Source: Tridacna crocea (lineage: Eukaryota > Mollusca > Bivalvia > Cardiida > Cardiidae). From it: a stretch of 64,000 nt of DNA. The stretch's first letter is position 1. Each line of letters starts with the position of its first letter. The notes beneath the pieces were generated by a model. It searched no databases and was not told where the DNA came from. It saw only the letters and a program-made list of their open reading frames with translations. Where the stretch lies: contig OX031061.1 of assembly GCA_943736015.1 (NCBI GenBank), positions 65,416,192-65,480,191 on the forward strand. Reading direction: 5' to 3'. The position numbers and the translations under genes are program-made. Positions 1 to 64,000 of this stretch are shown in pieces.

Positions 1-150
1 AATACCAAAATCCTTTGCTTTTATGGTCTTGAAAATAAAGGCTTTTGAAAACATTTAAGAGAAGAAAATGCTGCAAACCAGCATTTTTTTTATCATTTTT
101 GCTGCAATGTTTTCCATCTTTTTGAAGACAAATCGTATATTGAAGACCTC
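1..150 (+). repeat. TTAA-hairpin element, degenerate, cut by window edge
   Basis: The remnant has GAAAACATTTAAGAGAAG, then ATGCTGCAAACCAGCAT, then TGCAATGTTTTCC, which is the arm-core-arm order of the family with many substitutions. The left end lies outside the window. Confidence 0.6.
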
Positions 151-179
151 AATTGTATCTTTTCTGAAATAAAACAGGG

Positions 180-299
180 TTACTCTTTACCACACAACAA
201 AGTGTTAGACTCGTCCAAACTGAAAGCATTTTGCAGACAACAAATTGTAGAAATTTTTCCTGAAAGGTCAGAAAACATAGTGGGAGATGGAAAAAATGC
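180..299 (-). repeat. TTAA-hairpin element, - orientation, truncated
   Basis: It starts with ACTCTTTACCACACAACAAAGTG and the GTCCAAACTGAAAGCATTTGCAG block and reaches the left arm (GAAAACATAGTGGGAGATGG). It stops at the core, exactly where the next copy begins with TTAACCC. Confidence 0.7.
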
Positions 300-528
300 T
301 TAACCCATTACCACACAATCCCTACTTTTGATGCCCCTGAGAAAGAAGTCTATAGAAAACATTGTGGGAAAAGGAGAAAATGCTGGTAACAAGCATTTTC
401 TCCTTTTCCCACAATGTTTTCTACCCTTCACAAAACAAATTTCAAATTTTCAGTCACTTATATTTTGTCATCTGCAAATGCTTTCGATTTGGATAAGTCT
501 ATGATATTGTCGTTTGGTAATGAATTAA
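300..528 (+). repeat. TTAA-hairpin element, full copy (family description)
   Basis: This is a complete member. Order in + orientation: TTAACCCATTACC end; ACACAATCCC and GACCCTGAGAAAGAAGCC-like block; left arm starting GAAAACATTGTGGGAAAAGG; core ATGCTGGT-A-ACCAGCAT; right arm; a CAAATTTCAAATTTTCAGTC segment; the TGTCGTCTGCAAATGCTTTC and TTGGACCAGTCTAAAATTTTG blocks; GGTAAWGAGTTAA end. The outer inverted repeats are about 13 bp and the two halves are otherwise unlike, so orientation can be assigned. There is no coding capacity. A TTAA at both ends suggests a TTAA-specific (piggyBac-like) transposase acting in trans, which is inference because no such transposase is seen here. Confidence 0.85.
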
Positions 529-607
529 TAGCATTTTCTCCTTTTCTCACAATGTTTTCAAGGCTTTTTGTTTTCAGGGTTGTTAAAACAATGTTTGTCA
601 TGAGTTA
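529..607 (-). repeat. TTAA-hairpin element, right arm and end only
   Basis: AGCATTTTCTCCTTTTCTC, ACAATGTTTTCAAGGC and AGGGTTGTTAAAAC form the second half of a - copy, directly abutting the previous element. The end GAGTTAA is retained. Confidence 0.6.
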
Positions 608-608
608 A

Positions 609-755
609 AACTTTTTACCCTTTACCAAACAAATGGAAACCTATCGAAAACAAGTGAAGAGAAAAGGAGAAAATGCTGGTAACCATCATTGTCTCCTTTT
701 CCCCCAATGTTTTCTACCCAGCTGGGAACATATTTCAATTTTTAAGCTATGTTTG
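609..755 (+). repeat. TTAA-hairpin element, + orientation, truncated
   Basis: CTTTACCAAACAAATGG end, AAGTGAAGAGAAAAGGAG arm, core GCTGGTAACCATC and the right arm are present. The AAATGCTTTC and terminal blocks are missing where the next copy starts. Confidence 0.6.
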
Positions 756-765
756 TCGTACGCAA

Positions 766-980
766 ATGACAAAATTTTTGACCTGTCCAAATTGAAAGCA
801 TTCGCAGATGACAAGATAAACAGGGCTTAAACAATTGAAACTTGACTTCAGAAGAGTAGAAAACATTGTGGGAAAAGGTAAAAATGCTGGTTACCAGCAT
901 TTTTTCCTTTTCCCACAATGTTCTCAGAAGGCTTCTTCTCCTGGGTTAAAAAAAACAGGGCTTGTTTGATAAAGAGTTAA
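766..980 (-). repeat. TTAA-hairpin element, - orientation, left end worn
   Basis: The GACCTGTCCAAATTGAAAGC block, near-complete arms with core GCTGGTTACCAGC, and a right end TTTGATAAAGAGTTAA are visible. Confidence 0.75.
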
Positions 981-1117
981 TTAATGTAGACCAGTCTGAA
1001 AAACTTGACTGCTAAAGAGTTCAAAGGCATTTTGGTTAAAATTTTGAAAGAGCGAGCGACCACAGCATGGCAGTTTTCAGACCTTTTTTGCCCGAAATTT
1101 ACCAAATAATCAACGGT

Positions 1118-1180
1118 TCTTTAGATCCAAGATCATACAGAATGTTTTGTGCAGTCTGTTCTTGATAAGCACTATCTCCA
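1118..1180. repeat. H2 palindromic element, degenerate
   Basis: TTAGATCCAAGATCATACAG is followed by TGTGCAGTCTGTTCTTGAT, matching both arms of the H2 palindrome with several mismatches. Nothing else was recognised between 981 and 1448. Confidence 0.5.
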
Positions 1181-1448
1181 ACCTCACAAAGTTGCCCGTA
1201 GCATGCTAAAAAATTTACAATTAATCAGAAAACCTTTAACTGTTATGTAATGGTGGAATGGGTTTTACTTTTAAAGTTCTGACATTGGTCCTGCATGGGT
1301 GCTGTTACAGTACAGTTTTTGTACTACAGTTTTTAAAAATTGCATTTTAAGCTTACCTGAGCACAACATGCTCAAGCTGAGCTTTTAGGATCGAGCTGTG
1401 TCCGTTGTGTGTCGTCCATTTTGCGTGGACAGTTGTCAACAATTTCTT

Positions 1449-1678
1449 TAATTCTTTACCACACAATCATTTTTTTTAACGACCGTGAAAAAGGAAGCCT
1501 TTGAAAACACTGTGGGAAAAAAGGAGAAAATGCTGGTAACCAGCAATTTCTCCTTTTTCCACAATGTTTTCAACCCTTCACGAAACAAGTTCTAAACTTT
1601 CTGTCACTTTTATTTTGTCGCCTGCAAATGCTTTCAATTTTGACAAACCTAAAATTTTGTTGTTTGGTAATGAGTTAA
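1449..1678 (+). repeat. TTAA-hairpin element, + copy
   Basis: TTTAATTCTTTACC end, AACGACCGTGAAAAAGGAAGCC block, core GCTGGTAACCAGC, and right end GGTAATGAGTTAA. The closing TTAA is also the opening TTAA of the next copy. Confidence 0.85.
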
Positions 1679-1902
1679 CTTTTTTACATACAATCCCAAG
1701 TTTTAACGACCCTTAGGAAGAGGCCTTTTTAAAACATTGTAGGAAAAGGAGAAAATGCTGGTAACCAGCATTTTCTCTTTTTCCCACAACGTTTTCTACT
1801 CTGCTGGAAATAAATTTCAATTTTAAGTGAAATTTATTTTGTCCTCTGCAAATTCTTTCAGTTTGGACCAGTCTAAAATTTTGTTGTTTGGTAAAGAGTT
1901 GA
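1675..1902 (+). repeat. TTAA-hairpin element, + copy in tandem
   Basis: It shares TTAA 1675-1678 with its neighbour and runs to GGTAAAGAGTTGA, where the last TTAA is mutated. The core is intact. Confidence 0.85.
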
Positions 1903-2312
1903 CTATTTAAGATGATCTGTTTGAAGAAGTGAGATATATATCTTACTTATAAGTTAGCAGCTTGGATATATAGGATCTGAGATGAGTTTGTGGCTGAGAT
2001 AAAAAGTTATTAAATGAGTCTACAAAATATGTTATTAAGTAAGCTTTTGGCATGCTCAATAACATTTTTTGTCGACAAGTTCAACAAGTTTTAACCTTGA
2101 AAGCCAATGAATGTTTGATTCGTTTTAATCACATAACTGTATAAGAAGAATTATAGTCCAGAATGTGTTAAACATAGGTAGACGTAATTATATTGATTTG
2201 TAATGAAATTACATGAAGCCTAATCGCTATTTTAAAAGATACATTACGAACAAAAAATAGCCTCAAAGAAACTTGCACATATTGCTTTTGTTTTAAATTT
2301 AACTGTGACTGA
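1903..2312. other. Unassigned AT-rich spacer
   Basis: No repeat, RNA gene or convincing exon was recognised. Confidence 0.4.
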
Positions 2313-2541
2313 TTAACTCTTTACCACACAATCCTGACTTTTTTACGACCCTGGGAAAGAGGCCTTTTGAAAACATTGTGTGAAAAGGAGAAAATGCTGG
2401 TAAGCAGCATTTCTTTTTTTTCCTACAATGTTTTCTACTCTTCAAAAAAAGAAATCACCATTTTGACAACATTTAATTTATCGTCTGCAAATGCATTCAG
2501 TTTGGACCAGTGTAAAATTTTGTTGTTTGGTAAAGAGCTAA
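2313..2541 (+). repeat. TTAA-hairpin element, + copy
   Basis: TTAACTCTTTACCACACAAT end and TTGTTTGGTAAAGAGCTAA end. The core reads GCTGGTAAGCAGC and the right arm carries extra T residues. Confidence 0.85.
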
Positions 2542-3094
2542 ATGAACAAGTGTATTATAATTACAAATTTTGGTCGTTCATTTCACTTGGGAACCCAGGT
2601 CAGCAATGTTTTAGAAATAAAGTGTATGAATACAGGGTTTTTAGCAAATACAGCACTATTTTCTTATCTCCCACAGTCATGTGTGAGACAAGAACATTTG
2701 CAATGGCTATATTACATTGAAAACAAGGGGAGTTATGTAATAGAAAAAATTATGTAATAAATTTAGAAAAATGCTATTAGATGAGCCACTGGCAATTTTG
2801 ATAACATATTTTCAGTCCCTATTTGCCCTATAGACAACAATCTTTCACAAATTATAACTCAACAAATTGACATAAAATAAATAACCTCTACGTTACCATA
2901 ATATTATATGCTTGAATTATTGTCTAATCATAGCTTTTGGTAATGTATTCTTCATGCGGAACTATGTAAACAGCCGTCCTGTCCTTGACTGTGAAGTAGA
3001 GCGTGCCACTTTAATGGTCAAACGTGACATTTACCTTAAACAGTATTAATTTCTGTATCGTCCAATTATACCAGGTGATAGAAATATTCATTTT
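2542..3094. other. Unassigned AT-rich spacer
   Basis: Short overlapping ORFs occur here without splice context or recognisable domains. No repeat was recognised. Confidence 0.35.
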
Positions 3095-3324
3095 TTAACT
3101 CTTTTCCACACAATCTGGACTATTTATGACCTTGAGAAGGAAGCCTGTAGAAGATATTGTGGGACAAGGAGAAAATGCTGGTAACCAGCATAAATTCCTT
3201 GTTCACACAATATTTTCTGCCTTATCAAAGTTAGAAATCATCAGGTTACTTAGATTTAACTGGTTGTCTGCAGATGCTTTGAAGTTGGTCCAGTTCAAAA
3301 ATTTGTTGTTTGATAAAGAGTTAA
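3095..3324 (+). repeat. TTAA-hairpin element, + copy
   Basis: TTAACTCTTTTCCACACAAT to TTTGATAAAGAGTTAA. The right arm is eroded (ATAAATTCCTTGTTCACAC), so this palindrome is imperfect. Confidence 0.8.
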
Positions 3325-3445
3325 TTATTCTCTGCATAAAGGTCAATTTCAGGTCAATTTATTGGAGTAATACAGGTCAGAGGATGTAAAATCACAAACA
3401 CTTAAAGCTGGGAATCTCCATTAAATAAAACTTGATACACTTTTC

Positions 3446-3672
3446 TTAACTCTTTACCAAACAACAAATTTGTGGACTGATCCAAATTAAAAGTATTTGC
3501 AGGCAACAAAATAAATGTGACTGAAAAATCGAAACTTGATTAGGGAAGGGTACAAAACATTGTGGGTAAAGGAGAAAATGCTGTTTTCCAGCATTTTCTC
3601 CTTTTACCACAATGTTTTCCAAAGGGCTACATTAGGGTCGTCAAAAGTCGTCAATATGTGGTAAAGGTTTAA
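3446..3672 (-). repeat. TTAA-hairpin element, - copy
   Basis: TTAACTCTTTACCAAACAAC to GTGGTAAAGGTTTAA. The core is GCTGTTTTCCAGC. Confidence 0.85.
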
Positions 3673-3684
3673 AGTAGTATAAAG

Positions 3685-3692
3685 TGACGTCA
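3685..3692. promoter_or_regulatory. CRE-like octamer
   Basis: TGACGTCA, the consensus ATF/CREB octamer, lies in GTGACGTCACATG just outside a TTAA-hairpin copy. There is no adjacent gene, so a function is unproven. Confidence 0.3.
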
Positions 3693-3808
3693 CATGATAT
3701 TTATCCCAACTAGGTGTAACATTATTGTTATGGGACATCATTCTTTATAACTGCATAGCTTCTTTCTGTATTCAGTCACCGAATTACCGCATTAAGGAGA
3801 ATTCTCTT

Positions 3809-3895
3809 AACCCTTTACCTCATGGCAAAATTTTAGACCTATCCAAATTGAAGGCTTTAGCAGACAACAATTTCATAGTGGCTATAATCATGCAA
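3809..3895 (-). repeat. TTAA-hairpin element, - orientation, 3'-truncated
   Basis: TTAACCCTTTACCTCATGG and the GACCTATCCAAATTGAAGGC block are present. The element breaks off before the first arm. Confidence 0.65.
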
Positions 3896-3914
3896 TTTTT
3901 AGCTTTACTGGCTG

Positions 3915-4260
3915 AAAGCCAGCAGAGCTTGTGTTATGGAGGGGTTTCCGTTGTCCGTCCGTCAGTCCATCTGTCCGTCTGTTAAGTCTATTTCTTGTTT
4001 ACGCGATAATGTCTACATTTTGTTGTCAGATTTTTGTGAAACTTGCACAGTTTATTATCTCGTCAATAGCTTCAACCCTATTGATTTTTAGAAAAGTCAA
4101 ACAAAGAGTATGGGAAGAGTAGCCATTTCAAGTTGAAAATTTCCAATTCTTGTTTACGCGATAAAGTCTTCATTTGTTGTCAGATTTTCGTGAAACTTGC
4201 ACACTTTGTTTATCTCATCACTAGCTTCAACCCTATTGATTTTCACAGAAATCCAACAAT
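3915..4260. repeat. GTCCGTCCGTC repeat with internal duplication
   Basis: A GTTGTCCGTCCGTCAGTCC head is followed by two diverged copies of a roughly 160-bp unit, at about 3992-4148 and 4151-4256. Each unit has TTGTTTACGCGATAA, GTTGTCAGATTTT, GTGAAACTTGCACA and TAGCTTCAACCCTATTGATT. Similar heads occur at 21285 and 51510. The style is common in mollusc DNA (recollection). Confidence 0.6.
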
Positions 4261-4654
4261 CCTTTCCCACAGTGTTTTCTACCATAGAAGGTAAACAGGG
4301 AAACTCATGTGGACGTCTGCTCATTGCTTCATGTGTATTTGTAAGGGGTTTGTAAAACAATATTTCAATGGCTTTTAGATATATGATGTAAAGGGGGGTA
4401 ATAACCTGCATCCAATAGAGGGCGCATCGCAGGAATCTCGAAATAGGGCTCTGTCAGCCAAGATAAGATCCACGTTGTGATCGTAACCTAGGCTCACAAA
4501 GATGCTGTTAAGGGTATCTTTGTACTTTTGAAATGTTTGTTTTTGTTTTCTCGATAACAATCCTTCAGTCACATGTTTACATGCATTATTTAGATCAGTT
4601 ACACTCCAAAATATCTTTCTTTGTCAAACAAAGAGTGATAACATGTGCTTAATC

Positions 4655-4881
4655 TTAACCCTTTACTCCATAGATACTCATTTCTACGCATTGCTTTTAG
4701 GAGCCTTTGGAAAACAATGTGGCTAAAGGTGAAATTGATCGTGACGAGCAATTTTACCTTTTGTCACAATGTTTTCTACACTATCAAAAGTTGTCATATA
4801 TACATAAGAAACGGCTTCATCCGTGCTGTTATTTAGTGTCAGTTAGAGATAACACTGAAATACCTTATGGGTAAAGGGTTT
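4655..4881 (+). repeat. TTAA-hairpin element, GTGAAATT subfamily
   Basis: It starts TTAACCCTTTACTCCATAG. The arms read GTGGCTAAAGGTGAAATTG and CAATTTTACCTTTTGTCAC, with core ATCGTGACGAGC. The tail has CATATATACATAAGAAACGG and CCTTATGGGTAAAGGGTT. Copies at 8032 and 37119 share the ends and core, defining a subfamily. Confidence 0.8.
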
Positions 4882-5095
4882 TACTGTTTACTAAAAGGCA
4901 AAATTTTGGACGAGGCCAAAATCAGCACTGCAGATGACGAATTAAATGTTGCTAAGATGATGATTTTTCTCTGTCTAGCAGGAAAGAAAATATTGTCGGA
5001 AAAGGAGAAAATGCTGGTTATCAGCATTTTCTCCTTTTCCCACAGTGTTGTCAAAAGCTTTCTTCTATAGGGTCGTTAACAGTCAAGATTGTGTG
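4878..5095 (-). repeat. TTAA-hairpin element, - copy abutting the previous one
   Basis: TTTTACTGTTTACTAAAAGG and the GACGAGGCCAAAATCAGC block, core GCTGGTTATCAGC, and an end eroded to GTGTGGTGTAGAGG. Confidence 0.75.
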
Positions 5096-5116
5096 GTGTA
5101 GAGGACATAAAAGGCT

Positions 5117-5345
5117 TTTAACTCTTTCCCAAACGACAAATTTTAGACACTTCCAAACTGAAAGAGTTTGCAGACAAACTTCAAATTTGAAAAAAAATGG
5201 CAGAAAGTTTTCCTTATTGGTAGAAAAAACTGTGGGAAAAGGAGAAATTGCTTGTTACGAGCAATTTCTCCTTTTCCCACAGTGTTTTTTAAAAGGTTTT
5301 TACCCCAGGGTCGTAAAAACCAGGGATTGTATAGTAAAGGGTTAA
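5117..5345 (-). repeat. TTAA-hairpin element, TTGCTTGTTACGAGCAA core subfamily
   Basis: TTAACTCTTTCCCAAACGAC to GTAAAGGGTTAA. The palindrome centre is ATTGCTTGTTACGAGCAAT instead of ATGCTGGTAACCAGCAT, and both arms carry ACTGTGGG/CCCACAGT. Related cores occur at 26318 and 37648. Confidence 0.85.
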
Positions 5346-5369
5346 TTGATCAATTGTATGGTGTTTAAC

Positions 5370-5530
5370 ACCGTTTTCAACACTGTATAATTATGTATAA
5401 TTTTTGGGACATGAAAATTTTTGCGATTTTGTGAATTTGAAAAATTGGCCAACTTTCGCAAATATTTCTGTAGGCAAGATGCCATCAGTAATTTACAAAT
5501 TTTTCGACAAGCTTATATACATGTATACAG
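5370..5530. repeat. Dispersed repeat with TTTTGCGATTTTGTGAATTTG
   Basis: It shares the order AAATTTTTGC, GAATTTGAAAAA, CAACTT, ATTTCTGTA and AAGATG..ATCAGTA with 5780-5990 and 15170-15350, all diverged. Boundaries are unclear. Confidence 0.4.
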
Positions 5531-5635
5531 TATTTTTTCCTTTTTTTTGAGAATTTTTTTCTCCCTTTCCGGTGAGAAATCTGTGTGAACATGTCTGTTT
5601 ACTTTTCTTTAAAGAATTAAGGAAAAGACTCCCTG

Positions 5636-5772
5636 TAACCCATTACCAGACCACAAAATCTTAGACTTGTCCAAATTGTAAGCATTTGCAGATGACAATT
5701 GCTGTGTGGCTCAAATGGTGCAATTTTTATTTGATAAGTTAGAAAACATTGTGAGAACAATGTGGATACTCT
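5636..5772 (-). repeat. TTAA-hairpin element, - orientation, truncated
   Basis: GTAACCCATTACCAGACC and GACTTGTCCAAATTGTAAGC blocks, ending in the left arm (GAAAACATTGTGAGAAC). Confidence 0.65.
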
Positions 5773-5779
5773 CTGAGCC

Positions 5780-5990
5780 AATCAAATACTGTATAACGGG
5801 AAATTTGTGCAATTTCGAAATTATCACAAACTTTTCTGTTCGCGAGTTATACTACAAATATACTAACATATAAAGAGTGTCTTGATTCCAAACTTCGACG
5901 TACAGAAAATGTCTGTAATCAGTATTTTGGGAAGTTTTTGACACATGTATATGTCCACATGTACAGTAACTAGTGCACTCTCTTGCACTA
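5780..5990. repeat. Dispersed repeat related to 5370-5530
   Basis: GGGAAATTTGTGCAATTTCG, TATAAAGAGTGTCTTGATTC and AAAATGTCTGTAATCAGTAT match the same blocks at 15170-15350. Confidence 0.4.
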
Positions 5991-6074
5991 CAGATCATTC
6001 CCAATCACCTCTGTAGTTGGCTCAGAAAATAGTTTGTTATCATGTGCTGTTTTCGTCACATGACCATAATCAAA

Positions 6075-6290
6075 ATGGCAACACAAACACAAGTGAAAGA
6101 AAGACTAACTGATTGTTCTGTGTGCTGTTCAAACGGCATATGGCCAGTCAGACTTAGTGGTAGGAAATGTGGACAAGAGGGATTTTCTGAAAGGCTTAAA
6201 TGTCTTTTAAAGGACGATGACTTGTTTTTTGATCTTACAAACTTAGATCCATCAGTGTGTCAAAACTGTTGTCATCATTCATGGGCATAG
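6075..6290 (+). CDS. Hypothetical cysteine-rich ORF or first exon
   Basis: A 71-codon reading frame starts at an ATG in good context (CAAAATGGCA) and ends at a stop. The predicted peptide is unusually protein-like for this window: it has two Cys pairs, CSVC near residue 14 and CQNC near residue 63, with two further Cys between them, and little low complexity. The C-x2-C...C-x2-C spacing recalls small zinc-binding modules such as ZAD-type domains, but I do not recognise the family. There is no clear donor site at its end, no known neighbour, and it could be a chance ORF. It lies 3.6 kb upstream of the ZIP exons on the same strand, with nothing linking them. Confidence 0.25.
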   Translation: MATQTQVKERLTDCSVCCSNGIWPVRLSGRKCGQEGFSERLKCLLKDDDLFFDLTNLDPSVCQNCCHHSWA

Positions 6291-6299
6291 CCATTTTTA

Positions 6300-6749
6300 G
6301 CATGTTTGGCGTAAGATTCTGATCAGTAAAGAAGCTTGAAAAAATAGTTCCATTGTATACAGGTAAATTCATCAGTTTGAATGCACATATGCTGTATCCG
6401 GAGTCATATTTTGTTTGTCTACTTTATTATGTTATACATGAAACAGTGAAACAGTAACAAAACATGTTTTCCTCGCTTTGACAAGATTCTTGTCATTTAG
6501 TCCATTGCAGAGAAGTATGGTGAGAGTAAGGATTGACAACTCTGCTTGGAGACTGTAACTAGTGTTTAATTTTGTAATGGCAGTGCCACTCAGCCCTTAC
6601 CCCAAAGAAATATATGGTACATTTGTAGAGTGGTATCAAGCTCTAGACAAAGCTGGATATCTAAGGTCACAAACTGTTACCCATATCACTCACCAAATAG
6701 AAAAGTCTTCCATTGTAACAGCAACGGAATTTATCTAATTTTGAAGTGC
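6300..6749. other. Unassigned spacer
   Basis: No recognisable repeat or exon. Confidence 0.35.
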
Positions 6750-6948
6750 TTAACATTTACCCCACAATCCCGACTTTAAAGAAACCTTAGAAAGAAGCCT
6801 TTTGAAAACATCAAGGGAAAAGGAGAAAATGCTGGTCACCAGCATTTTCTCCTTTTCCCATGATGTTTTCTACCCTTCCTGTAAGGAATTTTTATGTTTT
6901 CAGTCGCATTCATTTTGTCATCTATAAATTCTGTACATTTGGACTACA
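6750..6948 (+). repeat. TTAA-hairpin element, + copy, right end lost
   Basis: TTAACATTTACCCCACAATC. The arms carry ACATCAAGGG opposite CCCATGATGT, a mostly paired change from ACATTGTGGG. The copy ends near TTTGGACTACAAGC. Confidence 0.75.
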
Positions 6949-7214
6949 AGCTGATGAACCATGAACCATAAGCTGATGAAATAGATTATATATTATATTT
7001 CCTCTGATTATTTTGTCAACGAATGCCCTTTTTAAAACTAGTGATCTGACTGATCTCAAATCAATTATAAAAATAGTTACAGATTTTTTGGCAGGAGGAA
7101 AATTTTCTCTGTGTTGGGGAAATAATTCCCCCCCAGCTTGAATTACTTCTTTACCCATAACATTTCTAGAAACAGTCACATGAAATATAATACGATCACC
7201 GGTAGTATATTGGA

Positions 7215-7490
7215 CTTTTTATATGCCCGTCGAAGACGGGACGTATTATGGGATCACCCGTGGCGGGCGGGCGGCTTCCAGGTCTTTGTCCGGATCATAT
7301 CTCCAAAACTATACAAGCTAGGGTTATGAAATTTCATGGGTGGATAGATCTCATCAACGGGGAGTGCAGTGAACAGGAACCATAACTCTTGCTTGCTTAA
7401 TTTTTGAGTTATTGCCCTTTGTTGTTTTTCATACTTGAATTTTGTCCAACTTGGGGGTAAAACGGGCGTATCTTGCGACAATTTGCCGCT
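7215..7490. repeat. GCCCGTCGAAGACGGGACG repeat
   Basis: A GC-richer island begins with the inverted repeat CCCGTCGAAGACGGG and contains TTTGTCCGGATCATATCTCC and GGGTTATGAAATTTCATGGG. I recall this as a common mollusc interspersed repeat. It occurs once in this window. The rest of 6950-8030 holds nothing recognisable. Confidence 0.45.
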
Positions 7491-8031
7491 CTTGTTGAAG
7501 ATATGATTTTAATATTTCTAGATCTAGTGCATAAAAGCTAGTGTATTGTAAATGTTATATGACATATGTTACATGTAGAGGTCCTCTTTATTTCACATAC
7601 GCATTTTATTGACCTTACTTCTTTCATTATACATTTTCTGAGAGAATATTAGCGAAGAGAATATGAGCAATTAGTCTTATTCCACATGTTATTTGTACCA
7701 TACATATATTTAGGACCCTTCCATATTTGACAGACACATTTTTACTGACTTTTGATGCTAATTTGTATATATCTTTATACCAGTCTATGGTGCATTTTGT
7801 TTGCGGCGTTAGACCAAAACAGTTCATATCATACATCTTGTTACATGATAAACCGGTCAATGCCAGCAAATTGTTTTTGCTATATTCAAGCTCCTTCTTG
7901 CCACAGTAGAGGTTGTATGCCAGCCTGTATTAGTCAGTGTAGCCTGCCCATGTATTTTCAGTCATTAAACCTTACTAATGCAAATTGTGGGCCATTGGCA
8001 GAGCTGTTGCCTTGACAGGAAAGAAATGTTG

Positions 8032-8270
8032 TTAATCCTTTATTCCATAGATACTCATTTCAACGCATTGCTTGTAAAAGCCTTTGGAAAACATTGTGGC
8101 AAAAGGTGAATTTGCTCTTCACGAGCAATTTGGTGATATTGCTCATAATGAGCAATTTCACCTTTTGCCACAATATTTTCTACATTATCAAAAGGTGTGG
8201 TATACACATAAGAAACGGCCTAGGGTCAGTTAGAGATACCATAGAAATGCCTTATGGGATAAAGGGTTAA
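8032..8270 (+). repeat. TTAA-hairpin element, GTGAAATT subfamily
   Basis: TTAATCCTTTATTCCATAG to GGATAAAGGGTTAA. The core is expanded: GCTCTTCACGAGC is followed by a second GCTCATAATGAGC hairpin, giving a compound centre. Confidence 0.8.
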
Positions 8271-8480
8271 ACCACTTACTAATGATGAAATTTTGGATTC
8301 GACCAAATTGAAACCATTTTTGAAGACAATGTTGCTCAAATGAAGATTTCTGTCCCTCATAGGCAGAAAACATTGTTGGAAAAGAAGAAAATGGTGGTTA
8401 CCAGCATTTTCTACTTTTCGAACAATGTTTTCAATAGGTTTGTCTATCCAGATCAATACATGGGACTGGTAAAGGTATAG
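8267..8480 (-). repeat. TTAA-hairpin element, - copy sharing TTAA 8267-8270
   Basis: TTAAACCACTTACTAATGATG, GATTCGACCAAATTGAAACC, core GGTGGTTACCAGC; the end is eroded to GACTGGTAAAGGTATAG. Confidence 0.75.
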
Positions 8481-8539
8481 AAGCAACTTATCTAGATGAC
8501 CTCATCTAAATAGATCCTCAATACTGAAATCAGCACTTT

Positions 8540-8930
8540 AACTCTTTACCTGAAATTTTACCGCCCTAAAGAGCCTAAGAATGAAGCCTGTTAAAAACAT
8601 CATTGAAAAAGGAGAATAATTTTATGATGGTCTCCCTCTTTCCCATTCACCCACCGCCCCACCCACCCCCCAAGGGGAGGAGTGTGTGTTAAAATGAGAC
8701 AGTATGGTAATCTTTTAACAAGCATTTTCTTTTTCCCACCACGTTTTTTAACAGCTGTTGGCATCGGAGTCGTCAACCCTGTATTATATGTGTTAATTCT
8801 TTACAAAACAACAAATTCTGGGCTAGACCAAAGCAATAGCAAACAACATATTCACTGTAATTAAGATGATGATGTCTGACTATGATGGAGTAGAAAACAT
8901 GGTGAGAAAATGCTGGTTACCAACTGTCAC
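8540..8930. repeat. Cluster of three degenerate TTAA-hairpin fragments
   Basis: Left half at about 8540-8640 (TTAACTCTTTACCTG..GAATGAAGCC), right half at 8719-8795 (ACAAGCATTTTCTTTTTCCC..CGTCAACCC), and a - copy at 8793-8930 (TTAATTCTTTACAAAACAAC) that breaks off after the core. A C-rich/G-rich interruption sits at 8648-8690. Confidence 0.6.
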
Positions 8931-9105
8931 CAATGACAGATCAAGGCATACCCCAGAAAGGCTGTCGATCTATTCAGGGACATAGCTGTTTACTGTATCA
9001 TATTTTCAATTACATTAGTTTTATGAAATACAGACGAATTCCAGTGAAACTGTCACCTATGACGGCATACTAGAAAGGTTGTTGATCTATTCAAGGACAT
9101 TGCTT
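8927..9105 (+). repeat. Diverged tandem duplication, about 120-bp period
   Basis: CACCAATGACAGATCAAGGC with CTGTCGATCTATTCAGGGAC recurs as CACCTATGACGGCATACTAG with TTGTTGATCTATTCAAGGAC. Confidence 0.55.
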
Positions 9106-9299
9106 TTCTCAAGGAAATAGGATCTTACAGGAAATTGTGATACTTTTTTATACCTTTTATTCATTTTTATACTATTTTGTTATGACTATATATTTATTTT
9201 ATCTTCATGCACTATAGCATTATTTCCTAACACATCTCTCATCAAAATTATACTAATGACTTACATTCTTACATCCTATCCTTTTCTTTCATTACTTCT

Positions 9300-9365
9300 T
9301 CATTGCACCCTAAAAAACCTTGGCTGTCGATGCGCCATAAAAGACCATAAATTCATTCATAAATT
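9300..9365 (+). repeat. Possible retroposon 3' end with ATTC tail
   Basis: CTTGGCTGTCGATGCGCCAT is followed by AAATTCATTCATAAATTCATTC, the look of a non-LTR or SINE 3' terminus. The body upstream (9200-9300) is not recognised. Confidence 0.35.
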
Positions 9366-9441
9366 CATTCATTGACATTAACAAACGCTTAGAAAATGGA
9401 CATGTGCAAAATTTTGTTGTCGGGTAAAGAGTTATCATTAG

Positions 9442-9676
9442 TTAATTCTTTATTAAACAACAAAATGTTAGACTGTTCCAAATTGAAAGCATTTGCAGAC
9501 AACAAAATAAAAGTGACTGAAAAAAAAAAAACTTTTTTTTTTTTGCCAGCCTTTTGAAAACACTGTGGGAAAAGGAGAAAATGCTTATTACCAGCATTTT
9601 CTCCTTTTCCTCCATGTTTTCAAAAGGCTTCGTTCTTGGTGTCATTTAAAGTCAGGATTATGTGGTAAAGGGTTAA
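9442..9676 (-). repeat. TTAA-hairpin element, - copy
   Basis: TTAATTCTTTATTAAACAAC to GTGGTAAAGGGTTAA. The segment between the AAATAAAAGTGACTG block and the arm is replaced by a poly-A/poly-T run. Confidence 0.8.
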
Positions 9677-9717
9677 ATAATTATATCATATTCTGTGTCA
9701 ATATGCAGCAGTACACT

Positions 9718-9870
9718 TAACTCTTTACCAAACTACAAAATTTCATTAAAAATTGCATTAAAAGCACTTGCAGGCGACAAAATAAACATAAATATCTAAA
9801 TTTGTTTCTAGCAGGATAGAAAACATTGTTGGAAAAGGAGAAAATGCTGTTTACCAATCTTCCAAAGGGT
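9718..9870 (-). repeat. TTAA-hairpin element, - orientation, truncated, in ZIP intron
   Basis: TTAACTCTTTACCAAACTAC through the left arm (GAAAACATTGTTGGAAAAGG) into the core, then lost. It ends about 65 bp upstream of the ZIP exon acceptor. Confidence 0.7.
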
Positions 9871-9934
9871 CACAGAATTATGAGCATTGTTTTAGTAAGA
9901 GTTGGTTTAAATGAACATCTTTATATTTTTGCAG

Positions 9935-10300
9935 CACTGAAGGGATATGCTGAAGAGGCACACTCCGAACATTGCACGATTAGTTTCGCCAACACATCGG
10001 CCGTCAGTCATCAACATGGACATCGTCACCACACGAGTGACAAAGTGTATGCGGGAGAAGACGAAACTATTATTAGCCAAAGTTCAAATGGTCAGGGTCA
10101 AAGCCAGGGCCATGGCCATTCACACTGCAAGGACGGCGTACCGAAGTCGGTGTCTGCCATTGCGTGGATGGTCATTCTTGGAGATGGAATTCATAATTTC
10201 AGCGATGGGCTGGCCATAGGAGCTGCGTTTGCCAACAGCATTACAGGAGGTTTCAGTACATCTATTGCTGTGTTCTGCCATGAGTTGCCACATGAAATAG
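9935..10300 (+). CDS. ZIP zinc transporter (LIV-1 subfamily), internal exon
   Basis: This exon lies between the acceptor TTTTTGCAG and the donor G|GTATTG and has 122 codons including split ones. It encodes a His-rich cytosolic loop ([14 protein letters not shown]) followed by the TM4 metal-binding segment [13 protein letters not shown] and the start of the TM5 signature, CHELPHEIG. In ZIP proteins the HNxxDG and HExPHE motifs supply the binuclear metal site, and HExPHExGD marks the LIV-1 branch. The HEIG|D split matches exactly with the exon at 12220. The HELPHE form and CHE residues are closest to SLC39A5/6/10/12 rather than the SLC39A8/14 EExPHE form, so zinc import is the likely role. Exons for TM1-3 were not found in the window. 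Starts such as the in-frame ATG at 9826 belong to the intron. Confidence 0.93.
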
Positions 10301-10472
10301 GTATTGTCACATTTAACCTTTTCCCACATAAACCCTGGGTCTGTATTCACCAACCGTTCTCAAAAACGTTACTTGTATTTTTTTTCAAGATTTTTTGACT
10401 CTGAAAGTAACAGAACGTCTGATTGGTTAAAACAAAAGGTTTAGCCAATTAGAGGTTCTGTTACTTTTACAT

Positions 10473-10775
10473 GTATTGTATGGTACATGTATTTAACGCT
10501 GTTTTCAACATTATTTCAGTTATATCGTGGCAGTCAGTGCACCTATCCATGCATTCCTGGAGTCTCTTTTACCAGTACTCCGCAAAATTTTCTTTCCAAG
10601 CCATTGGCTGCTTTCCAACATAACCGTCCTTGAAACAGCGGTCAGAGGTAGAAGAGGAAGGAATCCTGCTGCAATGACAATGATTAATCCCTCGAAAGAA
10701 ATTGGCCGAGCCAGGGATCGAACCCACAACCCCCTTTTATCAAGTCCTACATGCTACTGACTGAGCTGTTTGGAC
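10473..10775 (-). repeat. tRNA-derived SINE, subfamily 1
   Basis: Read on the - strand: a tRNA-like head (GGGTTCGATCCCTGGCTCGG B-box region), the CCAGGAATGCATGGATAGGT body, and a 3' end AAAACAGCGTTAAATACATG. It lies in the first ZIP intron seen here. The body matches at least eight other copies in the window. Confidence 0.85.
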
Positions 10776-10905
10776 TGGACACAGTGACAAGAAAGAAAAT
10801 TTTTGCGGACTGAATTTTGATATTTTTCTGTCTCTTCCAGCATAACTTGTTCAATACAAACTTGTTTATGAATATCTTCAATTTCAGAAAAAAGGGCCGT
10901 GTGCT

Positions 10906-11129
10906 TTAACTCTATACCAAACAGTCCCGACTTTTGACAACCCTGAGAAAGAAGCCTTTTGAAAACATTGTAAGAAAAGGAGAAAATGCTGGTAACCAGC
11001 ATTTTCTCCTTTTCCCACAATGTTTCCCCCCCTTCATAAACCAAATTTTAATTTTTCAGACATATTTTTCATCTGCAAATGCTTTCAATGTAGACTAGTT
11101 TATTATTTCGTCATTTGGTAAAGAGTTAA
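10906..11129 (+). repeat. TTAA-hairpin element, + copy in ZIP intron
   Basis: TTAACTCTATACCAAACAGT to TTTGGTAAAGAGTTAA with core GCTGGTAACCAGC; the left arm has GTAAGAAAAGG. Confidence 0.85.
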
Positions 11130-11335
11130 ATGGGCAGTGTGCATAATTCTAATTAAGACTGTCAAGGCTTCATTATGCCATTTGTATTCAAATACATAAC
11201 TTGTGCATGACAGTGTATGAATTTCAGGTCAATGCTTAACTTTTCAATTTCTTCATAGAATATAGATTAAAAAAAATTGAATAAAGTGCTATTGCTAAGT
11301 AAGCTTTGTAACTCTCTAACACGCAATTCCAAGTT

Positions 11336-11621
11336 TTAACTCTTTACCATATGGCAATATTTTAGGCTTGTCCAAATCGAAAGCAGATGACAAATAAAAC
11401 ATGACTCAAAAATTAAAATTTGTTGCTCCTGAGATAGGAAGCCTTAAGAAAATGTTGTTCGAAGAGGAGAAAATGCTGGTAATCAGCATTTTCTCCTTTT
11501 CAAACAATTTTTTCTACCCTTCACAAAACAAATTTCAAATTTTCAGTCACTTTTATTTTGTCATCTGCAAATGCTTTAGATTTGGACAAGCCAAAAATAT
11601 TGTCATTAGGTAATGAGTTAA
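11336..11621. repeat. Chimeric TTAA-hairpin element with two right-type ends
   Basis: The left end is of the GGCTTGTCCAAATCGAAAGC (- type) form. The right end is TTTGGACAAGCCAAAAATAT followed by GGTAATGAGTTAA (+ type). A CCTGAGATAGGAAGCC block and a complete hairpin with core GCTGGTAATCAGC lie between. It looks like a fusion of a - fragment with most of a + copy. Confidence 0.75.
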
Positions 11622-11622
11622 T

Positions 11623-11668
11623 ATCAGACCGCAAATTTTGTGCAGTCTGATCTTTATCTACACAGGCC
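11623..11668. repeat. H2 palindromic element, partial
   Basis: TCAGACCGCA, TGTGCAGTCTGATC and TTTATCTACAC: the 5' arm is shortened and the 3' arm kept. Confidence 0.6.
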
Positions 11669-11695
11669 ATGATGGAAAATTATTGTGAAAGGCAC

Positions 11696-11928
11696 TTAAT
11701 CCTATACTACACAATGTCCAGTTTTAAAGACCCTAAAGAAAAAGACTTATGGAAACATTGCGGGAAAGGAGAAATGCTGGTTACTAGCATTTTCTCTTTT
11801 TTCCACTCTATTTTCTACCATATGAAAGATAGATTTTATATTTTGAGTTACATTTAATTATTTGTCGTCTGCTAATGCCTTCATTTTGGACCAATCTAAA
11901 CCATTTTCGTTTGGTAAGGAAGTGTTAA
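11696..11928 (+). repeat. TTAA-hairpin element, + copy
   Basis: TTAATCCTATACTACACAAT to GGTAAGGAAGTGTTAA; core GCTGGTTACTAGC. Confidence 0.8.
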
Positions 11929-11946
11929 TTGATAAATAAAGTTAAT

Positions 11947-12154
11947 TTAATTCTTTACTAAACAACAAAAGTTTGGACTAGTCCGAATTGAAAGCATTGC
12001 AGACAACAAAAGAACTTTAAAATCAAAAATAGAAATTTGATTTGGAAAGGGTAGAAAACATGATGGGAAAAGGAGAAAATCCTGGTTACCAATGCTTTTA
12101 AAAGCTTTTTTTCTCAGGGTCGTCAAAAGTTGGGACTGTGTGGTAATGGGTTAA
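11947..12154 (-). repeat. TTAA-hairpin element, - copy with half hairpin deleted
   Basis: TTAATTCTTTACTAAACAAC to GTGGTAATGGGTTAA. After CCTGGTTACCA most of the right arm is missing. Confidence 0.75.
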
Positions 12155-12219
12155 TAAATTAATAATTAATGAAATTTAATTAAGTTAAATAAATAAAGTG
12201 GTAATTTTTTTTCTTTCAG

Positions 12220-12407
12220 GTGACTTTGCCATGCTTCTGCGGGCAGGCATGTCTGCTAAACAAGCCATAATTTACAACTGTATATCATCCATTCTGTGTT
12301 TTGTCGGAATGCTGATTGGTGTTGCCATTGGCAACATACATAATGCCAGTCTTTGGATCTTTGCTGTTGTAGCTGGGATGTTTCTGTATATAGCGCTAGT
12401 TGATATG
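12220..12407 (+). CDS. ZIP zinc transporter, penultimate coding exon
   Basis: Acceptor TTTTCTTTCAG at 12219; donor ATG|GTGAGT at 12408. It enters in phase with the exon ending at 10300, giving [20 protein letters not shown], and leaves at a codon boundary. The 62 complete codons cover the rest of the HExPHExGDFA metal-site helix, an amphipathic AKQAIIYN stretch and two hydrophobic segments (SILCFVGMLIGVAIG and IFAVVAGMFLYIALVDM). The AGMFLYIALVDM block is a ZIP-family hallmark. The intron on each side is filled with TTAA-hairpin and SINE copies, so unspliced transcripts would contain several hairpins. Confidence 0.93.
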
Positions 12408-12854
12408 GTGAGTAGCCCTAAAAAAAGTTTGATAGAGGAAGTAGGCTTCCTACCCCTTTCCTACCCCCTTCCTTAAAAAAGTCAAATCTGTTGTTTTTTT
12501 TATATGTAGATGGTTCTAGTGCACCATACAATAAAATTTTGTATTAGTTGATTAATAAGGATTTATACGGATATAATATTTTTGCACATTTCTAACCTAC
12601 CAGAAATTCCTTTCACATCCATCTTGAAATTATTTGTTGATACTTTTGTTAGTTTCCCGAGTACGGAGGAAATTATTATCTCCCTTTGTAATGAGAATAT
12701 AGTGGTTTTAGATTTATAAATGATAATTCTAGAAAAGTAAAAAAGAAAAAAGTGGCTTGGTGAAAGTTGTACAGTTATAATCATTTTTAATCATAGCAAA
12801 TTTTGTAGGAGAATATTGAAGTGGAAAAAGTTTTCCATTAGGAGGGTACCACCT

Positions 12855-13048
12855 TAACCCTTTATGAAACAACAAAATGTTAGACTGGTCCAAATTGAAA
12901 GCGTTTGAAGACTACAAAATGAATGTGACTAAAGAATTAAAATATGTTTTAGGAAGGGAAGAAAACATTATGGGAAAAGGAGAAAATGCTGGTTACCAGC
13001 ATTTTCTCCTTTTCCCATGCTGTTTTCTAACGGCTTCTGTAGAAATTG
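12855..13048 (-). repeat. TTAA-hairpin element, - copy, right end replaced by SINE
   Basis: TTAACCCTTTATGAAACAAC through both arms (core GCTGGTTACCAGC) to CTAACGGCTTCTG, then the SINE begins. Confidence 0.8.
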
Positions 13049-13049
13049 G

Positions 13050-13364
13050 TTGATTTATTAATTGGTGTTTAAAGCTGTTTCAACATTATTTCAGTTATAT
13101 TGTGGCAGCCAGTTCACCTATCCACACTTTTATGGATTTTTTTTATTTTTTTTTGCAGTAATCTGCACAATATTCTTTTCAAGCCACTGGCTTCTTTCCC
13201 ACATAAAACTATCATTGAAACAGTGATGAGCACTGGAAGAAGAACGAATCATGTAGAAATGACTATCATCAATCCTCGGAAAGAAATTTGCCGAGCCAGA
13301 GATCGAACCCATGATCCGCTGTTCTCTAGTCCTGTACACTACCAACTTAGCTGCCAGGCTCGGT
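13050..13364 (-). repeat. tRNA-derived SINE, subfamily 1, in ZIP intron
   Basis: The - strand begins CCGAGCCTGGCAGCTAAGTT with a B-box-like ATGGGTTCGATCTCTGGC, followed by the shared body and a 3' end AACAGCTTTAAACACC. An internal T-run at 13138-13154 interrupts the body. Confidence 0.85.
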
Positions 13365-13390
13365 AGAATTTACACAAAAAAAAATGCACT

Positions 13391-13616
13391 TTAACTTTTT
13401 ACCACTCAATCCCTACTTTTGACGCCCCTGAGAAAGAAGCCCTTTGAAAACACTGTGGGAAAAGGAGAAAATGCTGGTAACCAGCATTTTCTTTTCTCAC
13501 AGTGTTTTCTACCCTTTCCAGAACAAATTTCTATTTTTCAGTCAACTTTATTTTGTCATCTGCAAATGCTTTCAATTTGGACCAGTCAAAAATTTTCACG
13601 TGTGGTAATGAGCTAA
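13391..13616 (+). repeat. TTAA-hairpin element, + copy
   Basis: TTAACTTTTTACCACTCAAT to GTGGTAATGAGCTAA. Both arms carry CACTGTG in place of CATTGTG. Confidence 0.85.
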
Positions 13617-13704
13617 ATTATTCGATAAGCCAGCCAATGAGGTCATTACTCTATGACATAATATTATGTGATACTGAGAGACTTTTATTTTTTATTTTTC
13701 GTAG

Positions 13705-13851
13705 CTACCAGAAATGTCCTCCGTAGATGCCAAAGAAGGAGAAAATCCGTTTTTCCACCTGTTTCTACAAATACTAGGTATGATGATTGGAGCGGGTATA
13801 ATGTTGATTATAGCCCTGTATGAAGAGGACCTGAAAACTGTGTTTGATTAG
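13705..13851 (+). CDS. ZIP zinc transporter, last coding exon with stop
   Basis: Acceptor TTTTTCGTAG at 13704. The exon opens in frame as LPEMSSVDAKEG, continuing ALVDM from the previous exon to give the family block ALVDMLPEM. One hydrophobic helix follows (FLQILGMMIGAGIMLIIALY) and a short tail EEDLKTVFD ends at TAG. The 48-residue end is the normal ZIP C-terminal architecture: last TM helix and a very short extracytosolic tail. The three exons seen give 232 residues, against several hundred for whole LIV-1 ZIPs, so the N-terminal half lies outside the window or was missed. No good polyadenylation signal was seen close to the stop. Confidence 0.92.
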   Translation, partial: LPEMSSVDAKEGENPFFHLFLQILGMMIGAGIMLIIALYEEDLKTVFD

Positions 13852-14297
13852 CTGTAAATCCTGAGTTTCTATAAGCCGTAGGAAGTAGCTTTTTGAAAAC
13901 TATGTGGAAAAAGAAGAAAATGCTGGTAACCAGTATTTTCTCCTTTTCCTGCACTGTTTTCTATTTTATCACAGACAATTCTTACAATCCAATCAAGCTT
14001 TCTACAACACAATTCCGAGTTTCAGTTATCACGATGAAGTAGCCTTTTAAAAACTGTGGAAAAAGAAGAAAATGCTGGTAACTGTGTTTTCTATCCTATC
14101 ACAGACAAGATAAGCTCTCTGCCCGACAATCCCATGTTTCCATGAATGTTAGGGAGTAGCCTAACCCTAACCCTGGTAACCAGCATTTTCTTTTTTCCCA
14201 CACTGTTTTCTATCTATCACAGACATTTGCAACCATCAAATCATGATTTGATTTGTCATCTGCAAATGCTTCCAATTTGGGCCCACTTAAAACTGAG
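13852..14297 (+). repeat. Array of three eroded TTAA-hairpin middles
   Basis: Three successive pieces (about 13880, 14040 and 14150) each carry a GTAGCC-like block, a GCTGGTAAC core and TTTTCTAT..ATCACAGACA. Ends are mostly missing. It directly follows the ZIP stop codon and so lies in the probable 3' UTR. Confidence 0.6.
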
Positions 14298-14512
14298 TTA
14301 ACCCATTACCACACAATCCCTAAACTGAAAGGTTTGCAAACAATAATTGAAAAGATGGCAGACATAATGGTATTTGTCTTTGAAATGCCTGAAAAAAATC
14401 ACAAAATAGATCAAAACGCATGTTATCAGCATTTTTCCTTTTCCTCAAATGTTTTCTATGACTGTCTTCTTCAGAATTGCTGAAACACTTGGTTGTTTGG
14501 TAAAAGGATAAC
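14298..14512. repeat. TTAA-hairpin element, degenerate
   Basis: TTAACCCATTACCACACAAT to TTGTTTGGTAAAAGGATAA. The arms are largely replaced; ATGTTATCAGCAT survives in the middle. Confidence 0.55.
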
Positions 14513-14667
14513 TCATTTATTACCTCTGTGTGATTGCATTGTGAGAAAAGGAGCAATATTGCTTGATGCAAGTACTATTGCTGCTTTTTCATCAGTGCTT
14601 TCAAAATTCAACCACTACCTGGGTTTAGATATACAATAATCAATGAAGGACTAAAATAGCATGTAAG

Positions 14668-14890
14668 ATTTTACCTTACAGTCCAGATTTTTGATCACCC
14701 TGAGGAAGAAGCCTTTTGAAAACTTTGAGGGAAAAGGAGAAAATGCTGGTAACCAGCATTTTCTCCTTTTCCCAGAAAGTTTTCGTCCTTGTCAAAGGGA
14801 AATTCCACCTTTGAGTCATGTTTAAATTGTCGTCTGCAAATGCTTCCAATTTGGGCAAGTCTAAAACCTTGTGGTTTGGTAAAGAGGTAA
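14668..14890 (+). repeat. TTAA-hairpin element, + copy
   Basis: TTTTACCTTACAGTCC to TTTGGTAAAGAGGTAA. The arms have AACTTTGAGGG opposite CCCAGAAAGTT. Confidence 0.8.
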
Positions 14891-14909
14891 ATGAATTAAT
14901 CCATACAGC

Positions 14910-15040
14910 ATTAGCTCTATACCACACAAATTGAAAGCATCTACAGATGACTAATTGATTTTGGCTGAAATGACCAAATTTGTCCTCATAAACATTGTGG
15001 AAAAATTCCTGTAGACTGATCTTAATTGACGTCATCCAAA
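14910..15040 (-). repeat. TTAA-hairpin element, - fragment
   Basis: TTAGCTCTATACCACAC, AAATTGAAAGCATCTACAG and AACATTGTGGAAAAATTCC. Confidence 0.5.
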
Positions 15041-15169
15041 AATTATGAAAAAGCAATAAAAGTTGTGTTCAGGTACATCTTTCCTTTCATTAAAAGGGTA
15101 ATTCTTCACCAAACATTAAATTTCAAGATTTTTTTTTATACAGAAAGAAGTTGCTGAAAACAAATTGGA

Positions 15170-15350
15170 TAACTGCATAAGCAGAAATTTTTGCAACTTG
15201 GAAATTTTTGCCAGTTCGTTAATTTGAAAAACTGACAACTTCTCTATTCACATATTTTACCACAAGTATATAAAGACTGTCTTGAATTCTCAAATATTTC
15301 TGTAAACAAAATGTCTGTAATCAGTATTTCGCAAACATTTCAACACATGT
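15170..15350. repeat. Dispersed repeat related to 5780-5990
   Basis: GAAATTTTTGCAACTTGG, TATAAAGACTGTCTTGAATT and AAAATGTCTGTAATCAGTAT. Confidence 0.4.
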
Positions 15351-15394
15351 TTATATCCATGTATAAGGAATCCATTTTGAAGGAATTTTGTCTT

Positions 15395-15689
15395 TGGAGG
15401 AAAGAAAACATTGTGAAAAAAGAGAGAAAATGCTGGTTACCAGCATTTCTCCTTTTCCCGCCATGTTTGACCCTTGACCACATAATCCCTGACAACCCTG
15501 AAAGAAAAGGCTTTTAAAAACATTATGGGAAGAGGAGAAAATGGTGGTAGCCAGCATTTTCTCCGTTTCCCACCATGTTTTCCATCTTAACAAAGACAGA
15601 AATCATGAAATAATTAACATGTAGTTTGTTGTCTGCAAATGCTCTGAGTTTGGTTCCGTCTAAAAGTGTGTCATTTGGTAAATAGTTAA
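15395..15689 (+). repeat. TTAA-hairpin fragment followed by a + copy
   Basis: A hairpin middle (15400-15470) is followed by a copy from GACCACATAATCCCTGAC to TTTGGTAAATAGTTAA. The arms of the second show unpaired substitutions (GGTGGTAGCCAGC core). Confidence 0.7.
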
Positions 15690-16044
15690 ATATAGGATTA
15701 TTTAGTAAAGAGACAATATATGGGAGAAAGTGATGTTTGGGTCGAGTGTCGGAGTCTTATACGAGAGGTTGGGTCTTCATATTGTGTAACCTTTGGGGGC
15801 TACCCACATCACAGGTTGAATGTTGGTTACGCTTTTTCATGAAATGATCATTGAGAGGGATTTGAAGAACTTGTTAGAATTTGCCTGCTATTTACCATCA
15901 AGGTAAAATAGATAAGAAAAACAAGTGAAAGAAAAGTAATTGTATTGAAACAGAAGTGGATTTAAAAAAAACAGGTATAAAAAGGTTAACAAATACATGT
16001 ACATGTATATGTTTTACAGATATTCAATTTTTTTTTTAACACTC
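15690..16044. other. Unassigned spacer
   Basis: No recognised repeat or exon. It contains ATGTACATGTATATG and a T-run at 16029-16039. Confidence 0.35.
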
Positions 16045-16690
16045 AAAGCCCCAGTAAAGGCCAAATCATCAAAGCAAGTGTTATAATACAATTGAATTTA
16101 AATCATACCAATTCAAAGAATGGAAAATATAGTTGAGCTGACAGTCTGTTATCATTTGGTTGGGCCATGTTAGTCTCTGACAAAAAAAATTAGAAATCAG
16201 GCAAAAAGTAAACAAAAGACACAGTTACCTGGCAGATTTTAACCTTGTTTTGAAATTAATTTCTCTGTCAGCGACTAACAGTTGGACCAACAGTACAGTG
16301 ACAGATTGTCATCCTCACAATAATTTCCATTCTTTTAACCCTTTCCCATACAATGATGATTTTTAACGACCCTCAGAAAAAAAGCCTTTTGAAAACATTG
16401 TGGGAAAAGGAGAAAATGCTGGTTACCAGCATTTTCTCCTTTTCCCACAATGTTTTCAAACCTATCAATAAACAATTGCACCATATGAGCCACACTGAAA
16501 TTGTTGTCTGCAAATGCTTTCAATTTGGACAGGGCTAAAATTTTGTCGTCTGGTAAAGAGTTAAATTGTATGATATAAATTCAAATGCATTTAAACAGTC
16601 TGCTTTGTTTACTCTTGGCCTTTATTGTCACTTTAATTTTATCTTTTCTTGATTGTGCATATTTGTTGTTGTTGTTGTTTTAGTAATTTA
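16045..16690 (+). repeat. R8 repeat, copy interrupted by a TTAA-hairpin element
   Basis: About 330 bp of R8 (CCCCAGTAAAGGCCAAATC, CAGGCAAAAAGTAAACAAAAG, ACCTGGCAGATTTTAACC, TTCTCTGTCAGCGA, TTGTCATCCTCACA) resumes after the insertion as TATGATATAAATTCAAATGC and GCCTTTATTGTCACTTTAA. The copy at 20370 lacks the insertion. Confidence 0.8.
16335..16564 (+). repeat. TTAA-hairpin element, + copy inserted in R8
   Basis: TTAACCCTTTCCCATACAAT to CTGGTAAAGAGTTAA. The two 33-nt arms are perfect complements around a single T. Exact TTAA flanks adjoin R8 sequence on both sides. Confidence 0.95.
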
Positions 16691-16954
16691 TCACAGATGT
16701 TTGTGTAATGTATAAGCCTACAACTTTACAGGCTATTTTTAGATCAACTCTTTAATAGTAGTGGTGATGCAAAGGAAAAGTTTTTTAGTTTTTTTAAGGA
16801 CAGCAGAAATAGTCTATAGAGTAAAGTGCTGAAATGTGAAAACAGGAATGTGAAAGATGTGAGTGTTGATATTTGCTATATGATGTTTATGTTATGTGAG
16901 AATGACTGATGTTCAGTATTATATGCTTGTCATATTCCTATGAATTTTTTGGCT

Positions 16955-17075
16955 GAATTGCATGCATTGACAAACAGAAAATTGACCAGTAGTGAAAAGT
17001 TTTGGCCCACGTCAGGGTTGATACTTTTTCGCAGATGCATTAAGAGCCATTTTCACAGAGCACAGCTCTTGCATT
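16955..17075 (+). repeat. H5 element, palindrome partly deleted
   Basis: GAAAATTGACCAGTAGTG, AAAGTTTTGGCCCACGTC, GTTGATACTTTTTCGCAG. Compare the full palindrome at 46550. Confidence 0.6.
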
Positions 17076-17113
17076 TACATAGTCGGAGCCAATTTGTTAG
17101 TGGTTTTAGATGT

Positions 17114-17348
17114 GATTATCCCATTACCACACAATCCCTACTTTTGACAACCCTGAGAAAGAAACTTTTGAAAACATTGTGGGAAAAGGAGAAAATGCTG
17201 GTAACCAGCATTTTCTCCTTTTCCCACAATGTTTTCTACTCTATCAAAGAAGAAATACACTATTTGAGCCACACACTGAAATTGTCGTCTGCAAAATTAA
17301 TGCTTTCAATTTTGACAAGGCTAAAATTTTTTTGTCTGTTAAAGAGTT
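17114..17348 (+). repeat. TTAA-hairpin element, + copy
   Basis: CCCATTACCACACAATCCC to GTCTGTTAAAGAGTTAC. The 33-nt arms are perfect complements with core GCTGGTAACCAGC. Confidence 0.88.
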
Positions 17349-17493
17349 ACTACTCTGAATATTTTCCAGTCTAGAATTTTGTTATTTAGTAAAGAGTTTT
17401 TTCTGTCTAAAAGGGTAGAAGGTTGAGCTGTGAAGATGTGTACAAATTTGATCATAATGTTATTTTCTTGTCTTTATTACATTACTTTTATCT

Positions 17494-17981
17494 TATCTGG
17501 CCTGTAACATGCAAAAAGGAGCATTTGTACATTAGTATTAAATATTTACCAAACAACAAACTTTTAGACATCTGCAAATTGAAAGTTTTGGGGATGACAA
17601 AAGAACGTGACTCAAAAATTGAAACTTGACTTTAGAAGAGTAGAAAACAGAGTGGGAAAAGGAGAAAATGCTGGTGACCATCATTTTCTCCTTTTTCCGC
17701 AATGTTTTCAGAAAGCTTTTTCCTCTGGGGTGTAAAAATAAGGGATTGTTTGCAAATGGGTAAAGTGATGTCTTAGATAAGTCTGCACAGACTTATCTGA
17801 AACACTGTTTTTCCGTTTTTATGTTTTTTTCTGTTTTGTATAAGTCGTACTATGGGACAAAATCCAAGGTAGTAGTAAAACTGCCATCTCCGGTAAGCGT
17901 GCATGGACTGTGCAGGTAACTCTGGGATTACACTTTGTGCAAATGTCCGAATGTCCCTTTTCATGTGTTACAGGCCATATT
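17494..17981. repeat. H3 element containing a nested TTAA-hairpin copy
   Basis: Left end CTGGCCTGTAACATGC at 17497; right end CAAATGTCCGAATGTCCC and GTTACAGGCCAT up to 17981. These are inverted H3 termini. The H3 body (GTCTTAGATAAGTCTGCACAG, GTGCATGGACTGTGCAGG) follows the nested hairpin element at 17545-17763. Confidence 0.7.
17545..17763 (-). repeat. TTAA-hairpin element, - copy nested in H3
   Basis: ATATTTACCAAACAACAAAC to GTTTGCAAATGGGTAAA; core GCTGGTGACCATC. Confidence 0.75.
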
Positions 17982-18102
17982 ATTGAATCGTTATACTGCT
18001 AAATAAGTAAAGTAGTTTTTTTATTTGAAAATGCTAACTCTTAAGTATTAGCTGTTTGTATGGTCATTATTTGCCAAAAATATCTGTTAATTTTGGACAG
18101 TG

Positions 18103-18165
18103 TAGATCCAGGATCAGAAAATACATTTTGGTGCTGTCTGATCTCGGATCTTGGCTCTACAAAAG
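18103..18165. repeat. H2 palindromic element
   Basis: GTGTAGATCCAGGATCAG and CTGTCTGATCTCGGATC with a widened AAATACATTTTGG centre. Confidence 0.65.
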
Positions 18166-18168
18166 CAG

Positions 18169-18380
18169 TTAACTCTTTACCAAACTACAAAATAATAGAA
18201 TGGTTCAAATTGAAAGCATTTGCAGATGACAAAATTAATCTGATTGAAAAGTTAAAATTTGGTTTGGGAAGGATAGAAAACAGCATTGGTTACCAGCACT
18301 TTCTTCTTTTCTCTAAATGTTTTCCAAAGGCTTCTTTCTCAGGGTTGTCAAAAGTCGGGATTGTATGGTAAACATTTTAA
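18169..18380 (-). repeat. TTAA-hairpin element, - copy with left arm deleted
   Basis: TTAACTCTTTACCAAACTAC to TGTATGGTAAACATTTTAA. About 25 bp of the first arm is missing (GAAAACAGCATTGGTTACC). Confidence 0.75.
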
Positions 18381-18386
18381 TTACTT

Positions 18387-18604
18387 TTAACTCTGTACTA
18401 GACAAGAAAATTTTAGACTTAATGCATATTGAAGCATTTGATAAATTTGGCATTACTTATAATATGGTAAGGTTTGTTTTAAAAAGGGTGGAAAACATTT
18501 TAGGAAAAGGAGAAAACACTGATTGCCAGGCTGTTCTCCTCTTTTCACAATGTTTTTGATGGTCTCCTCCGACAGGGTTGTCCAAAATGCAGGATTGTAA
18601 GGTA
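18387..18604 (-). repeat. TTAA-hairpin element, diverged - copy
   Basis: TTAACTCTGTACTAGACAAG, GGAAAACATTTTAGGAAAAGG, core ACTGATTGCCAGGC, then GATTGTAAGGTAG. Confidence 0.65.
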
Positions 18605-18605
18605 G

Positions 18606-18740
18606 TCCATCACTACACAGTCCCCAAGTTTGAACAACCCACGGGAAGAAGCCTTTTGAAAACATTGTGGGAAAAGAAGAAAATCAGCATTTTCTTCTTT
18701 TCCTACATTGTTTTCTACACTATCAAAGACAGATGTCATG
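18606..18740 (+). repeat. TTAA-hairpin element, + copy, truncated
   Basis: CATCACTACACAGTCCC then paired arms GGAAAAGAAGAAAAT and ATTTTCTTCTTTTCC without the GCTGGT centre. Truncated after ACTATCAAAGACAG. Confidence 0.7.
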
Positions 18741-18910
18741 AAGTGCTTTTATTCCGAACAAGTCTTAATTTTTTTTATTTGTTTTTTTTATGGGGGAGAG
18801 GGGGGAGGGTGGTAAAGTGTTAGAGCTTTCAACTTGCACTTAGTGTTCAGATGGGTAAAATATTTACTTAGTTTATTAGGATTTGAAATCCATAGATTGA
18901 GTGTTGTAAT

Positions 18911-18960
18911 AGAGAGAAAGAGAGAGAGAGAGACAGAGACAGAGAGAGACAGAGAGAGAG
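18911..18960. repeat. GA microsatellite
   Basis: GAGAGAGAGAGAGACAGAGA-type run. Confidence 0.9.
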
Positions 18961-19012
18961 CGCATGATTGCAAGATTTCCAATGTTACCTGCTGATCTCA
19001 TTGACTCTCTCT

Positions 19013-19242
19013 GACCCTTTACCACACAATCAGGACTTTCACCAACCCTAACAAAACAAGCTTTTTGAAAAAACATTTTGGGGAAAAGAGAAAATGCTGG
19101 TTACCAGCATTTTCTCCTTTTCCCACAATGTTTTCTCTTCTCCTCGATACAAATTTCAATTTTTGAGTCACATTTATTTTGCCATCTGCAAATGCTTTCA
19201 ATTTGGACCTGTCTAAAAATTTCTCATGTGGTAAAGAGTTAA
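19013..19242 (+). repeat. TTAA-hairpin element, + copy
   Basis: TGACCCTTTACCACACAATC to GTGGTAAAGAGTTAA; the left arm has an A insertion (AAAAAACATTTTGGGG). Confidence 0.85.
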
Positions 19243-19261
19243 GCCATTGTTGCAAGATGGG

Positions 19262-19535
19262 GATTGGATTGGAGTTTAACGCCAATTTAACAATTTTGTC
19301 ATGTCATGGCAGTCAGTGATCCACCCATGTGTTTCCTGGCTTTCTCACACCAGTACTGACAAATTTCTTGACAAAGCCACTGACCACTTTTCTTATTTGC
19401 ATCAGAGGTGAGAGGCCAAAAATTGCGAAGAAACTGAAAAGAAAGTCAGCTGCAACTGGGTATCGACCCTTTAACGTGCAAGTCACAAGCAAGATTGTTT
19501 AACCACTGAGTTACAAGGCGGGGTACATAGGGAGT
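19262..19535 (-). repeat. tRNA-derived SINE, subfamily 2, single-unit copy
   Basis: On the - strand it starts near GCCTTGTAACTCAGTGG with a B-box-like AGGGTCGATACCC, then CCTCTGATGC, one copy of the GTCAGTACTGGTGTGAGAAAG unit, and GGAAACACATGGGTGGATCAC. It ends AATTGGCGTTAAACTCC. The same unit is expanded tenfold in the copy at 61500. Confidence 0.8.
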
Positions 19536-19799
19536 AGGGTATAGTTAATGCTACATAAGGAAAAATCAACATCAAGTTCAGAGACTGTCCATGGAAAACA
19601 TTGTGGAAAAAGACTTGATTCCTGTACCCTTTGAAAAAAAAAATAACCCAAACTTCTTAATTCATTTTTTTTTTTTTTTTTCATTGACTACATAACAAGC
19701 TATCTGATTGGCAGAGAAATTCTATCTTCTGATTGGCTGAGAAATTCTATCTCCACCAATGAGGAAGCTGGTCATGGAGTTTTGAATAAGGACAGACTT
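19536..19799. other. Spacer with T-run and short duplication
   Basis: T-run at 19665-19680. GATTGGCAGAGAAATTCTATC is followed by GATTGGCTGAGAAATTCTATC, a 25-bp tandem duplication at 19708-19752. Confidence 0.6.
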
Positions 19800-20012
19800 A
19801 GCCCATTATCACAAAATCCTGAGTTTTAAAAACCTTTTTGAAAACATTGTAATAAAGGGGAAAATGCTAGTAATCAGCATTTTCTTGTTTTATCACAATG
19901 TTTACTTCCCATCCACAAACAAGTTTCAGTATTTTACTGACATATATTTTGTTTTGTGTATATGTTTTCATTTTAAACAGGTCTGAAATTTTGCCATGAG
20001 GTAAAAAGTTAA
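19800..20012 (+). repeat. TTAA-hairpin element, + copy
   Basis: TTAGCCCATTATCACAAAAT to GAGGTAAAAAGTTAA. Diverged arms; core GCTAGTAATCAGC. Confidence 0.8.
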
Positions 20013-20234
20013 CCCTTTACAGAGGACAAAGATTTGGCCATGTCCAAATGGAAAATATTTGTAGATGACAATATCAGTTGGGCTCACAATATCACATGGT
20101 TTTGATAGGGTAGAAAATATTGTGGGAAATGGAGAAAATGCTGGTGACCAGCATTTTCTCCATTTCCCACAATGTTTTCAAAAAGCTTCTTTCTCAAGGC
20201 AGATAAAAGTTGGCATTGTGTGGTAAGGGGTTAA
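20009..20234 (-). repeat. TTAA-hairpin element, - copy sharing TTAA 20009-20012
   Basis: TTAACCCTTTACAGAGGAC to GTGGTAAGGGGTTAA. Both arms carry the same change, GGGAAATGGAG opposite CTCCATTTCCC, where the family has GGGAAAAGGAG. It forms a tail-to-tail inverted pair with the previous copy. Confidence 0.9.
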
Positions 20235-20369
20235 AAACGCATTCGCTTGGTACAAAAATGGTACTAGTTTTGTTTATCTGCCTGATTTATAGTAAGTAGA
20301 GATATCACAACATATCACATACAATGGGATCACACTTTGATTACATTCATGGTTTGAGTTTGTTTTTTA

Positions 20370-20703
20370 AAGGCCCACTAAAGGCCAGTAGATTTAAATC
20401 ATTCCATTTAAAAGTATGGAAAATTTAGTGGAGATGACAATCTGCTATCTTGCTTGTGGGACACATGTTAGTAGCTAGCAGAAAAAAAGAATTTTAAAAT
20501 CAGGCAAAAAGTAAACAAAAGCTACCTGGCAGGTTTTAACCTTGTTTCAAAATTATCTCTCTGTCAGCGAAATCATCTCTCTTGGACCGATCGCACAATG
20601 ATGGATGTCATCTTCACAGTGCTTTTTGAATGGTATGATATAAATTGAAAAATATTTTAACAAGCCATTTGTTTACTTTTGACCTTTATTGTCACTTTAA
20701 CCT
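20370..20703 (+). repeat. R8 repeat, copy without the internal insertion
   Basis: GCCCACTAAAGGCCAG, CAGGCAAAAAGTAAACAAAAG, CTACCTGGCAGGTTTTAACC, GTCATCTTCACAGTGC then directly GGTATGATATAAATTG and CCTTTATTGTCACTTTAA. This is the empty-site counterpart of 16045-16690. Confidence 0.8.
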
Positions 20704-20939
20704 TTAACCATCAATCCATTACCACACAATCCCTACTTTTGACGACCCTGAGAAAGAAGCCTTTAGAAAACATTGTTGGAAAAGGAGAAAATGCTGGTAA
20801 CCAGCATTTTCTCCTTTTCCCACAATGTTTTCTACCCTTCATAAAACGAGTTAACAATTTTCTGTCACTTATATTTTGTTGTCTGCCAGTGCTTTCAATT
20901 TGGGCAAATCTAAAATTTTGTCGTCTGGGAATGAGTTAA
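20704..20939 (+). repeat. TTAA-hairpin element, + copy at the end of R8
   Basis: CCATTACCACACAATCCC to CTGGGAATGAGTTAA; core GCTGGTAACCAGC. Confidence 0.85.
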
Positions 20940-21110
20940 ATAGAGAATGATCAACTGGTTGTGTGTAATATTAAAAATTTTTCTCTAGAATGGGGTTGTA
21001 ATGCAGTTGGAAAAACTTGATTTGAAAGGATGAGTTTTCTAACCACAACAAATCCCAATTGAGTGACAGATTTTTATTATCGCACACAACCAGTACTGGT
21101 TGTCCTATTT
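20940..21110. repeat. H4 element
   Basis: Inverted ends GATCAACTGGTTGTGTG and CACACAACCAGTACTGG; inside are ATGGGGTTGTAATGCAGTTG and TTGAGTGACAGATTT. Same order as 30147-30617. Confidence 0.75.
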
Positions 21111-21284
21111 ATTATATTCCTAATTCAATTTTTTTTATTCCAATTGTTTTAAAGAATGGTTTCAAATGAGGAAGGTAGGGAAAAAGTAGTTCTGGCAAAT
21201 ATTCTAAAAATATCTTCACTAGTGATGATACCATATCATTTATCATCCTTAGTGATGTTAGGAAGGCGGAAGGGATATCGTTTT

Positions 21285-21430
21285 AGGGTTGTCCATCTGT
21301 TTGTCTGTTCGAGTGAGTATCTCCATAATACCATTGGACGGAATTTGTGAAACGTTATATATGTGTACAATAACCCATTCTGCCGAGACACTTTTTTTGT
21401 TTAATTCAATGCAAAATGGCCGACTGGGGG
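21285..21430. repeat. GTTTGTCTGTTCGAG repeat
   Basis: GGTTGTCCATCTGTTTGTC, CATTGGACGGAATTTGTG and TAACCCATTCTGCCGAG; the head resembles the repeats at 3960 and 51510. Confidence 0.4.
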
Positions 21431-21569
21431 GGAATATCATTTCAACAAAATTGTTTGTTTACTGTGAAATCCCAGTAATTTATTGAAAAGAATATCATAA
21501 ATTGTAATAGTTTTTGTCTTATTTGTAGAGCTTGAAGGTATGAGGTGGGTGTATCTAGTGGCTTTATGG

Positions 21570-21806
21570 ATAACCCTTCACCATACAATCTCGAATATTA
21601 ATAACATTGAGAAAGATAGCTTTTGAAAAAATTGTGGTAAAAGGAGAAAATGCTGGTAAGCAGCATTTTATCCTTTTTCTCACAATATTTTTCTATTTGT
21701 CAGGAAAAATTTCATAATTCATAATGACATTGTATTTTGTCATCTGGAAATGATTTCAATTTAGAATTGCCCAAATGGTTTTTTTTTGGTTGATTGGTAA
21801 AGAGTA
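21570..21806 (+). repeat. TTAA-hairpin element, + copy
   Basis: ATAACCCTTCACCATACAAT to GATTGGTAAAGAGTAAG; core GCTGGTAAGCAGC. Confidence 0.8.
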
Positions 21807-22616
21807 AGAGGTGCTCAGGTTAGGATCTTATCAAAACAAAATGAGTTATTTGATGAAGGACTTAGTCCATGTGTGTTAGTTGTTTTCATATACTATAATG
21901 ACTATAATGGGGGGGGGGGGCATTCCTGTTAATTAAATTATCTCCCTTGCCAGATAAAGACGGAATGTAACCAAATAACACAGTGGTCCTTTCAACTGTA
22001 TATTCCTTTGTTTTTATCCTTGGTTCCCTTAGGGATGTTGCAATAATTATAAAAATGATTTATTAGGTCTGTTTAAAGTCCACATGTAATTCAATTCAAA
22101 TTCTGTTCTTAATCACCAAAAACATCATATATATGGATTTGAAAAACAATCTAACTGGATTTACTTAAAATATTGTTTAGGGAAAGTAGCTGTTCGGCGC
22201 TAAGAAAATCAAGGATAAAGTCCATGTAATTCCCATATCAGGACTAATGTATTACTGGAGAAGAATCAAGGGAAATAACTGAAGAATGGCCCTCATTGTT
22301 GTATTGTTCTTTTTCTTCATATTTAGAAATATTTTTTCTAGATCTATATCTATTCTCTACAAAATGTAAATTATTCTACCGTCTTATTAAATAGTTTCCT
22401 GCATTAATTGACTATGAAAATAAGTACATGTACAGTATTTATTACTTGAAAGTGTTTTCACTGTTGGTTTTGGATTTTTGATGTTAAGATTTTTGATTTC
22501 CCTTTTGTCACATTGTTGTCAGAAATTATCCTTTGGAAATCAGAAAGATATCTTGTAAATTACGAAATCTAATTGTTGTTTAAATCTTTACGTAAACTGT
22601 AAAATCTAAATGTTGT
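21807..22616. other. Unassigned spacer with G-run
   Basis: A G-run at 21909-21920 is followed by TTATCTCCCTTGCC, a motif I recall as frequent in molluscs. No exon or listed repeat was recognised. Confidence 0.4.
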
Positions 22617-22842
22617 TTAACTCTTTACCAAACAACAAAATTTTAGACAGGTCCAAATTAAAAGCATTTGCAGATGACAATAAAAGTGAATGAAAATTTG
22701 AAATTTGTTTGGGAAGGGTAGAAAACAATGTGGGAAAAGGAGAAATTACTGGTGAATAACATTTTTTCCCTTTTCCCACAATGTTTTCAAAAGGCTTCTT
22801 TCTTACCATTGTAAAAAGTTGGCATTGTGTGGTAAAGGTTTA
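22617..22842 (-). repeat. TTAA-hairpin element, - copy
   Basis: TTAACTCTTTACCAAACAAC to GTGGTAAAGGTTTAA. The centre is altered to ATTACTGGTGAATAAC. Confidence 0.88.
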
Positions 22843-23068
22843 ACTCTTTACCTCACAATCCCGACTTTTAACGACACTGAAATAGAAGCCTTTTGAAAAC
22901 ATGGTGGGAAAATGAGAAAATGCTGGTAACCAGCATTTTCTCCTTTTCCCACAATGTTTTCCACCCTGCTGGAAACAAATTTCAATTTTTGAGTTACATA
23001 TAATTTGTCGTCTTCAAGTGCTTTCAATTTGGACCAGTCTACAATTTTGTCGTTTGGTAAAGGGTTAA
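22839..23068 (+). repeat. TTAA-hairpin element, + copy, head-to-head with previous
   Basis: TTAACTCTTTACCTCACAAT to GTTTGGTAAAGGGTTAA. It shares TTAA 22839-22842 with the - copy, making a roughly 450-bp inverted repeat in addition to the two internal hairpins. Confidence 0.9.
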
Positions 23069-23136
23069 AGATAAATTAAGACTTGAAGATGATACTTCAC
23101 TTGCCGTGTTTGTCAGTATTTTTTACTTGGCTGTTT

Positions 23137-23300
23137 TTAACCCATTACCACACAATCCCTACTTTTATGACCCTGAGAAAGAAGCCTTCAGATAACATTG
23201 TGGGAAAAGGAGAAAATGCTGGTAACCCTTTCCAATAATTTTTTCGAAAGCTTTCTTTCACAGGGTCGTCAGAAGTCACGATTGTTTCGTAAAGGGCTAA
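23137..23300. repeat. TTAA-hairpin hybrid with two left-type ends
   Basis: TTAACCCATTACCACACAAT and CCCTGAGAAAGAAGCC on the left; on the right CTTTCTTTCACAGGGTCGTC and TCGTAAAGGGCTAA, which is the same end inverted. The centre is shortened (GCTGGTAACCC). It may be a fold-back derivative. Confidence 0.75.
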
Positions 23301-24384
23301 TAGGATGGCATTATTTAGGAAAGGACTAATTAAGTCAACAATTTTTTATTAGATCTAGTTCTAGGCTTTGTAAGGGAACATTTGCACCATGTTTTGTTAT
23401 AGTTCACAGTCAAACTGTACGTTTTTTGTTGTACAAAAGTTTTGTGTTGTTCGTATTATGTGGATTAAAGGGATCTGTGAGATCCATTATCGAAAGAACG
23501 AGTTTGTCCTGCAATTTCCTTTTTTTTTTAACCTATTTAAGTAAAATCTATATCAGTTCACAAAATGATAAATTTTCTATTTATTTATTGTCACCATCAT
23601 TTGCCCAGAGATGCCAACCATTCAGATTTTTGCAGAATCATACCGATCTTAAAGTCTGATTTCTGCCTTACTATCTTTGGCGTAGAAATTCCAACAAATT
23701 CTGACGAAGAACAATTTTCAATGGTGCGTAAAAACCAAAAGTAATACACTTCCTTATTATGCAAGGGGGAGTAGCCTGATTACAGATAAATAAGAGTAAC
23801 TTCCCTTTGACAGACTGGTTTACTGTATTTTGTCCGAAAGTTCCTCATAAACCCAACAAGTCAATAGACTAAATGGCTGCCCCAGGCAAAGAATGTCGTA
23901 TCGTGCAGAATTTTTTTCCACAAATATATCAATCTATGGCCTGTTCTCAAGCCATCTAGTGAAGGGAAGAAGTGGTTATGTAAGTGTGCTATTTGACCAC
24001 ATGTCTGTGGTAAGTCTATTCACAAATAAAAGTATATTTTAAGTTCATGTACATGGGGTGATAAAGAAAGATCGAGAACTACCTCATTATTTTGATAAAT
24101 ACTACACTTGGATTTACAAAATTTTGCATAAGTGAGCATCAATTATCTGGTGACTGACTCAAGCTTTCAAATGTCGTCATGGTAAATGTCGTCAAGGTTA
24201 AGTATGACGTCATCTTAATGACGTCATATACTGCATTAGTAGACGCTTTATTTGAGCCGAGAGATATCATAAAGTTTTAAATTAATCCCGAAAAGTATTT
24301 ATCGGAAATCAAAAGCGATTTAGAACCAATTAAAGGGGGCTCTGAGAAATCTCCAGAAATCTGATATTTGTACATGGATCGAAC
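23301..24384. other. Unassigned spacer
   Basis: No recognised repeat or exon apart from the CRE palindrome at 24203. Confidence 0.35.
24203..24228. promoter_or_regulatory. Paired CRE palindrome
   Basis: TATGACGTCAT, CTTA, ATGACGTCATA: perfect 11-bp inverted arms, each holding the TGACGTCA octamer bound by ATF/CREB-type bZIP factors. A further ATGTCGTCAAGG lies just upstream. No gene start was recognised nearby. Confidence 0.45.
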
Positions 24385-24815
24385 TGGTTTAGACAAGAGA
24401 ATGATATTGTTAAAGATGACCCAGTCACAGACAAAATCATAACGGCTGTAGAGCAGCATGTAAAACAAGATCACCGAGATACTGCCAAGAAAATAGTTTA
24501 TACATTTGACCTTTTATATAGAAGTGCCAAGGAGATTTTGATGCGGAATCTTGGAATGGCGCGTAATTAATTACACAATGTGGGTACCTTGGCAACTGAC
24601 GCCCGAGCAAATCGGGGTTAGGGTCGAAATCTTTAAAGAAATTTCTGAATGCATTAGGGCAGAGGGGTCAAACTTTACTGATCGTATTGCAACATGCTAT
24701 GAAGGATAGGCACACTTTAACAAGACTGAATCTTAACAACAAAGCAGCATTTTTAAACATTCAACAGGGCCTTCCGCTGGAAAAGCTAACCTTTCTGGAC
24801 AGCGACTCTGAAGAT
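24385..24815 (+). pseudogene. Mariner-family transposase pseudogene
   Basis: Three stretches align by eye with mariner transposases in the right order. WFRQENDIVKDDPVTD recalls the WFxxFkxGxxxxeDDPRxGRP motif. HRDTAKKIVYTFDLLY to LMRNLGM is the second helix-turn-helix. WVPWQLTPEQIGVRVEI is the WVPHxLTxxQ signature, followed by AEGSNFTDRIAT. The segment where intact enzymes have TGDETW reads TCYEG-stop, so the first catalytic Asp is lost, and residues resembling the downstream KHxxxP..SAGK block follow. One TAA at 24568, a frameshift before WVP and stops at 24706 and beyond make it dead. Terminal inverted repeats were not identified; cDNA-like reading on + only. Confidence 0.78.
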
Positions 24816-24885
24816 TGATTTATATTGTCTAGTATTTTGTACAACATTATGGTAAATACACCATTGAAATTCCAACAAAGAATAC

Positions 24886-25105
24886 TAACCCTATACAGCA
24901 TGACAAAATTTTAGACCTGTCTTAATAGAAAGCATTAATTTTGCAGATGACATTTTTAATGTAGCTCATATGAAATTATTTTTCTTTGATTGGGTAGAAA
25001 ACGTGGGAAAAGGAGAAAACGCTGGTAACCATTCTCCTTTCCCCACAATGTTTTCAAAAGCCTCTTTCAGGGACATTAAGTCATCATTGTGTGGCAAAGG
25101 GTTAA
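24886..25105 (-). repeat. TTAA-hairpin element, - copy
   Basis: CTAACCCTATACAGCATG to GTGGCAAAGGGTTAA. The right arm is shortened (GCTGGTAACCATTCTCC). Confidence 0.8.
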
Positions 25106-25310
25106 CTCTTTAACCTCTCAACAAATTTTAGACTTGTTCACATTGAAGGCATTTAAAAATTAATCAAATGATGGACTTAGTGAAAGAAGAAAACATTGTG
25201 GGAAAAGCAGAAAATGCTGGTAACAAGCATTTTCTCCTTTTCCCACAGTGCTTTCAAAAGCTGTCTACTTCATGGACGTTAAAAATTGGGATTATGAGTT
25301 AAAGCGTTTA
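25102..25310 (-). repeat. TTAA-hairpin element, - copy sharing TTAA 25102-25105
   Basis: TTAACTCTTTAACCTCTC, GACTTGTTCACATTGAAGGC, core GCTGGTAACAAGC, end ATTATGAGTTAAAGCG. Confidence 0.8.
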
Positions 25311-25315
25311 AAAAA

Positions 25316-25517
25316 TAACTCTTTACCAGACAACAAAATTTAGACCAGTTCAAATTGAAAGCATTTGCAGATGACAGAATTTCTTTGACACAAACATAGG
25401 AACTGGCTATGGTAAGGGTAGAAAACCTTGTGGGAAGAGGAGAAAATGCTGGTCACAATGTTTCGGAAGACCTCTTTCTCAGGGTCGTTCAAAGTCGGTA
25501 TTTTGTGGTAAAATATT
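25316..25517 (-). repeat. TTAA-hairpin element, - copy with arm deletion
   Basis: ATAACTCTTTACCAGACAAC to TTGTGGTAAAATATTAA. The sequence jumps from GCTGGTCA to CAATGTTTCGG, losing most of the right arm. Confidence 0.75.
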
Positions 25518-26317
25518 AAAATTAAAAAAAAGCGTAAAAGGTATGAAGACACAAATGTTGTTAAAACTTTATTGCATAAATAAAAAAATATTTGATTGAG
25601 TGTATTTCAACGAAATATGAGATTTTCAAACAAATTGTTTTTATAATTTCAAGCATCAAAAAACCTGCCGAAGGAAAGAAAATGTAAATGAATCGAAAAG
25701 GCAATAAACAACAAAATGTTAAGAATCTAACAGTCTCTCACACTGCGTTCTCCTATGTCACGTATTCATGACAGCAGATAAGGATCAGGCTTCTGTGTAA
25801 TCTGATCTCAATCTGCTCTCTATTTTATTCAGCAGCTATTATTTGTTACCCAATGCTCACACATGTGCCAAGGTATTTTCCACAAACATGGCCGAAATTA
25901 CTAAAACAAAGTTTACAGTTCTGTTTACCAGAGGGTAAAGAGTGACATAGTCGTTTTACTGATAGGACTAATTGCCATCGTAAAAAATGTACGTCTTCAT
26001 CGATTTATAATCCAGGGAAGCAACTCTGTTGTTGAACTGGCCACCGTTGTATACCGTGTATTACAACAGGCACAAGCTAATCGTACCGTGCCCTGTGATT
26101 GGATAATTGATACAGCCAATGAAACGGCTCGAAACATATATCGAGTAACCTGACAATGTGCTCAGTTGACTTTATTTCATTCTTAGTTTGATTATTATGT
26201 TATTAATAAATAATAGAATACAGGTATTCATAGAGCATAATTTATAACTTTCAGATAAAAGGACCTTTTCCATCTAGAATGATCTTTTTTTTTTAATAAA
26301 AAGGAGAGGGAAATATG
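25518..26317. other. Unassigned spacer
   Basis: No repeat or exon recognised. GAAACGGCTCG and CGTACCGTGCCCTGTGATTG lie in a slightly GC-richer part (26000-26150). Confidence 0.35.
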
Positions 26318-26492
26318 AACATTTCATTGTGAGAAAAGGAGAAACTACTTGTAACAAGCAATTTCTCCTTTTCTCACAAATTTTTCTACCCTATATAGTA
26401 CTTATTTTCAATTTAAATGCTCTTTAAAATGTCGTCTGCAATTTGTTTCAATTTGGACTAGTCTAAAATTTGGTCGTCTGGTAATGGGTTAA
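26318..26492 (+). repeat. TTAA-hairpin element, left end missing, GCTTGTTAC-like core
   Basis: CATTGTGAGAAAAGGAG, core ACTACTTGTAACAAGCAAT, right arm, GTTTCAATTTGGACTAG, then CTGGTAATGGGTTAA. Confidence 0.8.
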
Positions 26493-27347
26493 TTAGATAC
26501 TTTTATTTCAAATCCTCTCTAAATTCTTTATTCATTTAATTTTTTGACTATTAGACATCTGAACAACTGAGTAATACATAAATATTCGGCAAGCAATTTC
26601 CCCCCCCCCTTTTAATTTTTTTCCCCCAAACAGTTGTTAGTAAATGTTGAAACATGCTTCTTTATTCCTTACAAAACAAAGAAATATTAAATGTTAAGGG
26701 AGAATTAAATGATAATTACGACACCACATGTGTTTTATTGCCCCTAGGCTTATCTCTGCAGGCTTCTTGAAAGGGACAACAGACTTTAATCTTTGAGAAT
26801 TGCAAACCTACAATTCAATTTATAAGATAATTGATTATCTTATTACCCTTTCTGCTTTATCAAGTACAAACTTGTGCATTATATTTGTTATTTTGATGTT
26901 AATTTTTTTAAGTAAAAGTTCAACGTCAGCACTTGAAAATTTTTAATGTATTCATTAATTTAGCTTTTATTATAAACATAATAATCAAATAATACTCTTA
27001 TAATCATTAACATTTTTTTTTTTTCTATCAAATTTTAGACATTCAGCTATTGTTTGTTGAAATGATACCATGCATAAGTAATTATATTATGATCACAAAA
27101 CAATCACTTTAAAAGACAGTAATATTAAAAATTATTTTCATAGCTATTGCTTTTTACACCAACCAAAAACATACACACAAAATCAAGAGACGCTACTCTA
27201 AGTTACTACTTGCACAGTTACCTCGCATAATACGGGCAGAATTCGCCCCGTTTCGATTAGCCTGTACCGGTCCCTATACACGTAGTGTATCAGGGGAGGT
27301 AACCAGTCTACTCTGTTGTTTACAGTCCAAAATTTGTCTGCTTTCAA
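26493..27347. other. Unassigned AT-rich spacer
   Basis: Long A/T runs, C-run at 26600-26609. The 27225-27310 part is GC-richer (CCTGTACCGGTCCC, CACGTAGTGTATCAGGGGAGG) and directly precedes the transposase remnant, so it may be that element's 5' flank. Confidence 0.35.
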
Positions 27348-27592
27348 ACATGGATCTGCGAGGCAAAGATCTGACAGCTTCACAAAAAGAATTAATTGTT
27401 CTTCTAAATTAGGATGGTAAAAACAAGTCTGAAATTGCCAAGTTACTACAAAGAAGTAGATTTATGTAAATCTAAAAAAATTATAGAGAGTAGACAAAAG
27501 GAAAATATCGAAAATTTCAAAGATAAAGGGAGGAAGGGAATGTGGATGGAAAAGTAAACCATCTAACCGGACAATTATTTCGACTACAGTTG
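27348..27592 (+). pseudogene. Tc1-like transposase N-terminal remnant (probable)
   Basis: Starting at the ATG near 27351 the + strand reads RGKDLTASQKELIVLL, stop, DGKNKSEIAKLLQRS, then after a frame change IIESRQKENIENFKDKGRKG. This is the order of a Tc1/mariner-type N-terminus: a first helix-turn-helix followed by a basic linker of the type that precedes the GRP(R/K) motif. Stops and frame shifts show decay. It is cut at about 27592 by a truncated SINE, so the DDE catalytic domain is absent. Family assignment rests on the helix-turn-helix pattern only. Confidence 0.5.
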
Positions 27593-27731
27593 AGTGGGAA
27601 AGCAGCCAGTGGCTTGGAAAGAATATTGTGCGGAGTTCTGGTTTAAAAAAAAATCCATGAAAGCATGCATTGTTACTTTGGCCGTCGCACTATATATTTG
27701 GAATAACGTTAAAAACGGCGTTAAACACCAT
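27593..27731 (+). repeat. tRNA-derived SINE, 3' half
   Basis: GTGGGAAAGCAGCCAGTGGC, GAAAGCATGCATTGTTACT, and AAAACGGCGTTAAACACC. It is 5'-truncated and followed at once by a TTAA-hairpin end. Confidence 0.8.
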
Positions 27732-27946
27732 GAACTCTTTACTACACAATCCCGACGTTTGACGACCCTGAGAAAGAAGGCTTTTGAAAACATTGTGGGA
27801 AAAGAAGAAAATGCTGGTAACCAGCATTTTTTCCTTTTCCCACAATGTTTTCTACACTTCCCAAATCAAAGCTCTATTTATTTTGTCGTCTGCAAATGCA
27901 TTCAAATTGGACTAGTCCAAAATTTTGTCGTCTGATACAGAGTTAA
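27732..27946 (+). repeat. TTAA-hairpin element, + copy
   Basis: AACTCTTTACTACACAATCC to CTGATACAGAGTTAA; core GCTGGTAACCAGC. Confidence 0.85.
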
Positions 27947-27969
27947 ATTAAAAATATCAGTCAGATACA

Positions 27970-28198
27970 TTAACCCTTTACCAGACAATCCCTACTTTTG
28001 ATGCCCCTGAGAAAGAAGCCTTTTGAAAACATGGTGGGAAAAGGAAAAAATGCTGGTAACCAGCATTTTCTCCTTTTCCCACAATGTTTTCTACCCTTCA
28101 GAAAACAAATTTCAAATTTTCAGTCACTTTTGTTTTGTCGTCTGCAAATGCTTTTAATTTGGATCAGTCTAAAATATTGTTGTTTGGTAATGGGTTAA
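27970..28198 (+). repeat. TTAA-hairpin element, + copy
   Basis: TTAACCCTTTACCAGACAAT to TTTGGTAATGGGTTAA. Confidence 0.88.
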
Positions 28199-28286
28199 GT
28201 ACCCTTTTCATAAAACAATGATCATGTAAATTTAACCCAGCTACAATTGACAGCTTCCGTCTCCATTAATATTGGTAATTCGACTG

Positions 28287-28345
28287 TGTAGATCTGGGAT
28301 CAGATTGCAATTCTTGCAAGTCTGATCTTGATCTACGCCGTCCTC
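28287..28345. repeat. H2 palindromic element
   Basis: TGTGTAGATCTGGGATCAG and GTCTGATCTTGATCTACG. Confidence 0.75.
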
Positions 28346-28519
28346 ATAAATTTAACAAGTAACAGCCAACATCTCTTATTATTCGTAATTATTTACTAAT
28401 TTTGTCAAAACATTTGTAAGTGTATATTTATGTATTTATTTCACTGTAAAACTAGAATCAGATGGCTATTTTGACAATTTTGTAATATTCGTAATTATTT
28501 ATGATCTACTTTTCTCAGA

Positions 28520-28576
28520 CCTTGTGGATTAGGGATCGGATTGCACACTGTGCGGCCCGACCCTAATCCACATCGT
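28520..28576. repeat. H2-like palindromic element, variant
   Basis: TGTGGATTAGGGATCGGAT and CCCGACCCTAATCCACA: the arms match each other although both differ from the H2 consensus (GTAGATCAAGATCAG), so the changes are paired. Confidence 0.65.
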
Positions 28577-28764
28577 TTGCAATATTGTATTGAGGCGCGC
28601 TTAGTAACCGATAGGTTTAGAAGTCCAACTGTGAACATGCCATTCTTTTTTTAAAACTTAATCAGTATCTGTCTTCCCATGTTTCCTTCGGAAAACATGA
28701 AATTACTTCATGTGTTACCGACACGCACTTTTTTTAATCTACATACATTCTTTCACATCTCGTG

Positions 28765-28845
28765 GTTATTGTATTTGTATTGGCTATAAATATGTATATT
28801 TAATGCCAAATAAAGATTATGTTATGTTATGTTATGTTATGTTAT
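28765..28845 (+). repeat. Non-LTR retrotransposon 3' end with TTATG tail
   Basis: TTGTATTTGTATTGGC, AATGCCAAATAAAG and then five TTATG-type repeats, a typical 5'-truncated LINE terminus. No coding remnant is attached. Confidence 0.55.
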
Positions 28846-28920
28846 ATTGTGGGGCTGAAAGAGCTAAGTTGATCTACAAACGCTTGAATCACATGGTAAA
28901 ATAATGGCACCTAGTCTACT

Positions 28921-30118
28921 TCAGTTATCCAAAACTCCGTACATTTTATATCTAAGATTTTGTATAAATTTCTTCTCGTGCATAGAAAATAAGCCACAAT
29001 ATGCTTTTGTCACGGTAAATTCAGGAGACCAACTACTTTTCTCAACTGTTAAAACAGCTTCTTTTCCTTCACTGCAGAAAATTTTAACTCGCTCTTTCAC
29101 TTTTCGAAAGTGTTCCAATTCTCTCACAAAGTCACTCCCCTCTTCTGATATTTGTTTCTCGAGTCTTGATAAAGAAAAGTTGTAAATTGCTCGGTCTAGA
29201 TATAAAAACTCGCTAATCTTAGGTTTGTCGTTTTCTTGTAGAAGTTTTCTAGGGTTTGTTCTTTTAGATACATTCTGGTCGATGTATAGAATATCTTTTG
29301 TTTTCCAATGCAATATACGTCTCATGTAAACCATCGACTCGTCAAAACGTTCGGAAATAATAATAAACTTGTATTCCTTGTCTATCTTTTGTAGATATTT
29401 GTCAATTTCTTTCTGTGACCTTTCTAGTGATTTACCAGGAAATAACTCTAAGGGAAAACCGAATTCGACAGCCATACGATTGTTCATCTGCGACTCTTTT
29501 GGATCTGTAGTTTCGTAAGCAAGGGGATTTTCTGCGTATTTTGTTAGAGGGTGTTCACCTTTTATTTTATTTATGCTGCTTTTTATGAAATATTTCACTG
29601 CAGATTGGAACCTTTTCATTGGTTCTCGCACAATTCCGATATACGTCGTGTCTTTTGGCATAAATTTCTGAAACTGTCCACGATTATAGAGCACGTGACA
29701 ACACAGGATATCATAATGTTGACCGGGTGGGGGTGGAACTATGTTGTCCTTCGTCAACGAATTATTGTAGCTTATCACGTTCAACCAGCCGGATTCACCG
29801 TTCGTGTGAGGTAAAACAAACGTCAAGTTTCTGTCAGATCCGAACCGTAAAAACACATTCTGGGCTGTTGAACTCGCTGTCTTGTGTACCTTTAAAAATG
29901 CCACGTGTCTGACTTCTTGCGTCACACCTTTCTTTGACGCAATCTTCTTCTTTTTCGGTTCTCGATTTTCACTTTGCATATCTGCGACACCTTTGAACTT
30001 TTGTCCTTTGTCTGGGGTCCAGGTATCGATGGAATTCCTCCTCGATCTCAACTTTTCATCCTTTGTTACAAGGAGATATGTGGCGTACAGTGCACAAATC
30101 GCCACCAGAACGGCAATT
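28921..30118 (-). CDS. Galactose-3-O-sulfotransferase-like enzyme, terminal exon
   Basis: The exon opens after the acceptor ATATTTCAG (- strand) and encodes 398 residues to a TGA. It starts with a hydrophobic anchor (IAVLVAICALYATYLLV), then a basic stem, then VAFLKVHKTASSTAQNVF around residues 72-88. KTASST is the 5'-phosphosulfate-binding loop for PAPS. IVREPMKRFQSA around 162-173 is the 3'-phosphate-binding segment. Both are in the form typical of the GAL3ST family (cerebroside and glycoprotein Gal-3-O-sulfotransferases). Possible N-glycosylation sites are NLT, NNS, NVS and NFS. The product should be a type II Golgi enzyme that adds sulfate to C3 of galactose. The exon begins one base into a codon, so an upstream exon supplies the start. 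The GTG at 30105 is not a credible initiator. Substrate (lipid or glycan) cannot be decided. Confidence 0.9.
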
Positions 30119-30146
30119 CTGAAATATCACAAACACATAGGGAATT

Positions 30147-30617
30147 TATAGAGGGTAATCAACTGGTTGTTTGTGCTATTAAAATTCTGACGCTAGAATT
30201 GGGGATTTATACAATTCCTGCTAGTATGGGGTGTAATGCGGTTGTAAAAACGAGTCCGAAGGGATTCTCCTTCGGAGTCGTTTTTACAACCACATCACAC
30301 CCCATTCTTGTGACAGATTTCTAATATCACATGGCGAGCAACACACGAAGGGACATTCGGACATTTGCGTAAAGTGTCGTTTCGGATCAGCCTGCGCAGT
30401 CCGTGCAGGCTAATCCGAAACGACACTTTCCATCTTTCTGCAATGTTCTGTTTTGCGCAAGTGTACTGTAGCACAAAGTCTAATGCAATCGTAAAGTGAC
30501 GTCTTGGATTAGGCTGCGCGGACTGCGCAGGCTGATCCGAGACGACACTTTACGCAAATATCCAAATGTCCCTTTTCCCATATTGCAAACCACATACAAC
30601 CAGTTGATTATCCCTAT
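30147..30617. repeat. H4 element carrying a nested H3 element
   Basis: Inverted ends TAATCAACTGGTTGTTTG and CATACAACCAGTTGATTA. Internal hairpin GTTGTAAAAACGAGTCCG and CGGAGTCGTTTTTACAAC at 30240-30289. Sequence from TGACAGATTTCTAATATC to CATACAACCAG is split by H3. It lies in the intron upstream of the sulfotransferase terminal exon. Confidence 0.85.
30331..30593. repeat. H3 element with two palindromes, nested in H4
   Basis: Ends GGCGAGCAACACACG and CCATATTGCAAACC with GGGACATTCGGACATTTGCG inside. Hairpin 1 is GTGTCGTTTCGGATCAGCC with GGCTAATCCGAAACGACAC. Hairpin 2 is AGTGACGTCTTGGATTAGGC with GCTGATCCGAGACGACACT. ACAT occurs on both flanks and may be a target duplication. Confidence 0.85.
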
Positions 30618-30854
30618 TTAATGTATTCCTTATTCACCTTTTAATAATTATAAAGAAAGGTGCAATACGAGCTTCAGAACCCTAAGAATCTCACAAATTC
30701 ACCTACAAACGGATGGACAGTTGCATTACAGAGCAGTCAGATAGACAGGCTAGAAAGATCTATAGATGAATGTATGGACAGACTGACGGAAGGGAGCAGC
30801 GACATAGAGAGGACGAGAGAGATTGGAAAGATAAATTAATAGACGGAATTACTG

Positions 30855-31005
30855 ATTAACGAGGGAGGGAGAGGGATACAGAAAGAGAGAGAGAGTTGAG
30901 TGGGGGGGAAGATTAGAAAGATGAATGGATAGACGGACTGTTTAACGAGAGAGAGAGAGACTGAGACAGAAAGAGAGAGAGAGGGAGAGAGACAGAGATG
31001 GACAG
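30855..31005. repeat. GA-rich low-complexity tract
   Basis: Irregular GAGAGAGGGAGAGA runs interrupted by short unique sequence. Confidence 0.85.
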
Positions 31006-31045
31006 AAGTACAGTGTATACGCTGTCTGCGCTTTTTCATACGTAC

Positions 31046-31074
31046 CCTATTTTTCTACTGTGTCTTGGAAGAAC
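31046..31074 (-). CDS. Candidate upstream exon of the sulfotransferase gene
   Basis: On the - strand CTTCTTACAG precedes 29 bp that end at G|GTACGTATG. Reading VLPRHSRKI and completing the split codon with the first base of the next exon gives RHSRKIGIAVLVAICALY. This puts a basic cluster directly before the hydrophobic anchor, as expected for a type II membrane protein. Phase and topology therefore both fit. The exon has no ATG, so the initiator would be further upstream, and nothing convincing was found. A 29-bp exon could arise by chance. Confidence 0.42.
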
Positions 31075-31152
31075 CTGTAAGAAGAAATTACGACATTGTC
31101 ATTCCAGGATTCATTTTATCATTTCAAAAAAAAAATCATCATTTAGCTTAGT

Positions 31153-31335
31153 TTAACCCTTTACCAAACAATCCCTGATTTTAACGACCCTGAAGAAGAA
31201 GCCTTTTGAAAACCTTTCCCGCAAGGTTTTCTACTCTTTCACAGATAAGAATTATTTCAGCTACATTTAATATATCGTTTGCAAATGCTCTCAATTTGGA
31301 CGAGTCGAAAATTTTGTCGTTTGGTAAAGAGTTAA
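31153..31335 (+). repeat. TTAA-hairpin element with palindrome deleted
   Basis: TTAACCCTTTACCAAACAAT, GAAGCCTTTTGAAAACC then TTTCCCGCAAGGTTTTCTAC, to TTTGGTAAAGAGTTAA. The ends are well kept and the core is absent. Confidence 0.85.
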
Positions 31336-31415
31336 GTTATTAAACATATTTCTTTTACATCGACTGACAAACAATTTCTTACAACTCATATACTAATCTC
31401 TCTCGATTCTGCTAC

Positions 31416-31520
31416 CAGGGAACTACACCAGTACTCGCGCCGACTGTGTGGGCCAGTGAAAAGTCCCAAAGTTGACACCTGCTCCCGGGTATTGAACTCG
31501 GAACATTATGGTTACGAGGC
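31416..31520 (-). repeat. Possible tRNA-derived SINE fragment
   Basis: On the - strand: GGCCTCGTAACCATAATGTT followed by CCGAGTTCAATACCCGGGAG, an A-box-poor but B-box-like arrangement. Confidence 0.35.
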
Positions 31521-31599
31521 CGACGCTGTATTTGACAAATACGAACACCACACAATCATTTGATCACATTTAATCTGCCATTTGCAAATGCTTTCAAGA

Positions 31600-31950
31600 G
31601 TTTTTCCATTATATCCCGCTAGATGGCATTCTACAAATGCACATCTATCTAATTTGGGCATTCTTGGTACAGAACCGGACAACTTTTCTTTGAATTTCAA
31701 ACTAAAATGAGCATTTACCCAACTAGTAAAGCGCTACCTTGTGCGATTCATTCAGCTATGATCAACAATTTAGAGAAATCTTGAGCTAAACAGCGGCCTG
31801 ATTTCTCCTCAAAGGTATTGATATAAGCCGTTTTCTCCATTGCTACTTCATAGTGCGTAATATTACAATCTCCCCAAAACTGGGGAGAGTGATACGTCAT
31901 AGCAAACAGGCCGAACCTTGGAAGAATATGACATGCGCGATTTTTGCTAT
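31600..31950 (+). repeat. R5 repeat, + copy
   Basis: TCCCGCTAGATGGCATTC, ACACATCTATCTAATTTGGG, GATTCATTCAGCTATGATC, GATACGTCATAGCAAACAGG, AGAATATGACATGCGC. Same order as 51948-52320. Confidence 0.75.
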
Positions 31951-32216
31951 TCAGTAAAGAGTGAAAGGGTGCTATTGAATACACATTTTATGTTTACAGT
32001 GATATTATATTCAAAGTAAAAAAGGAGTCACGCTATGGACTTTTTGTGAATGAGCGGCTTGCTTTCAATTTCATCTTCTTTACAAGTAGTCTATTTTTAG
32101 AACGAACTTAACCTTTTTCCTGCTTAATAACTAATGTTAAAAATTTCATTTCGATATATAAAACCAAAATATTGCCATTTCAAAATTATGTTTTGGATAT
32201 TATTATCTTCTTATCG

Positions 32217-32281
32217 GACAGTGTAGATCAAAGATCAGACTGCACATTCTGTGCAGTCTGATCTTGATCTACAATGTCCGC
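32217..32281. repeat. H2 palindromic element, well preserved
   Basis: GGACAGTGTAGATCAAAG and CTTGATCTACAATGTCC; centre GACTGCACATTCTGTGCAGTC. Confidence 0.88.
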
Positions 32282-32399
32282 TAAAGGTCAGTAAGTCACA
32301 CTTAAATTCCTAAGGGTTACAGGGCAGTTATTGGGCTTTGCGCCTCTCCCGCCCAAAAAACAAAAAAACCTGGGCACACCCATACTTTGATAAAAGAAC

Positions 32400-32422
32400 C
32401 ATAGCCAACTTTCGCGGACATG
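32400..32422 (+). repeat. Left inverted repeat of a possible 3.3-kb element
   Basis: CATAGCCAACTTTCGCGGAC followed by ATG matches the reverse complement at 35725-35747 at 22 of 23 positions. Confidence 0.5.
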
Positions 32423-32519
32423 GAAAAGTCGATATCGGCCAATTTTACCTGTATTTTTTTATATAGAATTATGAATGGCCTAGGTAAATAAACGCTTATA
32501 ACTTCATCAATTTTCAGAA

Positions 32520-32830
32520 TTGAAAATTATCTCAAGTGAGGTAAGAAAATTCAATTTATTCTCTTTCAAATGAACTTAGTTTTAAAAATTTCGAAAAAGA
32601 AACTTTTGGTCCTTTTTTAACTTAAAAATTGAAGGTATGGTTTACATAGAATAAAGAGGAAAAACGCATTTTCCGAAGTCAAAAACTGTAACATTTGTTT
32701 AATTTTCTTTCGTTGTGTTGAAAAGTCAAAATTATCTCAAGTGGAGTGAGTTACTTTATTCATTTCTCTTTCAAATGGTACAATTTTGAGTCATTTAAAA
32801 AAATAAACTTTTGGTCCTTTTTACAGTTTT
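32520..32830 (+). repeat. Diverged tandem duplication, about 200-bp period
   Basis: AAAATTATCTCAAGTGAGG, ATTCTCTTTCAAATG and AAACTTTTGGTCCTTTTT recur at about 32725-32825. Confidence 0.65.
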
Positions 32831-32834
32831 TTAA

Positions 32835-33309
32835 TGCCACTATCCTATTTTTTTTCTTTTTCCGCAAACGTTCGGATTATGCCGGACTTCGCCGATATTG
32901 GCCGAGTCTTACTGTTAGATAAGCCTGCTGGGTATCTTTATTGTGTTACGTAATGTTTCATTGACAAACGGACCCCCTGCTATGTTTATGATATACGTGT
33001 ATCCACATGATTATAAACTGGAATTTATACCCGGGTTGTTTTCAGATCGGATACCGTTTGATCCTGACAGTATCCCTAAGATGTGTTTATTATGTATCCT
33101 ATTTATCTAAAAGACCAGAATTTAATACTTACGAAATTATTTTCTTTTACAATGATTAGGATTGATATATGAAATAAGAAAATGTACGTTTGATGATTTT
33201 TTTCAACTTTTCAGCTTTTTAGAAATTAATGCTTTATAATTTTTTTTTCTGGCGACAGCTCACAAACTCATGTTTCCTTGCTTTTTTCACATCGGTCTTT
33301 GATCTGTCG
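32835..33309. other. Unassigned spacer
   Basis: CGCCGATATTGGCCGAG at 32891 resembles GTCGATATCGGCCAA at 32429. No exon recognised. Confidence 0.3.
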
Positions 33310-33505
33310 TATCATACAGAAAGCCTTTGAGAACAATGAAGAAAAAGATTTTAACGCTGGTTGCCAACATTTTCTCCTTTTCTTACACTATTTTTAACTC
33401 GATAAAAGATAAGTTCCATTTTTTCCATGTTTTATTTGTCTTAAGAAAATTACTTCATTCTGAACTTCTTAACAAGTCTGAAATTTTGTCTCTTGGTTAA
33501 GATTC
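33310..33505 (+). repeat. TTAA-hairpin element, old + copy
   Basis: GAAAGCCTTTGAGAACAATG, core GCTGGTTGCCAACAT, right arm TTTCTCCTTTTCTTACAC, GTCTGAAATTTTGTCTC. Confidence 0.65.
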
Positions 33506-34523
33506 AAATAACAAGCTTAACCTGTTACTGTATGAATATGGCATCTAACGACCCTGCTATTGATTGTTTAGGATAAAATATGGAAACAGGCGCATTATCT
33601 TTTTACAAGTTATCTTCTACTTTTCAAACATTGTTGTCTACATCACTCAATCGGTTTCTCCTCCAAAGAGTATTTACTATTCAAAGAATGACAACACTAG
33701 ATCAAAATTGACAACTTTTCTTTTACATAAATCAAACAGTTTCTCCCTTCTTTCAAATGTCCCCCTCCCTTTAACATCTTTAATATCTTAATTGTTCATT
33801 GGAAGAATTAGCCTAAACAGTAAGGTTCTTCCATCTTTAAAACGATACAACCTGCAAAAAGCATAACCGCTATGAGTGAATAAAAGAGAGAAAAAATGGC
33901 GTAGATCATGCATGTACACGGAAATGGGAATAATACAAGCTACATCTCCTTTACCAGTAACTTAAAAAGTTACCTTATCATTATTTATTATTTCAAGATA
34001 TATATTTCAACCTTGTATTAAGAATGATTTACATGTATCTTGGTTTGAAACCGTTTTTTAACACATCTTGCTGGTGAATTCTACTGATGCTTAGTTGAAA
34101 TGACACCTTACATAACTTTTTTAGATGAATAAATATCTTTTTATCTTTATCATGCCTGTAAGCGGCGCTAGAGTGTAGCATCGGATCAGTTCACAAGCGC
34201 CACACAGTACATGGAGTGTTCGGAACGAACCATTTTCTTTTATTTGTTCGATGAAAACCAACTTTGAATGAATGCGTTTTTATATGCCGAATCTGTAACT
34301 TTTTGTCTGTGTAAAACCATGTAAATTTACTCTGATGGTTCTGAGCGGCCGTTGTTCAAATTATTTTATGTGCTATAACAGTTTTATTTCTCCGCCTTCC
34401 CAACCGTATTTCTTGTAAAAATCGTAGAAACCAGAAATTATAAAAATCAAAACCATCAAACCACACATGCACACAACAGACAAAGTTTACCCAATCAAGA
34501 TATAACCATTATATATAGCTATT
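33506..34523. other. Unassigned spacer
   Basis: 33530-33560 carries TTACTGTATGAATATGGC and AACGACCCTG, possibly a worn TTAA-hairpin left end. Nothing else recognised. Confidence 0.3.
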
Positions 34524-34995
34524 TACTAAACGACAAAATATATTATGATTTTTTTTCAAGTTGAAAGAACTTACAGACGAAAAATACGACACATAATAAG
34601 ACTTGCTTTCGAAAGGGTAGAAAACACTGTGGAAGAACAGGAATCGTAGAAAACATGTCATATACGATCCCTAGGGAAAATGAGAAATTGCCCACCACAA
34701 GTATTTTCTCCTTTCCGTGCCTGCTTTTTCAGGGTCGGATTGGTCTTTCTTTCTCAGGGTCGGATTGGTAATGTAACTGCCACATAAAGCAAATCTTCTC
34801 ATAAAAAAACAAACCGAATGACGAAATTTTGGACACGACCAAGTTAAAAACATTTGCAGACAACAAATTAAATGCAACTCAAATGATAATGTCTGTCTTT
34901 GAAAAGGTAGAACATTTTAGGAACAGGAGAAAATTTTCTCCCTTTCCAGCAAAGTGTACTAAAGCCTTCTCTCTCAGGTCCGTTATCTAGATTGC
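34524..34995 (-). repeat. Two degenerate TTAA-hairpin - fragments
   Basis: First: TTTACTAAACGACAAAATAT to GAAAACACTGTGGAAGAAC (34524-34650). Second: GACACGACCAAGTTAAAAAC to AGGTCCGTTATC (34800-34995). AGGGTCGGATTGGT is duplicated at 34730-34770. Confidence 0.6.
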
Positions 34996-35109
34996 TGTAG
35001 TGTGAAACTGGTATTCTCAAAAATCCGAATTTTCTGCTGAATTCAACTTGTAGATTTTGCCATGAATATCAAAGATTTTTTTTAACCAAAATAATTTTCG
35101 ACCTATAGA

Positions 35110-35175
35110 ATCAATCAGGTCTAAGATCAGACAGCTTGTTTTATGCAGCTTGTTATAAATCTACAATGTCAGCAA
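35110..35175. repeat. H2 palindromic element, degenerate
   Basis: GGTCTAAGATCAGACAGC and TTATAAATCTACAATGTC. A second very worn piece (GTGCAGTCTGATACC) lies near 35420. Confidence 0.5.
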
Positions 35176-35724
35176 AAGTGTATTTGGACAGATAAGATTT
35201 CAGGATCAAACTACAAAAAGTGCATTTGTCGAGAGCAGTTTTAGGACCGATCAGTTTATGTCTCAGAGAATCAAAACTTAACCCTTAATCCGAGGATAAA
35301 TGAATTACAAACCGACAAATAAAGCTGAAATATAACAATTTCAATGTTCTTTTCTGAAGAAAAATCTCGCTTTATCAGATCTTATTCCAATACGCTGTTA
35401 AGTCTAATAAGGGTGCGCATTATGTGCAGTCTGATACCAATATTCAAGAGCCACACTGTGCTGTACCAGACAAAGGGTTTAGGTTGAAGTCGAAAAAAAA
35501 AATCCTGCCAGGACAGATATACCGTCTTGGCAAGGATTCTGAATTTGAAGCAGGCCACTGTTACGTAATGTTACGTTTCTCTTATCTTTTATCGCTGCAG
35601 GCCATTTAATATCGACTCCTTGTATACACGATGCAAGTTCGCCAAACTCCGGAAACTCCCGGACCTTTACGTATGATATCGATTATTTTCATCGATTTGT
35701 TGATATGCGAGACTGCTGATAAGG

Positions 35725-35747
35725 CATGTCCGTGAAAGTTGGCTATG
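35725..35747 (-). repeat. Right inverted repeat of a possible 3.3-kb element
   Basis: Partner of 32400-32422 (CATGTCCGTGAAAGTTGGC followed by TATG). The interior between the two has no recognised coding sequence. Confidence 0.5.
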
Positions 35748-35809
35748 ATTTAAAGTATATATATATTTTTTTATAATTCAGTTCATAAGCCTGAAAATAT
35801 GTACATTGA

Positions 35810-35863
35810 TTGATTGATTGATTGATTGATTGACTATTTGACAGACAGATAGACTGTTTGGTT

Positions 35864-35905
<42 letters not shown>
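35810..35905. repeat. GATT and GATA microsatellites
   Basis: GATTGATTGATTGATTGATT, then a GATA run, then GATT again; flanked by a GTA trinucleotide run at 35930-35945. Confidence 0.95.
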
Positions 35906-35906
<1 letters not shown>

Positions 35907-36089
35907 TGATTGATTGTAATGGCATTTTATAGTAGTAGTAGTAGTACATGTATTTCGATTTTTATCACGGCGACTGTTATCATAAATGAGCCATGCTCTG
36001 ATAAAAATGGGCTTAATGCATTTCTGTGATATATGAAACCTGGCAAGTCGTCACATAATGATGGTTAGCCATTTTCCTTGAGCATGAGG

Positions 36090-36180
36090 TATAGACTGGT
36101 CCTTTGACATACATGAAATTAAACAATAGCGATAAGTTTCGGTCCAGGTCTGATATGGGTCAAAACTTTTTACTATTGTA
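36090..36180 (+). repeat. H5-related fragment
   Basis: CTGGTCCTTTGACATACATG, ATAGCGATAAGTTTCGGTCC and AGGTCTGATATGGGTC. Confidence 0.45.
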
Positions 36181-36246
36181 AACATTTTCTGCATGTCGAA
36201 GTACTGCTCTAACCAAGAATAAAGTCGTTAATTTCAAAATAATGAT

Positions 36247-36472
36247 TTAACCCTTCACCACACAATGACGAGTTTAGACACCCCAAAGAAAGAAGCCTTA
36301 TGAAAAAATTGTGGGAAAAGGAGAAAATGCTAGTAACCAGCATTTTCTCCTTTTCCCACAATATTTTCTACTTTATCAAAGAACAATTGCATCAATCGAT
36401 CCAGATTGAAATTGTCGTCTGCAACTGATTTCAGTTTCGACATGGCTAGAATCTTGTCTGGTAAAGGGTTTT
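36247..36472 (+). repeat. TTAA-hairpin element, + copy
   Basis: TTAACCCTTCACCACACAAT to CTGGTAAAGGGTTTT; core GCTAGTAACCAGC. Confidence 0.88.
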
Positions 36473-36693
36473 ACTCATTACCAATATTTCAGGCTTGTCC
36501 AAATCGACACCATTTGCAGACGACAAAATAAAAGTAAATGAAAATTTGAAATTTGTTTTTCAAAGGGTGGGAAAAGGAGAAAATACTGGTCACCAGTATT
36601 TTCTCCTCTTCCCGCAATGCTTTCTAAAGGTTTTTTTTTTTTTTTTTTTTTCTCAGGGTTGTCAAAAGTAGGGATTGTGTGGTAATGGGTTAA
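36470..36693 (-). repeat. TTAA-hairpin element, - copy, tail-to-tail with previous
   Basis: TTTTACTCATTACCAATATT to GTGGTAATGGGTTAA. Both core arms carry the same change (AATACTGGT and ACCAGTATT). T-run of 22 at 36631-36652. Confidence 0.85.
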
Positions 36694-36772
36694 ATACCTT
36701 TTCCTACAATGTTTTCTAAAGGCTTCTTTCTCGGGGTCGTCAAAAGTTGGGATTGTGTGGTAATGGGTTCAA
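36694..36772 (-). repeat. Duplicated right end of the previous element
   Basis: CCTACAATGTTTTCTAAAGG, CTCGGGGTCGTCAAAAG and GTGTGGTAATGGGTT repeat the terminal 80 bp of 36470-36693. Confidence 0.75.
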
Positions 36773-37118
36773 TTAATGTACAAATTTCAACTTACCTTAA
36801 CCATCGTATTTGTCATTCCATCCCAAAACAGAACACAACTTTGGTTGATCTATTTATTTCTCTGGTCCTAGTTGAGATTGAAGACCTCAATAATCATACC
36901 TGGATAAGATACATTCCGATTCGAAATAACTTTACAATCTATAATGTCCTCTTTCACACGTTCAATCCAACGATACGAAATATTGCGGTATGAATCAAAT
37001 TTGTTTATTGTAAAATACTGTACACGATGTCAAGAGTGCTAAAAATAGAACGTCTACACGAAATAAATTACCAATACCTGTAAAATGACCCTAAACTTGT
37101 CCAATATTATACCCGGAA
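36773..37118. other. Unassigned spacer
   Basis: No recognised repeat or exon. Confidence 0.3.
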
Positions 37119-37304
37119 TTAACCCTTTACCCCATTAGGCATTTCTATGGTATCCCTAATTGACCCTAAATAACAGCAAGGATGAAGCCACTTTTATGTG
37201 TATATGACACCTCGTCACCAGCAATTTCACCTTTTGCCACAATGTTTTCCAAAGGCTCCCACAAGCAATGCGTAGAAATGAGTATCTATGGAGTAAAGGG
37301 TTTA
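37119..37304 (-). repeat. TTAA-hairpin element, GTGAAATT subfamily, - copy
   Basis: TTAACCCTTTACCCCATTAG to GAGTATCTATGGAGTAAAGG. One arm is deleted, leaving CAGCAATTTCACCTTTTGCC. Confidence 0.8.
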
Positions 37305-37362
37305 CACCTTTCTTAACCGTTTTAAATGACGCATCACTCCTAATATAGGGTCCGAAAGTCTC

Positions 37363-37395
37363 GTCACGTGACCGCGAGAGTTCATCACTTCCGGG
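37363..37395. promoter_or_regulatory. CLEAR-type E-box plus ETS-like site
   Basis: GTCACGTGAC (37363-37372) is a perfect 10-bp palindrome and the exact consensus for MITF/TFE-type and USF bHLH-ZIP factors. CACTTCCGGG (37386-37395) is an ETS/GABP-type core. The surrounding stretch is less AT-rich than the window. The pair resembles a TATA-less promoter about 40-65 bp upstream of the ATG at 37430. It is inference only. Confidence 0.45.
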
Positions 37396-37429
37396 ATCCA
37401 CCGTAAATTTATCGCCTTTTCATCACAGT

Positions 37430-37527
37430 ATGTTGAGAGATACACGAAGCAACAAGAAAAAGTTGATGCAAAGCATCAAAGTCGCCGCAAAAAAAATTTG
37501 TTTAATGCTTCAAGAAAGCCAGAGCAA
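37430..37527 (+). CDS. Candidate first coding exon, unrecognised protein
   Basis: ATG at 37430 opens 32 codons plus two bases (MLRDTRSNKKKLMQSIKVAA, then KKICLMLQESQS) ending at a consensus donor AA|GTAAGT. The peptide is basic and helix-like. Without splicing the frame stops at once after the donor, which is what a genuine exon looks like. A promoter-like element stands just upstream. I do not recognise a family, and no next exon was found. An alternative reading frame through the same exon is also open (YTKQQEKVDAKHQSRRKKN), so the frame is uncertain. Confidence 0.33.
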
Positions 37528-37647
37528 GTAAGTAAATGTCAGTTTTCATCAGCAGATTTTTTAACACATTATGAAATTATGTGAATAGTAACCTAAATCA
37601 AAACTTGTCTTCTGTTACAGTATCTAATACCCTAGCACAGCGCTCTC

Positions 37648-37875
37648 TTAGCTCTTTTCCAAACGACAAATATCAGACTCTTCCAAATTCAAAGAGTTGA
37701 CAGATGACAATTTAAAAAGCTGCAAAAATGGTGGAAAATTACTAGTAGTGGGGAAAAAGTATTTAATAAAGAAGAAATTGCTTATACGAGCAATTTCTCC
37801 TTATCCAACATGTTTTGACAAAAGAATTTGATAGCACACATGTGATAACCCGTGTTTGTTTGGGAAAGTGGTGAA
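37648..37875 (-). repeat. TTAA-hairpin element, TTGCTT..GAGCAA core subfamily
   Basis: TTAGCTCTTTTCCAAACGAC, GACTCTTCCAAATTCAAAG, core ATTGCTTATACGAGCAAT, end GTTTGGGAAAGTGG. Closest to 5117-5345. Confidence 0.75.
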
Positions 37876-37929
37876 AGCAGGGCTAAGTTACTAAAATGTT
37901 GCTGTCCTAGGAAAGTATGATTCAAGAGG

Positions 37930-37992
37930 ACGTAAGTTTGCAAGGCATGCTTTCAATTTAAACAAGTCTAAGACTATATTGTTTGGTGAACA
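37930..37992 (+). repeat. TTAA-hairpin right-end fragment
   Basis: GCATGCTTTCAATTTAAAC, GTCTAAGAC and TTGTTTGGTGAACAGT. Confidence 0.5.
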
Positions 37993-38332
37993 GTGTTCAT
38001 AAAGAATCATGGTTTTGCATCGCGCTTTATCATTATGAACAACACAGCGAAAAAGTGTCCTCTCTCCAGATTTTTTCCACAAATTAAATTTATGCAGAGC
38101 TCGTTGAGAAATAAACAAAGGAGTTCTAAACTATCTTTGTTGTTAAAACTAAACTTAGAAATAAGTAACCAATAATGGTCAGATACAATCATAACCATCA
38201 TACCCGTTCTTCGGCGGAATTTAGCACAATTTCAGGAATGCACAATTTTAGCAGTGGTCATTCAACAAAAAACACACAGATAGTAGGAAAAACTATCTAC
38301 AAAATAATCAAAATGATTATTAAACCTGTGTA

Positions 38333-38460
38333 CGAAGGTTGTACGAAACGACCAACTGGGTACGAAATGACCAAAATTGAAAGTATTAAGTAGGTACGAA
38401 ATGACCAAAATCGTACGAAATGACCTAGGTACGAAATTAACAAGGTACGAAATGACTGGA
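38333..38460 (+). repeat. GTACGAAATGACC short tandem/clustered repeat
   Basis: Seven near copies of GTACGAAATGACC, spaced 14-36 bp, some separated by AAAATTGAAAG-type sequence. No other copies were seen in the window. Confidence 0.7.
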
Positions 38461-39204
38461 AACCTGTACAGCCTTGACCAATGGAAACAAGGCATTTATG
38501 TGGACGAGTCCATTTCTCACGAATAGCGACAATAAAAGAAATAATTAGGCGGTTTTTTGATGTTGTAAGTATTAATAGAACAAAAATAGTATCGTATTGC
38601 AATTTCGTAATTTAAGAATGAATTAAAAAGCCAGTTTAAGGCGAAGTAACGTTAGAAAGATTCCTTTTTAACTTAACACCCCTATAAAAACGAAATTCCC
38701 ACTATCCATGTCCTAACTCGAAAAACTATTAAAAATATAGTCGCGCGCTTCTGCGCGGCGACTAATTACGAACGATGAAGGAAGATTTAAAAAGTCCAAG
38801 CGATTTGAAAATTTCGGTAGTCTATCAGAGAACAATATGTGACTATGAATACGCCACAGTAAAGAAGAGATCGTGTTCAGCGCAGGTAAACAGGTTGATG
38901 GTTCAACCTACTTTCGGTTTCGTATTCAATAGAATCATGCTTTTTTGACAGAGTTAAATCAAAAAAGGTGAATCACGTTTCTTTCACAAAACTACAGCTG
39001 TGTGAAGGCATAAAATGAAAGCAAAAGTACGACACAAGACGTTTTAAAGCAGATATTTATAGATCTATTTGTAATCCGCAATTTGCCGAGGGCGATCGTG
39101 CAGCGAGATCTACGTTGAGCCGCTGTTAATTTCAGCCTTAGGTAATATTCAAGTATTTTCAAGACAGCCACTCCAGTATTATGTCTTTAAATATCAAATA
39201 TAAG
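38461..39204. other. Unassigned spacer
   Basis: Only a short GC hairpin, GTCGCGCGC with GCGCGGCGAC at 38740-38762, stands out. Confidence 0.35.
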
Positions 39205-39265
39205 AGAGTTCAAATTCAAGATCAGACTGCATGTTCATTGCAGTCTGATCTAGATCGACACTTAG
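39205..39265. repeat. H2 palindromic element
   Basis: TTCAAATTCAAGATCAGAC and GTCTGATCTAGATCGACAC. Confidence 0.7.
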
Positions 39266-39284
39266 CTGAAAGGTATGTAATTAT

Positions 39285-39535
39285 CTTCTTAGCACAAGAC
39301 AGAATCTTTGACTGATCCAAATTAAAAGGATTTGCAGATGATAATTACTGCCGTATAGAATAAAGATCTATATATATAGTACTCAAATGATGGAAATTTA
39401 TTTGAGAGGGTAGAAAATATTATTGGAAAAGGAAAAAAATGCTGTTTACCAGCATTTAATCCTTTTCCTACAATGTTTTCATAAGGCTTCCTCCGGGTCT
39501 TTAAAAATCAGGATTGTGTTGTAAAGGATTAATTG
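39285..39535 (-). repeat. TTAA-hairpin element, - copy
   Basis: TTAGCACAAGACAGAATC, GACTGATCCAAATTAAAAGG, core GCTGTTTACCAGC, end GTTGTAAAGGATTAA. Confidence 0.75.
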
Positions 39536-39672
39536 TGCTTCAAAAGCCAAGGGTCATTTAAGAAAAATGCAATATGCTTGTTTCACTATGCACACTGAAT
39601 ATTACCTTTGTGCATAGTACTTTGGAAAGATACCCATGACCATTTGCACTAACTGGCACATGAATGAAATGT

Positions 39673-40053
39673 TTAACCCTTTCTGTACAGAAAACAGTTT
39701 ATGAAAACAATGTGGAAATAGGAGGAAATGCTGGTAACCAGCCCAGCATGTCTTCTTTTTCTTAAGGTATTATCAACCGTTCCATAAATAAATTTCAACT
39801 TTTTAGCCACTCTTACATTTTTGTCTGCTAGTGCTTTCAATTTGTACGAGTCATTTACCCTAGTGCTTTCAAGGAAGAAGCCTTTTGATAACATTGTGGG
39901 TAAAGGAGAAAATGCTGGTAACCATCATTTCCTCCCTTTTCCACAATGTTTTCTACTCATTCAAAGACAAATTCCATTCTTCCAGCCCCATTTAAATTGT
40001 TTCCTAATGTTTTCAATTGGAAAAGTTTAAGATCTGTCCTGTGATAAAGAATT
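39673..40053 (+). repeat. Two + TTAA-hairpin copies fused at an inner block
   Basis: The first runs TTAACCCTTTCTGTACAG to GTGCTTTCAATTTGTACG (about 39850). The second starts at GGAAGAAGCCTTTTGATAAC, lacks its outer left end and runs to GTGATAAAGAATTAA. Confidence 0.75.
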
Positions 40054-40424
40054 AAGCAATTTTTGCTCTAGTGAGCTAAAAACTTGTATTAAGAAATGTA
40101 CTATACATGTATTTACAAACATCTCTTCCTAATATACTTTCAGAGCTTTCTCCTGCTAGAAGAATGACACTAAAAAGGAACCATGATTCCAAGACAACTG
40201 CACCTTACAGGGACCACATGTTATGCAATGGTGTTCTCATATATGTATAATTGGACATGCAGTCATTTAAACATTTAATTAAAGAAAAATAGTGCTGTAT
40301 AGTATTAATTTTCTATCTTTACCATCTTTGCACGGCAAAGAAGTTCATGCTAATATTTACCGGTACTGCTCAATAGTGAAAAGGGTATTAAAATCCTAAC
40401 CGAGAAATGACACTAAATTAAAAC
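40054..40424. other. Unassigned spacer
   Basis: No recognised repeat or exon. Confidence 0.3.
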
Positions 40425-41905
40425 AGCATTGCAGTAGACTGCTTTTGAAAATATTGTGATCAAATATGTTGCTCACAGTCAGCAATATCTATTTGCCATA
40501 ATGTTTTCATCTCGTTCTTTCAATTATTTTTCCCCATTTGCCTCAGATTTTATCTAGTGTTAAAAGTAAAGTTAGGTTTCATGACTTTGTTAAATAAAGG
40601 ACAAGCAATATTCTTGTTTATGTTTAGAACAAAATCCTTAATGCTCCTTAAGAGTGAAAGCAATATACATGTAGTAAAATTCAGTCATTGACATTGTGTG
40701 GAAAAAGAAATTCCGTTACATACAAGTCTTATTAGCTGCACAAAATTAATAGTCCTTTGAAAACATTGTGAGAAATGGCAAATTAAGAAACAATTTTGCA
40801 TTTTTTAACAATATCTTTTTCTGAAGCAGAAATTTGCTTCATCAAGGGACCCAAATAACATGAGAATAATGCAAAAGTGTTTTGTTACTACAAATGTAAT
40901 AAAGATAAATATCTACAAAACTTTTAAGATTTCTCATGTTTATTTTGTTTAATCTTTACCAACTGATGAAACTCTGCACTTCTTCAAATTCAAAGCATTT
41001 GCAGACAATTGATTGATTTTGACTCACATTTTGCAATTTACCTATTAAAAGGTAGAAAACATTGTGTTGAAAGTAAAAATTATTAGTTGTCTTTTCACAC
41101 AATGTCTCCTAAAGTATTTTTCTGCAGGGTTGTTAAAACTCCGGATTTTTTGGTAAAGACTTACAAGTCATCAAAAGTAATAAAATTGCTTCTGAAACAT
41201 ATTTGCAGCACAAAACTTCAGAAGCATCCTTGTGAATGTGAAAAAAATTAATCAAGGAGTAAAGCTTGAGTATTTGTTAAATCATGTCAAAATTAGACAT
41301 TACTTAATTTTGACCAATTTGTCCTTAGGTCAAAATGTTTTCAAAATTGGTCTGCTGCAAGACATAAAAAGTTATCTACAGGAGACAGACTACTGACCCC
41401 TTTATCTGCTGGTATAAAATTACTGGGCCATCTCTGGTCCAACAACACTTGCAAGGATGAATTAAACAAGGGCTATATAAAAAGACATGCAACCATTTTA
41501 ATCTTTTAAATTTAACAAAATTTTCATCATGTCTATTTTGAAAGCAAAGTTGGAGGATGAAAAATTGTAGCCTAAATGAAAGGAAACATTGTGAGAAATG
41601 TATAAAAAGCTGATGGCCAGCTTTTTTGTCCTCTTCCTTCAATGTTTTCAAAAGCCCTCTGCTTCAGGGTAATGAGGAACAAAATTGTTTGGTAAAGGGT
41701 TAACTCACAGAACAAAATTTCGACTGGGTCAAGCTGAGAGGATTAGCAGGTGATATGCAAATGAACTGTTGAAATTTGTCTTTGAATGGGTGTAAAACAC
41801 CGCAGAAAAAATTAGTTCCAATATTTTCTCTTTTTCTCATATTTATTGTCCTGGCTTCCCTCCCCCTGGCTGTGTTGACACAAGCTTTTTTGATAAAGAG
41901 CCAAC
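40425..41905. repeat. Cluster of old, degenerate TTAA-hairpin copies
   Basis: At least five worn copies: about 40425-40530 (TTTTGAAAATATTGTGATC..TTTGCCATAATGTTTTC), 40710-40830, 40950-41165 (- type; TTTAATCTTTACCAAC to TTGGTAAAGACTTA), 41520-41701 (GGAAACATTGTGAGAAATG..GGTAAAGGGTTAA) and 41698-41905 (TTAACTCACAGAAC to GATAAAGAGCCAA). The two last share TTAA. These appear older than the perfect-palindrome copies elsewhere. Confidence 0.6.
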
Positions 41906-42314
41906 AAGATGCCTATTCTTCTAAGTAGAAGAAAATGCCCTGCAAATCATATCTTGTGTAGTACATCCTGTTGCATCTGCTGTCATTTGGACAGTCATGA
42001 AATAATCTTCTGTTTTACTGGTTTGGCATTTCCAATGAGTCTAAAGTAGGTGATGTTTCATGTGGCACTGTACAGATGTTTTGGACAGTTATTGTGATTG
42101 TTAGGATTTCATGGCCTATTTGCCCTCCTGCAAAAAAAAAAACAGGCTAAAGCAATGTATTCAAAAAGACTTTCTGCAGAATATTTCATCATTAGAAACA
42201 TTACACTTGTAAAGGCTACATCAAAATAGGCAAGCACAAGTACTGATTCTGAGCATTCAAATAGTCTACAATTCTTTGTTATAACCCTCAAAGTGCCTTT
42301 GACCACTTTAGTTG

Positions 42315-42390
42315 CTTTTGTGATCAATGTACAATCATGACTAGACTGTAGAAAGTCTGCAGTCTGATCTCTGATCTACATTGATCGCTT
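42315..42390. repeat. H2 palindromic element, diverged
   Basis: GATCAATGTACAATCATGAC and CAGTCTGATCTCTGATC followed by TACATTGATCGC: the outermost bases GATCAATGTA/TACATTGATC still pair. Confidence 0.65.
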
Positions 42391-43299
42391 TACTAAGACT
42401 GTCAAGACGAGGGCAACTTCAACATTATTCTCACGATCTTATTTATAGAATGAAACGCGTCTTTGATTTATTCCGTGCTCTTTAAAGGGTTAAGCTCATA
42501 TACCTAGTTTTGAACTACAAATGATGAATTTAACTGAAAATAATTCCAGATAAGATGCCAAAATAGGTTTTGAAGCCAATAATTCACGACCAGTTTAGAA
42601 TGGCTGTCTAAGGCAATTCAATGAATAAAATGAGGCTGAATAATTCCAACTGTCATTACCGGCAACATTCAATATGGTGCAAAGGAGACTTGGGTGCGAA
42701 ACTGCACTGGTGCGAAACATATCAAAACCGCAATATGTTTCTAAACGCCCCTGAAGACGCGATATGAGTGCATTTCTAGAATGAAATGCTAAAAAAACAT
42801 TATTTTATTGCCATAACTAGGTTAGTTTGACCTTCTTAGATCAGAAATCGACCGAGTACATGTCCATTGCAAGGATGTACGAAAACTGGGTTACGGATTT
42901 TCGCTGATTTCCACGGCCTGTATTTAAATCACAAAATCATTTCTAAACAATATTTTAACCCTTACCAACATCTTTCATCTCCAGTTTTTCCTCTCCAAAC
43001 CCATTTTTGAGAATTTGAATAATATACACATCGGTGTTGCGTCACGAATGTCGGTACATGCATAAGCAAAACAGTGGAAAAAATGTCAATATAGCGACCA
43101 GTGCTCCCGGAAGTGCATTTCATCCAAACGAGACTTGCAGACCCTATTGTGGGGGTGGGGGATTATATACTACTCAACATTTGCTAGGGATCACCTTATA
43201 ATTAGATTCACTTTAGTTCTGTATGTGGCATGTATCCTGTATGGTTTTACAATGTTACATTGCCACACTGAGCAATAAAATCACCAGTTGAAATGGATC
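42391..43299. other. Spacer with ETS-like site
   Basis: CCCGGAAGTGC at 43106-43116 matches the ETS/GABP core. GGGTGCGAAACTGCACTGG and GGTGCGAAAC recur at 42691-42717. No exon could be supported. Confidence 0.35.
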
Positions 43300-43515
43300 T
43301 TTAACCCTTTACCTCATAATGCCGACTGTTACAGACACAGAGATAGAAGCTGTGGGAAAACATTGTTGGAAAAGGAGAAAATGCTGGATACCAGCATTTT
43401 CTCCTTTCCCAACCATGTTTCCTACCCTATGACAGACAGCACTTTGTATGTTGCATTTGGGTTTTAGTCAGCAAATGCTTTCAACGTAGACAATTCTATA
43501 ATTTTATACTGTGGA
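43300..43515 (+). repeat. TTAA-hairpin element, + copy
   Basis: TTTAACCCTTTACCTCATAA, GAAGCTGTGGGAAAACATTG, core GCTGGATACCAGC; the right end is eroded after CAATTCTATAATTTT. Confidence 0.78.
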
Positions 43516-43547
43516 AAAACAGTTTCTGCAATACTGCTGTAACCTCT

Positions 43548-43850
43548 TCACCCATACTGAAATATGTAAGTGATCCCTATCAAACGGTGAGTAGTATAGT
43601 AATACGCGCTATAAAGTAGCAGAGGAGAAAATGGCTTTTATCAATACGTTTGAGGAAAAATCAGGCCTGTTTTAGCTCCAGATTTCTCTAAGCTGCTCAT
43701 AGCTGAATGAATTGCACCTGGTAGAGTTTTATTGAGTAAAAAGTTTATTTTAGTTTGAAATTCTAAGCAACGGAAAAGTAGTCCGGTTCTGTACCAAGGA
43801 TACCCAAATTAGATAGATATGTGTATTTGTAGAATGACCATCTAGCGGGA
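43548..43850 (-). repeat. R5 repeat, - copy
   Basis: ATCAGGCCTGTTTTAGC, CATAGCTGAATGAATTGC, GTTTGAAATTCTAAGC, AAGTAGTCCGGTTCTGTACC and GAATGACCATCTAGCGGGAG. Confidence 0.75.
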
Positions 43851-43861
43851 GATAATGCTTT

Positions 43862-44092
43862 CTTACTTCTTTGCCAAAAGACAACATTTAAGACTGGTCC
43901 AAATAGAAAGCTTTTGCAGACAACAAAATAAATCCGACTAAAGAATTAAATTTGGTTTTTGGAAGAGAAGAAAACATTGTGGGAAAAGGAGAAAATGCTG
44001 GTCACAAGCATTGTCTGCTTTTCCCACAATGTTTTCAAACGGCTTCTTTCACAGAGATGTTAAAAGTCGGAATTGTGTTGTAAAGGGTTACA
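43862..44092 (-). repeat. TTAA-hairpin element, - copy
   Basis: TTACTTCTTTGCCAAAAGAC to GTTGTAAAGGGTTAC; core GCTGGTCACAAGC. Confidence 0.82.
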
Positions 44093-44139
44093 TCGACATG
44101 GGAAAACTGAATCAGTAATCCGCGTTCTAACCCTGAACC

Positions 44140-44761
44140 AGCCTAGCACCAGTAGCGCAGTCGGTATTGATCGATTGTATGGTGTTTAACGCCGTTTTCA
44201 ACATTATTTCAGTTATATCGCGGCGGCCAGTGCACCTAGCCATGCTTTCCTGGAGTCTCTTTTACCAGTACAATGGTCAGCGGTTGGAGAGGAATGAATC
44301 CTGTCGTAATGACTTATCATCAACCCTTGGAAAGAAGTCGGCCGAGCCGGGGATCGAACCCACGACCCCCTGTTCTTAAGTCCGGCACGTTAGTGTCTGA
44401 ACTACCCCGACTCGGCGGTGCAGTCGGTAGTTTACAGAACTCGAGTGCAGGGCTTTTTGGTTCGATCTCCGGCTCGACAAATTTCTTTCAGAGGATTGAT
44501 GATCGTCATTGCGACAGGATTAATTTCTCTCCCACAGCTGATCATTGCTTCGAGGATCGTAATGTGGGAAAGCAGCCAGTGGCATGGATAGAAACTGTGC
44601 TAAGTACTGGTAAAAGAAACTCCAGGAAAGCATGGATAGGTGTACTGGCCGTCGCGATATAGCTGAAATAATGTTGAAAACGAAGTTAAACACAATACAA
44701 TCAATCAATACCGACTAAGCTACCATCAATCAATCGATCGATCAAAATCAATCAATCTTTT

Positions 44762-44798
<37 letters not shown>
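44140..44798 (+). repeat. tRNA-derived SINE, split by another SINE
   Basis: The head GCCTAGCACCAGTAGCGCAG is at 44140-44166. The rest resumes at 44420 with GCAGTCGGTAGTTTACAG, then GGTTCGATCTCCGGC (B-box), the standard body, AAAACGAAGTTAAACAC and a long AATC tail to 44798. Confidence 0.85.
44167..44419 (-). repeat. tRNA-derived SINE inserted in the head of another SINE
   Basis: Its tail (GATCGATTGTATGGTGTTTA) is on the left and its tRNA-like head (CCCGACTCGG) on the right. The direct repeat GCAGTCGGTA at 44157-44166 and 44420-44429 is the target-site duplication. About 45 bp of the body is missing relative to other copies. Confidence 0.88.
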
Positions 44799-44808
44799 GT
44801 CTGACTCA

Positions 44809-44985
44809 TAAGCACACGACCGAATCCTAAATTTGCTGTGGACAAAATAAATGATGCAAATTTTCTGTGATAGGTCAGGAAACATTGTGGGAAAAGAGCA
44901 TTTTCATCTATTCCCACAATGTTTTCATTCAAAACCTGTTTTTCCTCACGATTGTTTTAACTCAAGATTGTGCTATATAAGTCTT
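44809..44985 (-). repeat. TTAA-hairpin element, degenerate
   Basis: CACGACCGAATCC, GGAAACATTGTGGGAAAAG, then a shortened GCATTTTCATCTATTCCCAC arm and CACGATTGTTTTAACTC. Confidence 0.6.
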
Positions 44986-45164
44986 TACCACACAACATTT
45001 CAACTTTTACAAATTTAAGGCATTTTCTTAAGACATGAAATAACGCAAGAAATTATGAAAATGTGTATCTATTTAGAAAAGAAAGGAAGGTTAGCGTTTT
45101 CTCAACCCCTCATTATATCTCTAAATGCTTTCCTTTTAAAGTTTACTCTCATATTAAAAGACGG

Positions 45165-45545
45165 AAGAAGCCGAGATTAGCCGAAGAGCCTTTACGAAAA
45201 CGTCGATGTTTCACGATATTAACCGACAAGTTTGTGAGTCTACAGCCCCTTACTCTTTTATTTACCCTTTCCCAAACAATCCCTGTTTTTCTTACGACCC
45301 TGAGATAGAAGCCTTTTGAAAACATTATGAGAAAAGGAGAAACTATTCCCAAAATGTTTTCTACCCCGCTGGAAACGAATTTCAATTTTTGAGTTATGTT
45401 TATTTTATCGTCTGCAAGTGCTTTTAACTTGGACCATTTTAACATTTTGTCTCTTCTTAAACAGTTAAACGACGAAAGTTGGCGAGATTGGCCGAATAGC
45501 CCTTACGGAAACGTCGATGACAAAGGATATTTACCGATGAACTAG
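45165..45545 (+). repeat. Duplicated 75-bp segment flanking a TTAA-hairpin
   Basis: GCCGAGATTAGCCGAAGAGC, ACGAAAACGTCGATG and TATTAACCGACAAG at 45168-45232 recur as GGCGAGATTGGCCGAATAGC, ACGGAAACGTCGATG and ATTTACCGATGAAC at 45480-45542. The hairpin copy lies between. Confidence 0.7.
45259..45468 (+). repeat. TTAA-hairpin element, + copy with hairpin centre deleted
   Basis: TTTACCCTTTCCCAAACAAT, GAAGCCTTTTGAAAACATTA, GAGAAACTATTCCCAAAATG, to CTTAAACAGTTAA. Confidence 0.8.
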
Positions 45546-46057
45546 GGGATTTAGACCTTACGGCATTCGGCATACCTCGGATGATGAGAGCCATCATAGA
45601 TGTAGGTACGGAATAGTCCGAGTTGTGACGAGTGGATCTTGCGGTTAATAAATTACAAGATGTATAGGATAAAGACCGAGTGCATTGGTCTTTCCGAATA
45701 AGAAAGTCCTGAGCAGGAGCTTCACAAATCAGCTCGTGCATTTTGCTCTCTCTTTGTCTCGTGAAGCATGTGCTCAGGTCTTTCTTATAGACCGGAAAGC
45801 CGATTTACGAGGACTATATCCGATTTATAAACCGGCCACCATCAGTTTTTAGGAGACTGTTAAACCAAAACAATGTAATGTGGGAAAAGGAGAAAATGTT
45901 GGTGTAACAGGTAATATAGCCGAGTTTAATTTGTTAATTAATGTACTGGTATGAAACCCAGTCTTTTTTCAGATTATGTGTTTGTATGAAACCTGCAATA
46001 TAAGTTTCAGACCATTTCAACGCTGTGGCTGTTAAGCGAAAATCGCTGACCTTTTGT
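45546..46057. other. Unassigned spacer
   Basis: CCGATTTACGAGGAC and CCGATTTATAAACCGG at 45790-45833 may extend the duplicated segment. GTGGGAAAAGGAGAAAATG at 45881 is a lone left hairpin arm. Confidence 0.4.
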
Positions 46058-46125
46058 GGACAGTGTAGATCAAGATCAGACTGCACAGAACGTGCAGTCT
46101 GATCTTTGATCTACACTGTTCGATA
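46058..46125. repeat. H2 palindromic element, nearly perfect
   Basis: GGACAGTGTAGATCAAGATC and GATCTTTGATCTACACTG; centre GACTGCACAGAACGTGCAGTC. Confidence 0.92.
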
Positions 46126-46549
46126 AAGAGATATTATTTCCCTAGAACATAACTTTGAAGCAGAAATATTTGGGTTATTGATATCAAACTGAAAATTTAC
46201 TTTTAGTTATAGTAGCAAAATAAGGTTAAAATAAATAGCTTTACTGTCTTTTCATGCATTTCATGCAGTACATGAGTTCACCTTCTTAACTTTAGTAAAG
46301 GGGGGGGGGGTCACTCATCTTTAGACTTTTAGGAAGAAAAGACGTACATTTACTAAGTGACAAACAGAAGTTATTAACTTGGTTTATCAGCACAAGAGTT
46401 TGGAGCGTGAGGAAAAACAGTGTGTAGAGTGTGTGCTGTACTCAGTTCCATAAACTGGTGAGTTGTGGGTTTAAGTTTATAGATATATTCATTTTATATC
46501 GATTAAGAAATAAGTTGTTATGAGGTAGATTGGTTTATTGGACATACAG

Positions 46550-46650
46550 AAAATTGACTGATAGCGAAAAGTTTCAGCCCAGGTCAGTCCGCGCAGGCTG
46601 ACCTGGGTCGATACTTTTCGCAGATGTTTTAAGCCCCCTTTTTCGGAGAG
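46550..46650 (+). repeat. H5 element with full palindrome
   Basis: ATAGCGAAAAGTTTCAGCCC, AGGTCAGTCCGCGCAGGC and TGACCTGGGTCGATACTTTT. Partial relatives lie at 16955, 36090 and 50560. Confidence 0.75.
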
Positions 46651-46697
46651 CATAACAGAATCTTGAACACTATATCTAACTGAAATCTTCATTGCAG

Positions 46698-46776
46698 TTA
46701 CTGACACGTTTGAGTTTTCCCCGGTCTTTTATGTGTGTTGGGATGGATTATCCGTTATATTTTCGCGTTATAAATG
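46698..46776 (+). other. Weak candidate exon
   Basis: ATTGCAG at 46697 and ATG|GTGAG at 46777 bound 79 bp open in two frames (for example TDTFEFSPVFYVCWDGLSVI). No domain, neighbour exon or start supports it, so it is noted only because it has canonical sites. Confidence 0.15.
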
Positions 46777-46879
46777 GTGAGAATTACCTCTTTTTTTACT
46801 TCAATGGGGCTTTAACAGTGCGAAACAACGACGCTGCTTTATCTGGTTGGGTATATATGTCAAACATGGTTGAAAAGGA

Positions 46880-47660
46880 GCGAATGACAGAGAGAGAGCG
46901 AGAAGAAAAAAAAAGGAGAGGACAGGAGAAGAGAGAGAGGAGAGGAGAGTAGAGGAGTGAATGGGAGAGGGAGGAGAGAAGACAGAAGAGAGTTTAACCC
47001 TTTCCCACACAATGACGACTTTTGACGACCCTGATGTAGAAGCCTTTTGAAAACATTGTGGAAAAAGGAGCAAATACTGGTAACAAGCATTTTCTCCTTT
47101 CCCCACATTGTTTTCTACCCTTTCCAAATCAAATTTGAGTTCTTCAGTCACATTTAATTTGTCGTCTGCAAATGCTTTCAATTTGGACCAGTCTATAAAT
47201 TTATCGTTTGGTAAAGAGTTAAGAGAGGAGAGGAGAGGAAAGGAGATGAGAGCGATGAGAGAATAGGGAAAAGAAGAGAAGAGAAGCGAAAAGAGGAGAA
47301 GAGAATAGAAGTGTGGAGAGGAAAGGAGTGCAAGGAGAGAAGGGAGAAGAGAGGGATGGAGAAGGGGGGAGAGAACAGAGGGAAGGTGAAGGGAGGAGAG
47401 AAGAGAGGAAAAGAGAGGAGAGGAGAGCAGAGCAGACGATGGAAAATGGATGAGAGAAGTGGAGAGGAGAGAATAGAGGAGAGAAGAGAGGAAGGGGTAG
47501 AGAGGAGAGGAGGAAGGAAAACAGCAGAGAATAGAGGAGAGCAGAGGAGGAGAGGAGAGAAGAGCAGAGAATAGAGGAGAGGAGAGGAAAGACGAGAAAA
47601 GAGAATAGAGAGGAAAGGAGAGGACAGTAAGGAAGAGCGAGGAGAGGGAGGAGAGAGAGA
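46880..47660 (+). repeat. GGAGA-rich purine tract interrupted by a TTAA-hairpin
   Basis: More than 500 bp of irregular GAGAGG/GAAGAG purine repeat on the + strand, split at 46994-47222. Confidence 0.92.
46994..47222 (+). repeat. TTAA-hairpin element, + copy inside purine tract
   Basis: TTAACCCTTTCCCACACAAT to TTTGGTAAAGAGTTAA, with GAGAG purine sequence on both sides, so both ends can be placed to the base. Confidence 0.95.
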
Positions 47661-47928
47661 GAATTGCCTGATGTGGTTGTCTATAATTAGAAAATTTTCA
47701 TTTAATGATAGATGACATCAAGAAAATATTCGAACAATGCTTTTGAAAACCGTTACACCCAGATGATCGAGAACTTCACTTCTGTTATGATCTGTATATT
47801 TTTCTTTCAAGGGAAGTAATTATATTGGACCACTTGTACTACTTCCAGAGTAATCTCCCTTGCTGTAAGCCTACTTCCGTTGCAATCGCAGTTTATTTTT
47901 AGCAAGATTTCATTGAACGTTTTAAAAA

Positions 47929-48106
47929 CCAGCCCCGGTAGCTGTGTCGCTAGTGCACAGGACTTGGGAGCAAGAGGTCACTGGTTCGAGATTAAAAAAA
48001 ATTGTGCGGAATACTGGTAAAAGAGACTCCAGGAAAGCATGCACTAATCACCGCTATATAACTGAAATAATGTTAATAACGGTGTTAAACACCAGGCAAT
48101 CAATCA
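47929..48106 (+). repeat. tRNA-derived SINE with internal deletion
   Basis: AGCCCCGGTAGCTGTGTCGC, B-box CTGGTTCGAGATT, then directly AAATTGTGCGGAATACTGG and AATAACGGTGTTAAACACC. Confidence 0.85.
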
Positions 48107-48414
48107 GTCTTAACTAGTTTCAGGATTTGTGCAAATATTTTCTATTTCATTCAATGATTTGTTTGTTGCTGGAACGTTTTCAGTTTTCTTTTTTGGGCTC
48201 TTCCCCGCTCTCTACGGACAAACGTGATTGAAGAAGAAATTGCTTTGGAATACTGGTAAGATGCGACGCCATAATGACGCTGATTTATCGTAAATGATTA
48301 TCCACAAAATATCTATTCAATCTCTGTGAACTTGACATATACACAAATGGAATTTCCTATATGATGAACTAGAACTAACGTCTTTTTGAAATGGTAACAT
48401 TTATTCTGGGCCAT

Positions 48415-48580
48415 TTACGTCCTAGTCTTGTAACCAAGGGGTCATGAGATTGAATCCCATCACGACAAAATTCCTTGCATGGACTTGCGAGAGTGGTTGT
48501 CACACCGATGAATATTATTTTGATGGTCAGTTATATGGGAAAGCAGCTAGTAAAATAGGAAAAGCCCTATGCAAATAACC
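48415..48580 (+). repeat. Related SINE-like copy with a different head
   Basis: AGTCTTGTAACCAAGGGGTC, B-box-like GAGATTGAATCCC, GGTTGTCACACCGATGAA and TATATGGGAAAGCAGC. Confidence 0.5.
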
Positions 48581-48582
48581 TG

Positions 48583-48975
48583 TGCCGAGCCCCGACAGCT
48601 CAGTTGGTAGCGTACGGGGGGTCGTGGGTTCGATCCCTGGCTCTCCTTCCGAGAACTGATGATAGTCATTGCGACAGGATTCATTCCTCTCTAACCACTG
48701 ACCATTATCTTGATGATGGTTTTGTGGGAAAGCAGCCAGCGGCTTGAAAGAAAATTTGTGCGAACTAATGGTTAAAGAGACTCCAGGAAACCATCGATAA
48801 GTGCACTGGCCGCCGCGATATAACCGAAATGATATTGAAAACAGCGACAAAATTTAATCAATCAATTAATCAATCAACCAATCGATCAATCAATAATCAT
48901 TCAAATAATCAATCAATAAAAAAATCAATCAGTCAATCAAATTATCATTCAATCGATCAGTCAATCAATCAAGCA
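48583..48975 (+). repeat. tRNA-derived SINE with long AATC tail
   Basis: GCCGAGCCCCGACAGCTCAG, GGGTTCGATCCCTGGC, body and AATCAATCAATTAATC tail of about 120 bp. Confidence 0.9.
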
Positions 48976-49064
48976 AATAATTTGTAAAGGAAACTTGAGA
49001 AATAGAAGGATCTGTGCATTTTGCGTAACGTATCTATAAATAAAATAGTAATGAAGACCAAACT

Positions 49065-49110
49065 AACAAACAAACAAACAAACAAGCAAACGAACAAACA
49101 AACAAAGATA
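49065..49110. repeat. AAAC-type microsatellite
   Basis: AACAAACAAACAAACAAAC with GC interruptions. Confidence 0.9.
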
Positions 49111-49257
49111 AACATGACAGCAGGTAAGGTCGTGCTGATAAATAATATAAAAAACCTGTTAATTCCGGGTTGACCTCAAACAAACACCTGTATTGGTAAA
49201 TACTTCCTCGTACTGTGTTCAACCCTTTAATCTATCAGACCGGACACTTTGGACTTC

Positions 49258-49325
49258 TGCAGACAGTTTAGATCAAGATCAGACCGCACAGAACGTGCAA
49301 TCTGATCTTGATATATACCACCCGC
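49258..49325. repeat. H2 palindromic element
   Basis: AGTTTAGATCAAGATCAGAC and CAATCTGATCTTGATATAT; centre CGCACAGAACGTGC. Confidence 0.82.
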
Positions 49326-49544
49326 TTGCCTCGTCAAGCATTGAAGTTAGAAAAATGCCTTTAGTTTCGCTAGATTGTAATTTAGCCGTTTAAAGTAGTC
49401 TTGTAAATATATTCAGCGCTGAAAGAACGTGACAAATAAGATGGACTTTTGGAATCAGAAGAGAAATCATATTTAATGTAATAAATGTATCCCCCCCCCA
49501 CCTTTGCCAGATTGTATTACTAACATACCCAAAAGTATACAATT

Positions 49545-49595
49545 AGGATCAGACTGCACGATCTGTGTAGTCTGATCTTGGATCTGTCATGCTCT
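49545..49595. repeat. H2 palindromic element, short
   Basis: AGGATCAGACTGCACG and TGTGTAGTCTGATCTTGG. Confidence 0.78.
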
Positions 49596-49941
49596 CAAAA
49601 GTACCTCACGTTTGTCAGTAGATTCCTAAAGGTTTGAAGAGTTATTTCGCCATAAACTACAATCAATAATCGGTCTTCAATAGAGATTTTCCGTAACCAT
49701 GGCAACCCGCAGGTAACTTACGACAAAGACTTCACAGGGATCCACTATAGATTAAATTCTGATAATGTTTTCAATCTTCATGGTTCCAATATGGCTGAAT
49801 ATGAGTAGATAGTGGACTAAGGACGAAATTAAAACAGAAAAAAGTAAAGTACACTTTTTTTTAAAACTTGTTCATTCAATTAAGAAAAAAAACTTTTGCA
49901 GCGTTTAAGGCACGAATGATTATTTTTAGGAAAGCATATAT

Positions 49942-49995
49942 CAGGATCAGACAGAGTAGAACGAGCAGTTTGATCTTGTATCTATACCGTCAGTT
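49942..49995. repeat. H2 palindromic element, diverged
   Basis: TCAGGATCAGACAGAG and GCAGTTTGATCTTGTATC. Confidence 0.65.
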
Positions 49996-50008
49996 CATTT
50001 ATTCAAGC

Positions 50009-50350
50009 CAAGCCCCGGTAGCTCTGTCGGTAAAATGCAGGATTTGAGAACACGGGGTCCAGGGTTCGATCCCTGGCTACGACCCCTGGCTCGGCCAAAT
50101 TTCTTTCCGAGGATTGATGATAATCACTGCAACAGGATTCATTCCTCTCCCACCGCTGATTATTGTTTCGACGATGATCGTAATTATGGGAAAGCAGCCT
50201 GTGGCTTGGAAAGAAAATTGTGCGAAGCACTGGTAAAGGAAACTCCAGGAAAGCACGGATAGGTGCACTGGCCGCCGTGATATAACTGAAATAATGTTGA
50301 AAACGGCGTTAAACACCATACAATGAATGAATGAATGAATCAATCAATCA
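50009..50350 (+). repeat. tRNA-derived SINE, full-length copy
   Basis: AGCCCCGGTAGCTCTGTCGG (A-box region), GGGTTCGATCCCTGGC (B-box), CATTGCAACAGG-like centre, GAAAGCACGGATAGGTGCAC, CGGCGTTAAACACCATACAA and AATGAATG/AATC tail. This is the best reference copy of subfamily 1 here. The middle looks like a conserved central domain of the kind described in lophotrochozoan SINEs, unverified. Confidence 0.92.
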
Positions 50351-50559
50351 TTTATTTAGGCCTTTGTCATTTTAAAAAAAAAAAAATACATATCTGAATT
50401 TCGGTAGCTCTAATTTTCATAACGTCGAAAATGGTCGAATTAATAATTAAGGCACGTTCTCGCAAAAAGAGGTTTAATAACTAATAACAAATGAGCTCTC
50501 ACATAATTCTGGATCCATTTCGTATTACAAACGAATGAATCATGTGGTACACTGGTCCT

Positions 50560-50612
50560 GTGACATGCAGAAAATTGACCCATAGCAAAAAGTTTCGGCC
50601 CAGGTATTTTAT
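50560..50612 (+). repeat. H5 fragment
   Basis: CTGTGACATGCAGAAAATTG and AAGTTTCGGCCCAGG. Confidence 0.6.
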
Positions 50613-50626
50613 ATCATGGAGATGCA

Positions 50627-50840
50627 TTAACCCATTACCACACAATCTCTACTTTTGACGACCCTGAGAAAGAAGCCTTTAGAAAACATTGTGGGAAAAA
50701 GGAGAAAATGCTGGTTACCAACATTTTTTCATTTTCCCACAATGTTTTCTACCTATCATAAAACATTTTTTAAATTTTCAGTCTCTTTTATTTTGTCGTC
50801 AGCAAATGCTTTCGAATTTTGTTGCTCGGTAATAAATTAA
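50627..50840 (+). repeat. TTAA-hairpin element, + copy
   Basis: TTAACCCATTACCACACAAT to CTCGGTAATAAATTAA. Confidence 0.87.
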
Positions 50841-50867
50841 GCAACCTTTTGTCAGAACACGGCTCTT

Positions 50868-51094
50868 AATATTTTCCCAGACAATCCCTGGTTTTTCCAG
50901 GTCTGAAATAGTAGCCTTTTGAAAACATTGTGAGAAAAGGAGAAAATGCTGGTAACCAGCATTTTCTCCTTTTCCCACAATGTTTTCTACCCTAACATAG
51001 ACAGAAATCATCTTTTCAGCAAAAGTTGAATTGTCGTCTGCAAATGCTTTCAATTTGGTCTAGTCCAAAAGTTTGTCATTTGGGAAAGGGTTAA
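50868..51094 (+). repeat. TTAA-hairpin element, + copy
   Basis: TATTTTCCCAGACAATCC to TTTGGGAAAGGGTTAA; core GCTGGTAACCAGC. Confidence 0.85.
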
Positions 51095-51159
51095 AAAAAA
51101 TAAGTTTGAAAATAAAACATTGTTTAGTTTTTCCTATTGGCTTGAATAATTTATAAACT

Positions 51160-51358
51160 TATTTACCAGCCTTGGGGTTAAGCAGTTTCAGACGATAAAT
51201 CAAGTACGGCTAAAACGATACAATTTGGCTTCGCAAGGGCAAGAAATATCATGAGAAAAGAAGTTTAGTGAGCAGCATTTTCTCCTTTTCCCACAATGTT
51301 ATCGAAAGCCTGCTCAGAACTCCGAAGTTTTTAATATACAAAACTGTCTGGTAATGAG
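51160..51358 (-). repeat. TTAA-hairpin element, old - copy
   Basis: TTTACCAGCCTTGGGG, TTTCAGACGATAAATC, GCAGCATTTTCTCCTTTTCC, end GTCTGGTAATGAGC. Confidence 0.65.
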
Positions 51359-51427
51359 CGAATCAAATTCAACTTATAACAGATATCTCTTTGTCAACGT
51401 CAGCGACATTGGTTCTTTTATGACGGT

Positions 51428-51428
51428 G

Positions 51429-51465
<37 letters not shown>

Positions 51466-51699
51466 CCACGGAAAAAGAATGTTTTCGGGGGTATACTGGT
51501 ATCAGACTGCCTTCCGTGTGTCTGTCCGTCCGTCCGTGTGTCCGTCTGTGTACAAATAATTGCCTGATTTCGTCAAAGCGCCGGCGGGGGTATTTTAAAT
51601 TCACATTCAGTGACAGCTCAAGTTATTATAATTATTTATTATTTATAACTTATTATTATCATATTATAATGATAACTAGAATAAAAATTATTATTATCA

Positions 51700-51737
<38 letters not shown>

Positions 51738-51740
51738 TGA
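51428..51740. repeat. ATT microsatellites around a GTCCGTCCGTC repeat
   Basis: ATT runs at 51428-51465 and 51690-51737. Between them lie GGGGGTATACTGGTATC and GTCTGTCCGTCCGTCC at 51490-51560. Confidence 0.85.
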
Positions 51741-51947
51741 AGTAGCATTATTCAGTTGTTTACTATAAACTCGCCAGCTTTATCTAAATTGTTTAGTAGA
51801 ATGAGGGTAAAGTTGGAAAAATGAAAGCATAAACAGGTGCACTGTCCAGTGTGATATACTTCGAATCATAATGAAAAAAACTCAAGACGTCAAACACAAA
51901 CTAGCGAGCAAACTTATTTGTCTCTCATTTGTTTTAATCACGCGATC

Positions 51948-52320
51948 ATTATCTCCCGCTAGATGGCATTCTTCAGATACACATCTATCTAAATAGGGCA
52001 TTCTTGGTACAGAATCGGACTTCTTTTTCAAAACAATCGTCTTTACTCAATAAAACCATATTCTTGGTTTGATTCATTCAGCCTTGAACAGCTAGCATGT
52101 AACCTATGCACCGACCATTTATTAAAACAGCCCCTACGTGCTTGGGTAATAGCTTCGGTATAAGCCCCACTTTTTCCCAAGTATATGGGTCGGTGATTCG
52201 TCATAGCAGACAGGTCGAATCTTCGAAGAATGAGACATGCGCAGACAACATCACGTGGTGGAACATAACAGCCAACCAGTTTCCGGCAATATTTCTCCCG
52301 TATCCTGCTGAACAACTAGA
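51948..52320 (+). repeat. R5 repeat, + copy
   Basis: TCTCCCGCTAGATGGCATTC, TTGGTACAGAATCGGAC, ACTCAATAAAACCATATTC, TAATAGCTTCGGTATAAGCC, TTCGTCATAGCAGACAGG and AGAATGAGACATGCGCAG. Confidence 0.82.
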
Positions 52321-52405
52321 ATGAAATCTTCATTTGGATACTGAAAACCCAAAATATTGCTATTTTCAAAGTTTCGTTTTGGGGAATAATATCTTTTTTC
52401 TCGCA

Positions 52406-52475
52406 CAGTATAGATCCAAGATCAGACCGCACGAAGCCTGCAGTCTGATCTTGGATCTACGCTGTCCGCAAAAGG
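52406..52475. repeat. H2 palindromic element
   Basis: AGTATAGATCCAAGATCAG and CTGATCTTGGATCTACGCTG: both arms share CCAAGATC/GATCTTGG where other copies have CAAGATC with one fewer C. Confidence 0.85.
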
Positions 52476-52767
52476 TAAATGAGTCGCGTTTAACAGACAA
52501 AGGGTTAATAAAAACAAATCTTCCTCCTGAAATTACCGGACGATTTTCATTTCCTGTTGTAGAAACAGGCATCACTGATTGACTATGCTTTTCTGATTCC
52601 AGTTAGTTCTTAAATATTTCATTAAAAAAGAACAACATTGTTTGATGTATGAATTCGCCAAGCTAATGGGTGAAATCAAATGTCAGTTTTCAAAACATGC
52701 AAAAATTCAAAGCCTTCAACCGAGTCAAACCACGATTGCTTTTAATTTGGACCAGTCTGTAAGTTTA

Positions 52768-53050
52768 ATTCCCCAATAGATCAGTCGGAAGAGTGCAGGA
52801 CACGGGTTCGTGAGTTCGATCCCTGGCTCGGCCAATTTCTTTCCGTGGATTGCTATATCGTCATTGCTATAGGATTTATTCACTCCCTACAACTGATCAT
52901 TGTTTCGATGATGGTTATATGGGAAAGCAGCCAGTGGTTCGGAAAGAATATTGCGCGGAGTACAGGTTAAAAAGATTTCAGGAAAGCATGGATAGGTGCA
53001 CTGGCCGCCACGATATGAAAACTGCGTTAATCACCATGCAATCAATCAAC
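52768..53050 (+). repeat. tRNA-derived SINE, subfamily 1
   Basis: CCCCAATAGATCAGTCGG, GAGTTCGATCCCTGGC, body, and CTGCGTTAATCACCATGCAA. A TTAA-hairpin right-end scrap (TTTGGACCAGTCTGTAAG) precedes it. Confidence 0.87.
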
Positions 53051-53468
53051 TAAAAGTTTACCTAATCATATAACCTCCATTGTTGTCAGCGATATATATC
53101 CATCTTGAATTTTGTTATACACGTTTCAAAACCACAATCGTGTGACATTAGATATTTGCTATCATTTTGTACTTATTTCATAAAAGTGAGTAGGATTTGA
53201 TGAATATTACTGAGGATGCATCTACAAATCGTTTTGCAACCTCTGATCTATAATTTGTGAGATATCATGTGATAAAGAATCTGATATTTGTTGGCGTTTG
53301 AGACAAATTAAGAAAAATGTTATTTGCCAAAGGCGATCACGAACTTTGACCAATTACGTGACTACTATATTAGAAGTGTATAAGATAAGAAAATGTGTAA
53401 TGGCAGTATTACACATAAAATAAAGGTACTGTACTTGCACTATTAGAACATTTTAATTTCACTTCAGA
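53051..53468. other. Unassigned spacer upstream of candidate exon
   Basis: No repeat recognised; ends in the acceptor at 53467. Confidence 0.35.
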
Positions 53469-53537
53469 ATGGAGCCTCGACTTGGAGCCGACACACCCAC
53501 ATTGTACAGCACTTCGCAGAAGACACCCCTGATACAG
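53469..53537 (+). CDS. Unrecognised gene, candidate initiating coding exon
   Basis: The acceptor TTTCACTTCAG ends at 53467 and ATGG follows one base later. 23 codons (MEPRLGADTPTLYS, ending TPLIQ) lead to the donor CAG|GTAATT at a codon boundary. The exon at 58397 starts at a codon boundary after a good acceptor, so the two join as TPLIQ-EKQDILDD. The ATG position suggests a start codon just inside a second, otherwise 5'-untranslated-linked exon. No domain is recognisable. Evidence is splice sites, phase and non-repetitive content only. Confidence 0.45.
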
Positions 53538-54534
53538 GTAATTTAGTGTCTTTGAAAAGAGGGTTTGCTAACCAAGTTACTGGACGCTGTATGTGAACAA
53601 CTGTTCTCTTTTTCTAATTATTGCCATACAATGGGTTCCGTGACAAATACCACTTCAGCATTCTCAACACTTTGATTGTATAATGCAGTTCTCTAGTTGC
53701 ACCAGGGAGCTATCAAAGCTGCTAGATGTTTATCAAATGCTGGTGTTAGACCATGATATAAGTTTTCATCAACCACTCTAAATTGCATTGATTGTCTACA
53801 AGTAGAAAGTAACGCGGTTTCTGATTGGCTGATTCTTTCGCCTTAAAAGCAAACCAGAAATAAATTGTTTTTGAACAATGACTCTGATCTTGAAAATTAG
53901 ACTAAGAAAGTTATGTAGAATGGTTGTTGAACCTGCTTTACAGATTTGCCAGCTTTTACAGCACTCAAGATTGAATGATAACATTCCAAAAGCAATGATT
54001 CCTATCCTCAGTCTCAGTTCATAATGTGATACAATCAGTAGATATGTGTAAAATTAATAGCATTCATATAATACTCGTGTATCCTCGGTTTTGTTATTAG
54101 GCTTGGGGTTTTTGAAAGGCCTTGCCTAAGGACAATCTGTCTCAACTTTAAGCGTTCACTTATACTAAAAACCACGGAAAGTAATATAAATTTTACTTGA
54201 AGCATTCTAGATACATGGTACATGCAGCAGCAACTCCGTCTAGCCAATAACTTGAATGTCCACAGCGACCTTGATGTCCATTTCAAAATGAATGGACAAA
54301 AATGAACACGCACATTTGTGAAGTCTGATAACTCTACCCTCTATGACTTCAATAGATAAAAAAAAAAGTTACTCTAATAAAGTAATATTTAAAATGTTGA
54401 ACTAAATGAAAGGGAACACAGAAAGCATCGGATTTATACAACAGTTTTTATGCAATCACATCTTGATGTACACAAAGTTACACAAAGCAAATTAAGAATT
54501 AGAAATTTATCGGCAAATGATGTTTGTTTCTGCA
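53538..54534. other. Unassigned spacer (intron if the gene model holds)
   Basis: No listed repeat recognised in about 1 kb, which is unusual for this window. Confidence 0.35.
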
Positions 54535-54732
54535 GAACCTTTCATCGACCATCAGACAAAAAGACTTGAAACAACATTGAAGGAAAAGATGTCGGTAACC
54601 AGGATTTCTCCTCCCAACAATTGTCTGCCTATAAATGGCAGAGTCCATCTTTTAAACTGCACTCATTTTGTCGTATACAGTTTCTTTGAATTTGGACAAG
54701 ACTATTTTTTTTTATTTCGTCTGGTACAGAAT
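54535..54732 (+). repeat. TTAA-hairpin element, old + copy
   Basis: AACAACATTGAAGGAAAAG, core GTCGGTAACCAGG, TTTGTCGTATACAG, TTTGAATTTGGACAAGAC, end CTGGTACAGAATAA. Confidence 0.6.
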
Positions 54733-54849
54733 AATCAGAGAGAATAAAGGTACAAACGTGTTGGCTGCTACATTTCCATTAAAATGCATCCACTTCCGGT
54801 TTCCTTTTAATGCAACACATCAATAATTCATCAATGACAGTTTAAAAAG

Positions 54850-54960
54850 CAATACCAAGGTTTAAAGAGCCCATAATGAAATTTTTTGAAAACATTATGG
54901 GAAAAGGAAAAAATGCTGGCTACCAGCAATTCCTCATTTCTCAGAATGTTTTCAAACGTT
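54850..54960 (+). repeat. TTAA-hairpin element, middle only
   Basis: TTTTTTGAAAACATTATGGG, core GCTGGCTACCAGC and CAGAATGTTTTCAAACG. Confidence 0.65.
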
Positions 54961-55194
54961 TATTTTTTTTAGTTTGAAGTTTGATATAATTATACAAATT
55001 TGAAAAAAAAAAACTTAAATCAAAACCGTCTGTATAAAAAGAAAAAAACGTTCACCGCCCTTGGTTATGAAGAAATCAATGGCTAATGCAATACATATTG
55101 TTTGAATTGCATTTTTCACTCGTACTTTTCCGCCGATATATCGCCTTGTCGTTGTTTAACCTTTAGGCTCCTGAGCGCGGCTTGCTGGCCTTTT

Positions 55195-55262
55195 GCGGAC
55201 AGTGTAGATCAAGATCAGACTTCATAGAATGTACAGTCTGATCTTGATCTACACTGTCCGAC
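55195..55262. repeat. H2 palindromic element, nearly perfect
   Basis: CGGACAGTGTAGATCAAGAT and ATCTTGATCTACACTGTCCG; the centre (TTCATAGAATGTACAG) has drifted. Confidence 0.9.
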
Positions 55263-55343
55263 ACGGAGATAATTTCCCCAAAATATACCTTTGAAAAGGC
55301 CACATTTGGATTTTTATACCCACACCCACAACGAAATGGAAAC

Positions 55344-55361
55344 GGGGGGGGGGGGGGGGGG
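55344..55361. repeat. G homopolymer
   Basis: About 18 consecutive G. Similar shorter runs are at 21909, 46303 and 62186. Confidence 0.9.
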
Positions 55362-55402
55362 TTAGATCTTATACAGGAATCGCCATGGCTGTCTGTCTAT
55401 TA

Positions 55403-55447
55403 AAGTTGAAAACGGTGTTAAACACAATACATTCAACCAATCATTCA
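55403..55447 (+). repeat. SINE 3' end fragment
   Basis: GTTGAAAACGGTGTTAAACAC and AATACATTCAACCAATC. Confidence 0.65.
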
Positions 55448-55526
55448 GACAAACCTGGATTTGTGTCCTTCTGTTAATGACTAAAGCTCTTCAATACTGA
55501 AATCTTATTGAAACAATTACCATATT

Positions 55527-55870
55527 TGGCCTGCAACATGCGAAAAGGGGAATTCAAACATTTGCTTATCTAAGACGGCACTTTACGACAACATTATAAT
55601 TTTTGCTACGATAGACTTGTGCAAAACTGAAAATTACACAAAAACACGCAAAAAAGGGGAATTCAGACATTTGTGTAAAGTGTCGTCTCGGATCAGCCTG
55701 CGCAGGCTAATCCAAGACGGCACTTTACGACAACATTAGAATTTTCGCTACAGTAGACTTGTGCAAAACAGAAAATTACATAAAAACGGAAAGTGTCGTT
55801 TCGGATTAGCCTGTGAGACTGATCCCAGACTACACTTTATGCAAATATCCAAATGCCTCTTTCGCATGCT
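55527..55870. repeat. H3 element, enlarged by internal duplication
   Basis: Ends TTGGCCTGCAACATGCG and CGCATGCTGCAAGCC. The block from GGGGAATTCAGACATTTG through AGACGGCACTTTACGAC to AGACTTGTGCAAAAC occurs twice. The palindrome CGGATCAGCCTGCGCAGGC is shortened. Confidence 0.8.
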
Positions 55871-55872
55871 GC

Positions 55873-56116
55873 AAGCCCTTTATTCCATATCAGACGACAA
55901 AACTTTTAGAATCATCCATATTGGAAGTATTTGCAGACGACAATTTTGGTCTCACTAAAATGGAAGATTTAGTTTTTAATATGACAGAAAGCGTAGTGGG
56001 AAAAGGAGAAAATGCTGGTTACCAGGCTACCACCATTTTCTCCTTTTCCCACGACGTTTTCAAAAGCTTGTTTTACTCAGGGATGTTAGAACACATAATC
56101 GATTGATAGAGGATTA
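55873..56116 (-). repeat. TTAA-hairpin element, - copy
   Basis: CTTTATTCCATATCAGACG, GAATCATCCATATTGGAAG, core GCTGGTTACCAGG, end GATAGAGGATTAA. Confidence 0.75.
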
Positions 56117-56470
56117 AAAGATTTATGGGAAGAGCATCATAAAACGACAATAATTTTACACTGTTTGCAATATAATAACTACTGTTTTAATCAGGTAAAC
56201 TTGTGGGATAAAAAAGATTCAAATTTCTAAAATGATAGTCTGGCAATCATCAGGTAAGATTTGCAAAGTTACCTTTTTATCATCATCATCATCATCTTCA
56301 TCATCATTACGAGTTTTATAATATATGAAGGTTTAAATCCTTCCGGAGAAATGTTCCATGTTATATACGTGTGACTTTCAGAACGTAAATTATGATTACA
56401 AAAATTAGAAAGCTTAGAAAGCTAGGGGAGCTGAAAGAGTGAAAGAGATATAGTTATATAGAGAGTGCAC
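56117..56470. other. Unassigned spacer
   Basis: ATC microsatellite at 56279-56305; otherwise nothing recognised. Confidence 0.4.
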
Positions 56471-56472
56471 AG

Positions 56473-56510
<38 letters not shown>

Positions 56511-56750
56511 CTAGAGCTCAGAGAGAGAGAGAGAAAGAAGGAGAGAGAGAGCTCAGAGAGAGCTCAGAGAGAGAGCTCAGAGCTCAGAGCTCAGAGAGAG
56601 AGAGAGAGCTCAGAGGGAGCTCAGAGAGAGAGAGCACAGAGCTCAGAGAGAGAGAGAGATAGAGCTAGAGCTCAGAGAGAGAGCTAGAGCTCAGAGAGAG
56701 CTCAGAAAGAGAGAGCTCAGAGCTCAGAGAGAGAGAGAGAGAGCTCAGAG

Positions 56751-56802
<52 letters not shown>

Positions 56803-56907
56803 CTAGAGAGAGAGAGAGATAGAGCTGAGAGAGAGAGAGAGAGCTTGAGCTCAGAGAGAGAGAGAGAGAGAGACAGCTAGAGCTCAGAGAGAGAGAGAGA
56901 GCTAGAG

Positions 56908-56942
<35 letters not shown>

Positions 56943-57127
56943 CAGAGAGAGAGAAAGAGAGAGCTAGAGCTCAGAGAGGGAGAGAGAGCTCGAGAGCTCA
57001 GAGAGAGCTCAGAGAGAGCTCAGAGAAAGAGAGCTCAGAGAGCTCAGAGAGAGAGAGAGAAAGAGAGAGAGAGCTAGAGCTCAGAGAGAGCTCAGAGAGA
57101 GAGAGCTCAGAGAGAGACAGCTCAGAG

Positions 57128-57168
<41 letters not shown>

Positions 57169-57535
57169 AGAGCTCAGAGAGAGAGCTCAGAGCTCAGAGA
57201 GAGAGAGAAAGAGTCTCTAGAGAGACAGAGATAGAGCTCAGAGAGAGAGCTAGAGCTCAGAGAGAGAGAGAGAGAGTGAGAGAGAGAGAGAAAGAGAGAA
57301 ATAGAGCTCAGAGAGAGAGAGAGAGAGAGCTCAGAGAAAGAAGAAGAGGTAGAGCTCAGAGAGAGAGAGAGCTAGATCTCAGAGAGAGGGAGAGAGAGAG
57401 AGAGCTCAGAGAGAGAGAGAGCTAGAGCTCAGAGAGAGAGAGAGAGCTAGAGCTCAGAGCGAGAGAGAGAGAGAGATCAGAGAGAGAGAGAGAGAGAGAG
57501 CTCAGAGAGACAGAGAAGGAGAGAGAGAGCTAGAG

Positions 57536-57584
<49 letters not shown>

Positions 57585-57588
57585 AGAG

Positions 57589-57625
<37 letters not shown>

Positions 57626-57702
57626 CAGAGAAAGAAGAAGAGCCAGAGCTCAGAGAGAGAGAGAGCTAGATCTCAGAGAGAGGGAGAGAGAGAGAGCTAG
57701 AG

Positions 57703-57746
<44 letters not shown>

Positions 57747-57780
57747 GAGAGAGAGAGAGCTAAGAGTAAAAGAATTTAGA
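56471..57780. repeat. GA / GAGCTC satellite-like array, 1.3 kb
   Basis: Runs of GAGAGA of variable length are punctuated by the palindromic unit GAGCTC, often as GCTAGAGCTCAGAGAG or GAGCTCAGAG. Rarer variants are TCTCTAGAGAG and GAAAGAAGAAGAG. A segment around 57320-57400 reappears near 57630-57690, suggesting higher-order duplication. No coding potential. Confidence 0.95.
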
Positions 57781-58099
57781 GAGAGAGAGGACATGTCCAA
57801 ATATGTATTTGTGTCGTCCTCAGTATAGAAAACACGAGAATGTGAACAACTGTGAAAGCGTTGTCTAGAAGGCTGCCTTTCAGCTATTGCTTAATTAGAG
57901 GGCGACAGTGCAGATCAAATATCAAAGAACTCGTGTTTTGAAGTCTGTCTGTGATCAACTTTGTCTGGAGAGACAACTGAAAGCGACCTTGGTTCCTGAC
58001 AGGTTACAGATATGTTGATGTTTGTGCTAAGAGAAAGGTTCTAATAGGCCGCTAAACCTAACGATAAACATGAAGCTAAACTTATCTTTTTTCGTGATT
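57781..58099. other. Spacer with a decayed H2 copy
   Basis: AGTGCAGATCAAATATCAAAG and GTCTGTCTGTGATCAACTTT at 57905-57962 look like a worn H2. Confidence 0.4.
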
Positions 58100-58141
58100 A
58101 TATGGCTTGCAACACGCGAAAATGGGCATTCGGACACTTGC
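58100..58141. repeat. H3 left end, broken by a TTAA-hairpin
   Basis: ATATGGCTTGCAACACGCG and GGGCATTCGGACACTTGC, then TTAACCC. The remaining H3 body is not found on the far side. Confidence 0.75.
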
Positions 58142-58362
58142 TTAACCCTTTACCAAAAGACAAAATATTAGACTGGTCCAAATTAAAAGAACTGCAGACG
58201 TCAAATTAAATGTAAATTAAATCTTTGTTTTTTTTCCAGCAGGGTAGAAAACATTGTGGGAAAAGGAGAAAATGCTGGTTACCAGCATTTTCTCCTTTTC
58301 CCACAATGTTTTCAAACGACTTTTGTCTAAAGTGTTGTTAAAATTCGTGATGGTGTGGTTAA
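58142..58362 (-). repeat. TTAA-hairpin element, - copy next to an exon
   Basis: TTAACCCTTTACCAAAAGAC to GGTGTGGTTAA. Perfectly paired 33-nt arms. It ends 34 bp before the acceptor of the 58397 exon. Confidence 0.9.
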
Positions 58363-58396
58363 TAATTTATCAGACTTGTGTTTAAATCTATTCCAG

Positions 58397-59066
58397 GAAA
58401 AGCAGGACATTCTAGATGATAACTTAAAACATACTAGTATAGGCCAGAAAATGACAGATGACGCAGGAATAGTAAATCCCGTATTTACTCACGAAAACAA
58501 TGACGCCATTGGTTTTAAAGTAGATCCACATCAGAACGAGGCTGTTGCAGATAACATAAACCAACACATACAGACAATTAAAGTCAATGCTGCTGAGATG
58601 TTGAACGTTGACAGAAATGTTCCTGGCGCCATTGTGGACAAACCGGAACACACAAAAAGCCTGATTGATATAGATAACGATAAATGTTGTGTAAAAAAAT
58701 ATCCACGTTTGACAATTCCTTCAATTGACATTAACGAAGTTAGTCAAGACGAGTTTTCAGATGAACAGCCGGACGATCAGGCAAACACGAATATCTCGTT
58801 TAATATTCCGGTTCCCCAGATTGGTGTGGAAGAAGTCGAATATGAAAATGGCGACGTGCATACTCCACTCCCGACCCCGCTTCCTTTTCAGCGGGGAAGT
58901 TCTCAAAATGTTTTTGTCTTCGATCCAGAAACTGTTAGTATGTATTCAAGACGTGGAAGTTATTCCATGGACCGGGTGACCCCCAGACTCGTTCTGAACT
59001 CGCCCAGAAGAGGAAGCTACGGTCAGTCAGTTGACATGGCAAGTCTACGGGTACCAACTCTTAGAC
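58397..59066 (+). CDS. Unrecognised gene, large internal exon
   Basis: Acceptor TCTATTCCAG; donor AGAC|GTAAGT. 223 codons plus one base, open throughout, in a window where long ORFs are otherwise rare, and with non-repetitive codon use. The product is acidic and probably disordered: TDDAGIVNPVFTHENND, LTIPSIDINEVSQDEFSD, a proline-rich VHTPLPTPLPFQRGSS stretch, then FDPETVSMYSRRGSYSMDR and SPRRGSYGQSVDMASLRVP. The two RRGSY motifs are basophilic (PKA-type) phosphorylation consensus sites, and SPRRGS is also proline-directed. No membrane helix, Cys cluster or known domain is visible, so it reads as a regulatory cytosolic region of a larger protein. It enters at phase 0, compatible with the exon at 53469, and leaves at phase 1. 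No following exon was found before 64000. Confidence 0.75.
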
Positions 59067-59261
59067 GTAAGTAGGTTTATTTCTTTGGAACAATTGTGGT
59101 TTATTTTTGATGAATCCAGTGAGTGCCAAGAGTTCAGTTTGTTTTTACCCTTATCCCGCTGTATAATTAAATAAACATCTTAGGTCCCGACCCTCTAAAA
59201 AGCCAAATTGTGTTTTTTTTTCAAAAGATATTCTGTGTGGAGAAACATCTCTTTAACGGAC

Positions 59262-59288
59262 AGTGTAGATTCATAGTCAGACTGTTAT
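59262..59288. repeat. H2 half-copy cut by a minisatellite
   Basis: GGACAGTGTAGATTCATAG and TCAGACTG, then the 29-bp array starts. Confidence 0.65.
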
Positions 59289-59830
59289 GCAAATATTGAC
59301 TCAAATAGTAAAGTGATACAAATATTGACTCAAATAGTAAAGTTATGCAAATATATTGACTCAAATCGTAAAGTGATACAAATATTGACTCAAATCGTAA
59401 AGTGATACAAGTATTGACTCAAATCGCAAAGTGATGCAAGTATTGACTCAAATCGCAAAGTGATGCAAGTATTGACTCAAATCGCAAAGTGATGCAATTA
59501 TTGATTTAAATCGTAAAGTTATGCAAGTATTGACTCAAATCGTAAAGTGATAGAAGTATTGACTCAAATCGTAAAGTTATGCAAGTATTGACTCAAATCG
59601 TAAAGTTGACTCATATCGTGAATTTATGCAGGTATTGACTCAAGTGGTAAATTTATACAAGTATTGACCAAAATCGTGAACTTATGACAGTATTGATTTA
59701 AATCGTAAATTTATGAAATTATTGAGTTAAATCGTAAAGTTATGCAAGTATTGAGTTAAATCGTAAAGTTATGCAAATATTGACTCATATCGTAAAGTTA
59801 TGCAAGTATTGACTGAAATCGTTATGCAGT
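59285..59830 (+). repeat. 29-bp minisatellite, about 18 units
   Basis: Unit TATGCAAGTATTGACTCAAA followed by TCGTAAAGT. The middle units (59400-59490) are nearly identical; the flanks are more diverged. Confidence 0.93.
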
Positions 59831-60038
59831 TTAGTGAAAATTGTTTTCAGAGGTGATGCTTGCCTACCTATACTGCTTATGCAAATTTCATGCGTATGCA
59901 GTTTAATGGAAGACAGCCCTGTAATTTTGCCAGCGCTTGCTTCTGTACTTTTGAGTTGCTAATTAGGCCATTGTTGTTGGTAATTCCTTCCTTCTTCGTA
60001 ACTCGATGTTGTTCAGGCAAGACACGACCTCAGGCTGC
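59831..60038. other. Unassigned spacer
   Basis: A TTTTCAG acceptor-like site at 59851 leads to a reading frame that soon stops. Confidence 0.3.
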
Positions 60039-60250
60039 TATACTTGACCCTCTGTTCGCTAGCACGTCCCTCTGTTGACCCTCTGTTCGCTAGCACGTCC
60101 CTCTGTTGACCCTCTGTTCGCTAGCACGTCCCTCTGTTGACCCTCTGTTCGCTAGCTCGTCCCTCTGTTGACCCTCTGTTTGCTAGCACGTCCCTCTGTT
60201 GACCCTCTGTTCGCTAGCACGTCCCTCTGTTGACCCTCTGTTCGCACGTC
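60039..60250 (+). repeat. 31-bp minisatellite, about 6.5 units
   Basis: Unit TGACCCTCTGTTCGCTAGCA followed by CGTCCCTCTGT, almost invariant, so recently expanded. The unit itself contains two copies of CCCTCTGTT. Confidence 0.95.
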
Positions 60251-60369
60251 CAGTGAAAATCTTTCTCCTGTTAAATAACTTAAATGAAACTTTTAAGCCG
60301 ATAATATAAACCCGGAAAATGCTACTTCAAAGATTTTTTTCTGTTTTTGGACAGAAATGTCCCCTTATT

Positions 60370-60418
60370 GGACAGTGATAGTCTGTGCAGTCTGATCCTG
60401 GATCTGCACTTCCGGACA
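60370..60418. repeat. H2 element, one arm shortened
   Basis: GGACAGTGATAGTCTG and CAGTCTGATCCTGGATCTGC. Confidence 0.65.
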
Positions 60419-60626
60419 AGATCGGTAACTCGCGCTTAGCAGACTAAATATTAAGACTACTGTCGTGAATACCATGGTCTTACGAAAAATCTGATGCACA
60501 GTGCGAGATAGTTCCATATTTCACGTCACACCACAAGCAGTTCTTCGTAGAACATTAAACGCAAATCCGTCCTCACCTGTAAGTTTATGAGCTTTTGTTA
60601 CAACACTTACCGCTCGCTTCTGTTGA

Positions 60627-61045
60627 AGCCATTACCAGACGACGAATTTTAGAGTTGTCCAAATCAGAAGCATTTGCAAACTACAAAATGAATTTGCCTT
60701 TTTTGATAGAATTTGATTGTGAAAGGGCCGAGCCCCGGTAGCTCAGTCGGTAGCGTGCGAGCATTGAGAGGAAGTCGTTTATTCGATCCAAGGCACGACT
60801 GATTTCTTTCCAAGGATTGATGATAGTCATTGTGACAGGATTCATTCATCTCTCAGTGCTAACGATTGTTTCGACGATTGTTATATAGGAAAGTAACCAG
60901 TGGTTTGGACAGAAAATTGTGCGGACTACTAAAACATCGTGTGAAAGGGAGAAAATGCTGGTTACAAGCATTTTCTTTATTTCCCACAATATTTTCAAAA
61001 GAGTTCTCTCTCAGGGTCGTTAAATTGTTGATTGTGTGGTTAAAA
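60627..61045 (-). repeat. TTAA-hairpin element, - copy split by a SINE
   Basis: The left part, AAGCCATTACCAGACGACG with GAGTTGTCCAAATCAGAAGC, runs to about 60712. The hairpin and right part resume at 60927 (ACATCGTGTGAAAGGG, core GCTGGTTACAAGC) and end GTGTGGTTAAAAG. Confidence 0.75.
60725..60926 (+). repeat. tRNA-derived SINE, 3'-truncated, inside a TTAA-hairpin
   Basis: GCCGAGCCCCGGTAGCTCAG, B-box-like TTTATTCGATCC, body to AAAATTGTGCGGACTACT. It lacks the AATC tail. Confidence 0.82.
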
Positions 61046-61127
61046 GGTTTTAAATGACACAAATTTTGCGATGATATCAGAATGCTAGAGGTTTTGGAGT
61101 CGATCTAAAGACCCAACTGTAGCGATT

Positions 61128-61375
61128 ATTTCAATATCTCCTGCTAGATGGCATTCTTTAAATACACATCTATCTGATTTGAGCGTTCTGGATACAGAAT
61201 TGGACGACTTTTCAAAAAGACATCCGTAACTTCAAATTTCTAAATAAAAGTTTACTCAAACATGTGCAGGAAAACAACAATATTTGTGACGGCATTTTAG
61301 CCGCGCAGTAAAATTTATCCTATACTTGAAGAATATGACATGCGCAAACATGCGGTCATTTGCTCCGGAATCCTG
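61128..61375 (+). repeat. R5 repeat, + copy with internal deletion
   Basis: TATCTCCTGCTAGATGGCATTC, TACACATCTATCTGATTTG, and AAGAATATGACATGCGCAAA with the middle shortened. Confidence 0.72.
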
Positions 61376-61499
61376 AAATGATACCTAAATCAAGTCTATA
61401 AATGATTATAAATTCTATCGCACTTCTCTCCCTTACATAGGTCTAATTTTTATTTCGTCGAATATTTTCTAGCCTAAATAAATTGTATTGGTGTTTGAA

Positions 61500-62180
61500 C
61501 CGTTTGAACAACTAAGCTTGTATCACGCCGGTCAGTGAATCTACCCATGTGTTTCCTGGCTTTCTCACACCAGTACTGACACAACTTGCTGTCCAAGTCA
61601 CTGATTACTTTCTCACACCAGTACTGACACAACTTGCTGTCCAGGTCTCTGATTACTTTCTCACACCAGTACTGACACAACTTGCTGTCCAAGTCACTGA
61701 TTACTTTCCCACACCAGTACTGACACAACTTGCTGTCCAAGTCACTGATTACTTTCTCACACCAGTACTGACACACCAGTACTGACACAACTTGCTGTCC
61801 AAGTCACTGATTACTTTCTCACACCAGTACTGACACAACTTGCTGTCCAAGTCACTGATTACTTTCTCACACCAGTACTGACACAAATTGCTGTCCAAGT
61901 CTCTGATTACTTTCTCAAACCAGTACTGACACAACTTGCGGTCCAAGACATTGATTACTTTCTCACTCCAGTACTGACACAACTTGCTGTCCAAGTCACT
62001 GATTACTTTCTCACACCAGTACTGACACAACTTGCGGTCCAAGTCATTGATTACTTTCTCACAGGCATCAAAGGTGAGAGGCGAAAATCGCCAGAAAGAC
62101 AGAAAGAAGGTTTGCCTCAACCGGATATCGAACTCGCAACGACCAGGTCTCGAGTCTAATCATGACTCTAATCACTGAGC
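61500..62180 (-). repeat. tRNA-derived SINE, subfamily 2, carrying an internal minisatellite
   Basis: On the - strand: CCCCGATAGCTCAGTGATTA (A-box), GCGAGTTCGATATCC (B-box), CGCCTCTCACCTTTGATGCC, about ten tandem 48-bp units, then AAACACATGGGTAGATTCAC. The copy at 19262 has the same head and tail around a single unit. Confidence 0.88.
61553..62065 (-). repeat. 48-bp minisatellite within the SINE, about 10 units
   Basis: Unit ACTTTCTCACACCAGTACTG, ACACAACTTGCTGTCCAAGT, CACTGATT (48 bp). One partial unit interrupts the register at 61768-61780. Because 48 is divisible by 3 both strands stay open and give false repetitive proteins. Confidence 0.95.
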
Positions 62181-62230
62181 TATCGGGGGGGGGGGGGGTA
62201 GCCTAAACAAAAGAACTGTAAATTGTGAAA

Positions 62231-62275
62231 ATTGAGGCGAAATCGGGCCTGTTTTAGCTCCAGATTTCTCTGAAT
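62231..62275 (-). repeat. R5 left flank of the LINE fragment
   Basis: TGAGGCGAAATCGGGCCTG and TTTTAGCTCCAGATTTCTCT match 43652-43691. Confidence 0.7.
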
Positions 62276-62299
62276 ATTTCATTGAAAGTATGGACATAA

Positions 62300-63044
62300 T
62301 TGGGGCTCATGTTTGTGTGTGATATTTTCAATTGTATTCTAGACAGTGTTTTTTTCCCAGAAAGCTGGATGGATGGTATAATCGTACCTTTTTTTAAAAA
62401 AGGTGATGTAAATAACGTGCATAATTATAGGGGTATTACTTTAGTGAGCTGCCTTTCAAAATTATTTACTTCTGTATTGAACAAACGAATAGAAAAGTTT
62501 TGCAATGAAAATAATACGATCACTGATGCGCAATTTGCATTTGTAAAAAGCCAATCAACTGTTGACGCTATGTTCATTTTACTTAATATAATACAATCTC
62601 GTTTAAATGATAAAAAACGACTATACTGTAGTTCTGTTGATTTCACAAAGGCGTTTGATAGTGTTTATAGAAACGCTTTATGGTTAAAGCTGTATAAATG
62701 CGGGATAGGGGGGGAAATGTTTAAGGATAATAAAAGATATGTACAGTAAGGTTAAATCTTGCGATAGATATGTCCAAATTCTAAAGTACTGGTTTAAGTT
62801 AAATTCTACAGAAAATGTTATTTTGAAAACAGTGTATAGGCTTAGTTATGAACAGTGTGAGAAAGGCTGCAGAAATTGGGTTTTAGACGTTAAAAGTATG
62901 TTGAATGAGCATGGCTTTTCCAATATATGGGAAAATCCATTTTCAGTTAACGGTAAAAATTTTGTACAATATTTTAGACAGCGACTTATCGATAACTATA
63001 CCCAATATTTTAGTTTGAAATTCAAAGTAACGGTTGTCGCGTAG
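62300..63044 (+). pseudogene. LINE reverse transcriptase, internally deleted
   Basis: The first 140 codons carry non-LTR RT motifs: PESWMDGIIVPFFKKGD, NYRGITLVSCLSKLFTSVLN, DAQFAFVKSQSTVDA and the motif A segment VDFTKAFDSV with its catalytic Asp. A frameshift near 62725 restores IIKDMYSKVKSC. The sequence then jumps straight to a C-terminal LINE segment (RYVQILKYWFKLNS, NWVLDVKSMLNEHGFSNIW, VQYFRQRLIDNYTQYF). The RT fingers-palm remainder including the (F/Y)xDD box is absent, and the endonuclease domain is missing upstream. It is therefore inactive. The clade is not assignable by eye; the C-terminal style is that of mollusc and cnidarian CR1/Jockey-group-like elements. Confidence 0.88.
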
Positions 63045-63055
63045 AAAAGTAGTCC
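63010..63055 (-). repeat. R5 right flank of the LINE fragment
   Basis: TTTTAGTTTGAAATTCAAAG, TAACGGTTGTCGCGTAG and AAAAGTAGTCCGGTTTCG match 43748-43790 and 63787-63830. Confidence 0.7.
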
Positions 63056-63509
63056 GGTTTCGAATTTGAAAATGGGTCAGAGTGAAAAACCATGCAGGTC
63101 ACTAGGTCAGTTTAAGTTCAGTACTCATGAAACTAGGTCAAAGTATTTGTCTTGATATATTAGAGTATAGAAAAAGTTTGTAGTCATGCTAGAGGCCGAA
63201 TTTTCGGTCCAATAATTATGGAAGCTTGTTATAATTTTTGTCCTAATTTCTCGAAACAGATTTAAAACGGATCATGTTTGGTCAGAAGGCTCAGTTGGCC
63301 CTCTTGTTTAAATTCTGCATGGCCCTGAATCACTCTACTTTATGCAAAGAAATGAATGAAAAGTAGCCTCGCTTGCATTTGCCTCTTTTTCCTCATTGAT
63401 TTCATTTTGTTGAAAAATAGTATTGGTTATTTGGTAATGCTTTTGAAAAATATAAAACTTTCAAATAGATCTAGTCTGTGACTAGAAAATGATTATCCAC
63501 CATCACATT

Positions 63510-63875
63510 AACTTGCCAAGACAGCGCTTTCTGTTGTGCTGAAAAGAAACTGCTACTATCGTGAAACACGTTGTATGCGCATGTCATACTCTTCGAAGAT
63601 TCGACCTGTCTGCAATGACGCATCACCGACCCCGTATACTTCGGAAAAGTAGGGCTTACATCGAAGCTATTACCTAAGCCTGTAGGCGCTGTTTTTATAC
63701 ATGGCTTGTGCTTAGGTTACATGCTAGCTGATCATATCTGAATGAGTCACACTAGGTAGCCTTTTATTGAGTAAACGTTTATTTTAGTTAACGGTTGTCG
63801 TATAGAAAAGTAGTCCCGTTCTGTACCCAGAATGCTTACATTTTATAGATGTGTCTTAGTAATATTACGGGAGAC
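63510..63875 (-). repeat. R5 repeat, - copy
   Basis: GCGCATGTCATACTCTTCG, CGACCTGTCTGCAATGACGC, AGCTATTACCTAAGCC, TTTTATTGAGTAAACG, AAAAGTAGTCCCGTTCTG. Confidence 0.8.
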
Positions 63876-63939
63876 CACTCCTCCATGCATAGCTTTGTCC
63901 TGATCTTAATACAATACCTTACTACTGCTTCAGATAGAT

Positions 63940-64000
63940 ATCTCTTTGGCTCAGTGGTTATGGTATTGGCTTTTCGTCCGGGCCTTCTAGGGTTCGTATT
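63940..64000 (+). repeat. tRNA-like SINE head, cut by window end
   Basis: CTTTGGCTCAGTGGTTATGG (A-box-like) and TAGGGTTCGTATT (B-box-like) at proper spacing. It might be a SINE head or a true tRNA gene; the acceptor stem cannot be checked. Confidence 0.4.

Follow-up and report, generated by a model that had tools for sequence, protein, structure and literature searches.

The window analysed here, a stretch of 64,000 nucleotides of Tridacna crocea DNA, holds 92 matches to one hairpin-bearing repeat family, and an earlier note proposed that the two arms of single copies share changes through arm-to-arm correction or selection for pairing. The question raised by this locus is whether the arms of an inserted copy evolve together or inherited their agreement.

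The hairpin family and its copies in the window

All of the hairpins belong to a MITE-like family of ~229 bp, TTAA-CCCTTTACC...GGTAAAG(A/G)G-TTAA, with a central palindrome of 67 nt built as 33+1+33. The 229-nt consensus, terminal inverted repeat, TTAA target duplication and high copy number are those of a MITE, and TTAA is present at both ends in 131 of the 249 copies with covered ends. CCY termini are the rule for the ends of the piggyBac superfamily; the family has such ends together with the piggyBac-type TTAA target. As in piggyBac MITEs, there are TTAA ends and a terminal repeat, and the genome has PF13843 transposases (118 matches, many with open frames). The family is probably mobilised by a piggyBac-type transposase. 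Unlike piggyBac MITEs, it carries a perfect internal palindrome of 67 nt, and its autonomous partner with the same ends is only putative. The palindromes of piggyBac ends that are bound by the cysteine-rich domains of transposases lie, in the part of the source cited here, close to the tips and are either 19 bp long or short and imperfect (PMC11707139). The palindrome of the present family likewise sits within the element but, compared with the sites described in that part, is long and central.

The copy at 27970..28198 with short flanks served as the whole-genome query, and an exact-pattern count gave 173,858 intact 17+1+17 cores (N00) genome-wide. Around one fifth of the DNA sampled consists of this family, which may make up a fifth or so of the whole genome. 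In the terminal repeats, co-changes were found at the pair 8/222 (149 paired, 107.5 expected) and at the pair 11/219 (192 paired, 175.4 expected); the positions of these pairs lie more than 200 nt apart. Rfam gave nothing at the gathering threshold, ARAGORN found no tRNA, and a sulfotransferase had no match in PDB. The element's sequence matched two papers, both by chance, and the family is named in no title or abstract among the papers listed on such MITEs in molluscs (7, 7, and 12 of 153). The window copies discussed below are the following.

300..528, + strand: full-length near-consensus copy
4655..4789, + strand: subfamily B copy, unlike the main type at d3, d8, d13 and d20 on both arms
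5117..5345, - strand: 'mid'-type copy (d3, d8 and d26 inherited) with three one-sided changes
6756..6945, + strand: copy with paired changes at the neighbouring pairs d24 (G>A) and d25 (T>C) plus an unpaired one alongside, tract-like
8033..8192, + strand: subfamily B copy with a tandemly duplicated tip (27-nt period)
13391..13616, + strand: d26-subfamily copy (CACTGTG/CACAGTG), inherited paired variant, with an indel inside the palindrome
16391..16457, + strand: perfect 33+1+33 palindrome, centre T (exact match; copy 16335-16564)
17170..17236, + strand: perfect palindrome, centre A (copy 17114-17349)
18606..18781, + strand: copy with paired d14 G>A (AAGAAG/CTTCTT), hairpin tip deleted
20009..20234, - strand: copy with paired d16 A>T (AAATGG/CCATTT)
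27970..28198, + strand: full-length near-consensus copy (the genome query)
36470..36693, - strand: copy with paired d6 G>A (ATACTGGT/ACCAGTAT), palindrome also with an indel
58247..58313, - strand: perfect palindrome (copy 58142-58361)

The five pairs of arm strings quoted in the earlier note were all recovered: AAATGG/CCATTT inside the palindrome 20113-20179, CACTGTG/CACAGTG from 13451, ACTGTGGG/CCCACAGT from 5229, AATACTGGT/ACCAGTATT from about 36580 and AAGAAG/CTTCTT from 18674. The changes that they mark had been described as absent from other copies, which is correct for d16 A>T in copy 20009 and d14 G>A in copy 18606, neither of which is shared by any other of the 63 window copies scored. 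In copy 36470 the paired change, d6 G>A, recurs at 41706-41900, the d26 variant of copy 13391 is found on both arms in 22 of 335 scored copies and marks subfamilies, and copy 5117 is of the 'mid' type, in which d3 and d8 are present too. Two of the five examples (13391 and 5117) are therefore cases of descent. Perfect arms, said to occur in many copies, are confined to 3 of the 63 window palindromes, precisely the three that had been named.

Decay and pairing in the sampled copies

L001, which lies in the window, was left out, and the genome sample of 366 rows was reduced to 336 by removal of 11 rows from the tandem arrays L041 and L042 and of 19 near-duplicates; 33 more copies, in which under 20 pairs could be scored, were then dropped, leaving 303. 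Unpaired pairs amounted to 15.1% in a copy's own arms and to 16.0% in swapped arms, and arm mismatch was 1.6-1.8 times the arm divergence, where independent arms would give 2. Decay is mostly independent between the arms. With a mismatch ratio near 2 and so small an effect of swapping, the bulk of the pairs comes very close to the outcome that had been named in advance as refuting joint change, namely arms as divergent as two independently mutating sequences.

Complementary doubles numbered 185 in the 366-copy sample against 49 under independence, and 111 of the 185 fall at d3, d8, d13, d20 and d26, which are largely inherited. These doubles could be explained by descent only, each paired change having occurred once in a source element, by mutation and a selected second hit, and having spread by transposition, with no such events in the inserted copies. 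Descent is well supported at these five pairs and at d21 in type B, where flank markers are linked and the halves are close (the nulls of the d26/'mid' subfamily comparison contain self-pairs and hence are slightly high), and the co-change of the distant terminal-repeat positions agrees with it. Against it, copies with a double in common are no closer on average in their halves: their mean distance percentile was 0.65 (86 pairs), versus 0.56 where a one-sided change was in common (3,911 pairs), a weak comparison that takes in close type B d21 pairs.

The 106 near-intact main-type hairpins contained 13 complementary doubles versus 2.75 expected (p=0.0002), and non-complementary doubles were raised too (8 versus 3.0, p=0.009). 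When copies were graded by arm changes, the excess was present in these near-intact hairpins and absent from decayed ones (34 versus 34), whereas grading by the divergence of the halves showed it in all thirds (6 versus 2.7, 19 versus 9.2 and 46 versus 30.7) and not in the youngest alone. The centre base had changed from A to T in 12.6% of 169 copies versus 5.4% at A sites in the halves; for A>G and A>C the two matched. This is the pattern expected from spacer inversion, although it concerns a single base and may be an old polymorphism. Neither mirrored insertions nor exactly mirrored deletions were found in the 336 copies, where three loose matches differed in position; the detection of mirrored indels has power only in the genome-wide count. 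In a duplicated insertion (L003, L020, L021 and L022), two unpaired mismatches were still unpaired in all four cases.

The ratio of arm to half divergence between copies was 0.28-0.62. A reading of this low ratio as strong correction was rejected, as it largely reflects subfamily variation of the halves. It is also what might be seen if pairing were selected in the inserted copies, with the hairpin serving, for example, as a functional RNA or a protein-binding site, and the scarcity of rare A/T-site variants in the arms of two of three clusters points the same way (young cluster, 0.015-0.022 in arms versus 0.029-0.033 in halves). However, the arms of cluster 4 were not lower, rare G/C-site variants of the young cluster were as frequent in arms (0.025 and 0.036) as in halves (0.035 and 0.031), and genome-wide about 95% of the d16 and d12 changes either affect one side only or are not complementary. 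Selection acting on each of >170,000 copies would moreover be implausible, and we consider this explanation very improbable.

Genome-wide counts of exact patterns

Alignment-free counts of exact patterns were made over the whole genome, with expected doubles calculated on the assumption of equal mutation of both arms. One-sided changes at d16 were found in 10,012 copies and changes on both sides in 691, versus 144 expected; the corresponding numbers at d12 were 7,434 and 432, versus 80 expected. Among the first 50 listed doubles of each pair, tallied by hand and exclusively on contigs C1 and C2, 41 of 50 were complementary at d16 (0.40 expected) and 36 of 50 at d12, so that complementary doubles are estimated from these 50 each at ~9.9 and ~9.7 times expectation, respectively. 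The non-cognate control d16 x d12 gave 284 versus 214 expected (1.33x). The only deletion counted, of one base, was mirrored in 26 copies on 16 contigs versus 3.2 expected, that is 8 times expectation, or 6 times after the heterogeneity factor. Arm changes thus reappear opposite several times more often than by chance, yet most stay unpaired.

Non-complementary doubles were also elevated, 1.4x at d16 and 2.6x at d12, and part of the excess is therefore due to heterogeneity or to later mutation of doubled pairs. The same elevation could betray an artefact of alignment, hypervariable sites or old misaligned copies, but this is largely contradicted by counts that use no alignment and by their low non-cognate control, and such an origin of the doubles appears hardly credible. 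A descent-only origin gains some room here, since the genome-wide doubles were scored on core patterns alone and may have been inherited in many small lineages. It is at odds with the scatter of the mirrored deletions over many contigs and with the spectrum of the complementary doubles, which resembles that of the singles (chi-square p 0.67 and 0.58): all three alternative bases occur among the 50 listed doubles of either pair, with relative frequencies close to those of the singles. On balance, descent alone seems unlikely.

Arm-to-arm transfer in individual copies is thus shown statistically, and the correction that had been proposed is supported as real but minor; it does not account for the bulk of the pairing. 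We favour, with fair confidence, a two-layer account of inherited pairing in source lineages and slow hairpin-templated correction in copies. New copies start with the nearly perfect palindrome that their source lineage has. In individual copies, a minor fraction of the mutations in the arms, including the one-base deletion as well as substitutions, has then been copied onto the opposite arm, most likely because a polymerase switched template across the hairpin or because an extruded hairpin or cruciform was repaired. Had all of the excess arisen after insertion, mismatches would be corrected at ~4 times the per-site mutation rate; 3-5% of substituted pairs would then end up doubled and the remainder would decay unpaired. 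Somewhat less firmly, we think it probable that mutation alone, without selection for pairing, produces compensatory changes at a measurable rate, which amounts to a few per cent of the pairs that have changed and holds for substitutions and the deletion alike.

Source lineages, related systems and significance

Subfamily consensus sequences differ by paired changes at d3, d8, d13, d20 and d26; a sixth pair is polymorphic and doubtful. Most of the arm agreement is inherited from the source lineage, and the source lineages (main, mid, B and d26 types) have swapped base pairs as pairs. The differences between their consensus palindromes are paired, with one exception at most, and for this reason these lineages would need either selection for pairing or transposition-linked correction; it is only here that the proposed selection would be required, and faster correction would also do. 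In a simple simulation, a correction rate fitted to the decaying copies would not yield the paired subfamily differences.

The long palindromes of the human Y undergo gene conversion between arms of kilobases. The MITE palindrome resembles them in the concerted evolution of its arms, but these are 33 nt long and the effect is weak and not dominating. In quasipalindrome correction by template switching, the arms of inverted repeats turn identical, the spacer may invert and multi-base tracts are involved (Monttinen and Loytynoja 2022, PMC8794818; Abraham and Hazkani-Covo 2021, PMC8604942). The MITE hairpin likewise has changes present on both arms, although the comparison rests mostly on single base pairs; unlike those reports, it offers a very large replicate set in which singles, doubles and non-cognate doubles are counted exactly, together with a mirrored deletion. 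Coding palindromes of nematomorph mitochondria, in the portion of the report cited, have identical arms while their sequence varies between species, most repeats >30 bp being 100% identical (PMC6649704). As in that portion, MITE arms agree though their sequence differs, whereas most of the sampled MITE hairpins have unpaired changes.

Arm-to-arm copying is a known mechanism, and it is its scale here that is unusual. Whether compensatory stem changes originate from selection or from copying mutation has so far been argued from RNA genes, and in the portion cited the authors call their strongest evidence on short-stem maintenance circumstantial (PMC8794818). The >170,000 replicate hairpins, which are presumably neutral once inserted, allow direct counts of singles, doubles and controls, and one genome could suffice to measure how fast arm-to-arm copying proceeds, along with its spectrum, tract length and strand bias. 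If the account is true, any old family of hairpin repeats should show covariation of paired positions. Such covariation usually serves to prove that an RNA stem is functional, and in repeat families it would call for caution before an RNA function is inferred.

Repeat family and its setting

The window occupies positions 65416192-65480191 of contig C6 (65,754,691 bases) in a eukaryotic assembly with 31 contigs and a total length of 1.05 Gb. The hairpins of the earlier note are the centres of a single MITE-like repeat family with TTAA ends, for which an iterated profile gave a 229-nt consensus starting with TTAACCCTTTACC and ending with GGTAAAGAGTTAA. The profile matched 487 times in the window and 49 fetched loci, 92 of the matches being inside the window. 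TTAA flanked 173 (left), 178 (right) and 131 (both sides) of the 249 copies with both ends covered. The palindrome (33+1+33 nt, consensus 56-122) folds as DNA at -37.2, -38.2 and -38.3 kcal/mol in the types main, mid and B, respectively.

In 20 arbitrarily chosen 10-kb regions (L031-L050, 0.02% of the genome), the family covered 41,764 of 200,000 bases with 244 matches, or 40,026 bases with 232 matches without two tandem-array regions. By extrapolation, it makes up about a fifth of the genome in more than a million fragments, which is extreme for one family of ~229 bp. Exact 17+1+17 cores number 173,858 in the genome. Regions L041 and L042 hold tandem arrays whose units contain palindrome derivatives (repeated equal-scoring matches and repeated alignments), and there the MITE seems to have turned into a satellite component. 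MITE copies also lie inside a dispersed repeat that is longer than 2 kb and ~95-99% identical across four contigs (L003, L020, L021 and L022). At window 8033-8192, the hairpin tip of a B copy is tandemly duplicated, with the two tips adjoining. Other features of the window are listed below.

Features of the window outside the family
10431, 30262, 30397, 32246, 46086, 52431, 55224, 55701: hairpins with arms of 15-37 nt, e.g. AAGATCAGACTGCAC/GTGCAGTCTGATCTT and GATCAGCCTGCGCAGG types
28924-30126 (-): galactose-3-O-sulfotransferase match (PF06990), open 401-aa frame
9820-10395: ZIP transporter match
62300-62746: RVT_1 match
59284-59822, 60044-60245, 61560-62063: three minisatellites of 29, 31 and 48 nt, ~280 kb from the contig end

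Inherited paired variants and decay of the arms

The earlier note had described changes shared by both arms of single copies, and the observation proved partly right. All arm strings that it quoted were found in the window, but the perfect arms ascribed to many copies were present in only 3 of the 63 copies that span the palindrome and have 20 or more scorable pairs; these 63 carried 287 one-sided changes, 24 complementary doubles (both arms changed, pairing kept) and 22 non-complementary doubles. The paired changes at 13391 and 5117, taken as copy-specific, are both inherited variants, and the double at 36470, also held to be unique, recurs in copy 41706-41900.

Among 366 sampled copies, 185 complementary doubles were observed versus 49 under independence, 111 of them at the palindrome base pairs d3, d8, d13, d20 and d26, which are subfamily markers. 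Types B (16 copies) and mid (11 copies) differ in their halves (the unpaired parts) and have the palindrome in common, with paired replacements at these five pairs, that of d26 being present in only 0.60 and 0.55 of mid copies. A sixth pair, d21, is polymorphic in B: the consensus calls it unpaired (left G 0.69, right T 0.50), and four B copies have both of its sides changed. The terminal-repeat pairs 8/222 and 11/219 likewise co-change.

After subtraction of subfamily types, arm divergence tracked half divergence in 275 copies of the main and d26 types (Spearman 0.70). The comparison proposed earlier, of arm-versus-arm mismatch with divergence, gave a mismatch of 1.6-1.8 times arm divergence in these copies, and 15.1% of pairs were unpaired versus 16.0% with arms swapped between copies. 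In the young cluster, arms had nearly the same frequency of rare variants as halves at G/C sites and ~0.6 of the halves' frequency at A/T sites; the A/T ratio was lower still in cluster 6, and the arms of cluster 4 had no deficit. The bulk of arm agreement is thus due to youth and descent.

In a simple simulation of correction in source lineages, zero unpaired beside at least four paired differences was rare (at most 3%) when correction ran 10 times as fast as mutation, becoming common only at 30-100 times, whereas the decaying copies fit ~4 times. Source lineages therefore seem subject to a stronger force than that fitted to decaying copies; if d21 is taken as one unpaired pair, this demand is somewhat weaker, but still present.

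Probable arm-to-arm copying

In 106 near-intact main-type hairpins (at most 4 changed pairs, no indel), complementary doubles numbered 13 versus 2.75 permuted (p=0.0002) and non-complementary doubles 8 versus 3.0 (p=0.009), whereas 57 decayed hairpins (more than 7 changed pairs) had 34 complementary doubles versus 34 expected. When copies were graded by half divergence, the complementary excess was found in all thirds (6 vs 2.7, 19 vs 9.2 and 46 vs 30.7).

Whole-genome counts of exact patterns, with the other 16 pairs intact, gave 691 doubles versus 144 expected at d16 (singles 5,078 and 4,934) and 432 versus 80 at d12 (singles 3,686 and 3,748), while the non-cognate double d16 x d12, used as control, occurred 284 times versus 214, a heterogeneity factor of 1.33. 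Among the 50 doubles listed first for either pair, 41 (d16) and 36 (d12) were complementary, versus an expected fraction of 0.40, so that complementary doubles exceed expectation about 10-fold at both pairs and non-complementary ones 1.4-fold (d16) and 2.6-fold (d12). The complementary excess represents 4.6% (d16) and 3.4% (d12) of all copies changed at that pair. In the A4/T4 run, a deletion of one base affected one arm in 734 and 765 copies and both arms in 26 copies on 16 contigs, versus 3.2 expected (4.3 with the heterogeneity factor; P ~1e-12), i.e. 1.7% of copies carrying it. No exactly mirrored indel was found among 336 sampled copies, and in an insertion shared by four duplicated copies, neither of two mismatches had been corrected in any copy.

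The bases of the complementary doubles (d16, T21 G16 C4; d12, A18 T11 C7; first 50 listed each) repeat the spectrum of the 100 singles listed first (51:34:15 and 55:22:23; chi-square p 0.67 and 0.58), which speaks for many separate doubling events over the spread of a few lineages. In a weak test, copies sharing a double did not have more similar halves on average (half-distance percentile 0.65 for 86 pairs, versus 0.56 with a common one-sided change). Inheritance through many small lineages is an unlikely source of the doubles, but it keeps some weight since those listed genome-wide all lie on contigs C1 and C2 and were scored from the core pattern, not the flanks. The proposal of arm-to-arm correction or selection for pairing is thus partly supported, in two parts: much of the pairing consists of inherited paired variants, to which a slow but clear arm-to-arm copying is added.

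Relation to known mechanisms

Template switching is established as a cause of arm homogenisation and spacer inversion (PMC8604942, PMC8794818). At the palindrome centre, A>T changes (12.6% in 169 near-intact copies, versus 5.4% at A sites of halves) are compatible with spacer inversion without proving it; A>G and A>C rates match those of the halves. Short palindromes in piggyBac ends are bound by the transposase (PMC11707139). The piggyBac transposase family PF13843 has 118 matches in the genome, many with open frames; in several groups of these matches the scores are equal and frames of 492, 593 and 624 aa are open, which points to recent activity of piggyBac elements. Among the open-licence papers listed, judged mostly by title and abstract opening, none was seen to measure arm-to-arm correction in a hairpin MITE. 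The mechanism itself is already known, and this family provides an exceptionally large natural data set for it.
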